Shown in pieces: positions 1-33,839 of a stretch of 33,839 nucleotides of DNA; positions within the stretch are counted from its first letter, which is position 1, and the number at the start of each line of letters is the position of its first letter. This DNA is from a virus. The translations under genes were made by a program, and so were the position numbers. The stretch is taken from the IMG/VR virus record IMGVR_UViG_3300044675_001340, positions 1 through 33,839 of that record; one strand, 5' to 3'. The notes beneath the pieces are model-generated. The model saw nothing but the letters and a program-made list of their open reading frames with translations, made no database searches and had not been told where the DNA came from.

Positions 1-347
1 AGTACGTGGACCAAGGGGTTCACGGAAGGTCATCGAGTTACATATCCGCAAGGGACTCAAAGTTCAGGTACGACAAGAAGATTCCACCACCCCAAGCCAT
101 AGCGGACTGGATTGCAAATAAGGGCATTCCGGTCGTTCCAACCTACTCACGCAAACTTGAGCGAATGCGGACCAAGCAGGAGCAGGGTTTAGTCCTTGGA
201 AGGACAATGGCCTTTGCTATCCGTGAGCGAGGTGTCGAGGGAACCAAGTTTATGAGCAACGCCCTATCCCCTGAAATGATAGACGTTTTGGTGAACACAA
301 TCGCTGAAACCCTTGGCAAATCCATAAGCGTAGCAACCAAACTATAA
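1..347 (+). CDS. Tail completion (HK97 gp10-like) protein, 5'-truncated by the window edge
   Basis: The reading frame is already open at base 1 (Tyr-Val-Asp...) and stops at 347. It corresponds to residues 103-216 of the full gene at 32440-33090, with one visible residue change (Glu to Lys in the L-E/K-R-M segment) and about nine base changes. The GTG at 6 is an internal Val codon, not a start. The pattern (Tyr-Val-Asp-Gln-Gly-Val, then Pro-Pro-Pro with a following Ala-Asp-Trp-Ile, then Ala-Phe-Ala-Ile-Arg-Glu-Arg-Gly) is typical of HK97 gp10-like proteins acting at the head-tail junction or tail end. That function is inferred from family resemblance. It ends one base before the next start codon. 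Confidence 0.7.
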   Translation, partial: YVDQGVHGRSSSYISARDSKFRYDKKIPPPQAIADWIANKGIPVVPTYSRKLERMRTKQEQGLVLGRTMAFAIRERGVEGTKFMSNALSPEMIDVLVNTIAETLGKSISVATKL

Positions 348-465
348 AATGGCAACAACCGTCCTTTCAGGGTCGCCTCAAGTGGCTACACCCGTTTACA
401 ACAAGATGCTCTTCAAGGTCAGCGGTTCGCTGACTGCACAACCCAATTACAGGTACGTCTGCGAT
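1..465 (+). repeat. Start of window repeated near its end (variant copy at 32744)
   Basis: Base 1 aligns with 32744 and base 347 with 33090 without gaps, with about nine mismatches. The following gene (349 versus 33092) aligns well over its first roughly 90 bases and then at protein level only, with a diverged middle part. This is the expected picture when an assembly of a circular or circularly permuted phage genome closes on a second strain. The implied genome unit is 32743 bases. A true tandem duplication is the alternative. Confidence 0.85.
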
Positions 466-1542
466 GTGAAGAACCCAGCAGGGACCACCCTTGCACGGCT
501 CAAGTGCGACAAACTGCCCACCACCAACTTCGGGTTCTTCGATGTGGCCAAGGTGGTAGAAACGCTGATCGCACCGACCAAGCCATCGCTGACCCAAACG
601 GGCTTCGTTGACCATGCCGGGTATTATTCGGGGTACAGGCTTGACTTCATGGAGGAATACGGCAACACCCCAGTCGTGCAGACAGGGACGGTTACCACCG
701 TGTCGGGCAATGTTTCCTTCGCAGGAAACTTGGAGCAGTTAGAACTTGCGACTTGGAGCAGCACCCTTTACTTCCCAAGCGGTGCTATCGTCAACGACAC
801 GACTCGAATGCTGACAACCCCGACGACTCGCACGGTCTATGCCGACGGCTACGGATGGCTTTCCATCGGGCAGTTCAACTACGGGGTCGAAAAGGCTTAC
901 ATCCAGTATTGGAGTGCAACAGGAGCGACCTATGCAAGGCAGTTCGAGGTGTTAGCGTCGAGTGTATCGGGGTCGAATGTCGTCCGCTTCGGGGTCGGGC
1001 CGATGAACCTCAAAGCCCTCACGTCGGGACAATGCTCGGACGGAAACCCCGGAGATTACCTGTTCCAAGGCAATGCCGGGGACTTCTACGACGTTTACTT
1101 CCAAAAGAGTACAAACATCACGATTCGTCAACGCTACGTCATCGGGCTATGCGAGCGATTCAACTCCATCCCGGTTCACTTCCAAAACAAGTGGGGCGGG
1201 CTTGATGCGTATGTCTTCACGCTAAAGAACCGCAAGCGGGCCAACATTACCCGGCAGACGTTCGGCTATAACTCGGACGTTTATGCGACCACGACCTACG
1301 ACAAAGTCTGGGCTGGGGAGTTCGACTACGTTTACGCTCTCAACTCGGACTGGCTCACGGATGCAGAATCCGAGTGGCTGATTGAGATGGTTCGCTCCGG
1401 GCAGGTATGGCTTGAACTGGATGGGCAACTCGTTGAAGCCATTGTCAACGCCAATACTTACCAATTCACGACTCGCAGGAACGACCGCCTGACTCAGTTG
1501 CAGGTCGAGGTTGCAGTCGCTTACAAGAACAACATTTTATGA
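349..1542 (+). CDS. Phage tail protein, allele A (397 aa)
   Basis: This is a 397-residue protein rich in Thr, Tyr, Asn and Gly with alternating beta-type patterning, as in phage tail or baseplate proteins. It starts one base after the tail completion gene, and its stop overlaps the next start by 4 bases (ATGA), so it sits in a tail operon. No enzyme motif or transmembrane segment is visible. A homologous but diverged allele begins at 33092. Residues about 1-125 and the stretch Val-Arg-Phe-Gly-x-Gly-Pro onward are conserved, while about 130-215 differ strongly. That conserved-variable-conserved layout suits a surface-exposed region. The exact tail role is not determined. Confidence 0.65.
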   Translation: MATTVLSGSPQVATPVYNKMLFKVSGSLTAQPNYRYVCDVKNPAGTTLARLKCDKLPTTNFGFFDVAKVVETLIAPTKPSLTQTGFVDHAGYYSGYRLDFMEEYGNTPVVQTGTVTTVSGNVSFAGNLEQLELATWSSTLYFPSGAIVNDTTRMLTTPTTRTVYADGYGWLSIGQFNYGVEKAYIQYWSATGATYARQFEVLASSVSGSNVVRFGVGPMNLKALTSGQCSDGNPGDYLFQGNAGDFYDVYFQKSTNITIRQRYVIGLCERFNSIPVHFQNKWGGLDAYVFTLKNRKRANITRQTFGYNSDVYATTTYDKVWAGEFDYVYALNSDWLTDAESEWLIEMVRSGQVWLELDGQLVEAIVNANTYQFTTRRNDRLTQLQVEVAVAYKNNIL

Positions 1543-3989
1543 GCGTAACCCTCATCGCCTACCCTCTCAACGAATCAAACGCAGAGGTTCCCTACATCCT
1601 CGATACTATGGGCGAAATCGACATCGCCCTGACCTTTTCGGTGGAGGACATTGCCGACATAACCAAGCGGAGAGGGTCTTTCTCCAAGACAATCACGTTG
1701 CCTAATACGACAACAAATCGGGACTGCTTTGGTCATGCTTACAACATTCAATCATTCGTGGGTGGATTTCAGCCCAACAAGAAGATTCGTGCTGCGATGT
1801 GGGAGGACGGGGTGCAGGTGTTCAGCGGAGTGCTGCAACTGATTTCCATGTCCAAGATTCGGGGCGAGGTTACCTACGAAGTGGGCCTATTCTCGGACGA
1901 TGTGAGCCTATTCAAGTCCATTGAGGGCAACCTCCTTGCGACAACCGTTGGGGTAAGCGGTATGAACCACACGCTGACCTCGGCCCATGTTTCTGCGACT
2001 TGGACCGCAAGTGGTGCGAGCGGTTACGTTTACGGCTTGGTAGATTCCTACGGCTACACGGACGTAGTTACGCAGGGGTGGTTTGCCGTGCCGTTCTACA
2101 AGATGACCCCAAGCATCTATGTTAAAAAGATGGTGGACTTGATATTCGCACAGGCAGGCTATCGGTACACCTCGGAGTTCTTTAACTCGGAGCGGTTCGG
2201 TAAACTGGTCATTCCTTACGCTGCTGGAGATGTGTCCCTCAACTTATCAGGGTCTGCGATTTTTGTGAGTAGTACGGGTAATGTAAGTGGGACCCTTAAC
2301 CAAAACCTCACGATGCAATTTCAAGATGAAACGGGCAGTTACTACGACCGACCCGGTTATTGGGTTCCTTCATCAAGCACCTTCGTCGCTCCATCAGCAC
2401 CAACCCGTTGGAATGTAACTGTTAACTATGCATTGAGGCACGGGCAATTTCCTGCTGAAAGTAGGTTGAGGTTTAATATGTCAATTAGGGACTTGACCAA
2501 TTCTGGGGATATTTCAGTCATTCAGGGAATAACCCTTGAAGCACCCGGAGGGCTTACAGGCTTACAATCGACCACATTCTCCAACATCACTATACCTGCG
2601 AACATAACCGCAAATATTGGTTTTGTATTTACAAGTTTTTTTAATGCCTTTGCGAGTGGTGCGACAATATTGTCGGGTGCAACCGTGCTATGGGAGTGCT
2701 TGGATAACCCGTTATCATTCCCAACCCAGCAAGTTAATATGGCTACCGCCCTGCCTGCTGACGTGAAGCAGAGCGACCTCCTGCAAGACCTGCAAAAGAT
2801 GTTCAACCTCTACTTCATGGCGGACCCTGCCGACCCGAAGAACCTCATCGTGGAACCTTGGATGAACTTCTATTCATCGGGGGTCGTGGACTGGTCGCAG
2901 AAATCGGATGAGAATGCCGAGCAGAACATCACGAATGGGGACCCGAACCAATACAAGACCATCGTGTTCAAGTACAAGGATGCCGGGGATTATTTATCCA
3001 AGTTGGACAAGTCGAACTACCCATTGGCGAAGGAAGGCTACGGAGGGCGAATCTTCACAACCGACAACTTCTACGGCAAGGGCGAGAACATCGTCGAACT
3101 CGCTTGCAGCACCCTTATCCCTGCAAACTTCACGACTGACAAGGTAATCGGTAGGGTTTGGGACTTGGACGGCTCCGCTTTGTCGGGAACCATCAAGACC
3201 TTGCAGAGCGGTTACCGAATAGCCCAGTACAACCTCATCGAAGCACCGACGACGTGGGCCTACCAATACGGAGTCAGCGGTTCGTTTGCACTCGCAGAGT
3301 CGTTGCTGAATCTGCCCTTTGTCAGCCACCTTAACAACCCTTACGCAGCAGATTTCGACCTTGCCTTTGGAATACCTAAGCAGTTGTACTATGCGGTGAA
3401 TGTCGCCGCAAATAGCGACCCTTACGCATATACAAACAATAACCTGTTCAACATCTATTGGTGGAACTTTATCCAAGAAACCGTCAGTCGTGAGGCGATG
3501 CAGTTGGAGTTGTCCATTATGCTCAATGCCGTGGACATCAGCCAACTTGACTTCCGCACTCCCATCTACTACGGAGGGGTCCGTTGGAGGCTGCTTGAGA
3601 TTCGGGATTACGAGATAGGTCAGCAGAAGCCGTGCCGGGTAACCCTTCGCAGGATTCTTAACCTCACCGAGTTCGCTCCAAAGCAAATCTATTACTTCCC
3701 CTACGACGGCCCGGTTCCAGCAACGGACTCGGATTACCCGAACGAAGTCCCCCCGATTCCATTGGTCAAGGAACTGCCAGCGGTTGCGGGTCCTCCGGGT
3801 GAAACAGGTGCGACTGGAGCAACAGGAGCAACGGGTGCGGTCGGTCCAGCAGGTGAAGGCTATACCCCGGGCGATGCAGCAGGCGACATCAAGTATTGGG
3901 ACGGCACCGATTGGAAAAACTTGTCTATCGGAACGGAAGGTCAGGTCTTGGAAGTTGTGTCGGGATTACCAGCATGGCAGAATAAATAA
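1539..3989 (+). CDS. Large tail/baseplate-type structural protein with collagen-like C-terminus (816 aa)
   Basis: The gene starts inside the previous stop (ATGA overlap at 1539). The long N-terminal part begins Ser-Val-Thr-Leu-Ile-Ala-Tyr-Pro-Leu and contains a segment with Ser-Phe-Ser-Lys-Thr-Ile-Thr-Leu-Pro, resembling a large tail or baseplate protein of Bacteroidota phages. Residues about 751-775 are Gly-X-Y collagen-like repeats (GPPGETGATGATGATGAVG). A short terminal domain with Lys-Tyr-Trp-Asp-Gly-Thr-Asp-Trp-Lys follows, a motif often found at the tips of phage fibres. No signal peptide or catalytic motif is seen. The gene lies between the 397-aa tail protein and the tape measure protein. 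A role at the tail tip or as a receptor-contacting protein is inference. Confidence 0.65.
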   Translation: MSVTLIAYPLNESNAEVPYILDTMGEIDIALTFSVEDIADITKRRGSFSKTITLPNTTTNRDCFGHAYNIQSFVGGFQPNKKIRAAMWEDGVQVFSGVLQLISMSKIRGEVTYEVGLFSDDVSLFKSIEGNLLATTVGVSGMNHTLTSAHVSATWTASGASGYVYGLVDSYGYTDVVTQGWFAVPFYKMTPSIYVKKMVDLIFAQAGYRYTSEFFNSERFGKLVIPYAAGDVSLNLSGSAIFVSSTGNVSGTLNQNLTMQFQDETGSYYDRPGYWVPSSSTFVAPSAPTRWNVTVNYALRHGQFPAESRLRFNMSIRDLTNSGDISVIQGITLEAPGGLTGLQSTTFSNITIPANITANIGFVFTSFFNAFASGATILSGATVLWECLDNPLSFPTQQVNMATALPADVKQSDLLQDLQKMFNLYFMADPADPKNLIVEPWMNFYSSGVVDWSQKSDENAEQNITNGDPNQYKTIVFKYKDAGDYLSKLDKSNYPLAKEGYGGRIFTTDNFYGKGENIVELACSTLIPANFTTDKVIGRVWDLDGSALSGTIKTLQSGYRIAQYNLIEAPTTWAYQYGVSGSFALAESLLNLPFVSHLNNPYAADFDLAFGIPKQLYYAVNVAANSDPYAYTNNNLFNIYWWNFIQETVSREAMQLELSIMLNAVDISQLDFRTPIYYGGVRWRLLEIRDYEIGQQKPCRVTLRRILNLTEFAPKQIYYFPYDGPVPATDSDYPNEVPPIPLVKELPAVAGPPGETGATGATGATGAVGPAGEGYTPGDAAGDIKYWDGTDWKNLSIGTEGQVLEVVSGLPAWQNK

Positions 3990-3994
3990 AAACT

Positions 3995-5656
3995 ATGGCA
4001 GTAACTAAAGAAATCGTCCTCGAAGTAGGGCTTAAAGACTCCACCGCACAAGGCACGGAATCCGCAAAGAAACGGCTCCGTGATTTACAACGTGCGCTCG
4101 TTGACCTTGCGGTTGCCGGGCAAGAGAACTCCGAAGAATTTCGGAAGTTAGAAGCCGAGGCAGGGGAACTATCCGACACCATTGGCGATGTTAGCCAAAG
4201 GGTCAAAAACCTTGGCTCGGACACCAAAAACATTGAGGCATTTACGCAAGCGGTCCAAGGCGTTGCTGCTGGCTTTCAAATCGCTCAAGGTGCTGCTGCT
4301 TTATTTGGCGAGGAAAACGAGGACATCCAAAAGGCTATGTTGCAGGTCAATGCGACCATGGCTATTGCCAACGGAATCCAGCAGGTAACGGTCCTCCTTC
4401 AAAAGGAATCGGCTATCTCAATGACGGCCAACAGGATTGCAACGGCCCTCTACGATAAGACGCTCAAAGGAACCATCGTAAGCCTTCGCCTCTTTAGGAC
4501 TGCATTGATTTCAACGGGTATTGGTGCAGCGATTGTTGGTGTTGGATTGCTTGTTGAGAATTGGGAAAAACTCACAAAGGTTGTCAAGGATTTCTTGGGC
4601 ATTGAAACGAAAGACCTCAAGGCCGTATCCGAATTAGCGCAAAGGCAGGTTGAACTTGCAGAGGCAAGAGGCGAAAGCGAGGCAAAGGTTCAGAATCTCT
4701 TGATGGCTGCTTATGACGCAAGGATTGCAGCAGCCGAGAAAGAAGAAGAGCGAGCGCAACTGATTCACGAGAAAGAGGTCGCAAGGCTGACTTATCAAAC
4801 CAAACTGCGAACCGATGCAATAGAAAAGCAGAAGAAAGATGCAGAAGATTTGAGGGCGATGGATTTGGCAGCCAGTCAAGAAGCCGAGAATTTTCGCTTG
4901 GCTAAGATTGGCAGGATAAACGATGAACTCGCAAGGGAAAAGGCTTTGAGAGATGAGAAACTTGCAATCCTTCGGGAAGAAAAGAAACAAAGGGAAGCAG
5001 ACCTCAAAAAGAGATTCACGGATTCGGACGAGTTTGCTAAAGCCTACATCCTGCTGACGGAGGAAATGCGACTTAAAGAGCAAGGCATTGCCGAGGATAG
5101 TGCAGACAAAATCTCGAAGATTGAACGCAATCGTAGGCAACAGGACTTGCAGATGGCATCAAATGCCGTTGGTGCGCTTGGTGATTTGTTGACCGCTGGC
5201 TTGGGCAAGTCCGAGAAAGACCAACGGAAAGCCTTTGAGATAAACAAGAAGGCCAGCATGGGTCAAGCCCTTATCAACACCTTCATGGCCGTAACCGCTG
5301 CCCTGACTGCTGGAGGGAACCCGATTAAACTCGCAACGGGTCGTCAATTTGTTGAAGCAGGCATCGCCCTTGCGACAGGTTTGGCGCAGGTCGCCAAAAT
5401 CAGTAAGACCCAATTCCAAGGCAGTTCGGCAAGTGGAGGCGGTGGAGCGTTGACTGCTGGAGGTGGTGGAGGCGGAGAGGTTGCACCTCCTCCCATCTTC
5501 GCAAACCCTCAAACAACTATGCTTGGAACCGATGGTGCTGCAATGGGCCAAGGCCAAGGCTCATCGCCTATGCGAGCCTATGTGGTCGAGAGGGACATCA
5601 CCCAAAGCACTCGGAGGGTTCGGAGGTTGGAGGAATTTGCAACTCTTGGAGCCTAA
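3995..5656 (+). CDS. Tape measure-like tail protein (553 aa)
   Basis: This alpha-helical protein has the composition of a tape measure. The N-terminal 60 or so residues are charged helix. A small-residue hydrophobic stretch near 165-185 (STGIGAAIVGVGLLV) follows, then a long highly charged coiled-coil region at about 205-385, and a C-terminal Ala/Gly-rich hydrophobic part ending in a Gly-rich run (GGGGALTAGGGGGG) near 490. Tape measure proteins fill the tail tube and set its length; at about 1.5 angstrom per residue this would give a tail near 80 nm, which is inference. The start lies 5 bases after the previous stop in an A-rich leader. It is short for the family and lies after, not before, the large tail proteins. 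Confidence 0.65.
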   Translation: MAVTKEIVLEVGLKDSTAQGTESAKKRLRDLQRALVDLAVAGQENSEEFRKLEAEAGELSDTIGDVSQRVKNLGSDTKNIEAFTQAVQGVAAGFQIAQGAAALFGEENEDIQKAMLQVNATMAIANGIQQVTVLLQKESAISMTANRIATALYDKTLKGTIVSLRLFRTALISTGIGAAIVGVGLLVENWEKLTKVVKDFLGIETKDLKAVSELAQRQVELAEARGESEAKVQNLLMAAYDARIAAAEKEEERAQLIHEKEVARLTYQTKLRTDAIEKQKKDAEDLRAMDLAASQEAENFRLAKIGRINDELAREKALRDEKLAILREEKKQREADLKKRFTDSDEFAKAYILLTEEMRLKEQGIAEDSADKISKIERNRRQQDLQMASNAVGALGDLLTAGLGKSEKDQRKAFEINKKASMGQALINTFMAVTAALTAGGNPIKLATGRQFVEAGIALATGLAQVAKISKTQFQGSSASGGGGALTAGGGGGGEVAPPPIFANPQTTMLGTDGAAMGQGQGSSPMRAYVVERDITQSTRRVRRLEEFATLGA

Positions 5657-5666
5657 CCACATTTAC
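5637..5666 (+). promoter_or_regulatory. Candidate promoter TTG-N19-ACATTTAC before the prohead protease
   Basis: TTTG at 5636-5639 is followed by exactly 19 bases and then ACATTTAC at 5659-5666, which ends 4 bases before the ATG at 5671. The same two boxes with the same spacing precede 9639 and 14001. The upstream box lies inside the end of the tape measure gene. The form resembles the Bacteroidota -33/-7 promoter (TTTG, TAnnTTTG) but differs in the second box. A start site this close to the ATG would give a leaderless or nearly leaderless transcript. Confidence 0.5.
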
Positions 5667-5670
5667 CTGC

Positions 5671-6264
5671 ATGGAACTACCCATATACCGAATGACCGTG
5701 GACGAGGTGGATGAAGGGGTCCAATTCGTGGCCCTGACCGATATGCCCGCCATTGAAAGGCCATTCCAAGCCTTCGCAAAGACACCACAAAAGTTCACCG
5801 AAACAGGCGAGCGGAGAGTGCTTACTGGCCCTCTCATGCTTGCAGACACGCCCATCTTTCGCAAGGACGAAACCTACGGAGAGTACTACGTCGTGTTTGA
5901 CAAAACCACCATCCGCAAGATAGTCCAAAAGTATTTCAAGCAAGGTAACCAGCACAACGTCAACGCTTACCACAATGCCGAACTGGATGGCGTGTTCATG
6001 TTCGAGTCCTACATCACCGACTCCGAGCGTGGCGTGATGCCTCCCAAAGGCTACGAGGACACACCCGACGGCTCTTGGTTCGGTTCCTTTAAGGTTGAGA
6101 ATGACGAGGTGTGGGACAACCGCAATCTATTCCGGGGTTTCTCCGTTGAGGGCCTTTTCGGGATGGACAAGACCGAATCCGAACTGGAGGTCGCACTCGC
6201 TGGCCTCGCTGACGAATTAACCGCTTTTTTGCAACAATTAACCCCCACCTACAAATCCCACTAA
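5671..6264 (+). CDS. Prohead protease, XkdF-like / S78_2 type (197 aa)
   Basis: The protein has the pattern of XkdF-like putative serine proteases: Gly-Pro-Leu-Met near residue 50 with a following Phe-Arg-Lys-Asp-Glu, then Asn-Val-Asn-Ala-Tyr-His-Asn near 105 (candidate catalytic His), then Pro-Asp-Gly-Ser-Trp-Phe-Gly-Ser-Phe-Lys-Val, and Arg-Gly-Phe-Ser-Val-Glu-Gly near 155 (candidate catalytic Ser). Such enzymes trim scaffold and capsid during head maturation. Its place directly before a scaffold-like gene and the major capsid gene fits. The ATG at 5671 is chosen because it follows the ACATTTAC box by 4 bases and begins the conserved sequence. Confidence 0.75.
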   Translation: MELPIYRMTVDEVDEGVQFVALTDMPAIERPFQAFAKTPQKFTETGERRVLTGPLMLADTPIFRKDETYGEYYVVFDKTTIRKIVQKYFKQGNQHNVNAYHNAELDGVFMFESYITDSERGVMPPKGYEDTPDGSWFGSFKVENDEVWDNRNLFRGFSVEGLFGMDKTESELEVALAGLADELTAFLQQLTPTYKSH

Positions 6265-6266
6265 CT

Positions 6267-6899
6267 ATGAACCTGAAAAACGCAATCGAATCCCTGCGGA
6301 CTGAACTCCGCAAATTCAGCACCCAAAAGCAGTCCTTCGCTGACTACAAACTCGTTGACGGCACCGTTGTCCGTGTTGATGGCGACCTCGTTGCCGGGAC
6401 TGCCGTTTACGTTGTAGCCGAAGAAGGCACGCTCCCTGCACCCGATGGCGAACACGTTGTTGAAGGCGTTGGTACAATCAAGACCGAAGGAGGCAAAATC
6501 GTTGAGGTCATCGCTGCCGAAGTCGCAACCCCCGAAATCGAAGCCTTGCCCGTTGCTGCTGAAATTACTCCGGAAGTGGCCGTTGAGGTTACCGAGGAAA
6601 TCAAAGAAGCCTATCCTGCGATGACGCCCGAAGTTGTGGAGGCCATTGTAGCCAAGCACCTCGGAGCCATCATGGAAGAACTCAAGGCAGCCTATGCCGA
6701 GATGGGAAAAATGAAGGAGAAAATGTCTGCATTCGCATCGCAGGTCGAAACCATGGCCGACATCGTTGAAAAAGTCAGCGAACTCCCAACCGAAGCACCC
6801 AAAGCAAGCGGTTCAGCAATCGTTGAGCAACGCAAGGCTGCTGCATCGCAGAACTTCAACGCTCTCGCACAAGCACTACAATCACTCAAAAAAAACTAA
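6267..6899 (+). CDS. Scaffold-like capsid assembly protein (210 aa)
   Basis: It lies between the prohead protease and the major capsid gene, the normal place of a scaffolding gene. The N-terminal part (about 1-35) is helical. Residues about 35-90 form a small beta-type module rich in Gly and Val (DGTVVRVDGDLVAGTAVYVV). After an acidic Ala/Pro/Glu linker, residues about 120-175 are a Met/Lys/Glu-rich coiled coil. The C-terminus is Gln/Lys-rich. No enzyme motif is visible. A scaffold role is inferred from position and composition. The small beta module is conserved-looking and may be a separate functional domain. Two bases separate it from the protease stop. Confidence 0.55.
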   Translation: MNLKNAIESLRTELRKFSTQKQSFADYKLVDGTVVRVDGDLVAGTAVYVVAEEGTLPAPDGEHVVEGVGTIKTEGGKIVEVIAAEVATPEIEALPVAAEITPEVAVEVTEEIKEAYPAMTPEVVEAIVAKHLGAIMEELKAAYAEMGKMKEKMSAFASQVETMADIVEKVSELPTEAPKASGSAIVEQRKAAASQNFNALAQALQSLKKN

Positions 6900-6920
6900 C
6901 CCCCTAAACCCCCACTAACC

Positions 6921-7856
6921 ATGGCATTTACTTTCACCAACCTTAGTTCGTATACCGACCAAGAGCGGTTACCACTAATCACCAAAGCGGTATTTTCCGC
7001 TCGGTCAGCATCTTTGTTCACCAAGCAGGTGGGCATCAAGTTCGCTGCAAACCTCAACCTAATGGACACCGATGCGGTGTTGCAAGGTGGAGACGCTTGC
7101 GGATACACAACTTCCGGCACAACCACAATCAGCGCAAGGGTCTTGACCGTTGGCCGCATGAAAGTGATGGAAACTTTGTGTCCTCGCTCCTTGGAGCAGT
7201 ATTGGACGCAGACCCAGTTGACTGCTGGTTCAATGTACGATGGCGTTCCTTTCGAGCAGGCGTTTGCCGAGCAGAAGGCTCTTCGCATTGCTGAGGCTTT
7301 GGAAACGGCAATTTGGCAGGGTAACGCTTACTTCAGCGGTATGCTTCAAATTTTGAACGCTGCTTCGGGTTCTACCATCAGCGGTAACACGGGTGCGGTT
7401 TCTGCCTCCGTTGGTATCACTTCATCGAATGTTATCGGCATCTTTGATAACATCTACAACCAAATCCCACAGGCCATCCTGACCAAGAACGACCTCGTAA
7501 TCTTCTGCGGTTGGAATAACTACCGCACCTTGGTTCAAGCCTTTAAGCAAGGAACGAATACAGGTGGTTTGGCAGTATTGTACAACCAAGTTGACCTTGC
7601 GAGCCTTGCTAATGGTGAGTTCATCTACCCCGGTACAAACGTCCGTGTCATCGCAGTTCCCGGATTGACTGGAACAAACCGAATCGTTGCATCTTACCTC
7701 GGCAACTTCTTCTACGGAACCGACTTGTTAAGCGACGAGGAGCAGTTCTCGATTTTTTATTCGAGGGACAACGACGAAGTACGGAGTATCGCAGCCTTCA
7801 AATGCGGGGTGCAACTGGCGTGGCCGGACTTGGTTGTTGACTTCCGCTTGACCTAA
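6921..7856 (+). CDS. Major capsid protein (311 aa)
   Basis: The length, position after protease and scaffold, and a strong terminator directly downstream all point to the major capsid protein. The N-terminus (Phe-Thr-Asn-Leu-Ser-Ser-Tyr) leads into a segment about Cys-Gly-Tyr and a central part with Leu-Cys-Pro-Arg-Ser-Leu-Glu-Gln-Tyr-Trp. The C-terminal part carries Asp-Glu-Val-Arg and Phe-Lys-Cys-Gly-Val-Gln-Leu-Ala-Trp-Pro. These resemble capsid proteins of Bacteroidota phages, presumably of the HK97 fold, though I cannot confirm the fold from sequence alone. The start is preceded by a C/A-rich leader without Shine-Dalgarno. Confidence 0.75.
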   Translation: MAFTFTNLSSYTDQERLPLITKAVFSARSASLFTKQVGIKFAANLNLMDTDAVLQGGDACGYTTSGTTTISARVLTVGRMKVMETLCPRSLEQYWTQTQLTAGSMYDGVPFEQAFAEQKALRIAEALETAIWQGNAYFSGMLQILNAASGSTISGNTGAVSASVGITSSNVIGIFDNIYNQIPQAILTKNDLVIFCGWNNYRTLVQAFKQGTNTGGLAVLYNQVDLASLANGEFIYPGTNVRVIAVPGLTGTNRIVASYLGNFFYGTDLLSDEEQFSIFYSRDNDEVRSIAAFKCGVQLAWPDLVVDFRLT

Positions 7857-7863
7857 TGTGTAG

Positions 7864-7892
7864 GGGGGAGGGAAACCTCCCCCTGCTTTTTT
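7864..7892 (+). terminator. Intrinsic terminator after the major capsid gene
   Basis: A perfect 8-bp stem (GGGGGAGG at 7864-7871, CCTCCCCC at 7876-7883) closes a GAAA tetraloop. It is followed by TGC and six T residues (7887-7892). It begins 8 bases after the capsid stop codon. This is a classical factor-independent terminator that would set the 3' end of the capsid mRNA. Confidence 0.9.
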
Positions 7893-7924
7893 GTTCTCTT
7901 GAAACTTAAAACCCAAATACACAT

Positions 7925-8455
7925 ATGTCCTGCTCCTTAACAACTGGCTACGCCCTCGGCTGCCGTGATTCCGTAGGTGGAATCAAAACAATTTATGTCC
8001 AATCCTTCATCCCAACGGGGTCCTGCAATGCCAACCTATCAGGTGCGGTAACGGGCTTCACGGGGTACGCTTCGGGTGGGTTCTTCGAGTATGACTTGAC
8101 CAAGGCCACTTCGTCTTTGACGGAAACCTTGAACGCAAGCATCGAGAACGGTTCAATCTACTACACCCCCGAAGTAACCTTCACCATCAACAAACTGCAA
8201 GTCGCAGTCCGCAACGAACTCCGCTTGCTGGTCCGCAACCGTGTCATCGTCATCGTCCAAGACAACAACAACCGCTACTGGTTGTTAGGCTCTGCCAACG
8301 GCTTGGAGGCAACCGCTGGAACCGCTGGAACTGGTACTGCCTTCGGGGATAGAAGTGGCTACGAGTTGACGCTTACCGGGATGGAACCTGACCCGATGTT
8401 CGTGATTGCATCCACAGTCTTTTCACCATCGACTGCACAGATACTCGGTTCGTAG
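7925..8455 (+). CDS. Putative tail tube or other virion structural protein (176 aa)
   Basis: This 176-residue protein has mostly beta-type patterning. The N-terminus contains Cys residues (MSCSLTTGYALGCRDS), the centre has a charged strand pair around Arg-Asn-Glu-Leu-Arg-Leu-Leu-Val-Arg-Asn-Arg, and the C-terminal part has Gly-Tyr-Glu-Leu-Thr-Leu-Thr-Gly-Met-Glu. The last motif resembles tail tube-type and similar structural proteins of Bacteroidota phages. It is bracketed by two intrinsic terminators (7864-7892 and 8494-8526), so it seems to form its own transcription unit or a readthrough unit with the capsid gene, as fits an abundant virion component. The tail tube assignment is inference. 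Confidence 0.5.
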   Translation: MSCSLTTGYALGCRDSVGGIKTIYVQSFIPTGSCNANLSGAVTGFTGYASGGFFEYDLTKATSSLTETLNASIENGSIYYTPEVTFTINKLQVAVRNELRLLVRNRVIVIVQDNNNRYWLLGSANGLEATAGTAGTGTAFGDRSGYELTLTGMEPDPMFVIASTVFSPSTAQILGS

Positions 8456-8493
8456 TATCTTCGCATCAGGTTTTCATCACTGAGGTTTGAGAG

Positions 8494-8526
8494 GGGCAGT
8501 CAGCAATGGCTGCCCTTCTTATTTTT
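8494..8526 (+). terminator. Intrinsic terminator ending 5 bases before the glycosyltransferase start
   Basis: The stem is GGGCAGTC (8494-8501) with GGCTGCCC (8508-8515), 8 bp including one G-U pair, with a 6-base loop. A T-rich tract (TTCTTATTTTT, 8516-8526) follows. The ATG of the next gene is at 8532, so the T tract almost touches the coding region. Confidence 0.85.
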
Positions 8527-8531
8527 ACCCC

Positions 8532-9608
8532 ATGAAGATTTGTATCGTTTACAACGCCCATCCAACCGGGTGCAGTTTCTACCGCCTTGAAATGCCGAAC
8601 GCATACCTTGGCGACAACTACCCGGAATTTGACTATGTGTGCGTTGAGAATATCACCACCATCAGCGACGAGGGATTGAAGTCCATTGACCTGTTCCTGT
8701 TCAGCCGGCTTTGGTGTCAGGGGACGATGGAGCAGGTGGAGAACGTCTACAAAGCCCTGACCCAATTCGGGGCCAAAGTCATCCTTGACTTGGACGACTA
8801 CTGGGTGCTTGAATCGGGCCACATCATGTATCGCCACTATCACCAAACCAAACTCGCAGAGGTCATCCGTAAGCACATCAAATTAGCCGATTGGGTTACC
8901 TGTACTACCGAGCATCTTGCTGCCCGCATACGGCCTCTAAATGCGAATGTGAGCATATTGCAGAACGAGCCTTACGAAGCGTATCAGCAATTCATTCCCA
9001 ACCCCGACGAAGAACCCGACAAGCACCTCGTCAAGTTCGGTTGGTTCGGTGGGGCGCAGCATGGAGAGGACATGGAGATGCTCCGTGAGGGGATGCAGAA
9101 ACTACGCTGGGACGCAAACCTTGACGGCAAGTACCGCCTCTACCTCGGAGGGTGGAACGACAACAACCCTGTCTATGAAGGCTATGAGAAAATAATCAGC
9201 GATCAAGGCAACAACCCGAACTACGGACGCATTCAGGCTGCTGACATCTATTCCTATGTGGGTGGCTACAACTTCGTGAACGTAACCCTTGCACCTTTGA
9301 GGGACACCAAGTTTAACAAACTCAAGTCCGAGTTAAAGGTCGTCGAGGCAGGGTGGATGAACAAGGCAATTATCGCATCCGAAACCATCCCCTACACGGA
9401 CGTAATCAAGCACGGAGAGAACGGGTTTCTTGTTCCTTACAACAAACCCAAGGACTGGTACAAGTATATCAAGCAGTTAATTCTTGACCCCGACCTGCGT
9501 AAGGGCTTGGCTGACAACCTCACGGCCGACATCAAAAAGCAGTTCAACGTGGTCGAAACCGCCAAGAAGCGGGCCGAGTTGTACAGGCAGATTGGGCGCA
9601 AATTGTGA
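8532..9608 (+). CDS. Glycosyltransferase, GT-B fold, group 1 (GT4)-like (358 aa)
   Basis: The protein starts Met-Lys-Ile-Cys-Ile-Val-Tyr-Asn, a Rossmann first strand. It has Leu-Asp-Leu-Asp-Asp-Tyr-Trp near 100. In the C-terminal half it has the group 1 pattern Glu-Leu-Lys-Val-Val-Glu-Ala-Gly, then Ala-Ile-Ile-Ala-Ser-Glu-Thr-Ile-Pro-Tyr, then His-Gly-Glu-Asn-Gly-Phe-Leu-Val-Pro. Such enzymes move a sugar from a nucleotide donor; the acceptor here is unknown. Its place among virion genes suggests glycosylation of capsid or fibre proteins, or alteration of the host surface, which is inference. ATG 8532 is preferred over upstream in-frame starts because those fall inside the terminator. Confidence 0.75.
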   Translation: MKICIVYNAHPTGCSFYRLEMPNAYLGDNYPEFDYVCVENITTISDEGLKSIDLFLFSRLWCQGTMEQVENVYKALTQFGAKVILDLDDYWVLESGHIMYRHYHQTKLAEVIRKHIKLADWVTCTTEHLAARIRPLNANVSILQNEPYEAYQQFIPNPDEEPDKHLVKFGWFGGAQHGEDMEMLREGMQKLRWDANLDGKYRLYLGGWNDNNPVYEGYEKIISDQGNNPNYGRIQAADIYSYVGGYNFVNVTLAPLRDTKFNKLKSELKVVEAGWMNKAIIASETIPYTDVIKHGENGFLVPYNKPKDWYKYIKQLILDPDLRKGLADNLTADIKKQFNVVETAKKRAELYRQIGRKL

Positions 9609-9632
9609 AATTCGGGGGCATCGCACATTTAC
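9603..9632 (+). promoter_or_regulatory. Candidate promoter TTG-N19-ACATTTAC before 9639
   Basis: TTG at 9603-9605, 19 bases, then ACATTTAC at 9625-9632, six bases before the ATG at 9639. The upstream part TTGTGAAATTC is shared base for base with the site at 13955. Both sites also end ACATTTACAA. The box overlaps the last codon and stop of the glycosyltransferase gene. Confidence 0.55.
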
Positions 9633-9638
9633 AAGCAG

Positions 9639-10037
9639 ATGCTTTACCTGAACCCTGACACGACCAACATCCTGACGGTTACATGGACCGAGCGAGCCAG
9701 CACGGGGGACCGCTACATCCTGCGCCTTACGAGCATCGCAAAGAACACCACGACCGATTTCACCCTGCTGAAATCAGCCAACCTTTCCAACTACACGAAT
9801 CGCTATGACCAATTTTCGCTTGCCGTGGGGTCGCTTGAAACAGGCTCGTATAAGTATGAAGTTTACGATACCAATAGCACGGTTGCCGCTGCTTTGGCGG
9901 TCGTTGAAACGGGCTTGGCATTTATACAAACCGCAACGATAGGCTTTAACACCTACGCAAACACAATTACTTACAACACCTTCCTCGCATCCAGCGTGAG
10001 GGTATTCGATTCAACCTTTGACTCAACTTTCGCATAA
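9639..10037 (+). CDS. Small beta-rich virion or appendage protein (132 aa)
   Basis: I do not recognise a named family. The N-terminal 85 or so residues read like an Ig-like or fibronectin-like beta sandwich (Thr-Val-Thr-Trp-Thr-Glu-Arg, then Leu-Glu-Thr-Gly-Ser-Tyr-Lys-Tyr-Glu-Val-Tyr). The C-terminal 40 residues are Thr/Ser/Asn-rich and end with Phe-Asp-Ser-Thr-Phe-Asp-Ser-Thr-Phe-Ala. Small proteins of this type near head genes often decorate the capsid or form short fibres. The gene begins 6 bases after an ACATTTAC box, and its stop shares a base with the next start (TAATG). Confidence 0.6.
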   Translation: MLYLNPDTTNILTVTWTERASTGDRYILRLTSIAKNTTTDFTLLKSANLSNYTNRYDQFSLAVGSLETGSYKYEVYDTNSTVAAALAVVETGLAFIQTATIGFNTYANTITYNTFLASSVRVFDSTFDSTFA

Positions 10038-10591
10038 TGAGCGTACAAACACGAAGCCAACTCCAAGCGAGTGCCTTAACCATTACCAACGAAACCGCTG
10101 CCGGGGCGAACACCGCATCCCGTGTTGGTGGCTTGTTCGACGACCTTGCAGACACCGCAACGCTTGACAGGGAACGGGGCTTTGCGAACCTTTACCTTGA
10201 TACCGACACGGCCTTTACTCCGACGCAGGGGCAAAGAGTCAAGTTGACAAGTGCGATGAAATCAGGCGTTTTGTCAACCTACAATTTTTCAAGGACCACG
10301 ACATCGCTGACCTACACCGGCACAACGGGGGCGACCCTTCGCATCGCTGCATCCATGGTCTTGACGCAGGGCAACAACCACCAAATCAAAGTCTACATCG
10401 CCAAGAACGGCACAACGATTGACCAGTCAATGACGGAAAACACGACGAGTCATAGCAACGGCCATGCCATTTATACGGAGGCATACGTTACAGGTGCGGT
10501 CAACGATGAGTTCACCATCTACATCAACGCAATCGATAGCGGTGCAAGTATCACGATTTCAGCCCTTTCATTCACAGTTCACACGCTATGA
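10037..10591 (+). CDS. Putative short fibre or head appendage protein (184 aa)
   Basis: The N-terminal 45 or so residues are helical and Ala/Thr-rich, as in oligomerisation or anchoring segments of small phage fibres. The remainder is beta-rich with a pattern like jelly-roll or TNF-like trimeric domains: Val-Lys-Val-Tyr-Ile-Ala-Lys-Asn-Gly-Thr, Tyr-Val-Thr-Gly-Ala-Val-Asn-Asp-Glu-Phe-Thr-Ile-Tyr-Ile-Asn, and Ser-Ala-Leu-Ser-Phe-Thr-Val at the end. The assignment is structural inference. It lies between the 132-aa beta protein and the portal gene, overlapping the latter by ATGA. Confidence 0.5.
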   Translation: MSVQTRSQLQASALTITNETAAGANTASRVGGLFDDLADTATLDRERGFANLYLDTDTAFTPTQGQRVKLTSAMKSGVLSTYNFSRTTTSLTYTGTTGATLRIAASMVLTQGNNHQIKVYIAKNGTTIDQSMTENTTSHSNGHAIYTEAYVTGAVNDEFTIYINAIDSGASITISALSFTVHTL

Positions 10592-12849
10592 GTAATAAAT
10601 CTACTCAACACTTCACCCAATGGCTTGGGATAGAGCATAAGGTCCCTGTAATGCTGGAGAACCGCTCCGGCAAATACATCACCTACGGCTTTGCGAACGA
10701 ATACCCCTACTACCTACTTGACAACTATCGCAGGTCAAGCAAGCACAATGCCATCGTCAACGGCAAGGTCAACTACATCATGGGCGGAGGATGGCAGGCA
10801 GGGGATGACTTGACCGTAGAGCAGCAGGCCCGCTTCATCAAGTTTTTTGACGGAATGTCCAGCACGGAGGACCTGAACGACATCACCGAGAAACTGGTCT
10901 TGGACTTAGAGATTTTCAACGGCTTTGCGGTTGCGGTTACTTGGTCCAAACTTGGGACCATCGCCAAGATGGAACACGTCCCGTTCGAGAAGATTCGGGT
11001 GGACAAGGAGGAGAAGATGTTTCAGGTGGCGGACTGGTACAACGACGACATGATGCAGTTGTTCCCCAAGGTCGGGGACATCGAGAAGATTCCTGCATTC
11101 GACCCGGAGAATCGCCTCGGTAAGCAGTTGTTTTATTACAGGGTCTATGCTGCTGGCGTGAAGCACTACCCTTTGCCGGAATACATCGGTGGCAATGCTT
11201 GGATTGAGGCAGACGTGCAAGTGGCGAACTTCCACAACAACAACCTACGCAACAACTTTTGGGGGGGTTACTTGATAAACTTCAACAACGGCATCCCGAC
11301 CCCCGAAGAACAGGGCGACATTGAGAGGCAGATTAAACGCAAGTTTTCGGGAACCGACAACGCTGGTCGCTTTGTGGTTACATTCAACGACGATGCAGCC
11401 AAGGCCCCGACGCTGGAACCGCTGACTCCGTCCGATATGGACAAGCAGTTCGAAATCCTGAACAAAGCCATCCAGCAAGAGATATTCATCGCACATCGTG
11501 TAACGAATCCAGCGTTATTCGGTGTCAAAACCGAGGGCCAACTCGGAGGAAGGACTGAATTAGTCGAGGCTTACGAACTATTCAAGGCGACCTACGTCAA
11601 CGACCGGGTGCAGAAGGTCGAAAGAATGATAAACTACTTGGGGTCTTTTAACGGTGTGGAAGGCATGGAGTTAATCCCTACAAACCCCATCACGGAGCAG
11701 TTGAGCGAACAGGCTCTCCTTCAAGCCATGACCCCAGCAGAACTGCGAGAAAAAGCGGGATTGCCACCGATTGAAATCAAGACCGAATCAAGCGTTCAGG
11801 ACGTTATCACGGCTATCAATTCACTCTCTCCGTTGGTTGCCAACAAGGTCTTGGAATCCATGTCAGCCAACGAAATTAGGGCCTTGGTGTCCTTGCCTGC
11901 AAAGGCAGAGGGTTCGGGTCTTGCAGGAGCAACTGCAGCCGTAGAGATCAGCCCTGAACCTACTGCACCGCAAGGCTTGGCATCAAACGAGAACATCAAG
12001 AAGTTGTCAGGCCGTGAGTACCAAAACCTGATGCGTATTGTCAGGCAGTATATGCAGGAAAAAATCACGCTGGAAATGGCTCGGACCATGCTCTCGGCTG
12101 GATTCGGTTTATCTGCCCAAGAGATTGACACGATGCTCGGAGTGCAGTCCCAAGAGTTCAGCGAACCGACTTGGGGCGAGGAAGACGACGAAGACTACGG
12201 ATGGGGCGACGAAGAATTCAAGGTCTTGGAGGTCGTTGCAAGTAAGTTCGGATGTCATGCAGATGATTACCATGTGATGCACTCCAAGCCAATGCGTTTT
12301 GACACCAACATCGACGAGAATATCCGCTTGGCCTTTGCCGAACTGGGCGAAGAAGAAGTCGAACTGGACAAGAAGATTGAAGCGTATCGCAAGAAGAACC
12401 GGGACGCATCGGTTGAAGAAATGGCAAAGGAGTTCGGGGTCAGCAAAGCCAAGGTCGCCAAGCGAGTCGCCTACCTAATCACAAAAGACCGCTACCCAAT
12501 CAGTCGGGCCGTGGACAAGATTGCCGAGCAGAACCTTCCAAAGAACGTGAAGGAAGTTGCCGAGCCTGTACTGGAGGTCCGCTACAAGTACGCATGGGCC
12601 ACGGGATTCAGCAACAAGGACAAAGGATCCAGCCGTGAGTTCTGCAAGGTCATGCTTGACTTAGCCGGGCAAGGCAAGGTTTACACCCGTGAGGACATTG
12701 ACGGGATTTCTGCAATCATGGGCTACTCGGTTTGGAACAGGAGGGGCGGTTGGTATCACACACCGAGCGGAGTGAATCGTCCCCAATGCAGGCACGTATG
12801 GGAGCAGCAGTTGGTAATCCGTAAAGGCAATAAAATCAGCAAGGCATGA
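10588..12849 (+). CDS. Portal protein with fused HTH and MuF-like C-terminal domains (753 aa)
   Basis: The first 430 or so residues follow the portal plan: an N-terminal Ile-Val-Asn-Gly-Lys-Val-Asn-Tyr-Ile region, Gly-Phe-Ala-Val-Ala-Val-Thr-Trp, and Thr-Glu-Gly-Gln-Leu-Gly-Gly-Arg-Thr-Glu-Leu. Portals form the ring through which DNA enters the head. At 753 residues it is much longer than a usual portal (about 450-500). After an acidic segment near 525-545 (EEDDEDYGWGDEE) come a helix-turn-helix-like stretch near 608-635 (VEEMAKEFGVSKAKVAKR) and a C-terminal domain ending Asn-Arg-Pro-Gln-Cys-Arg-His-Val-Trp, as in MuF/SPP1 gp7-type head morphogenesis domains. The start overlaps the preceding stop by 4 bases. 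Confidence 0.75.
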   Translation: MSNKSTQHFTQWLGIEHKVPVMLENRSGKYITYGFANEYPYYLLDNYRRSSKHNAIVNGKVNYIMGGGWQAGDDLTVEQQARFIKFFDGMSSTEDLNDITEKLVLDLEIFNGFAVAVTWSKLGTIAKMEHVPFEKIRVDKEEKMFQVADWYNDDMMQLFPKVGDIEKIPAFDPENRLGKQLFYYRVYAAGVKHYPLPEYIGGNAWIEADVQVANFHNNNLRNNFWGGYLINFNNGIPTPEEQGDIERQIKRKFSGTDNAGRFVVTFNDDAAKAPTLEPLTPSDMDKQFEILNKAIQQEIFIAHRVTNPALFGVKTEGQLGGRTELVEAYELFKATYVNDRVQKVERMINYLGSFNGVEGMELIPTNPITEQLSEQALLQAMTPAELREKAGLPPIEIKTESSVQDVITAINSLSPLVANKVLESMSANEIRALVSLPAKAEGSGLAGATAAVEISPEPTAPQGLASNENIKKLSGREYQNLMRIVRQYMQEKITLEMARTMLSAGFGLSAQEIDTMLGVQSQEFSEPTWGEEDDEDYGWGDEEFKVLEVVASKFGCHADDYHVMHSKPMRFDTNIDENIRLAFAELGEEEVELDKKIEAYRKKNRDASVEEMAKEFGVSKAKVAKRVAYLITKDRYPISRAVDKIAEQNLPKNVKEVAEPVLEVRYKYAWATGFSNKDKGSSREFCKVMLDLAGQGKVYTREDIDGISAIMGYSVWNRRGGWYHTPSGVNRPQCRHVWEQQLVIRKGNKISKA

Positions 12850-13427
12850 AGGCACTATTCATAAGCGAAGAAACGCTACTGGACAATAGCATCATCAACG
12901 AGAACGTATCCTACACCCAAATCCGTCCAACGGTTGTCAAGGTCCAAGAGATGCGGATTCAGCCCATCGTTGGCTCTCCGTTGTACGGGGAATTGGTTAC
13001 GCAGGTCGTCAGCGGTTCAACGTCTGCACTCAACCAAACGCTCTTGGAGGACTACATCCAGCCGGCTATGATTCAGTGGCTTTACTACGAGTTGCCCATG
13101 GTCTTAGCGTTCAAGTACATGAACAAAGGCATGGTCCGCAGAACAAGCGAAGAGTCCTCCCAAATGAGCATGGAAGAGATTACCCGGCTAACCGATAAGG
13201 TCAAGAACGATGCCGAGTGGTACTCCGAACGCATTACCCGGTACTTGATGGAGAACCGCAATTCATACCCCTTGTGGAACTCGCCTCCGTCTGCTTTGGA
13301 TACGATTTACCCGAACGCTACGAACTACCGCACCGGGATGGTCTTGGACCGCAACAGGAGGATGGGAATCAGCAACCTTGACTACCCCTACCCTTACGGT
13401 CAATTCGGGGCGTGTAACGACTGCTAA
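12846..13427 (+). CDS. Head-tail connector/adaptor-like protein (193 aa)
   Basis: It starts inside the portal stop (ATGA). It is largely helical, with an N-terminal Phe-Ile-Ser-Glu-Glu-Thr-Leu, a central segment around Val-Gly-Ser-Pro-Leu-Tyr-Gly-Glu-Leu, and Gln-Trp-Leu-Tyr-Tyr-Glu-Leu-Pro-Met. It ends in a Tyr/Pro-rich tail. Proteins of this length and pattern directly after the portal in Bacteroidota phages are taken as head completion or adaptor proteins. That function is inferred from position; I see no catalytic motif. A 42-base gap follows before the next start. Confidence 0.6.
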   Translation: MKALFISEETLLDNSIINENVSYTQIRPTVVKVQEMRIQPIVGSPLYGELVTQVVSGSTSALNQTLLEDYIQPAMIQWLYYELPMVLAFKYMNKGMVRRTSEESSQMSMEEITRLTDKVKNDAEWYSERITRYLMENRNSYPLWNSPPSALDTIYPNATNYRTGMVLDRNRRMGISNLDYPYPYGQFGACNDC

Positions 13428-13469
13428 GCATGGGAGCGCATAAAAAAAACATACTGAAACTGCAGACTT

Positions 13470-13973
13470 ATGTCATGGATAAAAATCAAGCAAGCCCTGC
13501 TGGACCTTGCAAATGCTCATCCACAGGTCAACTCCTTCGGGACGGGCGACCCGCTTGCGGTAGGCACGGACAACACCATCAACCTGCGAACCCCAAGCCG
13601 TGAGCGAATCGTCTATCCGCTCGTTTTTGCGGACGTGCAGTCTGCAACTACTGACGCTGGGACTTTGGACCTTGTGGTCGGTGTCTATTTTAGCGACCGG
13701 GTGGAGTCCATCAAGCCGATGGGCGGAGTGGTTTCGGGCAGCCCTACGCTGGGTTGGCAGGATAACGAGGACGAGGTCCTAAGCGACCAACTGCAGGTAG
13801 CACAGGACTTCATATCAGCCCTCACAAACGACCCAAGCGAGGATTGGACCCTATCATCCAGCGTGAGCCTTACGAGGTTCGTGGAGAGCCGGGACGACCG
13901 CACGGCAGGGTGGCAGGCGACGATGACCTTTGAAATCCCCTACGGTCATTCAGTTTGTGAAATTCCGAGTTAA
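13470..13973 (+). CDS. Tail terminator / neck-type protein (167 aa)
   Basis: The N-terminal helix (Trp-Ile-Lys-Ile-Lys-Gln-Ala-Leu-Leu-Asp-Leu-Ala) is followed by an alternating beta region and a helix (Gln-Leu-Gln-Val-Ala-Gln-Asp-Phe-Ile). A final strand pair carries Asp-Asp-Arg-Thr-Ala-Gly-Trp-Gln-Ala-Thr-Met-Thr-Phe-Glu-Ile-Pro. This is the layout of phage tail terminator or tail completion proteins, which cap the tail tube at the neck. Position after the connector agrees. The assignment is by pattern and context. ATG 13470 begins the conserved-looking sequence; a competing frame from 13430 overlaps the start but looks like noise. Confidence 0.55.
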   Translation: MSWIKIKQALLDLANAHPQVNSFGTGDPLAVGTDNTINLRTPSRERIVYPLVFADVQSATTDAGTLDLVVGVYFSDRVESIKPMGGVVSGSPTLGWQDNEDEVLSDQLQVAQDFISALTNDPSEDWTLSSSVSLTRFVESRDDRTAGWQATMTFEIPYGHSVCEIPS

Positions 13974-13984
13974 AAGACATTTAC
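13955..13984 (+). promoter_or_regulatory. Candidate promoter TTG-N19-ACATTTAC before 14001
   Basis: TTTG at 13954-13957, 19 bases, then ACATTTAC at 13977-13984. The ATG at 14001 follows after 16 bases. The downstream flank gives an 18-base string, ACATTTACAATTAAACGC, that recurs exactly at 20386-20403. The upstream TTGTGAAATTC is shared with the site at 9603. Confidence 0.55.
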
Positions 13985-14000
13985 AATTAAACGCTAAAAA

Positions 14001-14276
14001 ATGCCTACACCCATATTGCAACAAATGCTCGGACAGGGCGGTACGATGGAGTTTATCAATGGATCCGTTACCGGGAAAAACTACGACTTCCTTGTAGTCA
14101 ACACCGCTGCCACATTTACAACCCTTACTGGAACTGGAAGTGAGAACCTGCTAACCGCTTACAACTTTTCGGGGGCTTCCATATCCGCTGGCATCGTAAT
14201 CAGCGGTCGCAATGGCGGCAAGATTACTGCGGTAACTCCAAGCGTCGGTTCGGTTATCGGTTTCACATTCCTGTAA
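14001..14276 (+). CDS. Small structural protein, possibly capsid or fibre decoration (91 aa)
   Basis: This is a 91-residue protein rich in Gly, Thr, Ser and Asn with alternating hydrophobic residues (Tyr-Asp-Phe-Leu-Val-Val-Asn, Gly-Ile-Val-Ile-Ser-Gly-Arg-Asn-Gly-Gly-Lys). It is probably all beta. I do not recognise a named family. It is the first gene after a strong candidate promoter and heads the cluster leading to the fibre gene, so it is likely a virion component made in quantity. Confidence 0.6.
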   Translation: MPTPILQQMLGQGGTMEFINGSVTGKNYDFLVVNTAATFTTLTGTGSENLLTAYNFSGASISAGIVISGRNGGKITAVTPSVGSVIGFTFL

Positions 14277-14279
14277 GCA

Positions 14280-14579
14280 ATGCTGATAGGTTACGGCTAC
14301 GGCTATCCAACCAACCAACTGCTTGGCGGTGGCAATCCGTTTTGGCTTGCATTCAACCAACGTGCAGACGCTGACGGGGCTTTGCCTGCCGAGGCTGCGG
14401 TCAATGGATGCCTCCAAACCCGATTCCTTAACTCCTTCCAATCATACGCTTTCTTCGTCTTTTATTCCAACTCTTGGCAGCCGTTTATGCAACGGGCGAA
14501 TACCGACTCGGCTGACGCTGCGGAGGTTCGCTTCATCAACTGCCTCGAAGTCCGAATGTATAATCTCCTAAACGCATAG
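14280..14579 (+). CDS. Hypothetical protein with an internal duplication (99 aa)
   Basis: No family is recognised. The N-terminus is Gly/Tyr-rich (Gly-Tyr-Gly-Tyr-Gly-Tyr-Pro). Two segments resemble each other: about 27-48 (Gln-Arg-Ala-Asp-Ala-Asp ... Cys-Leu-Gln-Thr-Arg) and about 71-93 (Gln-Arg-Ala-Asn-Thr-Asp ... Cys-Leu-Glu-Val-Arg), suggesting an internal repeat of about 44 residues. It lies 3 bases after the previous stop and 3 bases before the fibre gene, in one operon. A virion or fibre-accessory role is suggested by position only. Confidence 0.55.
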   Translation: MLIGYGYGYPTNQLLGGGNPFWLAFNQRADADGALPAEAAVNGCLQTRFLNSFQSYAFFVFYSNSWQPFMQRANTDSADAAEVRFINCLEVRMYNLLNA

Positions 14580-14582
14580 CAG

Positions 14583-15872
14583 ATGCCTGCAAGTCCATCA
14601 CTACTTATTGTCCCTGCTCGCTTTAAGACGGGGAAACTCTACACACAAATCGCTACGACTTCGGCTGGGGTTGTCTTGGCAAGTTCGGGGGACTTCAACG
14701 TTACCCGTGCAACGACTGCGACCCGATTCAATTCGGCTGGCTTCATTGAAAGCGTTGCAAGCGGTGTGCCTCGCTTGGATTACTACACCAGCGGAGGAAC
14801 GGCTGGCTGCCCTGCTCTCTTGGTGGAGGCGAGTGGGTCGAACTTGGCGTTGCAGAGCGAGAATTTTACAACAACTTGGTCGGCAACCAGTTTGAATATA
14901 ACGAGTGGGTTTACATCACCAACCAACAGCAATTTAGGTGCATTAATTGAGGCTTCCGCAGCGGGCGGTCGTTTGCGTCAATCCGTAACTTTGACAAGTG
15001 GAGCAACGCTTGATTTTTCTTGCTTTGCTAAACTCGGAACATTATCCAGCGGTGTGTCCTTGGTTTTTCAAGATGGAACCGCTACAAACTACACATCAGG
15101 TGCTTGTCAGGCTTTCCGCTTAGATACTGGACAATTAGCATCAAGTGGCTCAACGGGTGCTGGATTCACCGTTGTTCGGTCGGGCATTGAGAATTATGGC
15201 AATGGATGGTATCGGTGTAACCTTGCGGTAACAATGGGCTATACCCCTGCTAATCCTCATATAATGATAAGACCAACGGCGGCGCTTACATCAAACATCC
15301 CTGTAACCGTCAGCGGAGACACTTGCTACATCTTTGGCGCACAACTTGAAACAGGCTCCATCGCCACCTCCTACATCCCCACAACTACCACAAGCGCAAC
15401 ACGCAACGCAGAGGTAATAACCCTATCAGGAGCAGTCAGCGGATGCATCGGGCAGACGGAGGGGACGATTTATTTGGAAACAGATGCACTTGTTAGCGGG
15501 GCAAGTGATTTATTTTGCTTTGCAAGGGCCACAACGAATACTGTATCGATAAGCAAGAATTCTACCAATATAATTCAAGCCACCGTATACACATCTGGCC
15601 CATCGCCAGCCTTAACTATAGCAGCATCAGGCACCGTGTCAGGAAATCTGAAAATAGCGGTTGCATACAAGACTGGCGAAAGCGCTTTGTATATCAATGG
15701 GGTTCCAATTGGGACGAGTTCAACCGCATTCTCTTTTACTGCTGCATTAACTGAGATTAACATAAACTTGACTGGATTTTTTGAGGGGAGAGGCAACCAA
15801 AGGATTAGTGCCTTATCCCTCTACACCACTCGATTAACCAACGCAGAACTCGTTGCCCTTACAACCCTCTAA
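14583..15872 (+). CDS. Tail fibre or head fibre protein with lectin-like (LamG) domains (429 aa)
   Basis: A beta-rich protein. Residues about 80-265 carry a carbohydrate-binding-like module: Ser-Asn-Leu-Ala-Leu-Gln-Ser-Glu-Asn-Phe, then Gly-Asn-Gly-Trp-Tyr-Arg-Cys, then Phe-Gly-Ala-Gln-Leu-Glu-Thr-Gly-Ser with Ala-Thr-Ser-Tyr-Ile-Pro-Thr, a motif common in phage fibre proteins. The C-terminal part from about 285 resembles a concanavalin-A/LamG-type fold (Gly-Thr-Ile-Tyr-Leu-Glu near its start, Leu-Tyr-Ile-Asn-Gly-Val-Pro-Ile-Gly, and a final Ile-Ser-Ala-Leu-Ser-Leu-Tyr). Such proteins bind host surface glycans. Host-recognition function is inference from the domains. Confidence 0.7.
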   Translation: MPASPSLLIVPARFKTGKLYTQIATTSAGVVLASSGDFNVTRATTATRFNSAGFIESVASGVPRLDYYTSGGTAGCPALLVEASGSNLALQSENFTTTWSATSLNITSGFTSPTNSNLGALIEASAAGGRLRQSVTLTSGATLDFSCFAKLGTLSSGVSLVFQDGTATNYTSGACQAFRLDTGQLASSGSTGAGFTVVRSGIENYGNGWYRCNLAVTMGYTPANPHIMIRPTAALTSNIPVTVSGDTCYIFGAQLETGSIATSYIPTTTTSATRNAEVITLSGAVSGCIGQTEGTIYLETDALVSGASDLFCFARATTNTVSISKNSTNIIQATVYTSGPSPALTIAASGTVSGNLKIAVAYKTGESALYINGVPIGTSSTAFSFTAALTEININLTGFFEGRGNQRISALSLYTTRLTNAELVALTTL

Positions 15873-15874
15873 CG

Positions 15875-16129
15875 ATGGCTACCTTCCGAAAATACGCATT
15901 CCCCAAGCAGGCCGACGCTGACAAGGTGCTGGCTCTATCCACAGGCACGACCGCTGCGTTTGACCTCGGAGTCTTGGATGGCTTTATCTGCTATGACATC
16001 CTTTGGGAGGGCGACGCACCCGAAGAGGCTACCCAGTACGAAACTTGGCCCGAACCAGTCGGAATCCACACCTTCGCAGGATGGGACGAACAGTACGCAG
16101 CCGACTACAACGAACACAAATCTTTATGA
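15875..16129 (+). CDS. Hypothetical protein downstream of the fibre gene (84 aa)
   Basis: This small acidic protein contains an aromatic-rich C-terminal half (Trp, Tyr, Phe) and no recognised motif. It starts 2 bases after the fibre stop and overlaps the holin-like gene by ATGA, so it is translated with both. Small genes between fibre and lysis genes are often fibre-accessory proteins. That is a guess here. Confidence 0.6.
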   Translation: MATFRKYAFPKQADADKVLALSTGTTAAFDLGVLDGFICYDILWEGDAPEEATQYETWPEPVGIHTFAGWDEQYAADYNEHKSL

Positions 16130-16350
16130 AACTCTTTCGCAAACGCAACCCCGAAACCCCTAAACTCCCAATAATGAAATCAGCCGTCATCGCACTACTT
16201 CGCCACCTGTTAACCTTCATCGGTGGAACCCTTGTTGCTAAAGGTATCATTGATTCAGCGACCCTCACCGAAATCATCGGTTCCGTATTGACCTTGTTGT
16301 CAGTTGGTTGGATGGCTTTGGATAAAACAAAGGGCGAGCCGAACAAGTAA
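16126..16350 (+). CDS. Holin-like small membrane protein (74 aa)
   Basis: The ATG at 16126 overlaps the preceding stop (ATGA). After a basic N-terminus there is Arg-His-Leu-Leu-Thr-Phe-Ile-Gly-Gly-Thr-Leu-Val-Ala-Lys-Gly-Ile-Ile-Asp and then a hydrophobic segment (ILE-type, SVLTLLSVGWMAL), ending in a charged tail. This is the pattern of small phage membrane proteins taken as holins (Pam3 gp28-like), which open the inner membrane at lysis. A second in-frame ATG at 16174, just before the hydrophobic part, could give a shorter product of 58 residues. Dual starts are known for holin and antiholin pairs. The gene is read together with the spanin-like gene. Confidence 0.6.
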   Translation: MKLFRKRNPETPKLPIMKSAVIALLRHLLTFIGGTLVAKGIIDSATLTEIIGSVLTLLSVGWMALDKTKGEPNK

Positions 16351-16625
16351 TGAACCTAATCGAAACCACCATCGTCGGGAGCGTTGCAGCAATCGTCGGT
16401 GGAGCGGTCGCTTGGTTCACCAAGGGCCGTGTTGAATCGGAGTCCCTGCAAGTCAGGCAGGCCCAAGCGGTCCTCGCTATGTGGCAGGCTACCAGCGAGT
16501 CCCAAAACAAAGAATTAACACAACTTCGTAACGAGGTCGTAAGTTTGCGTCAACGACTTGAGGAAATGGAGCATACCATCCACGAACTCCAGTCCGAGAA
16601 TGCTAAACTTAAAAGCCTCTCATGA
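16350..16625 (+). CDS. Membrane-anchored coiled-coil protein, spanin-like (91 aa)
   Basis: An N-terminal hydrophobic segment (about 5-23, TTIVGSVAAIVGGAVAW) is followed by a long Gln/Glu/Leu coiled coil to the end (Leu-Arg-Asn-Glu-Val-Val-Ser-Leu-Arg-Gln-Arg-Leu-Glu-Glu). One membrane anchor plus a periplasmic-type coiled coil, next to a holin-like gene, matches inner-membrane spanins (Rz-like) of phages with Gram-negative hosts. No outer-membrane partner is obvious beside it; the small lipoprotein at 23125 is distant. The start shares a base with the previous stop (TAATG). Confidence 0.55.
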   Translation: MNLIETTIVGSVAAIVGGAVAWFTKGRVESESLQVRQAQAVLAMWQATSESQNKELTQLRNEVVSLRQRLEEMEHTIHELQSENAKLKSLS

Positions 16626-17506
16626 TCCTACCAGCCACCAAGCACACCCGAAACATCCACGAAGTAACCTGCCAATCGGGGCAGGAGTTCTTACTTGTCA
16701 GCGACCTGCATTGGGACAACCCCCATTGCGATAGAGGCTTGCTGAAAAATCACTTGGACGAAGCCGTCAAGCGGAATGCTGCCATCATACTTAATGGCGA
16801 CACCTACTGCTGCATGGGCGGTAAATATGACCGTCGTGCGGACAAGTCCCTGATTCGTCCCGAACACAACACCGACCGATACTTTGACGCTATCGTGGAC
16901 ACCTCGGTGGAATGGTTTGCCCCCTACGCCAAAAACATTCTGCTGATAGGCTACGGCAACCACGAAACCGCTATCATCAAGCATGGCGAAACAGACCTCC
17001 TGCAACGCTTCGCAAGCACCCTCAACTACGCCACAGGGTCAGCGGTTCAGGTTGGGGGTTACGGAGGAACCATTGACATCCGAGTGCTGCACGATACAAT
17101 CCGTGGAGTCAACTTCGTAGTGCATTATTTTCATGGGCATAGTGGGGGAGGCGCGGTCAGCCGCGGAGTAATTCACGATCAGAGGCTCCTTGCCGGGACC
17201 GAAGGCTACGACTTGACTTGGATGGGCCACGTCCACGAATTGTACTACCATCAAAATATGATTCACCGCTATGACCGCTCAACCAAAACCCTCATTCAAA
17301 AACCTATTCACCAACTTCGTACGGCTACTTACAAGGAAGAATGGGACGGAGGCTACATGGGCTTTCATACTGAGCGAGGAAGAGGCCCGAAGCCTTTGGG
17401 AGGCTATTGGTTGAAACTGGAAACATCACGGAATACCAGCAAAGACAACAAGGGTCCCGAACTTCAAGTTCACGCCACCTTCACGCCAGCGGATAGGTTG
17501 TACTAA
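16622..17506 (+). CDS. Calcineurin-like metallophosphoesterase (294 aa)
   Basis: All metal-binding motifs of the superfamily are present in order: Asp28-x-His30 (SDLHWD), Gly59-Asp60, Gly112-Asn113-His114-Glu115, His171-Gly-His173, and Gly202-His203-x-His205. The enzyme should hydrolyse phosphodiesters or phosphomonoesters with a two-metal centre. The substrate cannot be told. It overlaps the spanin-like gene by ATGA and ends convergently with the endolysin gene (3-base overlap of the stop codons). Linkage to lysis genes is unusual. It could act on nucleic acids, nucleotides or an envelope component. Family confidence is high, role unknown. Confidence 0.85.
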   Translation: MILPATKHTRNIHEVTCQSGQEFLLVSDLHWDNPHCDRGLLKNHLDEAVKRNAAIILNGDTYCCMGGKYDRRADKSLIRPEHNTDRYFDAIVDTSVEWFAPYAKNILLIGYGNHETAIIKHGETDLLQRFASTLNYATGSAVQVGGYGGTIDIRVLHDTIRGVNFVVHYFHGHSGGGAVSRGVIHDQRLLAGTEGYDLTWMGHVHELYYHQNMIHRYDRSTKTLIQKPIHQLRTATYKEEWDGGYMGFHTERGRGPKPLGGYWLKLETSRNTSKDNKGPELQVHATFTPADRLY

Positions 17507-17916
17507 CCGGCAGCGGTCAGGTATAGGTAGCCGTATTCCTTTTCAGCATTAAACTGGGGACAGGCTTTCGTAACCCCCGGAAAGTCCCTGTGTCCGCATA
17601 TCCTTGCGGTAGGGTACTTCTTAAGCCAATCTAAAAGCACCACGGCAATTGCTTGACGCTGCCCGATACTACGGTCATCTTTGTCCTTGCCTCCGATATA
17701 ACTGACGTGGAGGCTTGTAGCGTTGTGGCCTTGCACTCCGTTGGTGATGGCACTATCAGGAGCCAAGACCGTTACATTCCCAGTCGAATCAATGATCTTG
17801 TGATAGCCGACCGACTTCCATCCAAGGGCCTCCTTCCAATGCTTGCGGATGGATGCGATGGTCGTATGCTTGGGCGTGGCCGTACAATGGACGACAAGGT
17901 GAGTGATGGTTCTCAT
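17503..17916 (-). CDS. Endolysin, N-acetylmuramoyl-L-alanine amidase (Amidase_2/T7 lysozyme-like, 137 aa)
   Basis: A single Amidase_2 domain spans the whole protein. Zinc ligands are visible: His10 (Val-Val-His-Cys-Thr-Ala), His109 (Cys-Gly-His-Arg-Asp-Phe-Pro-Gly) and Cys119, with Tyr38 and Lys117 in catalytic-type positions. The enzyme cuts the amide between N-acetylmuramic acid and the stem peptide. The size matches T7 lysozyme-type amidases. ATG 17916 is chosen because the upstream minus-strand gene ends there with an ATGA overlap; longer in-frame extensions would run back into that gene. It lacks a signal peptide, so a holin would be needed. It is read from the strand opposite to nearly all other genes. 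Confidence 0.9.
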   Translation of the reverse strand: MRTITHLVVHCTATPKHTTIASIRKHWKEALGWKSVGYHKIIDSTGNVTVLAPDSAITNGVQGHNATSLHVSYIGGKDKDDRSIGQRQAIAVVLLDWLKKYPTARICGHRDFPGVTKACPQFNAEKEYGYLYLTAAG

Positions 17917-18170
17917 TCTTCGGGGTTTAGAGCGTGAAAATAACTGACCTGCACTTCGTCTGCGAGTTTCTGCTGACTTGCGATGCTGACCTCCTTGGTC
18001 CCTGCCCATTGAGCCATGGCAGGATCGTATCCGAGTAGTTCGCAGGCTTTCCTGTATTCCAGCAGGAGGGCGTGGTTGCCTTCCAGATCAGCGTTGTCGA
18101 TGGCGATCATCAGCCTCTCAAGGGCGTTGGTCAGGGCCTTGGCAGGTCGAAGGGAGTGGTATTCGGGCAT
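17913..18170 (-). CDS. Hypothetical protein paired with the endolysin (85 aa)
   Basis: No family is recognised. It is a helical protein with Asn-Ala-Leu-Glu-Arg-Leu-Met-Ile-Ala-Ile-Asp near the N-terminus and Tyr-Arg-Lys-Ala-Cys-Glu-Leu-Leu-Gly-Tyr in the middle, with no membrane segment. It is the first gene of a two-gene minus-strand operon; its stop overlaps the endolysin start (ATGA), so it may control or accompany endolysin translation. The start follows a perfect promoter by 14 bases. Confidence 0.6.
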   Translation of the reverse strand: MPEYHSLRPAKALTNALERLMIAIDNADLEGNHALLLEYRKACELLGYDPAMAQWAGTKEVSIASQQKLADEVQVSYFHALNPEE

Positions 18171-18184
18171 GGCTTAGGTTTGTA

Positions 18185-18214
18185 CAAATGTAGCCAATAC
18201 CCCTGAAATCGCAA
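18185..18214 (-). promoter_or_regulatory. Bacteroidota-type promoter TTG-N19-TACATTTG for the endolysin operon
   Basis: On the minus strand, TTG (18214-18212), 19 bases, then TACATTTG (18192-18185). This matches the Bacteroidota promoter (upstream TTG/TTTG, downstream TAnnTTTG) exactly. The ATG at 18170 follows 14 bases later, so the leader would be very short. Confidence 0.7.
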
Positions 18215-18274
18215 TAAAACGGGGGATGAATAATTTTTTTGCTACGAGGTGGCACAAATAGGGTCGGGCCGTAT

Positions 18275-18282
18275 TAACTTTG
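18275..18282 (+). promoter_or_regulatory. Possible -7 element TAACTTTG upstream of the early genes
   Basis: TAACTTTG fits TAnnTTTG and lies 30 bases before the first rightward early gene, in the 142-base divergent gap. No TTG is found at 18-21 bases upstream, so the promoter is incomplete by the simple rule. This is still the most likely place for the early rightward promoter. Confidence 0.35.
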
Positions 18283-18312
18283 CTTTACAAACCAACCTCA
18301 AAACTTAAAACC

Positions 18313-18543
18313 ATGAACAACCAAACCCCAACCCCAAACCGATTCAAAGCCATTAACTGGTCCAACTACGGATTCTCAAGTTCACATGGAGCCATTGAGC
18401 CAACCTTCCAATCAGCCTTTATGGACTGCGAACACACGCACGAATTTGGTGCAGAGGCTCAAGAATGGCAAGAATACTCCGAAGTCATTGAATTCAATAC
18501 TAATGACGAAATCGTGAACTCTACCTACTTTGTAACCCTTTGA
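18313..18543 (+). CDS. Hypothetical early protein (76 aa)
   Basis: This is the first rightward gene after the divergent promoter gap. The ATG at 18313 follows the leader AAACTTAAAACC, typical here of Shine-Dalgarno-free starts; an upstream TTG would include promoter sequence. The protein is acidic, Asn- and aromatic-rich, with no recognised motif. First early genes of phages often code for host-takeover proteins, but nothing in the sequence shows this. Confidence 0.55.
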   Translation: MNNQTPTPNRFKAINWSNYGFSSSHGAIEPTFQSAFMDCEHTHEFGAEAQEWQEYSEVIEFNTNDEIVNSTYFVTL

Positions 18544-18546
18544 TTT

Positions 18547-18666
18547 ATGAACCACGAAACCAAAGCCAAAATCGAAGCAGCCCTTGCAACGGGCTACATC
18601 CTGCTGACTGCCTGCCTCGGCATCGCCTTCTTCGGGCGCTTCATCTTCGCACTCCTAACCAACTAA
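18547..18666 (+). CDS. Single-pass membrane microprotein (39 aa)
   Basis: ATG 18547 to TAA 18664-18666 gives a charged N-terminus (Asn-His-Glu-Thr-Lys-Ala-Lys) followed by one hydrophobic helix (ILLTACLGIAFFGRFIFALL). It starts 3 bases after the previous stop and lies 11 bases before the next gene. Its length and compact fit between neighbours suggest a real gene. Function is unknown; small early membrane proteins may affect superinfection or host membranes. Confidence 0.5.
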   Translation: MNHETKAKIEAALATGYILLTACLGIAFFGRFIFALLTN

Positions 18667-18677
18667 ACCTCAAAACC

Positions 18678-19235
18678 ATGCACAAATTCAAAACCACCAA
18701 CATCAAAGGCAAGGACTACGTTGAAGTCAATCAACGCCTCCTGTACTTCCGCAACGAATCAGCCTACGCAGGCTGGTCAATGGAATCCGAACTCATTGAC
18801 TTGCAACCCGACCGCTGCTGCATACGTGCGGTTATCCGGGACAACGAAGGTCGCATCCGTGCTACGGGCCACGCCTCCGAGGACAGGACCTCATCAATGA
18901 TCAACAAAACAAGTTACGTCGAGAACTGCGAAACCTCTGCTTGGGGACGTGCCTTGGCCTGTATCGGAATCGGAATCGAAACGAGCATCGCATCGTCCAA
19001 CGAGGTGCAGATGGCGATTGCCCAGCAGGGCCTTGGCGACCTCAACGACAAACTCGGACTGGTCCCTTCCTACGACGAACTGACCACCGCAACCCTCAAG
19101 GCCGACTTCCTCGCATTGCTTGATAAACTGCCAAAGGAGCAGCAGGCCAAGTTCATGAAGGACATCGACCACATGACCCCTGCCCGATTTGAGAAAGGCA
19201 TTCAATTCATTCAAAACCAACTTGCAAAATCATGA
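18678..19235 (+). CDS. Putative Rad52/ERF-like single-strand annealing protein (185 aa)
   Basis: The central part (about 60-115) reads Ile-Arg-Ala-Thr-Gly-His-Ala-Ser-Glu-Asp ... Thr-Ser-Tyr-Val-Glu-Asn-Cys-Glu-Thr-Ser-Ala-Trp-Gly-Arg-Ala-Leu-Ala, followed by Ile-Ala-Ser-Ser-Asn-Glu-Val. This pattern is frequent in phage replication and recombination modules and is reminiscent of Rad52/ERF-type annealing proteins. The last 60 residues look like a separate helical region. ATG 18678 is chosen for the leader CTCAAAACC and the start of conserved sequence. If correct, it would anneal ssDNA during replication or recombination. The family call needs a structure prediction. Confidence 0.5.
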   Translation: MHKFKTTNIKGKDYVEVNQRLLYFRNESAYAGWSMESELIDLQPDRCCIRAVIRDNEGRIRATGHASEDRTSSMINKTSYVENCETSAWGRALACIGIGIETSIASSNEVQMAIAQQGLGDLNDKLGLVPSYDELTTATLKADFLALLDKLPKEQQAKFMKDIDHMTPARFEKGIQFIQNQLAKS

Positions 19236-19453
19236 ATCTACTTGAACAAATGAACGCTGACGAGTTTCGTAAACTCCTTGAGTTCAAAGAAAAGTACCCA
19301 ACCCTTGGCGAGGAACTGGTCAAAGCCCTGACCGATAAAATCGTTATCATTCACCTAACCGTTGCCGAGTACATCAGCCTATGCGATGCCTTGGGAATCT
19401 ATTGCGCCCCGGCATTAACCCAAGTATTTCAAGCCTTCAAATCCAAGCCATGA
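19232..19453 (+). CDS. Hypothetical helical protein (73 aa)
   Basis: It is linked to both neighbours by 4-base ATGA overlaps, so it is translated in the replication operon. The protein is helical with a charged N-terminal half (Phe-Lys-Glu-Lys-Tyr-Pro-Thr-Leu-Gly-Glu-Glu-Leu) and a hydrophobic C-terminal half. No motif is recognised. Confidence 0.6.
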   Translation: MNLLEQMNADEFRKLLEFKEKYPTLGEELVKALTDKIVIIHLTVAEYISLCDALGIYCAPALTQVFQAFKSKP

Positions 19454-19899
19454 TTCACCCAACTCTCATCACCATCCCCAAGAGCGACATCTGCAAGGCA
19501 GAGATAGCCCAAATCGCCCAGCAACTGACCGACCGAATCAATGATGGCGAGGTCAACCCGGTGGAGGCCCACATCAAACTCAAGGCCATCGTCAAGGCTC
19601 TTGAAGCCACCATCAAGGCGACCGAGCAGACCGTAGCCGACGAAGCCTCGAAGCACGGCAAGACCTTCCAAGCCTTCGGTGCAGAGATTACCCTCAAGGA
19701 AGGGAGCCTCACGCCTAATTATGAGGAAGACGAAGTGTATGCCGACCTCAAAGCACAAATGAAAGCGAGGGAGGAACTGCTGAAGATTGCGTTCAGGCAA
19801 GCAGGCAAGACCGCTATCTTTGACGAATCAACAGGCGAGCAGGTTCCAGTATGTTCAGCCAAGGCCACCAAAGCGTCCATAGCCGTATCTTTTCGATGA
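19450..19899 (+). CDS. Hypothetical replication-module protein with coiled coil (149 aa)
   Basis: ATG 19450 overlaps the previous stop, and the stop overlaps the next start. Residues about 10-65 are predicted helical with Lys/Glu/Ala heptads. The middle has Gly-Ala-Glu-Ile-Thr-Leu-Lys-Glu-Gly-Ser, and a second charged helix lies near 95-120. I do not recognise the family with certainty. The layout recalls small phage proteins encoded beside recombination genes. No nuclease motif is seen. Confidence 0.55.
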   Translation: MIHPTLITIPKSDICKAEIAQIAQQLTDRINDGEVNPVEAHIKLKAIVKALEATIKATEQTVADEASKHGKTFQAFGAEITLKEGSLTPNYEEDEVYADLKAQMKAREELLKIAFRQAGKTAIFDESTGEQVPVCSAKATKASIAVSFR

Positions 19900-20099
19900 A
19901 GCAAGTAATCAATACCATCAAGGCTTTGCGGTTATTATCGCAGAAGCCTCTCAGAGCCTCTCAGTTGCAAGATATTCTTGGAACGAGCAAAGGGGCCACC
20001 TACCGAATCATAAGGGATTTACGGGCCTCTGGAGAGGTCGTAGAGAGAACCCTTTGCACTTACTCAATTAAAACCAAAAACCAAAACCAAGAATCATGA
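19896..20099 (+). CDS. Small winged-helix/HTH DNA-binding protein (67 aa)
   Basis: A helix-turn-helix of the winged type covers most of the protein: Leu-Arg-Ala-Ser-Gln-Leu-Gln-Asp-Ile-Leu-Gly-Thr-Ser-Lys-Gly-Ala-Thr-Tyr-Arg-Ile is the helix-turn-recognition helix, followed by Arg-Asp-Leu-Arg-Ala-Ser-Gly and a short wing. It probably binds DNA as a dimer and could regulate the early operon. It starts in the stop of the previous gene (ATGA) and overlaps the SSB-like gene likewise. Confidence 0.65.
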   Translation: MKQVINTIKALRLLSQKPLRASQLQDILGTSKGATYRIIRDLRASGEVVERTLCTYSIKTKNQNQES

Positions 20100-20365
20100 G
20101 TTACACCCCCCAACCCAACACCTTCACTTTGTTCGCCAACGACAAAGGCGACAACCCGAAACGCCCGGACTACCGAGGCGATGCGGTCCTGCCTGATGGC
20201 ACAAAGATGAAACTGTCATGCTGGCTCAAAGAATCAGCCAACGGCAAGAAGTTTTTGTCAGGTAAAATGGAGCCGATGCAAGAGCAGACCAGCGGTAAAG
20301 TAGAGCCGATTGACCAAAAGGCCAAAGAAAGCATGGAACACCAAGCACATGATTTGCCTTTTTAG
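20096..20365 (+). CDS. Candidate ssDNA-binding protein with SSB-like C-terminal tip (89 aa)
   Basis: The N-terminal 60 residues look like a small beta barrel: Phe-Thr-Leu-Phe-Ala-Asn-Asp-Lys-Gly, Tyr-Arg-Gly-Asp-Ala, Ser-Cys-Trp-Leu-Lys-Glu and Gly-Lys-Lys-Phe-Leu-Ser-Gly-Lys. A flexible polar linker follows, and the protein ends His-Asp-Leu-Pro-Phe. A terminal acidic-hydrophobic Asp-x-Pro-Phe is the hallmark of bacterial and phage SSB proteins, used to recruit replication partners. Position just before the initiator and helicase genes fits. It is shorter than a normal SSB and has no clear OB-fold signature, so the call is a candidate. Confidence 0.5.
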   Translation: MSYTPQPNTFTLFANDKGDNPKRPDYRGDAVLPDGTKMKLSCWLKESANGKKFLSGKMEPMQEQTSGKVEPIDQKAKESMEHQAHDLPF

Positions 20366-20385
20366 TGTAAATTTGCAGGCATACT

Positions 20386-20403
20386 ACATTTACAATTAAA
20401 CGC
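20386..20403 (+). promoter_or_regulatory. ACATTTAC box with 18-base string shared with 13977
   Basis: ACATTTACAATTAAACGC occurs here and exactly again at 13977-13994 in front of a structural gene. Unlike that site, no TTG stands 19 bases upstream here. A TAAATTTG (20368-20375) just upstream also fits TAnnTTTG. It is likely a promoter region for the initiator gene, whose start is about 100 bases downstream beyond a terminator hairpin. Confidence 0.4.
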
Positions 20404-20463
20404 ATCCGCTTGAAGTCGCAGCCAAGTAGATGTCAGATAAAAGGGTTCCTCAACTAACCCCTG

Positions 20464-20497
20464 CCCCGGCTGCTGCGACCAGTCGGGGTTTTTTTTT
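20464..20497 (+). terminator. Intrinsic terminator or attenuator in front of the replication initiator gene
   Basis: Stem CCCCGGCTG (20464-20472) pairs with CAGTCGGGG (20480-20488), 9 bp with one G-U pair, loop CTGCGAC, followed by nine T residues (20489-20497). The ATG of the next gene is at 20501. It may end the early operon after the SSB-like gene. If transcription starts at 20368-20393 it would instead act as an attenuator in the leader of the initiator gene. Confidence 0.85.
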
Positions 20498-20500
20498 ACC

Positions 20501-21220
20501 ATGGAAAATAGTTGGTACAAACACTCCCCAAGCGATTGGCTCGCAGGTCGAATCAGTCGCAAATCCTTTGAAGTCCAAGGGGCCTTCATCCACATTTGTC
20601 AACTCTACTGGGTCAAGCACGGGCAGTTTACCGCCCATCAAGCAAGCCTTGAGATAGGCAAAGACCTCCTTCAAAAACTGATTGAGTCCGAAATAATCAA
20701 GACCGAAGGCGAAGAAATCCGCATCGACTTCCTTGATTTGCAGATGGAGGGCCTTAACAGGTTAAGCGAAAGAAGGAGGGAGGCAGGCCGTAAAGGAGGC
20801 GAAGTAAAGGGCCAAGCAAGTGCTAAGCAAACCGAAGCAAGTGCTAAGCAAAACCAAGCAAGTGCTAAGCAAACGGAAGCAGATAAGATAAGATTAGATA
20901 AGATAAGAGAAGAAGAAATAACAAACAAAGAGGAGATAAAGAACACTTGTGCAATCTTTGACCAATTTTGGGCTATCTATCCACGCAAGACCGGGAAGCA
21001 GGCAGCGTCAAAGTCCTTTGCAAAGTTGTCCAATGCAGACCAACAGGAAGCCATGAACAACATCTCAAGGCTTTACTCTCAAACACCCGTGCAGTTTGTC
21101 CCTCATGCGGCCACCTACCTCAACGGCAAGCGATGGGAAGATCAAGCCATCCAACGAACACCTAACTTCGCATACTCAAACCTAACCTCCGATGATGAAC
21201 CCCTACCAATTGTCCGCTGA
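20501..21220 (+). CDS. Replication initiator / replisome organizer-like protein (239 aa)
   Basis: The N-terminal 90 residues (Trp-Tyr-Lys-His-Ser-Pro-Ser-Asp-Trp-Leu, then Gly-Ala-Phe-Ile-His-Ile-Cys) look like the winged-helix domain of phage initiator proteins. Residues about 98-130 are a low-complexity linker with three heptads (Ala-Ser-Ala-Lys-Gln-x-x), encoded by 21-base direct repeats. The C-terminal 75 residues (Phe-Asp-Gln-Phe-Trp-Ala-Ile-Tyr-Pro-Arg-Lys, then Ala-Ala-Thr-Tyr-Leu-Asn-Gly-Lys-Arg-Trp) match the conserved end of phage O-like or DnaD-like replication proteins. It overlaps the helicase gene, its probable loading partner. This is the layout of lambda O with its internal origin. 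Confidence 0.7.
   Translation: MENSWYKHSPSDWLAGRISRKSFEVQGAFIHICQLYWVKHGQFTAHQASLEIGKDLLQKLIESEIIKTEGEEIRIDFLDLQMEGLNRLSERRREAGRKGGEVKGQASAKQTEASAKQNQASAKQTEADKIRLDKIREEEITNKEEIKNTCAIFDQFWAIYPRKTGKQAASKSFAKLSNADQQEAMNNISRLYSQTPVQFVPHAATYLNGKRWEDQAIQRTPNFAYSNLTSDDEPLPIVR
20814..20876 (+). repeat. Three 21-base direct repeats (iteron candidates) inside the initiator gene
   Basis: The units start at 20814, 20835 and 20856. The 17-base core AAGCAAGTGCTAAGCAA is identical in all three, and each core contains the symmetric arrangement AGCA-AG-TGCT-A-AGCA. A fourth unit begins at 20877 but degenerates after AAGCA. They keep the reading frame and code for the heptad linker. Iterons in an initiator gene followed by an AT-rich stretch are the plan of the lambda origin. 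Confidence 0.7.
20881..20943 (+). other. A/T- and purine-rich tract beside the iterons, possible origin unwinding element
   Basis: Directly after the repeats, this stretch is made of GATAA-type units (AGATAAGATAAGATTAGATA) and then AGA/AAT-rich sequence, with few C residues. It is clearly richer in A/T than its surroundings. Its side-by-side position with the iterons suits a DNA unwinding element. It also encodes Lys/Glu/Ile-rich linker residues, the simpler explanation. Confidence 0.45.
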
Positions 21221-22460
21221 ACGCAAACTGCTCGGCTGCCTCATGGACAAGTTCGTGAACCGAACCGTCCTGCTAACCCAAATCCCGGAACGCCTATTCA
21301 CAGGCAACAACGTCCTGCTCTACCGGGCCATTGAATCCCTCCACAAAGCAGAGCGAGAGATAGACATCGTAACCGTCTACAAGTACCTTGCAGACCAAGG
21401 CCAAGCCCATGTCCTACTCGAAGGCATCGACCCCGAAGCGGGGCTTGTCAGCAACTGGAAGACCTACGCATCCGACCTCCACGACCTTTGGAAAGAACGT
21501 GAAGAAGCGAGAATCATGGAAGAACTGGCACACGATAGGGACATACCCAAAGCCTTCCAACGCTATCAATCCATCCAAGCCGTTGAGTCCAACGCCTCCG
21601 AATCATCTGCTCACGAACTCGCCAAGGACTTCCTCTTCAACATGAACGAGGTCCGGGAAGGCAGACGCAAGGACCAAATCTATCAAACCTTCATCCGACC
21701 GCTTGACAACATCTGCACCGGGTTCAAGCCGTCCGAGTTCATCCTCGTAGGTGGTAGGCCTGCGATGGGTAAGACACTGCTCGCTCTCCAAATAGCAATG
21801 AACCAAGCCATGGCCGATATTCCCGTCGTGTTCTTCACGATGGAAATGTCAGCAGACCAACTGACCCAACGTATGCTTTCCAACCTCGGAACGATGGACG
21901 GATCAGCGTTCCTCAAACCCGACGAGCGTATCACTACGGAGCAGTTCCTGACCTTGGCACAAAAAGCCGACCAACTCAAAGGCAAGCCTCTCTACATTGT
22001 GGACCTGCATCAAGCAAACCTCGACCGAATCGAAGGCGAAATCGCTAAACTCAAGGCCAAGTTCGGAATCGTTGGCTTTTACCTTGACTACCTGCAACTC
22101 GTAGAACCTGCCAAGATTGACAAACCCAAGCCCAAAATCGAGCAGATGACCAACATCTCCAAGCAACTCAAAGCAATCTGCAAACGGCAAAAGGTATTCG
22201 GGGTCGTGGTTTCTTCGCTATCACGGGCAACCGAAGGCAGGTCCGACCATCGCCCCATCATGTCCGACCTTCGAGAAACGGGGCAACTGGAGTTTGATGC
22301 CGACAAAATCGCCTTTGTCTATCGCCCATACGAACACGATAAGAACGCAGAGCAGGACCTCATGGAAGTCATCTTCCGAAAGAACCGGAACGGAGGGCTT
22401 AAAACCGCACAAGTCCAATGTCAACTGCCTTACACCAAAGCAAACGAATATCCGCTATGA
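21192..22460 (+). CDS. dnaB: Replicative DNA helicase, DnaB-like (422 aa)
   Basis: The N-terminal domain (about 1-105) has the DnaB pattern Ala-Glu-Arg-Lys-Leu-Leu-Gly-Cys-Leu-Met. The RecA-like domain has Walker A Gly187-Gly-Arg-Pro-Ala-Met-Gly-Lys-Thr195, then Phe-Phe-Thr-Met-Glu-Met-Ser, Walker B Phe-Tyr-Leu-Asp-Tyr-Leu-Gln-Leu, Ser-Ser-Leu-Ser-Arg, Leu-Arg-Glu-Thr-Gly-Gln-Leu-Glu and Phe-Arg-Lys-Asn-Arg-Asn-Gly. The enzyme unwinds DNA ahead of the fork as a hexamer. It is somewhat short for DnaB (about 450). The gene begins inside the end of the initiator gene; ATG 21192 and 21195 are both possible starts. Confidence 0.95.
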   Translation: MMNPYQLSAERKLLGCLMDKFVNRTVLLTQIPERLFTGNNVLLYRAIESLHKAEREIDIVTVYKYLADQGQAHVLLEGIDPEAGLVSNWKTYASDLHDLWKEREEARIMEELAHDRDIPKAFQRYQSIQAVESNASESSAHELAKDFLFNMNEVREGRRKDQIYQTFIRPLDNICTGFKPSEFILVGGRPAMGKTLLALQIAMNQAMADIPVVFFTMEMSADQLTQRMLSNLGTMDGSAFLKPDERITTEQFLTLAQKADQLKGKPLYIVDLHQANLDRIEGEIAKLKAKFGIVGFYLDYLQLVEPAKIDKPKPKIEQMTNISKQLKAICKRQKVFGVVVSSLSRATEGRSDHRPIMSDLRETGQLEFDADKIAFVYRPYEHDKNAEQDLMEVIFRKNRNGGLKTAQVQCQLPYTKANEYPL

Positions 22461-22783
22461 CCCCTGAATACACCCTGCAAGCCGCTTGCGTCAAGTTGTT
22501 CAAACTCTTGAAGCCACAAGAAGAAGGGCGGTTGTTCCTTAACCTCAACAACCCCCGAAGCCGAACCAACGGTCATTTTCTCAAGGGTATTGGCCTGACC
22601 GCTGGGGTTGCCGATATGACCTATCTATCGGACAAAGGGGCCATCTTCCTTGAGTTCAAGGCCAATAAGGGCAAGCAGTCCCTGTCGCAGAAGTGGTGGC
22701 AGGGAGTGGTCCAAGAGGCAGGGTACAGGTACGAGGTAATCCGAAGCATTGAGGATTTTCAAAAAGTAATTACAACCAATTAA
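22457..22783 (+). CDS. VRR-NUC domain nuclease (108 aa)
   Basis: The stand-alone VRR-NUC pattern is clear: Asn-Asn-Pro-Arg-Ser near 33, Lys-Gly-Ile-Gly-Leu-Thr-Ala-Gly-Val-Ala-Asp-Met near 45-56 (metal-binding Asp), Ile-Phe-Leu-Glu-Phe-Lys near 64-69 (the Glu-x-Lys of the PD-(D/E)XK fold), then Gln-Lys-Trp-Trp-Gln and the final Gly-Tyr-Arg-Tyr-Glu-Val-Ile-Arg. These enzymes cut branched or flap DNA structures and are common in phage replication modules. It overlaps the helicase stop by ATGA, arguing for joint expression. Confidence 0.85.
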   Translation: MTPEYTLQAACVKLFKLLKPQEEGRLFLNLNNPRSRTNGHFLKGIGLTAGVADMTYLSDKGAIFLEFKANKGKQSLSQKWWQGVVQEAGYRYEVIRSIEDFQKVITTN

Positions 22784-22807
22784 ACCAAACAAATAAACCC
22801 CCAAAAC

Positions 22808-23089
22808 ATGAGAAAATTAATTTTAGAACACAACGGCCTTTGCATCATTAACGCAACGCTTGAGCATACTGGCTTTCAAGGAGGCGACGCAGGACACGGA
22901 GGATATGTGGCTATGACCTTTCAAGATATGGCGTCAACATCAATGGAATGCTATGTGAACGATGACACATCAAGGGTTGAGCCAGTAAAAAAGATTGAAA
23001 TCGTTTTCCGAGGCGACGACGAAAGGGATGGCTTGATTAAGATTCTCAAAGCCTTCGTAAGAGAATTGGAAGAAAACCCTACCTGTTAG
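22808..23089 (+). CDS. Hypothetical protein (93 aa)
   Basis: ATG 22808 follows a long A/C-rich leader (22784-22807). The protein has two short beta-like stretches (Leu-Cys-Ile-Ile-Asn-Ala-Thr-Leu and Lys-Lys-Ile-Glu-Ile-Val-Phe) and a C-terminal amphipathic helix. A Gly-Gly-Asp-Ala-Gly-His-Gly-Gly motif sits near residue 24. No known family is recognised. Confidence 0.6.
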   Translation: MRKLILEHNGLCIINATLEHTGFQGGDAGHGGYVAMTFQDMASTSMECYVNDDTSRVEPVKKIEIVFRGDDERDGLIKILKAFVRELEENPTC

Positions 23090-23090
23090 G

Positions 23091-23120
23091 TTGCAAGTGT
23101 GGAATAGTTGTGTAGATTTG
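23091..23120 (+). promoter_or_regulatory. Bacteroidota-type promoter TTG-N19-TAGATTTG
   Basis: TTG 23091-23093, exactly 19 bases, then TAGATTTG 23113-23120, a full match to TTG-N19-TAnnTTTG. The ATG of the lipoprotein gene is only 4 bases further (23125), so the transcript would be leaderless or nearly so. Confidence 0.75.
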
Positions 23121-23124
23121 TTCC

Positions 23125-23316
23125 ATGGCCCGACTGCTACTGCTGCTCCTGATGACCGCTTGCACCAACGACCGCCCATGGAAGGTGATTGAGGTGCGGG
23201 CCAAGGGTAACGCCTGCGAGTACGTGCTATCCCGCTCCAACGGATTCGGGCCTCAAGTCAAGACCCTGACCGATTCGTGTGGTGCGTACAAACTATTTCA
23301 AACCTTAAGCCTATGA
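23125..23316 (+). CDS. Small lipoprotein (63 aa)
   Basis: The N-terminus is a short signal peptide with a lipobox: Leu-Leu-Leu-Leu-Leu-Leu-Met-Thr-Ala-Cys, giving a mature protein that starts at Cys13. The mature part is 51 residues with two more Cys (Asn-Ala-Cys-Glu-Tyr, Asp-Ser-Cys-Gly). It has its own strong promoter and sits in the early region. Phage lipoproteins may block superinfection at the envelope or serve as outer-membrane spanins; neither is shown here. It overlaps the next gene by ATGA. Confidence 0.65.
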   Translation: MARLLLLLLMTACTNDRPWKVIEVRAKGNACEYVLSRSNGFGPQVKTLTDSCGAYKLFQTLSL

Positions 23317-23516
23317 AACGATTCTTAGTATTTGCAGGTGATGCCTATTATCCTGAGGGAGGGATGAATGATTTTCAGGAGGACTTTGACACCTTGGAAG
23401 AGGCAAGAAGTTTTGAAACAAAAATCAAAGAAAAGTTTAAACTTTTATGGAAGGACAGCTGGAAGAATTTCAAATGGAGTGCCATTTGGGATTCGGAAAC
23501 ACGAACCCACGTTTAA
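23313..23516 (+). CDS. Hypothetical small protein (67 aa)
   Basis: A compact alpha/beta protein: Lys-Arg-Phe-Leu-Val-Phe-Ala-Gly-Asp strand, acidic loop, a helix with Glu-Glu-Ala-Arg-Ser-Phe-Glu-Thr-Lys, and a C-terminal strand (Trp-Ser-Ala-Ile-Trp-Asp-Ser-Glu-Thr). Small early phage proteins of this kind are frequent but uncharacterised. It is coupled to the lipoprotein gene by ATGA. Confidence 0.55.
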   Translation: MKRFLVFAGDAYYPEGGMNDFQEDFDTLEEARSFETKIKEKFKLLWKDSWKNFKWSAIWDSETRTHV

Positions 23517-23523
23517 TACCCAA

Positions 23524-23603
23524 TCGGGTATAATGTATAGAAAATCCCAAAATTTATACGCGTTCGGGTATAATGTAAAGAAAAACCCAAAAACTATACG
23601 CAT
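23524..23603 (+). repeat. Two tandem 40-base repeats in an intergenic region
   Basis: Units start at 23524 and 23564 (both TCGGGTATAATGTA...), with 35 of 40 positions equal; a third unit begins TCG at 23604 and then ends. In the first unit GTATAA near the left end and TTATAC near the right end form an inverted repeat; the second has five bases of it. The 165-base gap 23517-23681 has no gene. It may bind a phage regulator or act in replication. Confidence 0.65.
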
Positions 23604-23612
23604 TCGATAACC

Positions 23613-23666
23613 GTCAGCCTCTGGTCTTACCAAACCTCCCCCAGCGTCAGCCTATAAACTTACCAA
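23613..23666 (+). repeat. Second repeat pair GTCAGCCT-N5-CTTACCAA in the same gap
   Basis: GTCAGCCT at 23613-23620 with CTTACCAA at 23626-23633 recurs at 23646-23653 with 23659-23666, the same 5-base spacer length, 33 bases apart. It lies immediately after the 40-base repeats and before the start at 23682. It could be a regulator binding site or a duplicated leader. Confidence 0.55.
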
Positions 23667-23681
23667 CCAAACCCCAAACCG

Positions 23682-23921
23682 ATGAAAAACAAAACCGCAC
23701 ACTCTCTTTATCTAAAGCAAGATGATAATGCTTCGAGAAAATGCAATCATTGTGGCAAGTTCATTTCGTATAAACAAATGGAGGAGAAAAAGGACGTAAT
23801 GTTTCACTTTATCCCTGATACTGAATTCACAATTGAAGAGGCTTACTGGACTCATAAGCATTGTTTTGTGAAACCACCGTCATCCTACCCGACCATTTTG
23901 TTGACATCACCAAAACGCTAA
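23682..23921 (+). CDS. Small zinc-ribbon-like protein (79 aa)
   Basis: It contains Cys-Asn-His-Cys near residues 21-24 and His-Lys-His-Cys near 58-61, a spacing suited to one zinc ion. The rest has no known motif. The start follows the leader CCCCAAACCG. A role in nucleic acid binding is possible but inferred from the metal pattern only. Confidence 0.5.
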   Translation: MKNKTAHSLYLKQDDNASRKCNHCGKFISYKQMEEKKDVMFHFIPDTEFTIEEAYWTHKHCFVKPPSSYPTILLTSPKR

Positions 23922-23932
23922 ACCCCAAACCC

Positions 23933-24085
23933 ATGAAAACCACACCAATCGATTTCCGACGCTGGCAACTCCACATCCGCAAGGCTTGCGTCAACTGCAA
24001 CCGACCCGACAAAAGCGAAACCATCAAGGCGTGGTCCGTGAACTGGACCCTGCTCGGTCGTATCCTTCAAGCCAAAAACGCCTGA
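23933..24085 (+). CDS. Hypothetical small basic protein (50 aa)
   Basis: ATG 23933 follows a CCCCAAACCC leader. The protein is basic with Cys-Val-Asn-Cys near the middle and a Trp-rich C-terminal half. No partner Cys or His pair for a full zinc site is evident. Function unknown. The gene fits compactly between neighbours. Confidence 0.5.
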   Translation: MKTTPIDFRRWQLHIRKACVNCNRPDKSETIKAWSVNWTLLGRILQAKNA

Positions 24086-24087
24086 CC

Positions 24088-24273
24088 ATGGAATGGATAA
24101 GACCCCAAGACCAAATGCCCAAGGAGGGCGAAGTCGTGCTGGTTTGCAATGAAATCGGACTAAAAAGCGTTGCTTCGTACGATACCTATTACAATGAGTG
24201 GAACTGCGATTGCTCTTGGTGGCCCCGTGAAGTCGCTTACTGGATGCCTATACCCCAACCCCCTAAACCCTAA
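24088..24273 (+). CDS. DUF551-like protein, first copy (61 aa)
   Basis: The sequence follows the DUF551 plan: Met-Glu-Trp-Ile at the N-terminus, Met-Pro-Lys-Glu-Gly-Glu-Val-Val-Leu-Val, and a final Tyr-Trp-Met-Pro-Ile-Pro-Gln-Pro-Pro. These small proteins occur widely in phages and prophages; their function is not known. The start 2 bases after the preceding stop begins the conserved sequence. A second copy follows directly. Confidence 0.7.
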   Translation: MEWIRPQDQMPKEGEVVLVCNEIGLKSVASYDTYYNEWNCDCSWWPREVAYWMPIPQPPKP

Positions 24274-24282
24274 CGTATGACC

Positions 24283-24462
24283 ATGGAATGGATTAAATGC
24301 TTGGACCGGATGCCGACACCTTACGAGCCAGTCCTGATATTCACGACCGACATGAATCAAGCCTACGCATGGCTTGGGGATGGACGCTGGTACTACGAGC
24401 ATCAAACGTGGTTCCTAATTGAAGTAAGCCATTGGATGCCTCTACCCCCAAACCCTTTCTAA
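24283..24462 (+). CDS. DUF551-like protein, second copy (59 aa)
   Basis: It has the same plan as its left neighbour: Met-Glu-Trp-Ile-Lys, Met-Pro-Thr-Pro-Tyr-Glu-Pro-Val-Leu-Ile, and His-Trp-Met-Pro-Leu-Pro-Pro. An in-frame ATG at 24277 would add two residues; 24283 matches the neighbour's start (Met-Glu-Trp-Ile). Its stop shares a base with the methyltransferase start (TAATG). Two side-by-side copies suggest tandem duplication followed by divergence. Confidence 0.7.
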   Translation: MEWIKCLDRMPTPYEPVLIFTTDMNQAYAWLGDGRWYYEHQTWFLIEVSHWMPLPPNPF

Positions 24463-25730
24463 TGAAGTACGGTTCAGTTTGTTCAGGCATTGAGGCAGCC
24501 TCAGTCGCTTGGCACGACCTTGGATGGGAACCGCAATGGTTCTCCGAGATTGAGCAATTCCCTTCCGAAGTCTTAAAGTATCGTTTTCCCCATGTCCCAA
24601 ACCTTGGCGACATGACAAGAATCAACCAAAACCCAATCGCAGATGAACGACCAATTGACCTTCTCGTGGGCGGAACCCCCTGCCAATCCTTCTCCGTTGC
24701 AGGACTTCGCAAAGGTCTTGCTGACCCAAGAGGAAACCTCATGCTTACTTTTCTTTCAATCGCTGATAAATTCCGTCCCAAGTGGGTCGTGTGGGAAAAT
24801 GTCCCCGGTGTATTGTCGTCCAACGGAGGAAAAGATTTTGGAACCTTCCTTGGGGCGTTGGGGGAAATCGGGTATGGGTTCGCCTACAGAGTTCTTGACG
24901 CTCAATACTTCGGAGTGGCACAAAGACGCAGAAGAGTGTTTGTTGTCGGATACCTTGGAGATTGGAGACCTCCCGCAGCGGTTTTATTTGAGTCCGAAAG
25001 CCTGCAAGGGAATACTAAACCGAGCCGAAAAAAGAGGGAAGAAGTTGCCTCCGATGCTCAAGGAAGCGTTGGAACAACAGGCATCCCAAATGTCTGCCCA
25101 ACTATTGGATGCGAACTTGCAAAACAAGTAAATAATCAAATGATAATGAATGCAGAGGCATTCTTTCACGTAGTAAATCTCCAACCGATAGCCTTTGAGC
25201 CGGGTAAGATGCAAAGGCTTGGGTATGGGTATTCGGATAATGGAACATCCCCAACATTAAGGTCAGAGCCGGGAGATAATCAATTAGCAGTTGCCCAACC
25301 CATTGCCGTGGATACTTTTAACCAAACCATCAACGAGCGCACATCGCAGACCATTGGCTCGTCAGCGTCTGACGTTAATAACTATGGAGCCGTGTTGCAA
25401 CCGATGGCCTTTCCAATTAATACTGAAAATATGTTTGAAGGTTCAACATCTTATGGCAGAACTGTTGGCGAAAACAACGAACCATCATTTGCGCTAACAA
25501 AGGCGCATAGTCACGCAGTTGGCACTAATATGGCTATCCGAAGGCTGACCCCCAAGGAGTGCGAACGCTTGCAGGGATTCCCCGATGATTGGACAAAGAT
25601 TCCATACCGCAACAAGGAAGCCGACCAATGCCCCGATGGGCCAAGGTACAAGGCTTGCGGTAACTCAATGGCCGTCCCGGTGATGCGGTGGATAGGGGAG
25701 AGAATAAACTTAATTGAATCAATGCTTTAA
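24462..25730 (+). CDS. DNA (cytosine-5) methyltransferase, Dcm-like (422 aa)
   Basis: All core C5 methyltransferase motifs are visible: motif I Gly-Ser-Val-Cys-Ser-Gly-Ile-Glu-Ala-Ala near residue 3, motif IV Gly-Gly-Thr-Pro-Cys74-Gln-Ser-Phe (catalytic Cys), motif VI Trp-Glu-Asn-Val-Pro-Gly, motif VIII Gln-Arg-Arg-Arg-Arg-Val-Phe, and near the C-terminus Arg-Arg-Leu-Thr-Pro-Lys-Glu-Cys-Glu-Arg-Leu-Gln-Gly-Phe-Pro plus Gly-Asn-Ser-Met-Ala-Val-Pro. The target recognition region (about 180-350) gives unknown specificity. It would methylate phage DNA, perhaps against host restriction. No cognate endonuclease gene is seen. A second frame overlaps its first half. Confidence 0.92.
   Translation: MKYGSVCSGIEAASVAWHDLGWEPQWFSEIEQFPSEVLKYRFPHVPNLGDMTRINQNPIADERPIDLLVGGTPCQSFSVAGLRKGLADPRGNLMLTFLSIADKFRPKWVVWENVPGVLSSNGGKDFGTFLGALGEIGYGFAYRVLDAQYFGVAQRRRRVFVVGYLGDWRPPAAVLFESESLQGNTKPSRKKREEVASDAQGSVGTTGIPNVCPTIGCELAKQVNNQMIMNAEAFFHVVNLQPIAFEPGKMQRLGYGYSDNGTSPTLRSEPGDNQLAVAQPIAVDTFNQTINERTSQTIGSSASDVNNYGAVLQPMAFPINTENMFEGSTSYGRTVGENNEPSFALTKAHSHAVGTNMAIRRLTPKECERLQGFPDDWTKIPYRNKEADQCPDGPRYKACGNSMAVPVMRWIGERINLIESML
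24643..25131 (+). CDS. Overlapping reading frame within the methyltransferase gene (162 aa)
   Basis: In the +1 frame of the methyltransferase gene there is a 162-codon frame starting with ATG. The product includes Phe-Leu-Thr-Leu-Asn-Thr-Ser-Glu-Trp, then Leu-Pro-Gln-Arg-Phe-Tyr-Leu-Ser-Pro-Lys-Ala-Cys, then Ile-Leu-Asn-Arg-Ala-Glu-Lys-Arg-Gly-Lys-Lys-Leu-Pro-Pro. From memory this pattern is recurrently annotated in other phages as a small protein over dcm-type genes, which suggests a real dual-coding gene. I cannot check this here. It could also be a by-product of the conserved methyltransferase codons. It ends in the variable recognition region. Confidence 0.5.
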   Translation: MNDQLTFSWAEPPANPSPLQDFAKVLLTQEETSCLLFFQSLINSVPSGSCGKMSPVYCRPTEEKILEPSLGRWGKSGMGSPTEFLTLNTSEWHKDAEECLLSDTLEIGDLPQRFYLSPKACKGILNRAEKRGKKLPPMLKEALEQQASQMSAQLLDANLQNK

Positions 25731-25740
25731 CCCAAACAAA

Positions 25741-25911
25741 ATGAACCAAATAATCCTATTAATAACGGCTTTTGTGTTATACCTTTTATGGTTTGTAATT
25801 ACCATAGTCTTAACCATTACTATTATTGGTTGGTATTTTTTAAGCATAATGGACGATTATGGTTGGTTTGATATTCCGAATCAAATTATAGACAAAACCA
25901 TAAATCCTTAA
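25741..25911 (+). CDS. AT-rich membrane microprotein (56 aa)
   Basis: ATG 25741 opens a frame whose first 37 residues are nearly all hydrophobic (two close or one long membrane helix: ILLITAFVLYLLWF and IVLTITIIGWYFL), followed by Asp-Asp-Tyr-Gly-Trp-Phe-Asp-Ile-Pro. The base composition is far more A/T-rich than its neighbours, suggesting recent transfer. Function unknown; a holin-like or superinfection-related role is possible but unsupported. Confidence 0.55.
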   Translation: MNQIILLITAFVLYLLWFVITIVLTITIIGWYFLSIMDDYGWFDIPNQIIDKTINP

Positions 25912-25927
25912 ACATAAAAGACTCACC

Positions 25928-26227
25928 ATGGACCTAATCTCACGCACCATCCTCGGCTATACCGCAGAGGTCGTCGGAGTCAGCCCGGACGACATCTTGA
26001 GCGAAGTCAAGACCCAAGAACTGGTCCTTGCTCGAAGCATCTTTGCCGACATCGCCTACTCGGAATACCTCTACACCTACTGCCAAATCGGGCGAATCAT
26101 CAAGAGGAACCACGCAACGGTCATGCACAACCTCGAAATCCTTGCGATAAACATGAGAGCAAGGCCCGACATCAAGTTTCTGCGTACACAGGTTTTAAAC
26201 AGGACACGGGATTTTTTGCAACATTAG
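25928..26227 (+). CDS. DnaA domain IV-like DNA-binding protein (99 aa)
   Basis: The whole protein resembles the C-terminal DnaA domain: Val-Val-Gly-Val-Ser-Pro-Asp-Asp-Ile-Leu-Ser-Glu-Val-Lys-Thr-Gln-Glu-Leu-Val-Leu-Ala-Arg near 15-36, Gln-Ile-Gly-Arg-Ile-Ile near 53-58, and Lys-Arg-Asn-His-Ala-Thr-Val-Met-His near 59-67, close to the DnaA signature (Arg-Asp-His-Thr-Thr-Val-x-His). No ATPase domain is present. It should bind DNA, perhaps DnaA-box-like sites in phage or host origin. It is free-standing, 16 bases after the microprotein. Confidence 0.65.
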   Translation: MDLISRTILGYTAEVVGVSPDDILSEVKTQELVLARSIFADIAYSEYLYTYCQIGRIIKRNHATVMHNLEILAINMRARPDIKFLRTQVLNRTRDFLQH

Positions 26228-26253
26228 GAAGAACCCCCGCCATCTTTGCGTGA

Positions 26254-26802
26254 GTGAACGCAGAGGCTACCATCCTTGACCTTTATCGCAGCGGAGAAAT
26301 CCGCAAGGCTTGCCTCACCATTACGGGCGGCAATCCGCTTTGGAAGGACCTCGAACAAGAGGTCGTCCTAATCCTACTGGAGAAGGACCCCGACAAGATT
26401 ACCAAGATGCAGGTCCAAGGCTACCTGCGTTTTTACATCGTTCGCCTCATCATGAACCTGTACCGGGGCAACAATAATCAATTTGCGAAGAAGTACCGAC
26501 ACCACGACGAGCGGGTCGAAGTAGATCCCGAAACCCAAGAAGAAGGCAAGGACTACGACTCCCTGCTGGACGACCTTTGGGCTATCGCCCAGCAAGAGAT
26601 GGACTCTTGGGCCAAGGACGGAGCCTTCCCGTACGACAAAGAACTGCTCAACCTGCTCATGCAGACCGGGAACATGAAGGCTATGAGCCGAGAAACGGGC
26701 ATCCCGTACAGGTCCATCATTTACTCAATCGAACAGGCCAAAGCCAAAATCAAAACCGCAATCGAGTCCAATGGATATACTGGTTTTTCCAATCCTGATT
26801 AG
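26254..26802 (+). CDS. Sigma-70-like transcription factor candidate (182 aa)
   Basis: The helical protein has Leu-Glu-Gln-Glu-Val-Val-Leu-Ile-Leu-Leu-Glu-Lys near 33-44 and Leu-Arg-Phe-Tyr-Ile-Val-Arg-Leu-Ile-Met-Asn-Leu-Tyr-Arg (region 2-like), an acidic middle, and a C-terminal HTH (Met-Lys-Ala-Met-Ser-Arg-Glu-Thr-Gly-Ile-Pro-Tyr-Arg-Ser-Ile) like sigma region 4. Similar small phage proteins are annotated as RNA polymerase sigma factors. It starts with GTG 26254; CATCTTTG (26241-26248), close to a -7 element, lies just upstream. It may direct late transcription, which is inference. Confidence 0.55.
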   Translation: MNAEATILDLYRSGEIRKACLTITGGNPLWKDLEQEVVLILLEKDPDKITKMQVQGYLRFYIVRLIMNLYRGNNNQFAKKYRHHDERVEVDPETQEEGKDYDSLLDDLWAIAQQEMDSWAKDGAFPYDKELLNLLMQTGNMKAMSRETGIPYRSIIYSIEQAKAKIKTAIESNGYTGFSNPD

Positions 26803-27022
26803 TGCTTTAGCGACCCTTGCGGTCGTGGAGTTCCGGGTGCTGCCGGGATGGTTCTACGCTCTGCCCTTTGCGAAGCGGAAGCCGTTTTCGTGCATGACCT
26901 GCTTTGGCTTTTGGCTTGGCTTTGCCCTGACCCTGCCAACGTGCCAATGGTACTTGGCCCCTATCCTCGGCCTTGCCTCATCTGCCACCGCAATTATCAT
27001 TCGGGAATGGACCTTCAAATGA
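26771..27022 (+). CDS. Membrane protein with Cys-x-x-Cys (83 aa)
   Basis: ATG 26771 lies inside the end of the sigma-like gene. Three hydrophobic segments are seen: about 3-19 (LVFPILISALATLAVV), about 41-55 around Phe-Gly-Phe-Trp-Leu-Gly-Phe, and about 63-77 (LAPILGLASSATAII). Between the first two is a positive loop followed by Phe-Ser-Cys-Met-Thr-Cys. This plan is frequent in phages of Bacteroidota; function is unknown. It overlaps the next gene by ATGA. Confidence 0.6.
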   Translation: MDILVFPILISALATLAVVEFRVLPGWFYALPFAKRKPFSCMTCFGFWLGFALTLPTCQWYLAPILGLASSATAIIIREWTFK

Positions 27023-27288
27023 CCAACGAGCAGTTCGTAATTGCCCAGAAGCACCGCAAGTACTGGGACCAATATGTGGCATCGCTGACCATGCGACTGC
27101 CACCCGATGCCGTTGGGGAACTGCAAGCCATCCTGACCGCTCACGGACGACCCCCCACGAATTGGTGGTGCGCAGACTGCGTAAAATCGGCTCTTCAATA
27201 CATTTACCTACAAGCGGACCTGTTCCTCGAAGTCAACCAAAACACCATAACCCACTCCCTGAATGCCCCTGCCAATCCCGAACAATAA
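27019..27288 (+). CDS. Hypothetical protein with Trp-Trp-Cys-x-x-Cys (89 aa)
   Basis: ATG 27019 overlaps the preceding stop. The N-terminal part is helical. The C-terminal part carries Asn-Trp-Trp-Cys-Ala-Asp-Cys-Val-Lys-Ser-Ala-Leu-Gln-Tyr-Ile, like a small metal or redox motif, after a Pro-rich turn. No family is recognised. Its end overlaps the next gene by 26 bases in another frame. Confidence 0.55.
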   Translation: MTNEQFVIAQKHRKYWDQYVASLTMRLPPDAVGELQAILTAHGRPPTNWWCADCVKSALQYIYLQADLFLEVNQNTITHSLNAPANPEQ

Positions 27289-27733
27289 CGAAAGCAAAGA
27301 AGGCTTCATCGGTCGCTGCATGAGCAATAATCAAACCAATGCGGAGTTCCCCGATACGGCTCAGCGGTTGGCGGTTTGCGGCTCAACGTGGGAGAATCAC
27401 AAAAGGCAGCAATTCGAGTCTTATTCGGACTACGGCCAAGAGATTCGCTCTAATGCCAAGCGAGGGATAGAACTCAACGAACGCAACGGCAACAAGTGTG
27501 CCACGCAGACAGGCAAGGTCCGGGCGCAGCAGTTAGCCAACGGGGAAGCCATATCGGTCGAAACCATCAAGCGGATGCACTCCTACCTGTCCCGTGCTGA
27601 AACCTACTACGACAACGCAGACGATACCAGCGACTGCGGTTACATCTCATATCTCCTTTGGGGTGGAAAGTCTGCTCTCTCATGGTCAAGAAATAAACTC
27701 CGAGAACTTGGCGAACTCGAAGGCGAAGGATGA
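27263..27733 (+). CDS. Conserved phage protein with two modules (156 aa)
   Basis: The N-terminal module (about 10-48) reads Glu-Gly-Phe-Ile-Gly-Arg-Cys-Met-Ser ... Arg-Leu-Ala-Val-Cys, a pattern often found in phage head or packaging regions. The second module (about 62-150) has Asn-Ala-Lys-Arg-Gly-Ile-Glu-Leu-Asn-Glu, Gly-Lys-Val-Arg-Ala-Gln-Gln-Leu-Ala-Asn-Gly, Ile-Lys-Arg-Met-His-Ser-Tyr-Leu-Ser-Arg, and Tyr-Leu-Leu-Trp-Gly-Gly, resembling a widespread uncharacterised phage and plasmid domain. I do not assign a function. It lies two genes before the terminase small subunit. Confidence 0.6.
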   Translation: MPLPIPNNNESKEGFIGRCMSNNQTNAEFPDTAQRLAVCGSTWENHKRQQFESYSDYGQEIRSNAKRGIELNERNGNKCATQTGKVRAQQLANGEAISVETIKRMHSYLSRAETYYDNADDTSDCGYISYLLWGGKSALSWSRNKLRELGELEGEG

Positions 27734-27755
27734 CGAGGCACAGGTGCAGGCTCGG

Positions 27756-27896
27756 ATGGACTCGCTCATGATGGTCATCACCACCCTCTGCGACTGCATC
27801 GGAGCGGTGGACGAGTCCAATGCCCCGAACCAGTACGAAGTGAAAATGAAAATCGTAAACAAGATAAGCGACCTAATAGACAAAATCGAATACTAA
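27756..27896 (+). CDS. Small helical protein before the terminase genes (46 aa, start uncertain)
   Basis: The frame is open from 27594 but overlaps the preceding gene; ATG 27756 is the first ATG after that gene's stop, and a GTG at 27744 is another possible start. The product is helical (Met-Asp-Ser-Leu-Met-Met-Val-Ile-Thr-Thr-Leu ... Asn-Lys-Ile-Ser-Asp-Leu-Ile-Asp-Lys-Ile). Its stop shares one base with the terminase small subunit start (TAATG), supporting it as a real gene. Function unknown. Confidence 0.5.
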   Translation: MDSLMMVITTLCDCIGAVDESNAPNQYEVKMKIVNKISDLIDKIEY

Positions 27897-28309
27897 TGGC
27901 AGGCCGACCCCCAATTTGGAATACCCCCGAAGAACTATGGGAGGCGTTTGAACGATACCGAGCCGAGAACAAGGCCAACCCTTACCGGGTGCAGGACTAT
28001 GTCGGCAAGGATGGGAACATGGTTTACCGGGACAAAGAGCGTCCAATTACCTTTCGTGGCTTTGAGGGATACCTCGCAGAGAATGGGGTTTGCCATAATC
28101 TATCGCAGTATCGAAATGGAGATAGCGACCATCACAAGGAATTCTTATCAATCATTACACGCATAAGGCTGACCTGCGACAAGGATATGCTGGAGGGTTC
28201 AAGTGCCGGGGTTTACTCGGCCAACATTGCCTCTCGTCTGCTTGGCTTGGTTGACAAGCAGGAGAACACGGTCCACATCGAGCAACCCCTATTCCCCGAC
28301 AATGACTAA
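27896..28309 (+). CDS. terS: Terminase small subunit (137 aa)
   Basis: It lies directly before the large subunit, sharing the A of TAATG. The N-terminus (Gly-Arg-Pro-Pro-Ile-Trp-x-Thr-Pro-Glu-Glu-Leu-Trp-Glu-Ala-Phe) and the region Tyr-Arg-Asp-Lys-Glu-Arg-Pro-Ile-Thr-Phe-Arg-Gly-Phe-Glu-Gly-Tyr-Leu fit a small terminase family common in Bacteroidota phages. The C-terminal part has Gly-Val-Tyr-Ser-Ala-Asn-Ile-Ala-Ser-Arg-Leu-Leu-Gly-Leu. It should bind packaging-site DNA and recruit the large subunit. Confidence 0.8.
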   Translation: MAGRPPIWNTPEELWEAFERYRAENKANPYRVQDYVGKDGNMVYRDKERPITFRGFEGYLAENGVCHNLSQYRNGDSDHHKEFLSIITRIRLTCDKDMLEGSSAGVYSANIASRLLGLVDKQENTVHIEQPLFPDND

Positions 28310-29505
28310 TGCCGGTAAAAGAGCAGGAGAAGTTCATCCGAACCACGGCCGTAAATAAAGTCCGTGAGTTAAAGCGGTTCGTCAAAGGGGTACAAGGCGG
28401 TTCCAGTGCATCCAAGACGTATTCCATCCTTGCCGTTGAGATTGACTACTGCACCAAGAACCCGTACACGGAAACAAGCGTTGTAGCGGAATCCATCCCA
28501 CATCTGAAACGTGGGGCCATGAGGGACTTCATGAAGATTATGACCGTTACTGGGCGGTTCAATGCTGCCCGATGGAACGCCACCGACTTTCGGTATAAGT
28601 TCGCTAACGGGTCATACATCGAATTCTTTTCGGCTGACGATGATTCCAAGTTGAGGGGTGCAAGAAGGGACAGGCTTTACATGAACGAGGCCAACAACCT
28701 TTCCTTCCACGCTTACACGGAATTGGCAGCACGGACCAAGCAGTCGGTTATCCTTGACTGGAACCCTGTCAACGAGTTTTGGTTTCACTCCGAACTGATG
28801 CAAGACGAGGACGTGGACTTCCTCATTCTAACCTACAAGGACAACGAAGCCTGCCCCAAGAGTGCGAAGGACTTCATCGAGAAAGCAAGGGTCAAGGCTG
28901 AAACTTCGGAGTATTGGGCCAACTGGTACAAGGTCTATGGCCTTGGTCAGGTCGGGACGCTTCAGGGTGCGATATACGAGGACTTCGAGGTGGTGGAGGG
29001 TATAGATGTCAGCCGAGCCAAATTCGTCGCCCTTGGGCTTGACTGGGGCTTTAGCAACGACCCTACGGCCTTGGTCGCCATCTACCGCCAAGGGGACTGC
29101 CTGCTCATCCAAGAACTGCTCTACGCTACGGGCCTGACCAACCAAGACATCGCAGACAAGTTGCGGTCGCTGGGGATTACAAGGGCTTGGGAGATCGTGG
29201 CGGACTCTGCCGAACCCAAGAGCATCGAGGAAATCTATCGTCTTGGCTTTAACATCAAGCCGGCAGAGAAAGGCCCCGATTCGGTCAGGAACGGCATAGA
29301 CATCCTGAAACGCTACAAGTTGCAGGTAACCAAGGACTCGACCAACCTCATCAAGGAACTGCGGTCCTACACTTGGGCGACGGACAAAGAGGGGAAGAAC
29401 ACGGGGATCCCGATTGACTCCTTCAACCACGCCTGCGATGCGATGCGGTATGTGGCTCTCAACAAGTTAAGAGTAAGCAACTCAGGGAAGTATGTTGTGG
29501 TTTAA
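28309..29505 (+). CDS. terL: Terminase large subunit (398 aa)
   Basis: ATPase motifs: Walker A-type Gly30-Gly-Ser-Ser-Ala-Ser-Lys36-Thr37; Walker B-type Asp-Arg-Leu-Tyr-Met-Asn-Glu-Ala near 125; and Leu-Asp-Trp-Asn-Pro. The C-terminal nuclease domain begins at Ala-Leu-Gly-Leu-Asp-Trp-Gly-Phe-Ser-Asn-Asp-Pro near 240, with Val-Ala-Asp-Ser-Ala-Glu-Pro near 300 and Asn-His-Ala-Cys-Asp-Ala-Met-Arg-Tyr near 377. These match the Terminase_3 (PBSX-like) group. It drives DNA into the head and cuts concatemers. The length is normal or slightly short. Headful-type packaging would agree with the circularly permuted assembly. Confidence 0.95.
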   Translation: MPVKEQEKFIRTTAVNKVRELKRFVKGVQGGSSASKTYSILAVEIDYCTKNPYTETSVVAESIPHLKRGAMRDFMKIMTVTGRFNAARWNATDFRYKFANGSYIEFFSADDDSKLRGARRDRLYMNEANNLSFHAYTELAARTKQSVILDWNPVNEFWFHSELMQDEDVDFLILTYKDNEACPKSAKDFIEKARVKAETSEYWANWYKVYGLGQVGTLQGAIYEDFEVVEGIDVSRAKFVALGLDWGFSNDPTALVAIYRQGDCLLIQELLYATGLTNQDIADKLRSLGITRAWEIVADSAEPKSIEEIYRLGFNIKPAEKGPDSVRNGIDILKRYKLQVTKDSTNLIKELRSYTWATDKEGKNTGIPIDSFNHACDAMRYVALNKLRVSNSGKYVVV

Positions 29506-29514
29506 CTTTGAGGC

Positions 29515-29613
29515 ATGAACCCCGAACGCATCCTTGACCTGATCATCGAAATCGGGAAGACGGTTGCAGCCGTTTTCTTCATCATCACCCTTCTAACCCT
29601 GCTGCTTCAATGA
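29515..29613 (+). CDS. Single-pass membrane microprotein (32 aa)
   Basis: ATG 29515 lies 4 bases after TAACTTTG (29503-29510), a -7-like box that overlaps the terL stop; no TTG lies 18-21 bases further upstream. The protein is Met-Asn-Pro-Glu-Arg followed by a hydrophobic helix (VAAVFFIITLLTLLL). It overlaps the next small gene by ATGA. Function unknown. Confidence 0.45.
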   Translation: MNPERILDLIIEIGKTVAAVFFIITLLTLLLQ

Positions 29614-29744
29614 ACAAACATTACAAATTTGAACTGCATTGCGAGGCTGGCGTTTACTACGCTAACTCGCTGCTTGGCTTAATCCTTCAAGTCATTAGGC
29701 ATCGCTTTTGGCATTTGACGCATGATGGTGTTTGGATGGATTAG
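29610..29744 (+). CDS. Hypothetical small protein (44 aa)
   Basis: It starts in the stop of the microprotein (ATGA) and ends 1 base before the next ATG. The sequence includes His-Cys-Glu-Ala-Gly-Val-Tyr-Tyr-Ala-Asn-Ser-Leu and His-Arg-Phe-Trp-His-Leu-Thr-His. Tight packing on both sides supports it; no family is recognised. Confidence 0.45.
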   Translation: MNKHYKFELHCEAGVYYANSLLGLILQVIRHRFWHLTHDGVWMD

Positions 29745-29745
29745 T

Positions 29746-30399
29746 ATGAAAGTCGTTCACTATTACCACATCTACTGCGGTGGCAACTGGCAGTTGATAC
29801 TCAATCAGCACATGATGGCTGTGTGCAACTATGGCCTTATCAACATCTTGGATGAGATAAGGGTCGGCATTGTCGGTCCACCCGAACAACGCAAAGCGGT
29901 CAAGGAGGTGCTGGAGAACTCGATGGTGGCCGACAAGGTCAAGGTCGTAGTAACCCGGACGAATGCTTGGGAGCAGGCGACCCTTACCGAGATGTACCGG
30001 GCATCGCAGGAAGAGGAAGCCGTGTACCTGTACGCTCACACCAAGGGGGCTGCGAATCCATCCTTGACAACCCAACTTTGGGGCAGGTCCATGCTATTCT
30101 TCAACGTGGTTGCATGGGAGCGGTCCATGCAAATGCTGGAGGGTGTCGATGCGGTGGGATGCCATTGGATTACCAAGGAGCAGTTCCCTCACATGGCCGA
30201 TGCCAACAACCCCGAAGGCTACCCATACTTCGGTGGTAACTTTTGGTGGGCTAAGTCAAGCCACATCAAGGAACTCGGTGAACCTGCAAGGGACCATCGA
30301 TTCCGAGCAGAAACTTGGGTTGGCAAGAAACCCGACACCAAGGTCTTTGATTCCAACCCCGGCTGGCCTTCGCCTGAAAAATTCGTTGTAACTTTTTGA
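29746..30399 (+). CDS. Glycosyltransferase-like protein (217 aa)
   Basis: ATG 29746 begins Met-Lys-Val-Val-His-Tyr-Tyr-His-Ile-Tyr. The middle has Tyr-Leu-Tyr-Ala-His-Thr-Lys-Gly-Ala near 95-103, and then Gly-Cys-His-Trp and Gly-Gly-Asn-Phe-Trp-Trp-Ala near 164-170. This pattern is seen in phage and bacterial glycosyltransferases of uncertain class in which Tyr-x-His-Thr-Lys-Gly is conserved. It is first in a three-gene set with another glycosyltransferase and a methyltransferase. The sugar and acceptor are unknown. An upstream in-frame ATG (29722) would overlap the previous gene. Confidence 0.6.
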   Translation: MKVVHYYHIYCGGNWQLILNQHMMAVCNYGLINILDEIRVGIVGPPEQRKAVKEVLENSMVADKVKVVVTRTNAWEQATLTEMYRASQEEEAVYLYAHTKGAANPSLTTQLWGRSMLFFNVVAWERSMQMLEGVDAVGCHWITKEQFPHMADANNPEGYPYFGGNFWWAKSSHIKELGEPARDHRFRAETWVGKKPDTKVFDSNPGWPSPEKFVVTF

Positions 30400-30401
30400 G
30401 C

Positions 30402-31136
30402 ATGAAACTACTCGCAAACATCGCCTACCATCACAACCCCGAAAGGCTGCCAAACCTCATCCGGGTCATCGAGGCCATCAAGTCATATCCGGTGCAGGCC
30501 GATATCTTCGTGGACACCAACGACCCCGAAGTCGTGGGGCTACTTGCGGACCAACCCGTAACGGTTCATGCTCACACGCAACTCTCACACCCTTGGATGC
30601 TGACTGCGGTCCATCGCACTCGCATTAAGGAAACCTACAAGTACTTTGACTGGGTGGCCTACTTTGAGGACGACATGATGCTGCCCAAGGAGGGCTTCGT
30701 CAACTTCACGGAGCGGTTCGATTCGATGTTTGAGGATGGCTTGTACCCGTCCTTCACTCGCATTGAAACCTACGACGACAAGGAAGGCGAATGCACTCCC
30801 GACGTGAACGAGGTTCTGCCAAGTTCGGTTTGGTGTCAGTACAACGGCAAGGACTATGTGAGCCTGCCCTTCTTCATCAACTACCACGCTTTTTGGATGT
30901 TCAGCGTCAAGAGGCTCAAGGAGGTCCTGACCCGTAATCCGGGCGAACTTGACCACATCCCGAACAACGGCCTTTACCGGGAAAGCCTTGCCTCTTTCCC
31001 AATTTGGTCATTGAATCTAAAGCCTATGCTGGAGTTCACGGAGCAGGGCGAACTTGCGGACCATTGCAAGGTCTTCCACCTAACGAACAACTACAAGCAC
31101 GGAAGCACCAACATTAAAACCCTGTTTAAGAGATGA
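30402..31136 (+). CDS. Glycosyltransferase-like protein, GT-A type (244 aa)
   Basis: The N-terminus is a nucleotide-sugar-type strand-helix (Leu-Leu-Ala-Asn-Ile-Ala-Tyr-His). Near residue 88 there is Val-Ala-Tyr-Phe-Glu-Asp-Asp-Met-Met-Leu, the position and form of the Asp-x-Asp metal site of GT-A enzymes. Aromatic residues line the C-terminal half. ATG 30402 follows the previous stop by 2 bases; the upstream TTG in frame is less likely. The stop overlaps the methyltransferase start by ATGA. It may glycosylate a virion or cell-surface component. Confidence 0.6.
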   Translation: MKLLANIAYHHNPERLPNLIRVIEAIKSYPVQADIFVDTNDPEVVGLLADQPVTVHAHTQLSHPWMLTAVHRTRIKETYKYFDWVAYFEDDMMLPKEGFVNFTERFDSMFEDGLYPSFTRIETYDDKEGECTPDVNEVLPSSVWCQYNGKDYVSLPFFINYHAFWMFSVKRLKEVLTRNPGELDHIPNNGLYRESLASFPIWSLNLKPMLEFTEQGELADHCKVFHLTNNYKHGSTNIKTLFKR

Positions 31137-31666
31137 AACAACTCGACGCTTTACGCAACACCCCACGGATGTACTTCCTGCCCATCGACTACCATTCGGG
31201 CAACAACCGGGTGGACGGCCTCATTGACCTTTGTCAAAAGTACCTCAAGCCTACGGACAAGTGCGTGGAAGTCGGTTCGTTTTCGGGGGTGAGCAGTCAG
31301 GTCATCGCCCTGCATTGCGGAGAACTGCATTGCGTTGATACGTGGGACTTCGGTGGCACGATGCCAGCCGAGCAGATGTTCGACCTAATGCACTTGAATT
31401 ACCCCAACATAGCCAAGGTCAAAGCAACAAGCATCGAAGCGTCCAAGCAGTATGCCGATGGATCCCTTGACTTTGTTTACATTGACGCTGACCATTCCTA
31501 CGATTCGGTCCTTGCAGACATCAACGCTTGGAAGCCCAAGGTCAAGCCGGGCGGTTACATTGCGGGCCACGACTCCTATATGCCCGAAGTTCTAAAGGCG
31601 GTCATGGACTGCCTCGGTGAACCCTTGCAGTACTTCACCGACACCTCTTGGATTGTCAAGTTATGA
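31133..31666 (+). CDS. Class I SAM-dependent methyltransferase (177 aa)
   Basis: Motif I Cys-Val-Glu-Val-Gly-Ser-Phe-Ser-Gly-Val-Ser-Ser near 44-55, an acidic end of strand 2 (Cys-Val-Asp-Thr-Trp), then Phe-Val-Tyr-Ile-Asp-Ala-Asp-His-Ser-Tyr near 115-124, and Pro-Gly-Gly-Tyr-Ile-Ala-Gly-His-Asp. This is the Methyltransf_24-type pattern found in sugar or small-molecule methyltransferases. With two glycosyltransferases before it, O-methylation of a transferred sugar is a sensible inference. It overlaps both neighbours by ATGA. Confidence 0.75.
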   Translation: MKQLDALRNTPRMYFLPIDYHSGNNRVDGLIDLCQKYLKPTDKCVEVGSFSGVSSQVIALHCGELHCVDTWDFGGTMPAEQMFDLMHLNYPNIAKVKATSIEASKQYADGSLDFVYIDADHSYDSVLADINAWKPKVKPGGYIAGHDSYMPEVLKAVMDCLGEPLQYFTDTSWIVKL

Positions 31667-32232
31667 AACTCCAAGACCTCACCATTGACCAGTTCCAACG
31701 CATCGGAGCCATTGAGTTCTCCAGCGTCCTCGGGGACTACGACAAGCGTGCAGGAGTCGTTGCAATCGTTGAGGGGGTGGATATATCGTTCGTGAGAGAA
31801 ATGCCCGCCAAGGCAGTCCTAAAGCGTTACAAGGCCATCATAAGCGAGTGGAACGCATTGCCTGCATTGGGGTACAAGCGAAAGTTCAAAGCCGGGGGCA
31901 AGTGGTGGATTCCAACGGTGTTCACGGACGAGTTGACGGCGGGGCAGTTGATTGAACTCATGGACGCAAACACGACCGACGAAAAGCAACTGCTCCAAAA
32001 CCTACACCGAATCATGGCGACCTTGTGCAGGGAAGGCGGTCTATTCGGATATTTCCCCAAGAAATACGACGGAGCTGCCCATGCGGAGCGAGCCGAACTC
32101 ATGAAGAAGCACGCCAAGGTGGGCGATGTTTGGGGGGTTGTCAGTTTTTTTTTGCTAAGTTCCGAATCCTACTTGAAAGTTTTGAGCGACTATTCCAAGC
32201 ACCTGATGAAGACGGCAGGGGAGTTGACGTAA
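31663..32232 (+). CDS. Tail assembly chaperone, short form (gpG-like, 189 aa)
   Basis: ATG 31663 overlaps the methyltransferase stop. The protein begins Met-Lys-Leu-Gln-Asp-Leu-Thr-Ile-Asp-Gln-Phe-Gln-Arg and has Trp-Trp-Ile-Pro-Thr-Val-Phe near 83-89 and Leu-Met-Asp-Ala-Asn near 102-106. Tail assembly chaperones of Bacteroidota phages have this type of N-terminal layout, and the gene lies at the head of the tail cluster. They bind the tape measure protein during tail assembly. A run of nine T near its end gives a -1 shift to a longer form (next entry). Confidence 0.6.
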   Translation: MKLQDLTIDQFQRIGAIEFSSVLGDYDKRAGVVAIVEGVDISFVREMPAKAVLKRYKAIISEWNALPALGYKRKFKAGGKWWIPTVFTDELTAGQLIELMDANTTDEKQLLQNLHRIMATLCREGGLFGYFPKKYDGAAHAERAELMKKHAKVGDVWGVVSFFLLSSESYLKVLSDYSKHLMKTAGELT

Positions 32233-32408
32233 GCCCTCTTGCTGGGTACGGTTGGCTCATGGTCGTCTGGCGGATGGCCAACAAGGACGTTCTCAAGTTT
32301 GATGCCATCTTCGCAATGAAGGCGGTGGAGTTCTTGAATTACGCCCTGCTGATTCACGACATCTTGGAAGCAGAGAGGATGGAGGCGGAGCGAGCAAGGC
32401 GCAGATAG
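31663..32408 (+). CDS. Tail assembly chaperone, predicted -1 frameshift product (gpGT-like, about 248 aa)
   Basis: Slippage at T-TTT-TTT (32145-32151) moves ribosomes to the -1 frame, which stays open to TAG at 32406-32408. The product keeps 163 residues of the short form and adds about 85. The added part contains Gly-Tyr-Gly-Trp-Leu-Met-Val-Val-Trp-Arg-Met-Ala-Asn, then Lys-Phe-Asp-Ala-Ile-Phe, then Tyr-Ala-Leu-Leu-Ile-His-Asp and a charged C-terminus. The sequence from 32233 to 32408 has no other gene, and reads as coding in this frame. A -1 shift between two tail chaperone forms is the rule in lambda-like phages. Confidence 0.65.
32145..32151 (+). promoter_or_regulatory. Programmed -1 ribosomal frameshift site (T-TTT-TTT)
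   Basis: In the chaperone frame the codons read AGT TTT TTT TTG, giving the canonical heptamer T-TTT-TTT in the middle of a nine-T run (32145-32153). The -1 frame continues as TTT GCT AAG TTC and stays open for about 85 codons. I looked for but did not resolve a clear stimulatory structure downstream. Sequencing errors in the T run could also create such a shift. Confidence 0.6.
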
Positions 32409-32435
32409 ACACATTCCAGCACGGGGGACATTTAC
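32406..32435 (+). promoter_or_regulatory. ACATTTAC box before the tail completion gene
   Basis: ACATTTAC at 32428-32435 ends 4 bases before the ATG at 32440, as at 5659. The base triplet 19 bases upstream is TAG (32406-32408, the stop of the chaperone extension) rather than TTG, one mismatch from the other sites. Confidence 0.4.
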
Positions 32436-32439
32436 CCAC

Positions 32440-33090
32440 ATGGAAACAACCATACTTGCGAATGGCCAACCCGTAGGCAAGTTCGGCAGCGGTTCGATGA
32501 AAGGCATCGACCAAACCGCTTTGGAGGGGATTGGTTCAGTCCTCGGCCCCAAGGGTGGAGGCAAGTCGCCAACCCATGATGTCTTGGTCAAGTGGATAGA
32601 ACGGGTCATTGAACTTGCGAAGAAGAACCTCGAAGCAGCCAACGCCAACGCAGGGGGAACGCTATCCGCATCCATCGCCCCCGAAGACATCGAACTATCC
32701 GCAAAGCAAATCGTTGTGGCTATCATGGCTAACCCCTATTGGAAGTACGTGGACCAAGGGGTTCACGGAAGGTCATCGAGTTACATATCCGCAAGGGACT
32801 CAAAGTTCAGGTACGACAAGAAGATTCCACCACCCCAAGCCATAGCGGACTGGATTGCAAATAAGGGCATCCCGGTCGTTCCAACCTATTCACGCAAACT
32901 CAAGCGGATGCGGACCAAGCAAGAGCAGGGTTTAGTCCTTGGAAGGACAATGGCCTTTGCTATCCGTGAGCGAGGTGTCGAGGGAACTAAGTTCATGAGC
33001 AACGCCCTATCCCCCGAAATGATAGACGTTTTGGTGAACACAATCGCTGAAACCCTTGGCAAATCCATAAGCGTAGCAACCAAACTATAA
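32440..33090 (+). CDS. Tail completion (HK97 gp10-like) protein, full copy (216 aa)
   Basis: This is the complete form of the gene truncated at base 1. The N-terminal 75 residues hold a Gly-rich segment (Gly-Pro-Lys-Gly-Gly-Gly-Lys) and a helix (Lys-Trp-Ile-Glu-Arg-Val-Ile-Glu-Leu-Ala). The gp10-like core covers about 80-210: Trp-Lys-Tyr-Val-Asp-Gln-Gly-Val-His-Gly near 101-110, Pro-Pro-Pro-x-Ala-Ile-Ala-Asp-Trp-Ile, and Phe-Ala-Ile-Arg-Glu-Arg-Gly-Val with a following Lys-Phe-Met. Proteins of this group act at the tail end or neck. ATG 32440 is 4 bases after an ACATTTAC box. The next gene starts 1 base after its stop. Confidence 0.7.
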   Translation: METTILANGQPVGKFGSGSMKGIDQTALEGIGSVLGPKGGGKSPTHDVLVKWIERVIELAKKNLEAANANAGGTLSASIAPEDIELSAKQIVVAIMANPYWKYVDQGVHGRSSSYISARDSKFRYDKKIPPPQAIADWIANKGIPVVPTYSRKLKRMRTKQEQGLVLGRTMAFAIRERGVEGTKFMSNALSPEMIDVLVNTIAETLGKSISVATKL

Positions 33091-33091
33091 A

Positions 33092-33839
33092 ATGGCAGTA
33101 ACAGTCCTTTCCGGGTCGCCCCAAGTGGCTACACCCGTTTACAACAAGATGCTTTTCAAGGTCAGCAGCGACCAAATAGCCCAGCCTAATTACCGATTTG
33201 TTTGCGATGTCAAAGACAATGCAGGGAGTACATACGCCCGGCTCAAGTGCGACAAACTGCCCACCACCAACTTCGGGTTCTTTGATGTTGCCAAGGTCGT
33301 TGAAACCTTAATTGCACCGACTAAGCCATCGCTGACGCAGACCGCATTCAGCAATCATTCGGGTTATTATGCGGGATACCGCTTAGATTTCTTTGACGAA
33401 TACGGCAACACCCCAGCCGTGCAGACGGGAACGGTTACCACCGTCAGCGGGGTCATGGCCTTTGCGGGGAACTTGGAGCAGTTAGAGTTCCAGTCCTACA
33501 ATTCTGCGACTCGATTCCCTTCGGGGACGCTTTTGGGTAGTTTGGCTTTGACCACCCCGACCCGATTCGTGTGGCACTCCAATACCGAGGCGAGGTGGCT
33601 CGCTCAAGGGAAGGGAACCACGACGGCCAACTTTGACAAAGCCCTCATTCGCTATTACACGGCAGGGGGTACGCTTACACGGGTTTACACGGTCAACAAC
33701 GGCCAACCAGCGGTGCAGCAAGTCGTCCGCTTCGGTGCAGGGCCGTCCAATATCCGGGCATTGACTTCGGGTCAAGCCAGCGACGGGTTCAGCGGTGAGT
33801 ACCTGTTCCCGTCCAATGAAGGCGAATACTACACCATTG
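33092..33839 (+). CDS. Phage tail protein, allele B, cut by the window end (249 codons seen)
   Basis: ATG 33092 opens a frame that runs past the end of the window. The product is homologous to the tail protein at 349-1542: residues 1-25 are nearly the same, 25-125 similar (Leu-Pro-Thr-Thr-Asn-Phe-Gly-Phe-Phe-Asp-Val-Ala-Lys-Val-Val-Glu is kept), about 130-215 clearly different, and Val-Arg-Phe-Gly-Ala-Gly-Pro-Ser-Asn ... Ala-Leu-Thr-Ser-Gly-Gln similar again. It is either the same locus in a second phage strain or a tandem paralogue. No stop codon is seen in the frame. Confidence 0.7.
   Translation, partial: MAVTVLSGSPQVATPVYNKMLFKVSSDQIAQPNYRFVCDVKDNAGSTYARLKCDKLPTTNFGFFDVAKVVETLIAPTKPSLTQTAFSNHSGYYAGYRLDFFDEYGNTPAVQTGTVTTVSGVMAFAGNLEQLEFQSYNSATRFPSGTLLGSLALTTPTRFVWHSNTEARWLAQGKGTTTANFDKALIRYYTAGGTLTRVYTVNNGQPAVQQVVRFGAGPSNIRALTSGQASDGFSGEYLFPSNEGEYYTI

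Follow-up and report, generated by a model that had tools for sequence, protein, structure and literature searches.

The window (the whole stretch analysed, positions 1 to 33,839 of virus record IMGVR_UViG_3300044675_001340) carries a conserved two-part signal in front of a few of its genes, and it is near certain that this signal is a promoter. The reading that we prefer, at a probability of roughly 70%, is that these are late promoters read by the host core polymerase carrying an ECF-like sigma factor of the phage and that the late mRNAs start at or near the AUG.

The virus and its probable host

The window virus is a freshwater siphovirus that encodes a tape measure, an S78 protease, a portal, tail proteins, a spanin and an amidase, as well as a DnaB helicase, a methyltransferase and the small and large terminase. 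It has hundreds of relatives among viral contigs. The relatives with names that stand nearest to it infect Flavobacterium (terminase 47%) and Nonlabens/Persicivirga (portal 27%, protease about 31%), and the host is therefore likely to belong to the Bacteroidota. The two ends of the window, 1-743 and 32744-33486, are 87.7% identical, the last part of the gene that follows site S4 (below) and the first part of its neighbour occurring a second time in diverged form. Since the relatives that were compared have one matching region only, this repeat probably arose because the genome is circularly permuted and its assembly, which combines two strains, wraps around.

A two-box motif before late genes

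The sequence-only reading had reported identical copies of TTG-N19-ACATTTAC at 5637-5666, 9603-9632 and 13955-13984, and these are exact in the window, all on the + strand, where 0.01 are expected from dinucleotide shuffles. The near match that it placed at 32406-32435 is present as TAG-N19-ACATTTAC, the TAG being the codon at which the preceding ORF stops, and the longer strings TTGTGAAATTC and ACATTTACAA that it described as common to two of the sites were found at the second and third. The first box is better written as T[TA]GNNA[AC] than as TTG, and the refined motif, T[TA]GNNA[AC]-N14/15-ACATYTAC, includes the fourth site. The four sites, read as promoters, are:

5637-5666, + strand, promoter S1; box 1 TTGCAAC at 5637-5643, box 2 ACATTTAC at 5659-5666, ending 4 nt before ATG 5671 (protease gene)
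9603-9632, + strand, promoter S2; box 1 TTGTGAA at 9603-9609, box 2 at 9625-9632, ending 6 nt before ATG 9639
13955-13984, + strand, promoter S3; box 1 TTGTGAAATTC at 13955-13965, box 2 at 13977-13984, ending 16 nt before ATG 14001
32406-32435, + strand, promoter S4; box 1 TAGACAC at 32406-32412, box 2 at 32428-32435, ending 4 nt before ATG 32440

T[TA]GNNA[AC]-N14/15-ACATTTAC has four matches in the window, every one of them just before a start codon, and none on the other strand. The shuffle mean of 0.005 for this form is descriptive because the sites themselves served to define that form, and the relatives are the actual test. Allowing one mismatch at N15 gave no extra site in the window, and the ACATTTAC octamer alone, with one mismatch, was not enriched (28 in the window versus 23 expected); copies of it at 14112 and 27200 lie within coding sequence. 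It is the two-box arrangement, and not the octamer alone, that matters.

All four sites had been placed in front of virion genes. This is borne out for gene 5671, which encodes a phage protease of the S78 type (Pfam 1.3e-10), whereas genes 9639, 14001 and 32440 are candidate virion genes by their position within the virion gene block, which has portal, tail and tape-measure matches. Midway through this block, at 8487-9608, lies a gene for a group 1 glycosyltransferase, with TTG as its listed start. Between genes 6921-7856 and 7925-8455 there is a GC-rich terminator-like hairpin with a T run (7857-7924), and the late motif is absent after it.

Conservation among relatives

In 15 long records of related viruses the refined motif has 41 matches, all on the late (+) strand and all before an ATG, and ACATTTAC occurs 79 times on the + strand and 0 times on the - strand. 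When all fetched family loci were taken together, 109 of 109 distinct motif contexts were followed by an ATG within 25 nt, these contexts being non-independent as they come from related sequences. Outside the family, TTGCAACV-N13-15-ACATTTAC and TTGTGAAB-N13-15-ACATTTAC, which served as a negative control, were found in unrelated viruses and were almost always intragenic; the motif is therefore specific to the family. An equal frequency inside genes or in shuffled sequence, which would speak against a promoter, was clearly not what was observed. The motif was not found in the first half of FPSV-S2, and an Rfam search gave no match.

Five gene contexts share the motif, namely S1 to S4 of the window and S6, which occurs in relatives before genes whose proteins begin MGLFRR or MRLFRK. 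At S1 the box is present in 47 of 49 distinct upstream haplotypes, with N15 in 25 and N14 in 22, so the spacing of exactly 19 that was claimed from the three window sites, and that is true of them, becomes 18-19 in the family. At S4 box 2 is kept 4 nt before the ATG in 40 of 40 distinct upstream haplotypes; box 1 is poorly conserved there, the kept part being GACAC, and the genes that follow differ in their N-termini between records (METT... versus MEFN/D...). S6 is kept in part, with the box in 18 of 62 distinct upstream haplotypes.

At S3 both boxes are constant and 15 nt apart in 78 of 82 haplotypes, the remaining 4 differing by reading ACATTTAT, while among the relatives the spacer sequence drifts and the distance from box 2 to the ATG varies from 14 to 22 nt. 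Box 1 of S3 overlaps the 3' tail of ORF 13470-13973, and a count of synonymous sites, for which sequences were chosen by orthologous gene starts and amino-acid patterns, showed that its codons TGT, GAA and ATT are invariant in 108 of 108 haplotypes, silent positions included, whereas nearby codons (CAY, TCN, CCN) are spread across two to five synonyms. Both boxes are under purifying selection. The fixed boxes and spacing and the frozen silent sites show that selection acts on the DNA, on the two boxes and their spacing, which points to a DNA promoter and neither to a ribosome signal nor to leftover coding sequence.

This bears directly on the idea that ACATTTAC is a translation-initiation or mRNA-leader signal that aids ribosomes near the AUG in a phylum without Shine-Dalgarno sequences. 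Box 2 does end exactly 4 nt before the ATG at S1, S4 and S6, and most records also have ACATTTAC some 10 nt beyond a host-type box at 20386. Such a signal would be tied to the ATG and not to box 1, yet at S3 it is the distance to box 1 that box 2 keeps, the ATG being 14-22 nt away, and box 1 lies inside the preceding gene with its silent sites frozen. We give this idea hardly any credence. Only slightly more credible, and still very improbable, is that the motif serves a phage regulator as its operator, or joins gene modules as a conserved recombination linker, and is not the promoter itself. In favour of this, S2 and S3 carry imperfect inverted repeats, TTGTGAAAT and ATTTACAA, and S4 precedes genes with different N-termini in different records. 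Against this, S1, S4 and S6 have no inverted symmetry, the orientation of the sites is always the same, box 2 stands at the -10/-7 position relative to the start codon, and two fixed boxes with a spacer that drifts between them are more than a linker would need. The best reading of contexts that all precede an ATG (109 of 109), with their boxes fixed and their spacer drifting, is a class of late promoters specific to the phage, as had been proposed from the window.

Comparison with host sigma-A promoters

In F. johnsoniae the -7 element of sigma-A promoters is TAnnTTTG, in which T-12, A-11, T-8, T-7, T-6 and G-5 are near-invariant, and the -33 element is weak (PMC6847099). The window has boxes of this type before genes that are not late, and one of them serves here as the comparison class:

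23113-23120, + strand, host-type box TAGATTTG, 4 nt before ATG 23125

The late motif might thus be a degenerate host sigma-A promoter, with TTG at -33 and xACATTTA in place of TAnnTTTG, used by unmodified host polymerase and possibly an activator. Its spacing is similar to that of Bacteroidota sigma-A promoters, TTTG / TAnnTTTG (PMC6847099, PMC9723704), its distance from the ATG is that of the phage's own TAnnTTTG sites, some of which lie 3-4 nt before an ATG, and A-11 and the TTT of the -7 box are kept. T-12, however, is variable, and A stands in place of G-5 both in the window sites and in nearly all relatives, although both positions are near-invariant in F. johnsoniae; with two of the six near-invariant positions lost, the late motif is not the host TAnnTTTG box, in agreement with the distinction that was drawn originally. 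The upstream box also differs, being strongly conserved here with its silent sites frozen, whereas the -33 element is weak in F. johnsoniae. We therefore consider a degenerate sigma-A promoter unlikely.

A candidate phage sigma factor

Under the preferred reading the phage would supply its own sigma factor, for which there is one candidate:

26254-26802, + strand, candidate phage ECF-like sigma factor, 182 amino acids, GTG start, upstream of the terminase genes
26241-26248, + strand, host-type -7 box CATCTTTG, 5 nt before the GTG of the candidate

In BLASTP the 26254-26802 protein matched gp33 of Nonlabens phage P12024S at 2e-5 over sigma region 2, and gp33 is annotated as having sigma-70 region 2, which was reproduced here (PF04542, 1.4e-5). 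Over both domains, a profile of the gp33 group matched 13 ECF sigma factors of one Bacteroidales genome (97.8%, E 7e-13). With the window-family profile alone the match to the Bacteroidales ECF sigma factors was weak (2%, score 19.6 versus a null maximum of 16.4), the alignment being nearly full length and in register, and a joint profile of the window family and the gp33 group matched at 94.7%. The AF2 model of the protein is of modest confidence (mean pLDDT 61; 73-89 by block in the first 70 residues) and has two helical segments. Its Foldseek matches in the PDB were mostly sigma factors, the best being the ECF sigma L 6dv9 (E 0.016, prob 0.94), and a viral library gave a match (1.2e-4) to a protein named for its sigma-70 region 2. 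By itself the protein gave no sigma match in Pfam or in a PDB profile search by sequence, and no match in a phage-database search. Taken together, the profile and model comparisons indicate that the product is likely to be a divergent ECF-like sigma factor. Its gene is present in 13 of the 15 long records, and the two records that do not have it are partial (20,933 and 18,395 bases). Gene 27263 was also considered as a sigma gene and was ruled out, as it has no similarity to gp33. At the position of the CATCTTTG box one relative reads TACCTTTG. Just upstream of the candidate, 25928-26227 encodes a small protein that matches the C-terminal helix-turn-helix of DnaA (PF08299, 4.5e-11).

The parallel system of phage P12024S

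The usual ECF promoter layout is AAC-N16/17-CGT. P12024S has seven sites of the form AAAACA-N15/16-CGTTA on its + strand, each with the CGT 11-12 nt before an ATG, and similar sites occur in its relatives:

145, 2997, 5378, 21247, 23928, 25167 and 26768 of P12024S (L532), + strand, AAAACA-N15/16-CGTTA sites, each before an ATG

An AAC-type -35 about 16-17 nt from the -10 is thus found in P12024S. In the window family box 1 has GCAAC at S1 and S6, but TGAA at S2 and S3 and ACAC at S4, and box 2 is ACATYTAC, without the classical CGT of an ECF -10, which is found only in the P12024S group. A motif presumed to be that of an ECF sigma, an alternative sigma of a related host group, has been described in Flavobacterium psychrophilum SM6 with CGT in the -10 region (PMC9723704); it resembles the P12024S motif and differs from box 2 of the window, which has no CGT. 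P12024S and the window virus nevertheless have homologous sigma candidates and a -10-like box equally far before the ATG, box 2 of the window family starting 12 nt before it at S1, S4 and S6, while the motifs differ, AAAACA-N15/16-CGTTA in one and T[TA]GNNA[AC]-N14/15-ACATYTAC in the other. Homologous sigma candidates with different motifs in the same place would be expected if sigma and promoter had diverged together, and this may be what happened between the branches, as judged from these two phage groups only.

Proposed mechanism and its relation to known systems

In the mechanism that we propose, box 1, T[TA]GNNA[AC], would lie at about -34 and box 2, ACATYTAC, at about -12 to -5, with 14-15 nt between them, and both would be read by the host core RNA polymerase with the 26254-26802 product, which would itself probably be expressed earlier, from a host-type promoter. 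The late promoters are likely, on these sequence comparisons, to depend on the phage sigma; that the 26254 product is the one that reads the motif, as well as the timing and the transcript starts, is what we infer from the same material. Most late mRNAs would begin at or within a few nt of the AUG, and so be leaderless or nearly so, since the gap between the end of box 2 and the start codon is usually 4-6 nt. In probable promoters of F. johnsoniae there are 4-5 nt from the -7 box to the start site (PMC6847099). If box 2 acts like a -7 box, the mRNAs of S1, S4 and S6 would start at about the A of the AUG, that of S2 no more than about 3 nt away, and that of S3 would have a short leader of roughly 10-18 nt. 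Leaderless mRNAs are uncommon in the host phylum, making up 5.5% in F. psychrophilum (PMC9723704), and if the proposal is true then leaderless late transcripts would perhaps favour phage translation late in infection.

Phage sigma factors with cognate late promoters are already known, since in phiEco32 and 7-11 a phage-encoded sigma has dedicated middle and late promoters (PMC4331800). The window virus is like them in having a sigma candidate in a small phage, a few well-conserved promoters before structural genes and host-type promoters elsewhere, and a conserved low-copy motif does stand before its structural gene block. It differs in that phiEco32 and 7-11 have enterobacterial hosts and an extended -10 such as tAATGTAtA, whereas the window has two boxes and a Bacteroidota-type host, and unlike theirs its boxes abut the start codon and its sigma is too divergent for Pfam. 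The version in a Bacteroidota phage is new, as no description of a late promoter of a Bacteroidota phage was found in the open-access literature searched. A broader idea, which we put forward tentatively and at somewhat less than even odds, is that one lineage of Bacteroidota phages possesses a dedicated sigma, ECF-like and diverging fast, with promoters that abut the start codon and mostly leaderless late transcripts, sigma and promoter having changed together. What the analysis provides is a defined motif with a candidate sigma, and a leaderless model that can be tested, for a group of freshwater phages that is very abundant (hundreds of contigs) and for which the cultured relative Nonlabens phage P12024S is a parallel system open to testing, and possibly an orthogonal pair of sigma and promoter for Bacteroidota genetics.

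Host-type boxes near start codons

The TAnnTTTG boxes at 23113-23125 and 29503-29515 are exactly 4 nt before an ATG, which suggests that host-type promoters of the phage may have leaderless starts too. At 20351-20393, upstream of the replication genes, most of the long records have a conserved TTTTAGTGTAAATTTG followed about 10 nt on by ACATTTAC, a host-type box paired with the late octamer.

Follow-up and report, generated by a model that had tools for sequence, protein, structure and literature searches.

Iteron plasmids carry initiator-bound direct repeats beside an A/T-rich opening site, and the repeats usually lie outside the rep gene, with spacer lengths free of codon constraint. In lambda and the Stx phages, origins within the initiator gene are established; extra iterons in Stx-phage O lengthen the protein (13 aa), and, according to work cited there, lambda-type unwinding requires two iterons plus the tract (PMC7466680). 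The lactococcal phage proteins TP901-1 ORF13 and Tuc2009 Rep2009 bind direct repeats in their own genes, which form the origin region (PMC8965321), and in SPP1, which encodes a separate helicase loader, oriL is embedded in gene 38, the replisome-organizer gene for G38P (PMC5499656).

Here we describe a locus in the window, by which we mean the whole 33,839-nucleotide stretch of viral DNA that was analysed (IMG/VR record IMGVR_UViG_3300044675_001340). Judged by comparison of sequences, the linker-coding part of its initiator gene is most likely a lambda-like replication origin. An earlier sequence-only reading had proposed the plan of lambda O, with iterons and an AT-rich region within the initiator gene; this plan is matched by the locus, and in both the window and lambda the A/T-rich, purine-biased tract lies 3' of the iterons with its purine-rich strand as the coding strand. 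The likeness is one of layout: lambda has four annotated 18-bp iterons spaced 20–24 bp, whereas the window has 21-bp units of 11 + 10, the sequences differ, and in the window the phage's own helicase gene comes directly after the initiator gene, without a lambda P-like gene in between. TP901-1 and Tuc2009 likewise have direct repeats within their own initiator genes, but TP901-1 rep has a different repeat, and in it no phased AGCA boxes come after an AG.KGG junction motif. SPP1, likened by description, shares an origin within an initiator-type gene, and the iteron plasmids share direct repeats and an A/T-rich stretch but differ in where these usually lie.

Gene Setting and Predicted Fold of the Initiator

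The initiator gene is flanked by the gene for an SSB-like protein upstream and that for a DnaB helicase downstream, and the start of the helicase gene overlaps the end of the initiator gene (Table 1). Pfam gave no match for the initiator protein, and Rfam gave no RNA families in the whole window. The AF2 model of the N-terminal domain has helices at residues 10–14, 23–38, 45–52 and 54–62 and strands at 67–69 and 72–74, with pLDDT of about 74–90 for residues 11–90. The best Foldseek match for this domain, the DnaD N-domain (2vn2), is weak (E 0.35), and its VIA-align comparison with the DnaD N-domain (Z 5.4) is tied with unrelated winged helices. The model for DUF6291, the N-terminus of some relatives, is all-helical and has no wing. 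The C-terminal domain likely contacts the helicase.

Table 1. Features of the initiator locus and its neighbors in the window
Feature	Position	Strand	Evidence or remark
Candidate single-strand DNA-binding protein (SSB-like) gene	20096..20365	+	PHROG 18154, 1.3e-6
Replication initiator gene, 239 aa	20501..21220	+	PHROG 9327 primosomal protein, 1.5e-21; PHROG 270 replication initiation, 2.6e-17
N-terminal domain, residues 1–94, predicted winged helix	20501..20782	+	AF2 model
AGRKGG motif, domain/linker junction	20783..20800	+	AGxxGG before AGCA boxes, AGxxSA before TTCAAC boxes in relatives
Iteron array, three 21-bp repeats built of seven AAGCA boxes	20814..20881	+	TRF, repeat search, codon freeze, synonymous shuffle
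Candidate DNA unwinding element, (GATAA)n purine/A-rich tract	20881..20941	+	Window extreme of instability and purine bias; codon identity 94%
C-terminal domain (FWAIYPRKTGK...)	20951..21217	+	Exchanged between types separately from the N-terminal module
DnaB-type replicative helicase gene	21192..22460	+	PF03796, 4.1e-60; PF00772, 5.8e-8

Three further features of the window were observed. Directly before the initiator start codon, a GC-rich hairpin followed by nine T (20463–20498) is terminator-like and is a possible attenuator of the initiator and helicase genes; relatives have similar translated sequence upstream of the initiator. An amidase (endolysin-like) gene at 17503–18009 lies on the minus strand, other genes being mostly on the plus strand. 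A 40-bp tandem repeat at 23516–23606 (TRF score 133), whose copies hold a GGGTATAATGTA-like stretch, perhaps represents duplicated promoters or operators.

Iteron Array and Adjacent Tract

The sequence AGCAAGTGCTAAGCA occurs in three exact copies inside the initiator gene, at 20815, 20836 and 20857, bearing out the earlier description of three 21-base direct repeats in the linker; the internal symmetry given for them (AGCA-AG-TGCT-A-AGCA) was also found. Elsewhere in the window there is a single match at up to three mismatches, and it has three. TRF calls the array at a period of 21 bp (score 115) and also at 11 bp. The finer unit, absent from the earlier description, is AAGCA, which recurs at 20814, 20825, 20835, 20846, 20856, 20867 and 20877 at distances that alternate between 11 and 10 bp, close to one turn of the helix; the next longest phased run of this type in the window has only two members. 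Because 21 bp is both two helical turns and seven codons, the window's initiator protein looks repetitive. Few short-period self-matches in the window are as strong as those of the array and of the 5/10-bp repeats in the tract.

A GATAA-containing A/T- and purine-rich tract had been noted directly after the repeats, and GATAA units indeed occupy 20881–20913 (TRF period 5). By nearest-neighbor calculation, no 40- or 60-bp stretch in the whole 33.8 kb has a lower stability than 20882–20941, and purine bias in the window also peaks there (40- and 60-bp windows). By the same measure, the lambda tract lies in the lowest 0.7% of its genome for stability (40-bp windows) and in the highest 0.1% for purine bias. 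Cumulative GC skew, a check proposed with the sequence-only reading, has its minimum elsewhere in this linear fragment, at 31,731 and not at the repeats. We rejected skew as an origin test here because lambda's own cumulative minimum, at base 103, is far from its origin near 39.1 kb.

Cassette Swapping among Relatives

Relatives of the initiator fall into three N-terminal types (I, II and III), and each of these combines with two out of the three types of C-terminal domain. GTGCTAAGCAA is present in all 46 classified genes of type I, the window's close kin included; all 38 classified type II genes carry TTGAAC boxes; and all 16 classified type III genes, with a DUF6291 N-terminus, carry CTAACC boxes. 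The box type is constant within an N-terminal type, whichever C-terminal type comes next. Between the window and types II-CA and III-CA, the SSB-like protein is 85–92% and DnaB 97–99% identical, whereas the N-terminal domain is 43% identical to that of II-CA and has no convincing similarity to that of III-CA. The SSB-like flank thus stays when the initiator cassette is swapped, and because the flanking SSB and DnaB are near-identical around a divergent cassette, the comparison indicates that the N-terminal domain is exchanged together with boxes and tract, as a unit. Neighboring sequences tend to be transferred jointly in any case, yet the swapped piece always brings its own boxes and tract. 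A profile search of genome contigs with the N-terminal alignment returned no relatives. Judging by the relatives found otherwise, the phage probably infects Bacteroidota.

Constraint on DNA Rather than Protein

We compared codons at shared residues among relatives less than 80% identical. Within the repeats the same codon is used at 95% of these residues, and within the tract at 94%; the figure is 65% for the N-terminal domain, 59% for the C-terminal one and 30% immediately before the repeats. In a synonymous shuffle that held the protein fixed and drew codons by the phage's own usage, the linker scored 45 for repeats, compared with a mean of 3.96 and a maximum of 31 over 5000 recodings (p = 0.0002). 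The annotated iteron region of lambda O, used as a positive control, passed the same test (p = 0.0005), and 126-bp windows of the initiator gene away from the array and tract gave nothing significant. Type I and type II relatives gave p = 0.002–0.004; type III, scored with exact 8-mers, gave a weak result (p = 0.05–0.14).

The other types place their boxes in two or three frames. Of 31 distinct type II genes, 29 have GTTGAA in two frames, with spacings of 11, 21 and 22 bp; among type III genes, 11 of 11 have AACC in more than one, mostly at 11 bp. A step of 11 bp is not divisible by three and changes the frame, so that a box yields different residues from one copy to the next. Among the relatives compared, we saw none in which the repeat persists in the peptide but is gone from the DNA. 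Recent transfer of the segment between phages could account for part of the codon freeze; the sharp edges of the freeze, together with the other results, argue for selection acting on the DNA. The DNA-versus-protein comparison suggested earlier, now run, favors DNA (frozen codons, multiframe boxes and copies outside genes), and the idea that the origin shapes the linker gains support from the codon freeze, the shuffle and the use of several frames. The linker peptide ASAKQ(T/N)(E/Q) and the DKIRLDKIREE run that follows are very probably translations of DNA signals.

Junction Motif and Boxes across Initiator Families

Scanning viral contigs for the AGCA pair found it in the linkers of initiators with DUF6291, Lin1244_N and DUF1376 N-termini. 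When three copies of TTCAAC at 11-bp steps were sought from the DNA alone, at least 111 distinct places were found; among the 111 matches listed, 91 come directly after AGxxSA in an open reading frame and AGxxGG precedes none, and in the AGCA set 63 follow AGxxGG and one is a spurious SA-type match that is not an initiator, all of these counts including related sequences, so that p-values on them overstate. The linker of the Cellulophaga phage Nekkels_1 initiator also has TTCAAC boxes, read from the sequence by eye. An AACC-triplet scan of viral contigs was set aside, as it has only 15 fixed bases and by our estimate its matches could be mostly chance.

The pairing of motif and box spans relatives of different N-terminal families, and the split persists inside two N-terminal clusters (69 vs. 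44 and 19 vs. 3). A tree of the larger cluster, built on few columns and poorly resolved with long branches, requires at least three motif/box switches. From the protein side, we took genomes of Bacteroidia and Lachnospirales, chose genes in them by Pfam domain and scored these genes for motif and boxes. AGCA boxes were present in six of six [AS]GxxGG genes and none of ten NGxxGG genes, a split of A/S versus N that was drawn from the same data on which it is scored. L689 and L690, both positives, and L697 lie in genomes already flagged by the DNA scan; without these three, the counts are 3/3 and 0/10. The NGxxGG proteins L723, L724, L725 and L738, and also L721, have AACC boxes at 10/11-bp steps, and L716, L720 and L731 have none. 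Most Lin1244_N proteins have neither the motif nor, as far as scored, boxes, and L230 is an exception to the pairing, with AGLRGGKPK beside AACC.

These patterns lead us to suggest, tentatively, that many tailed-phage initiators, belonging to several N-terminal families (winged helix/DUF1376, Lin1244_N and DUF6291), share a grammar of boxes one turn apart in the DNA that codes for the linker, and that a portable junction motif might read the DNA. The pairs would be AGxxGG with AGCA, AGxxSA with TTCAAC and GG[RK]P with AACC, and it is conceivable, although doubtful, that their members switch together across phages of different bacterial phyla.

Boxes and a GATAAG-like purine tract also occur outside any gene, on some phage contigs (L300, L308, L324, L325, L279 and L320). 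These copies are mostly near a terminase large-subunit gene, and the spacing in the L300 group is 22 bp. Searched with an alignment profile that had no positive control, these fragments, contigs of 5–15 kb, gave no initiator genes of the tested families, an outcome that carries no weight under these conditions.

Proposed Mechanism and Alternative Readings

The architecture of the sequence and its evolution are what we observe, and from them we infer a course of binding, melting, helicase loading and origin use. Initiator molecules would bind the helically phased AAGCA boxes of the three iterons and stack on one face of the DNA; the stack would melt the adjacent GATAA purine-rich tract, and the C-terminal domain would then bring the phage's own DnaB, encoded next, onto the opened strand.

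The repeats could instead be a feature of the protein, a flexible, charged linker that slippage during replication had made longer, the DNA itself playing no part. Such slippage fits the copy number of two to four in-frame units and the window's period of a whole number of codons, but not the freezing of codons at 95% across diverged relatives, the shuffle result, the placing of the same box in more than one frame by other types or the boxes and tract outside genes; we consider this account largely refuted and hardly credible. That the boxes are operators through which the initiator/helicase operon regulates itself, with the true origin elsewhere, is improbable. A candidate for such an origin is the A/T-rich 25705–25926, within which 25784–25843 comes second among the window's 60-bp stretches for low stability, and the U-run hairpin just before the initiator start means that the operon may be regulated. 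The 25.7–25.9 kb stretch, however, has no iteron array, the boxes lie 300 bp past the start codon, where an operator would be unusual, and the unwinding tract travels with them.

The remaining alternatives concern what reads the boxes. A host factor, rather than the phage initiator, is a very unlikely reader: the AGCA box does occur with N-terminal domains of different families and on some fragments with no detected initiator gene, but three box types occur in phages with near-identical SSB and DnaB neighbors, and so probably in related hosts, and the box follows the initiator cassette. A less remote variant keeps the locus as an origin and has the boxes read mainly by the junction motif (AGxxGG, AGxxSA or GG[RK]P) and not by the winged helix. 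The near-exclusive pairing in the scans, its persistence within the two N-terminal clusters and the protein-side contrast all speak for this variant. We nevertheless regard it as possible rather than probable: the motif adjoins the boxes and may simply travel along, independent switches are few (a minimum of three, on one poorly resolved tree), and there are exceptions such as L230.

In-gene origins are already known; as far as open-licence papers show, what is new is the one-turn box grammar common to several initiator families, the gene-free copies and the pairing of boxes with the junction motif; in these papers we found no account of the Pfam domains concerned as replication initiators or of the box grammar. 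Boxes at 10–11 bp after AGxxGG, AGxxSA or GG[RK]P, followed by an A/T-rich tract, would allow origins to be found in uncultured phages from sequence alone, and the motif–box pairing makes origin recognition by such initiators directly testable. The locus would be a clear example of DNA that dictates the protein segment it encodes, and the swapping of initiator and origin as a unit would explain why the replication modules of near-identical phages contain different initiators.

Other Repeats at Related Loci

Many matches to the AGCA pattern in bacterial chromosomes were judged unrelated, in particular the tandem TTGCTAAGCAA of Prevotellaceae. This repeat occurs at 21 bp in L346, L348, L364, L405 and other Prevotellaceae loci, several per genome, mostly in stretches with no long gene, and these are not initiator genes. 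AGCA box pairs lie within sequence N-terminal to the linker in Lin1244_N-type proteins (L280, L283, L327 and L378), and L521 has a TTCAAC box pair inside a window-like N-terminal domain. The initiators of Arthrobacter phage Renna12 and Pseudomonas phage VB_EV13 (L445 1354–1489; L444 1421–1467) have a related C-terminal domain, but their linkers contain other repeats (22-bp GGGGTGAACG and 11-bp GAACCGTCCTT; CTGATTCC).
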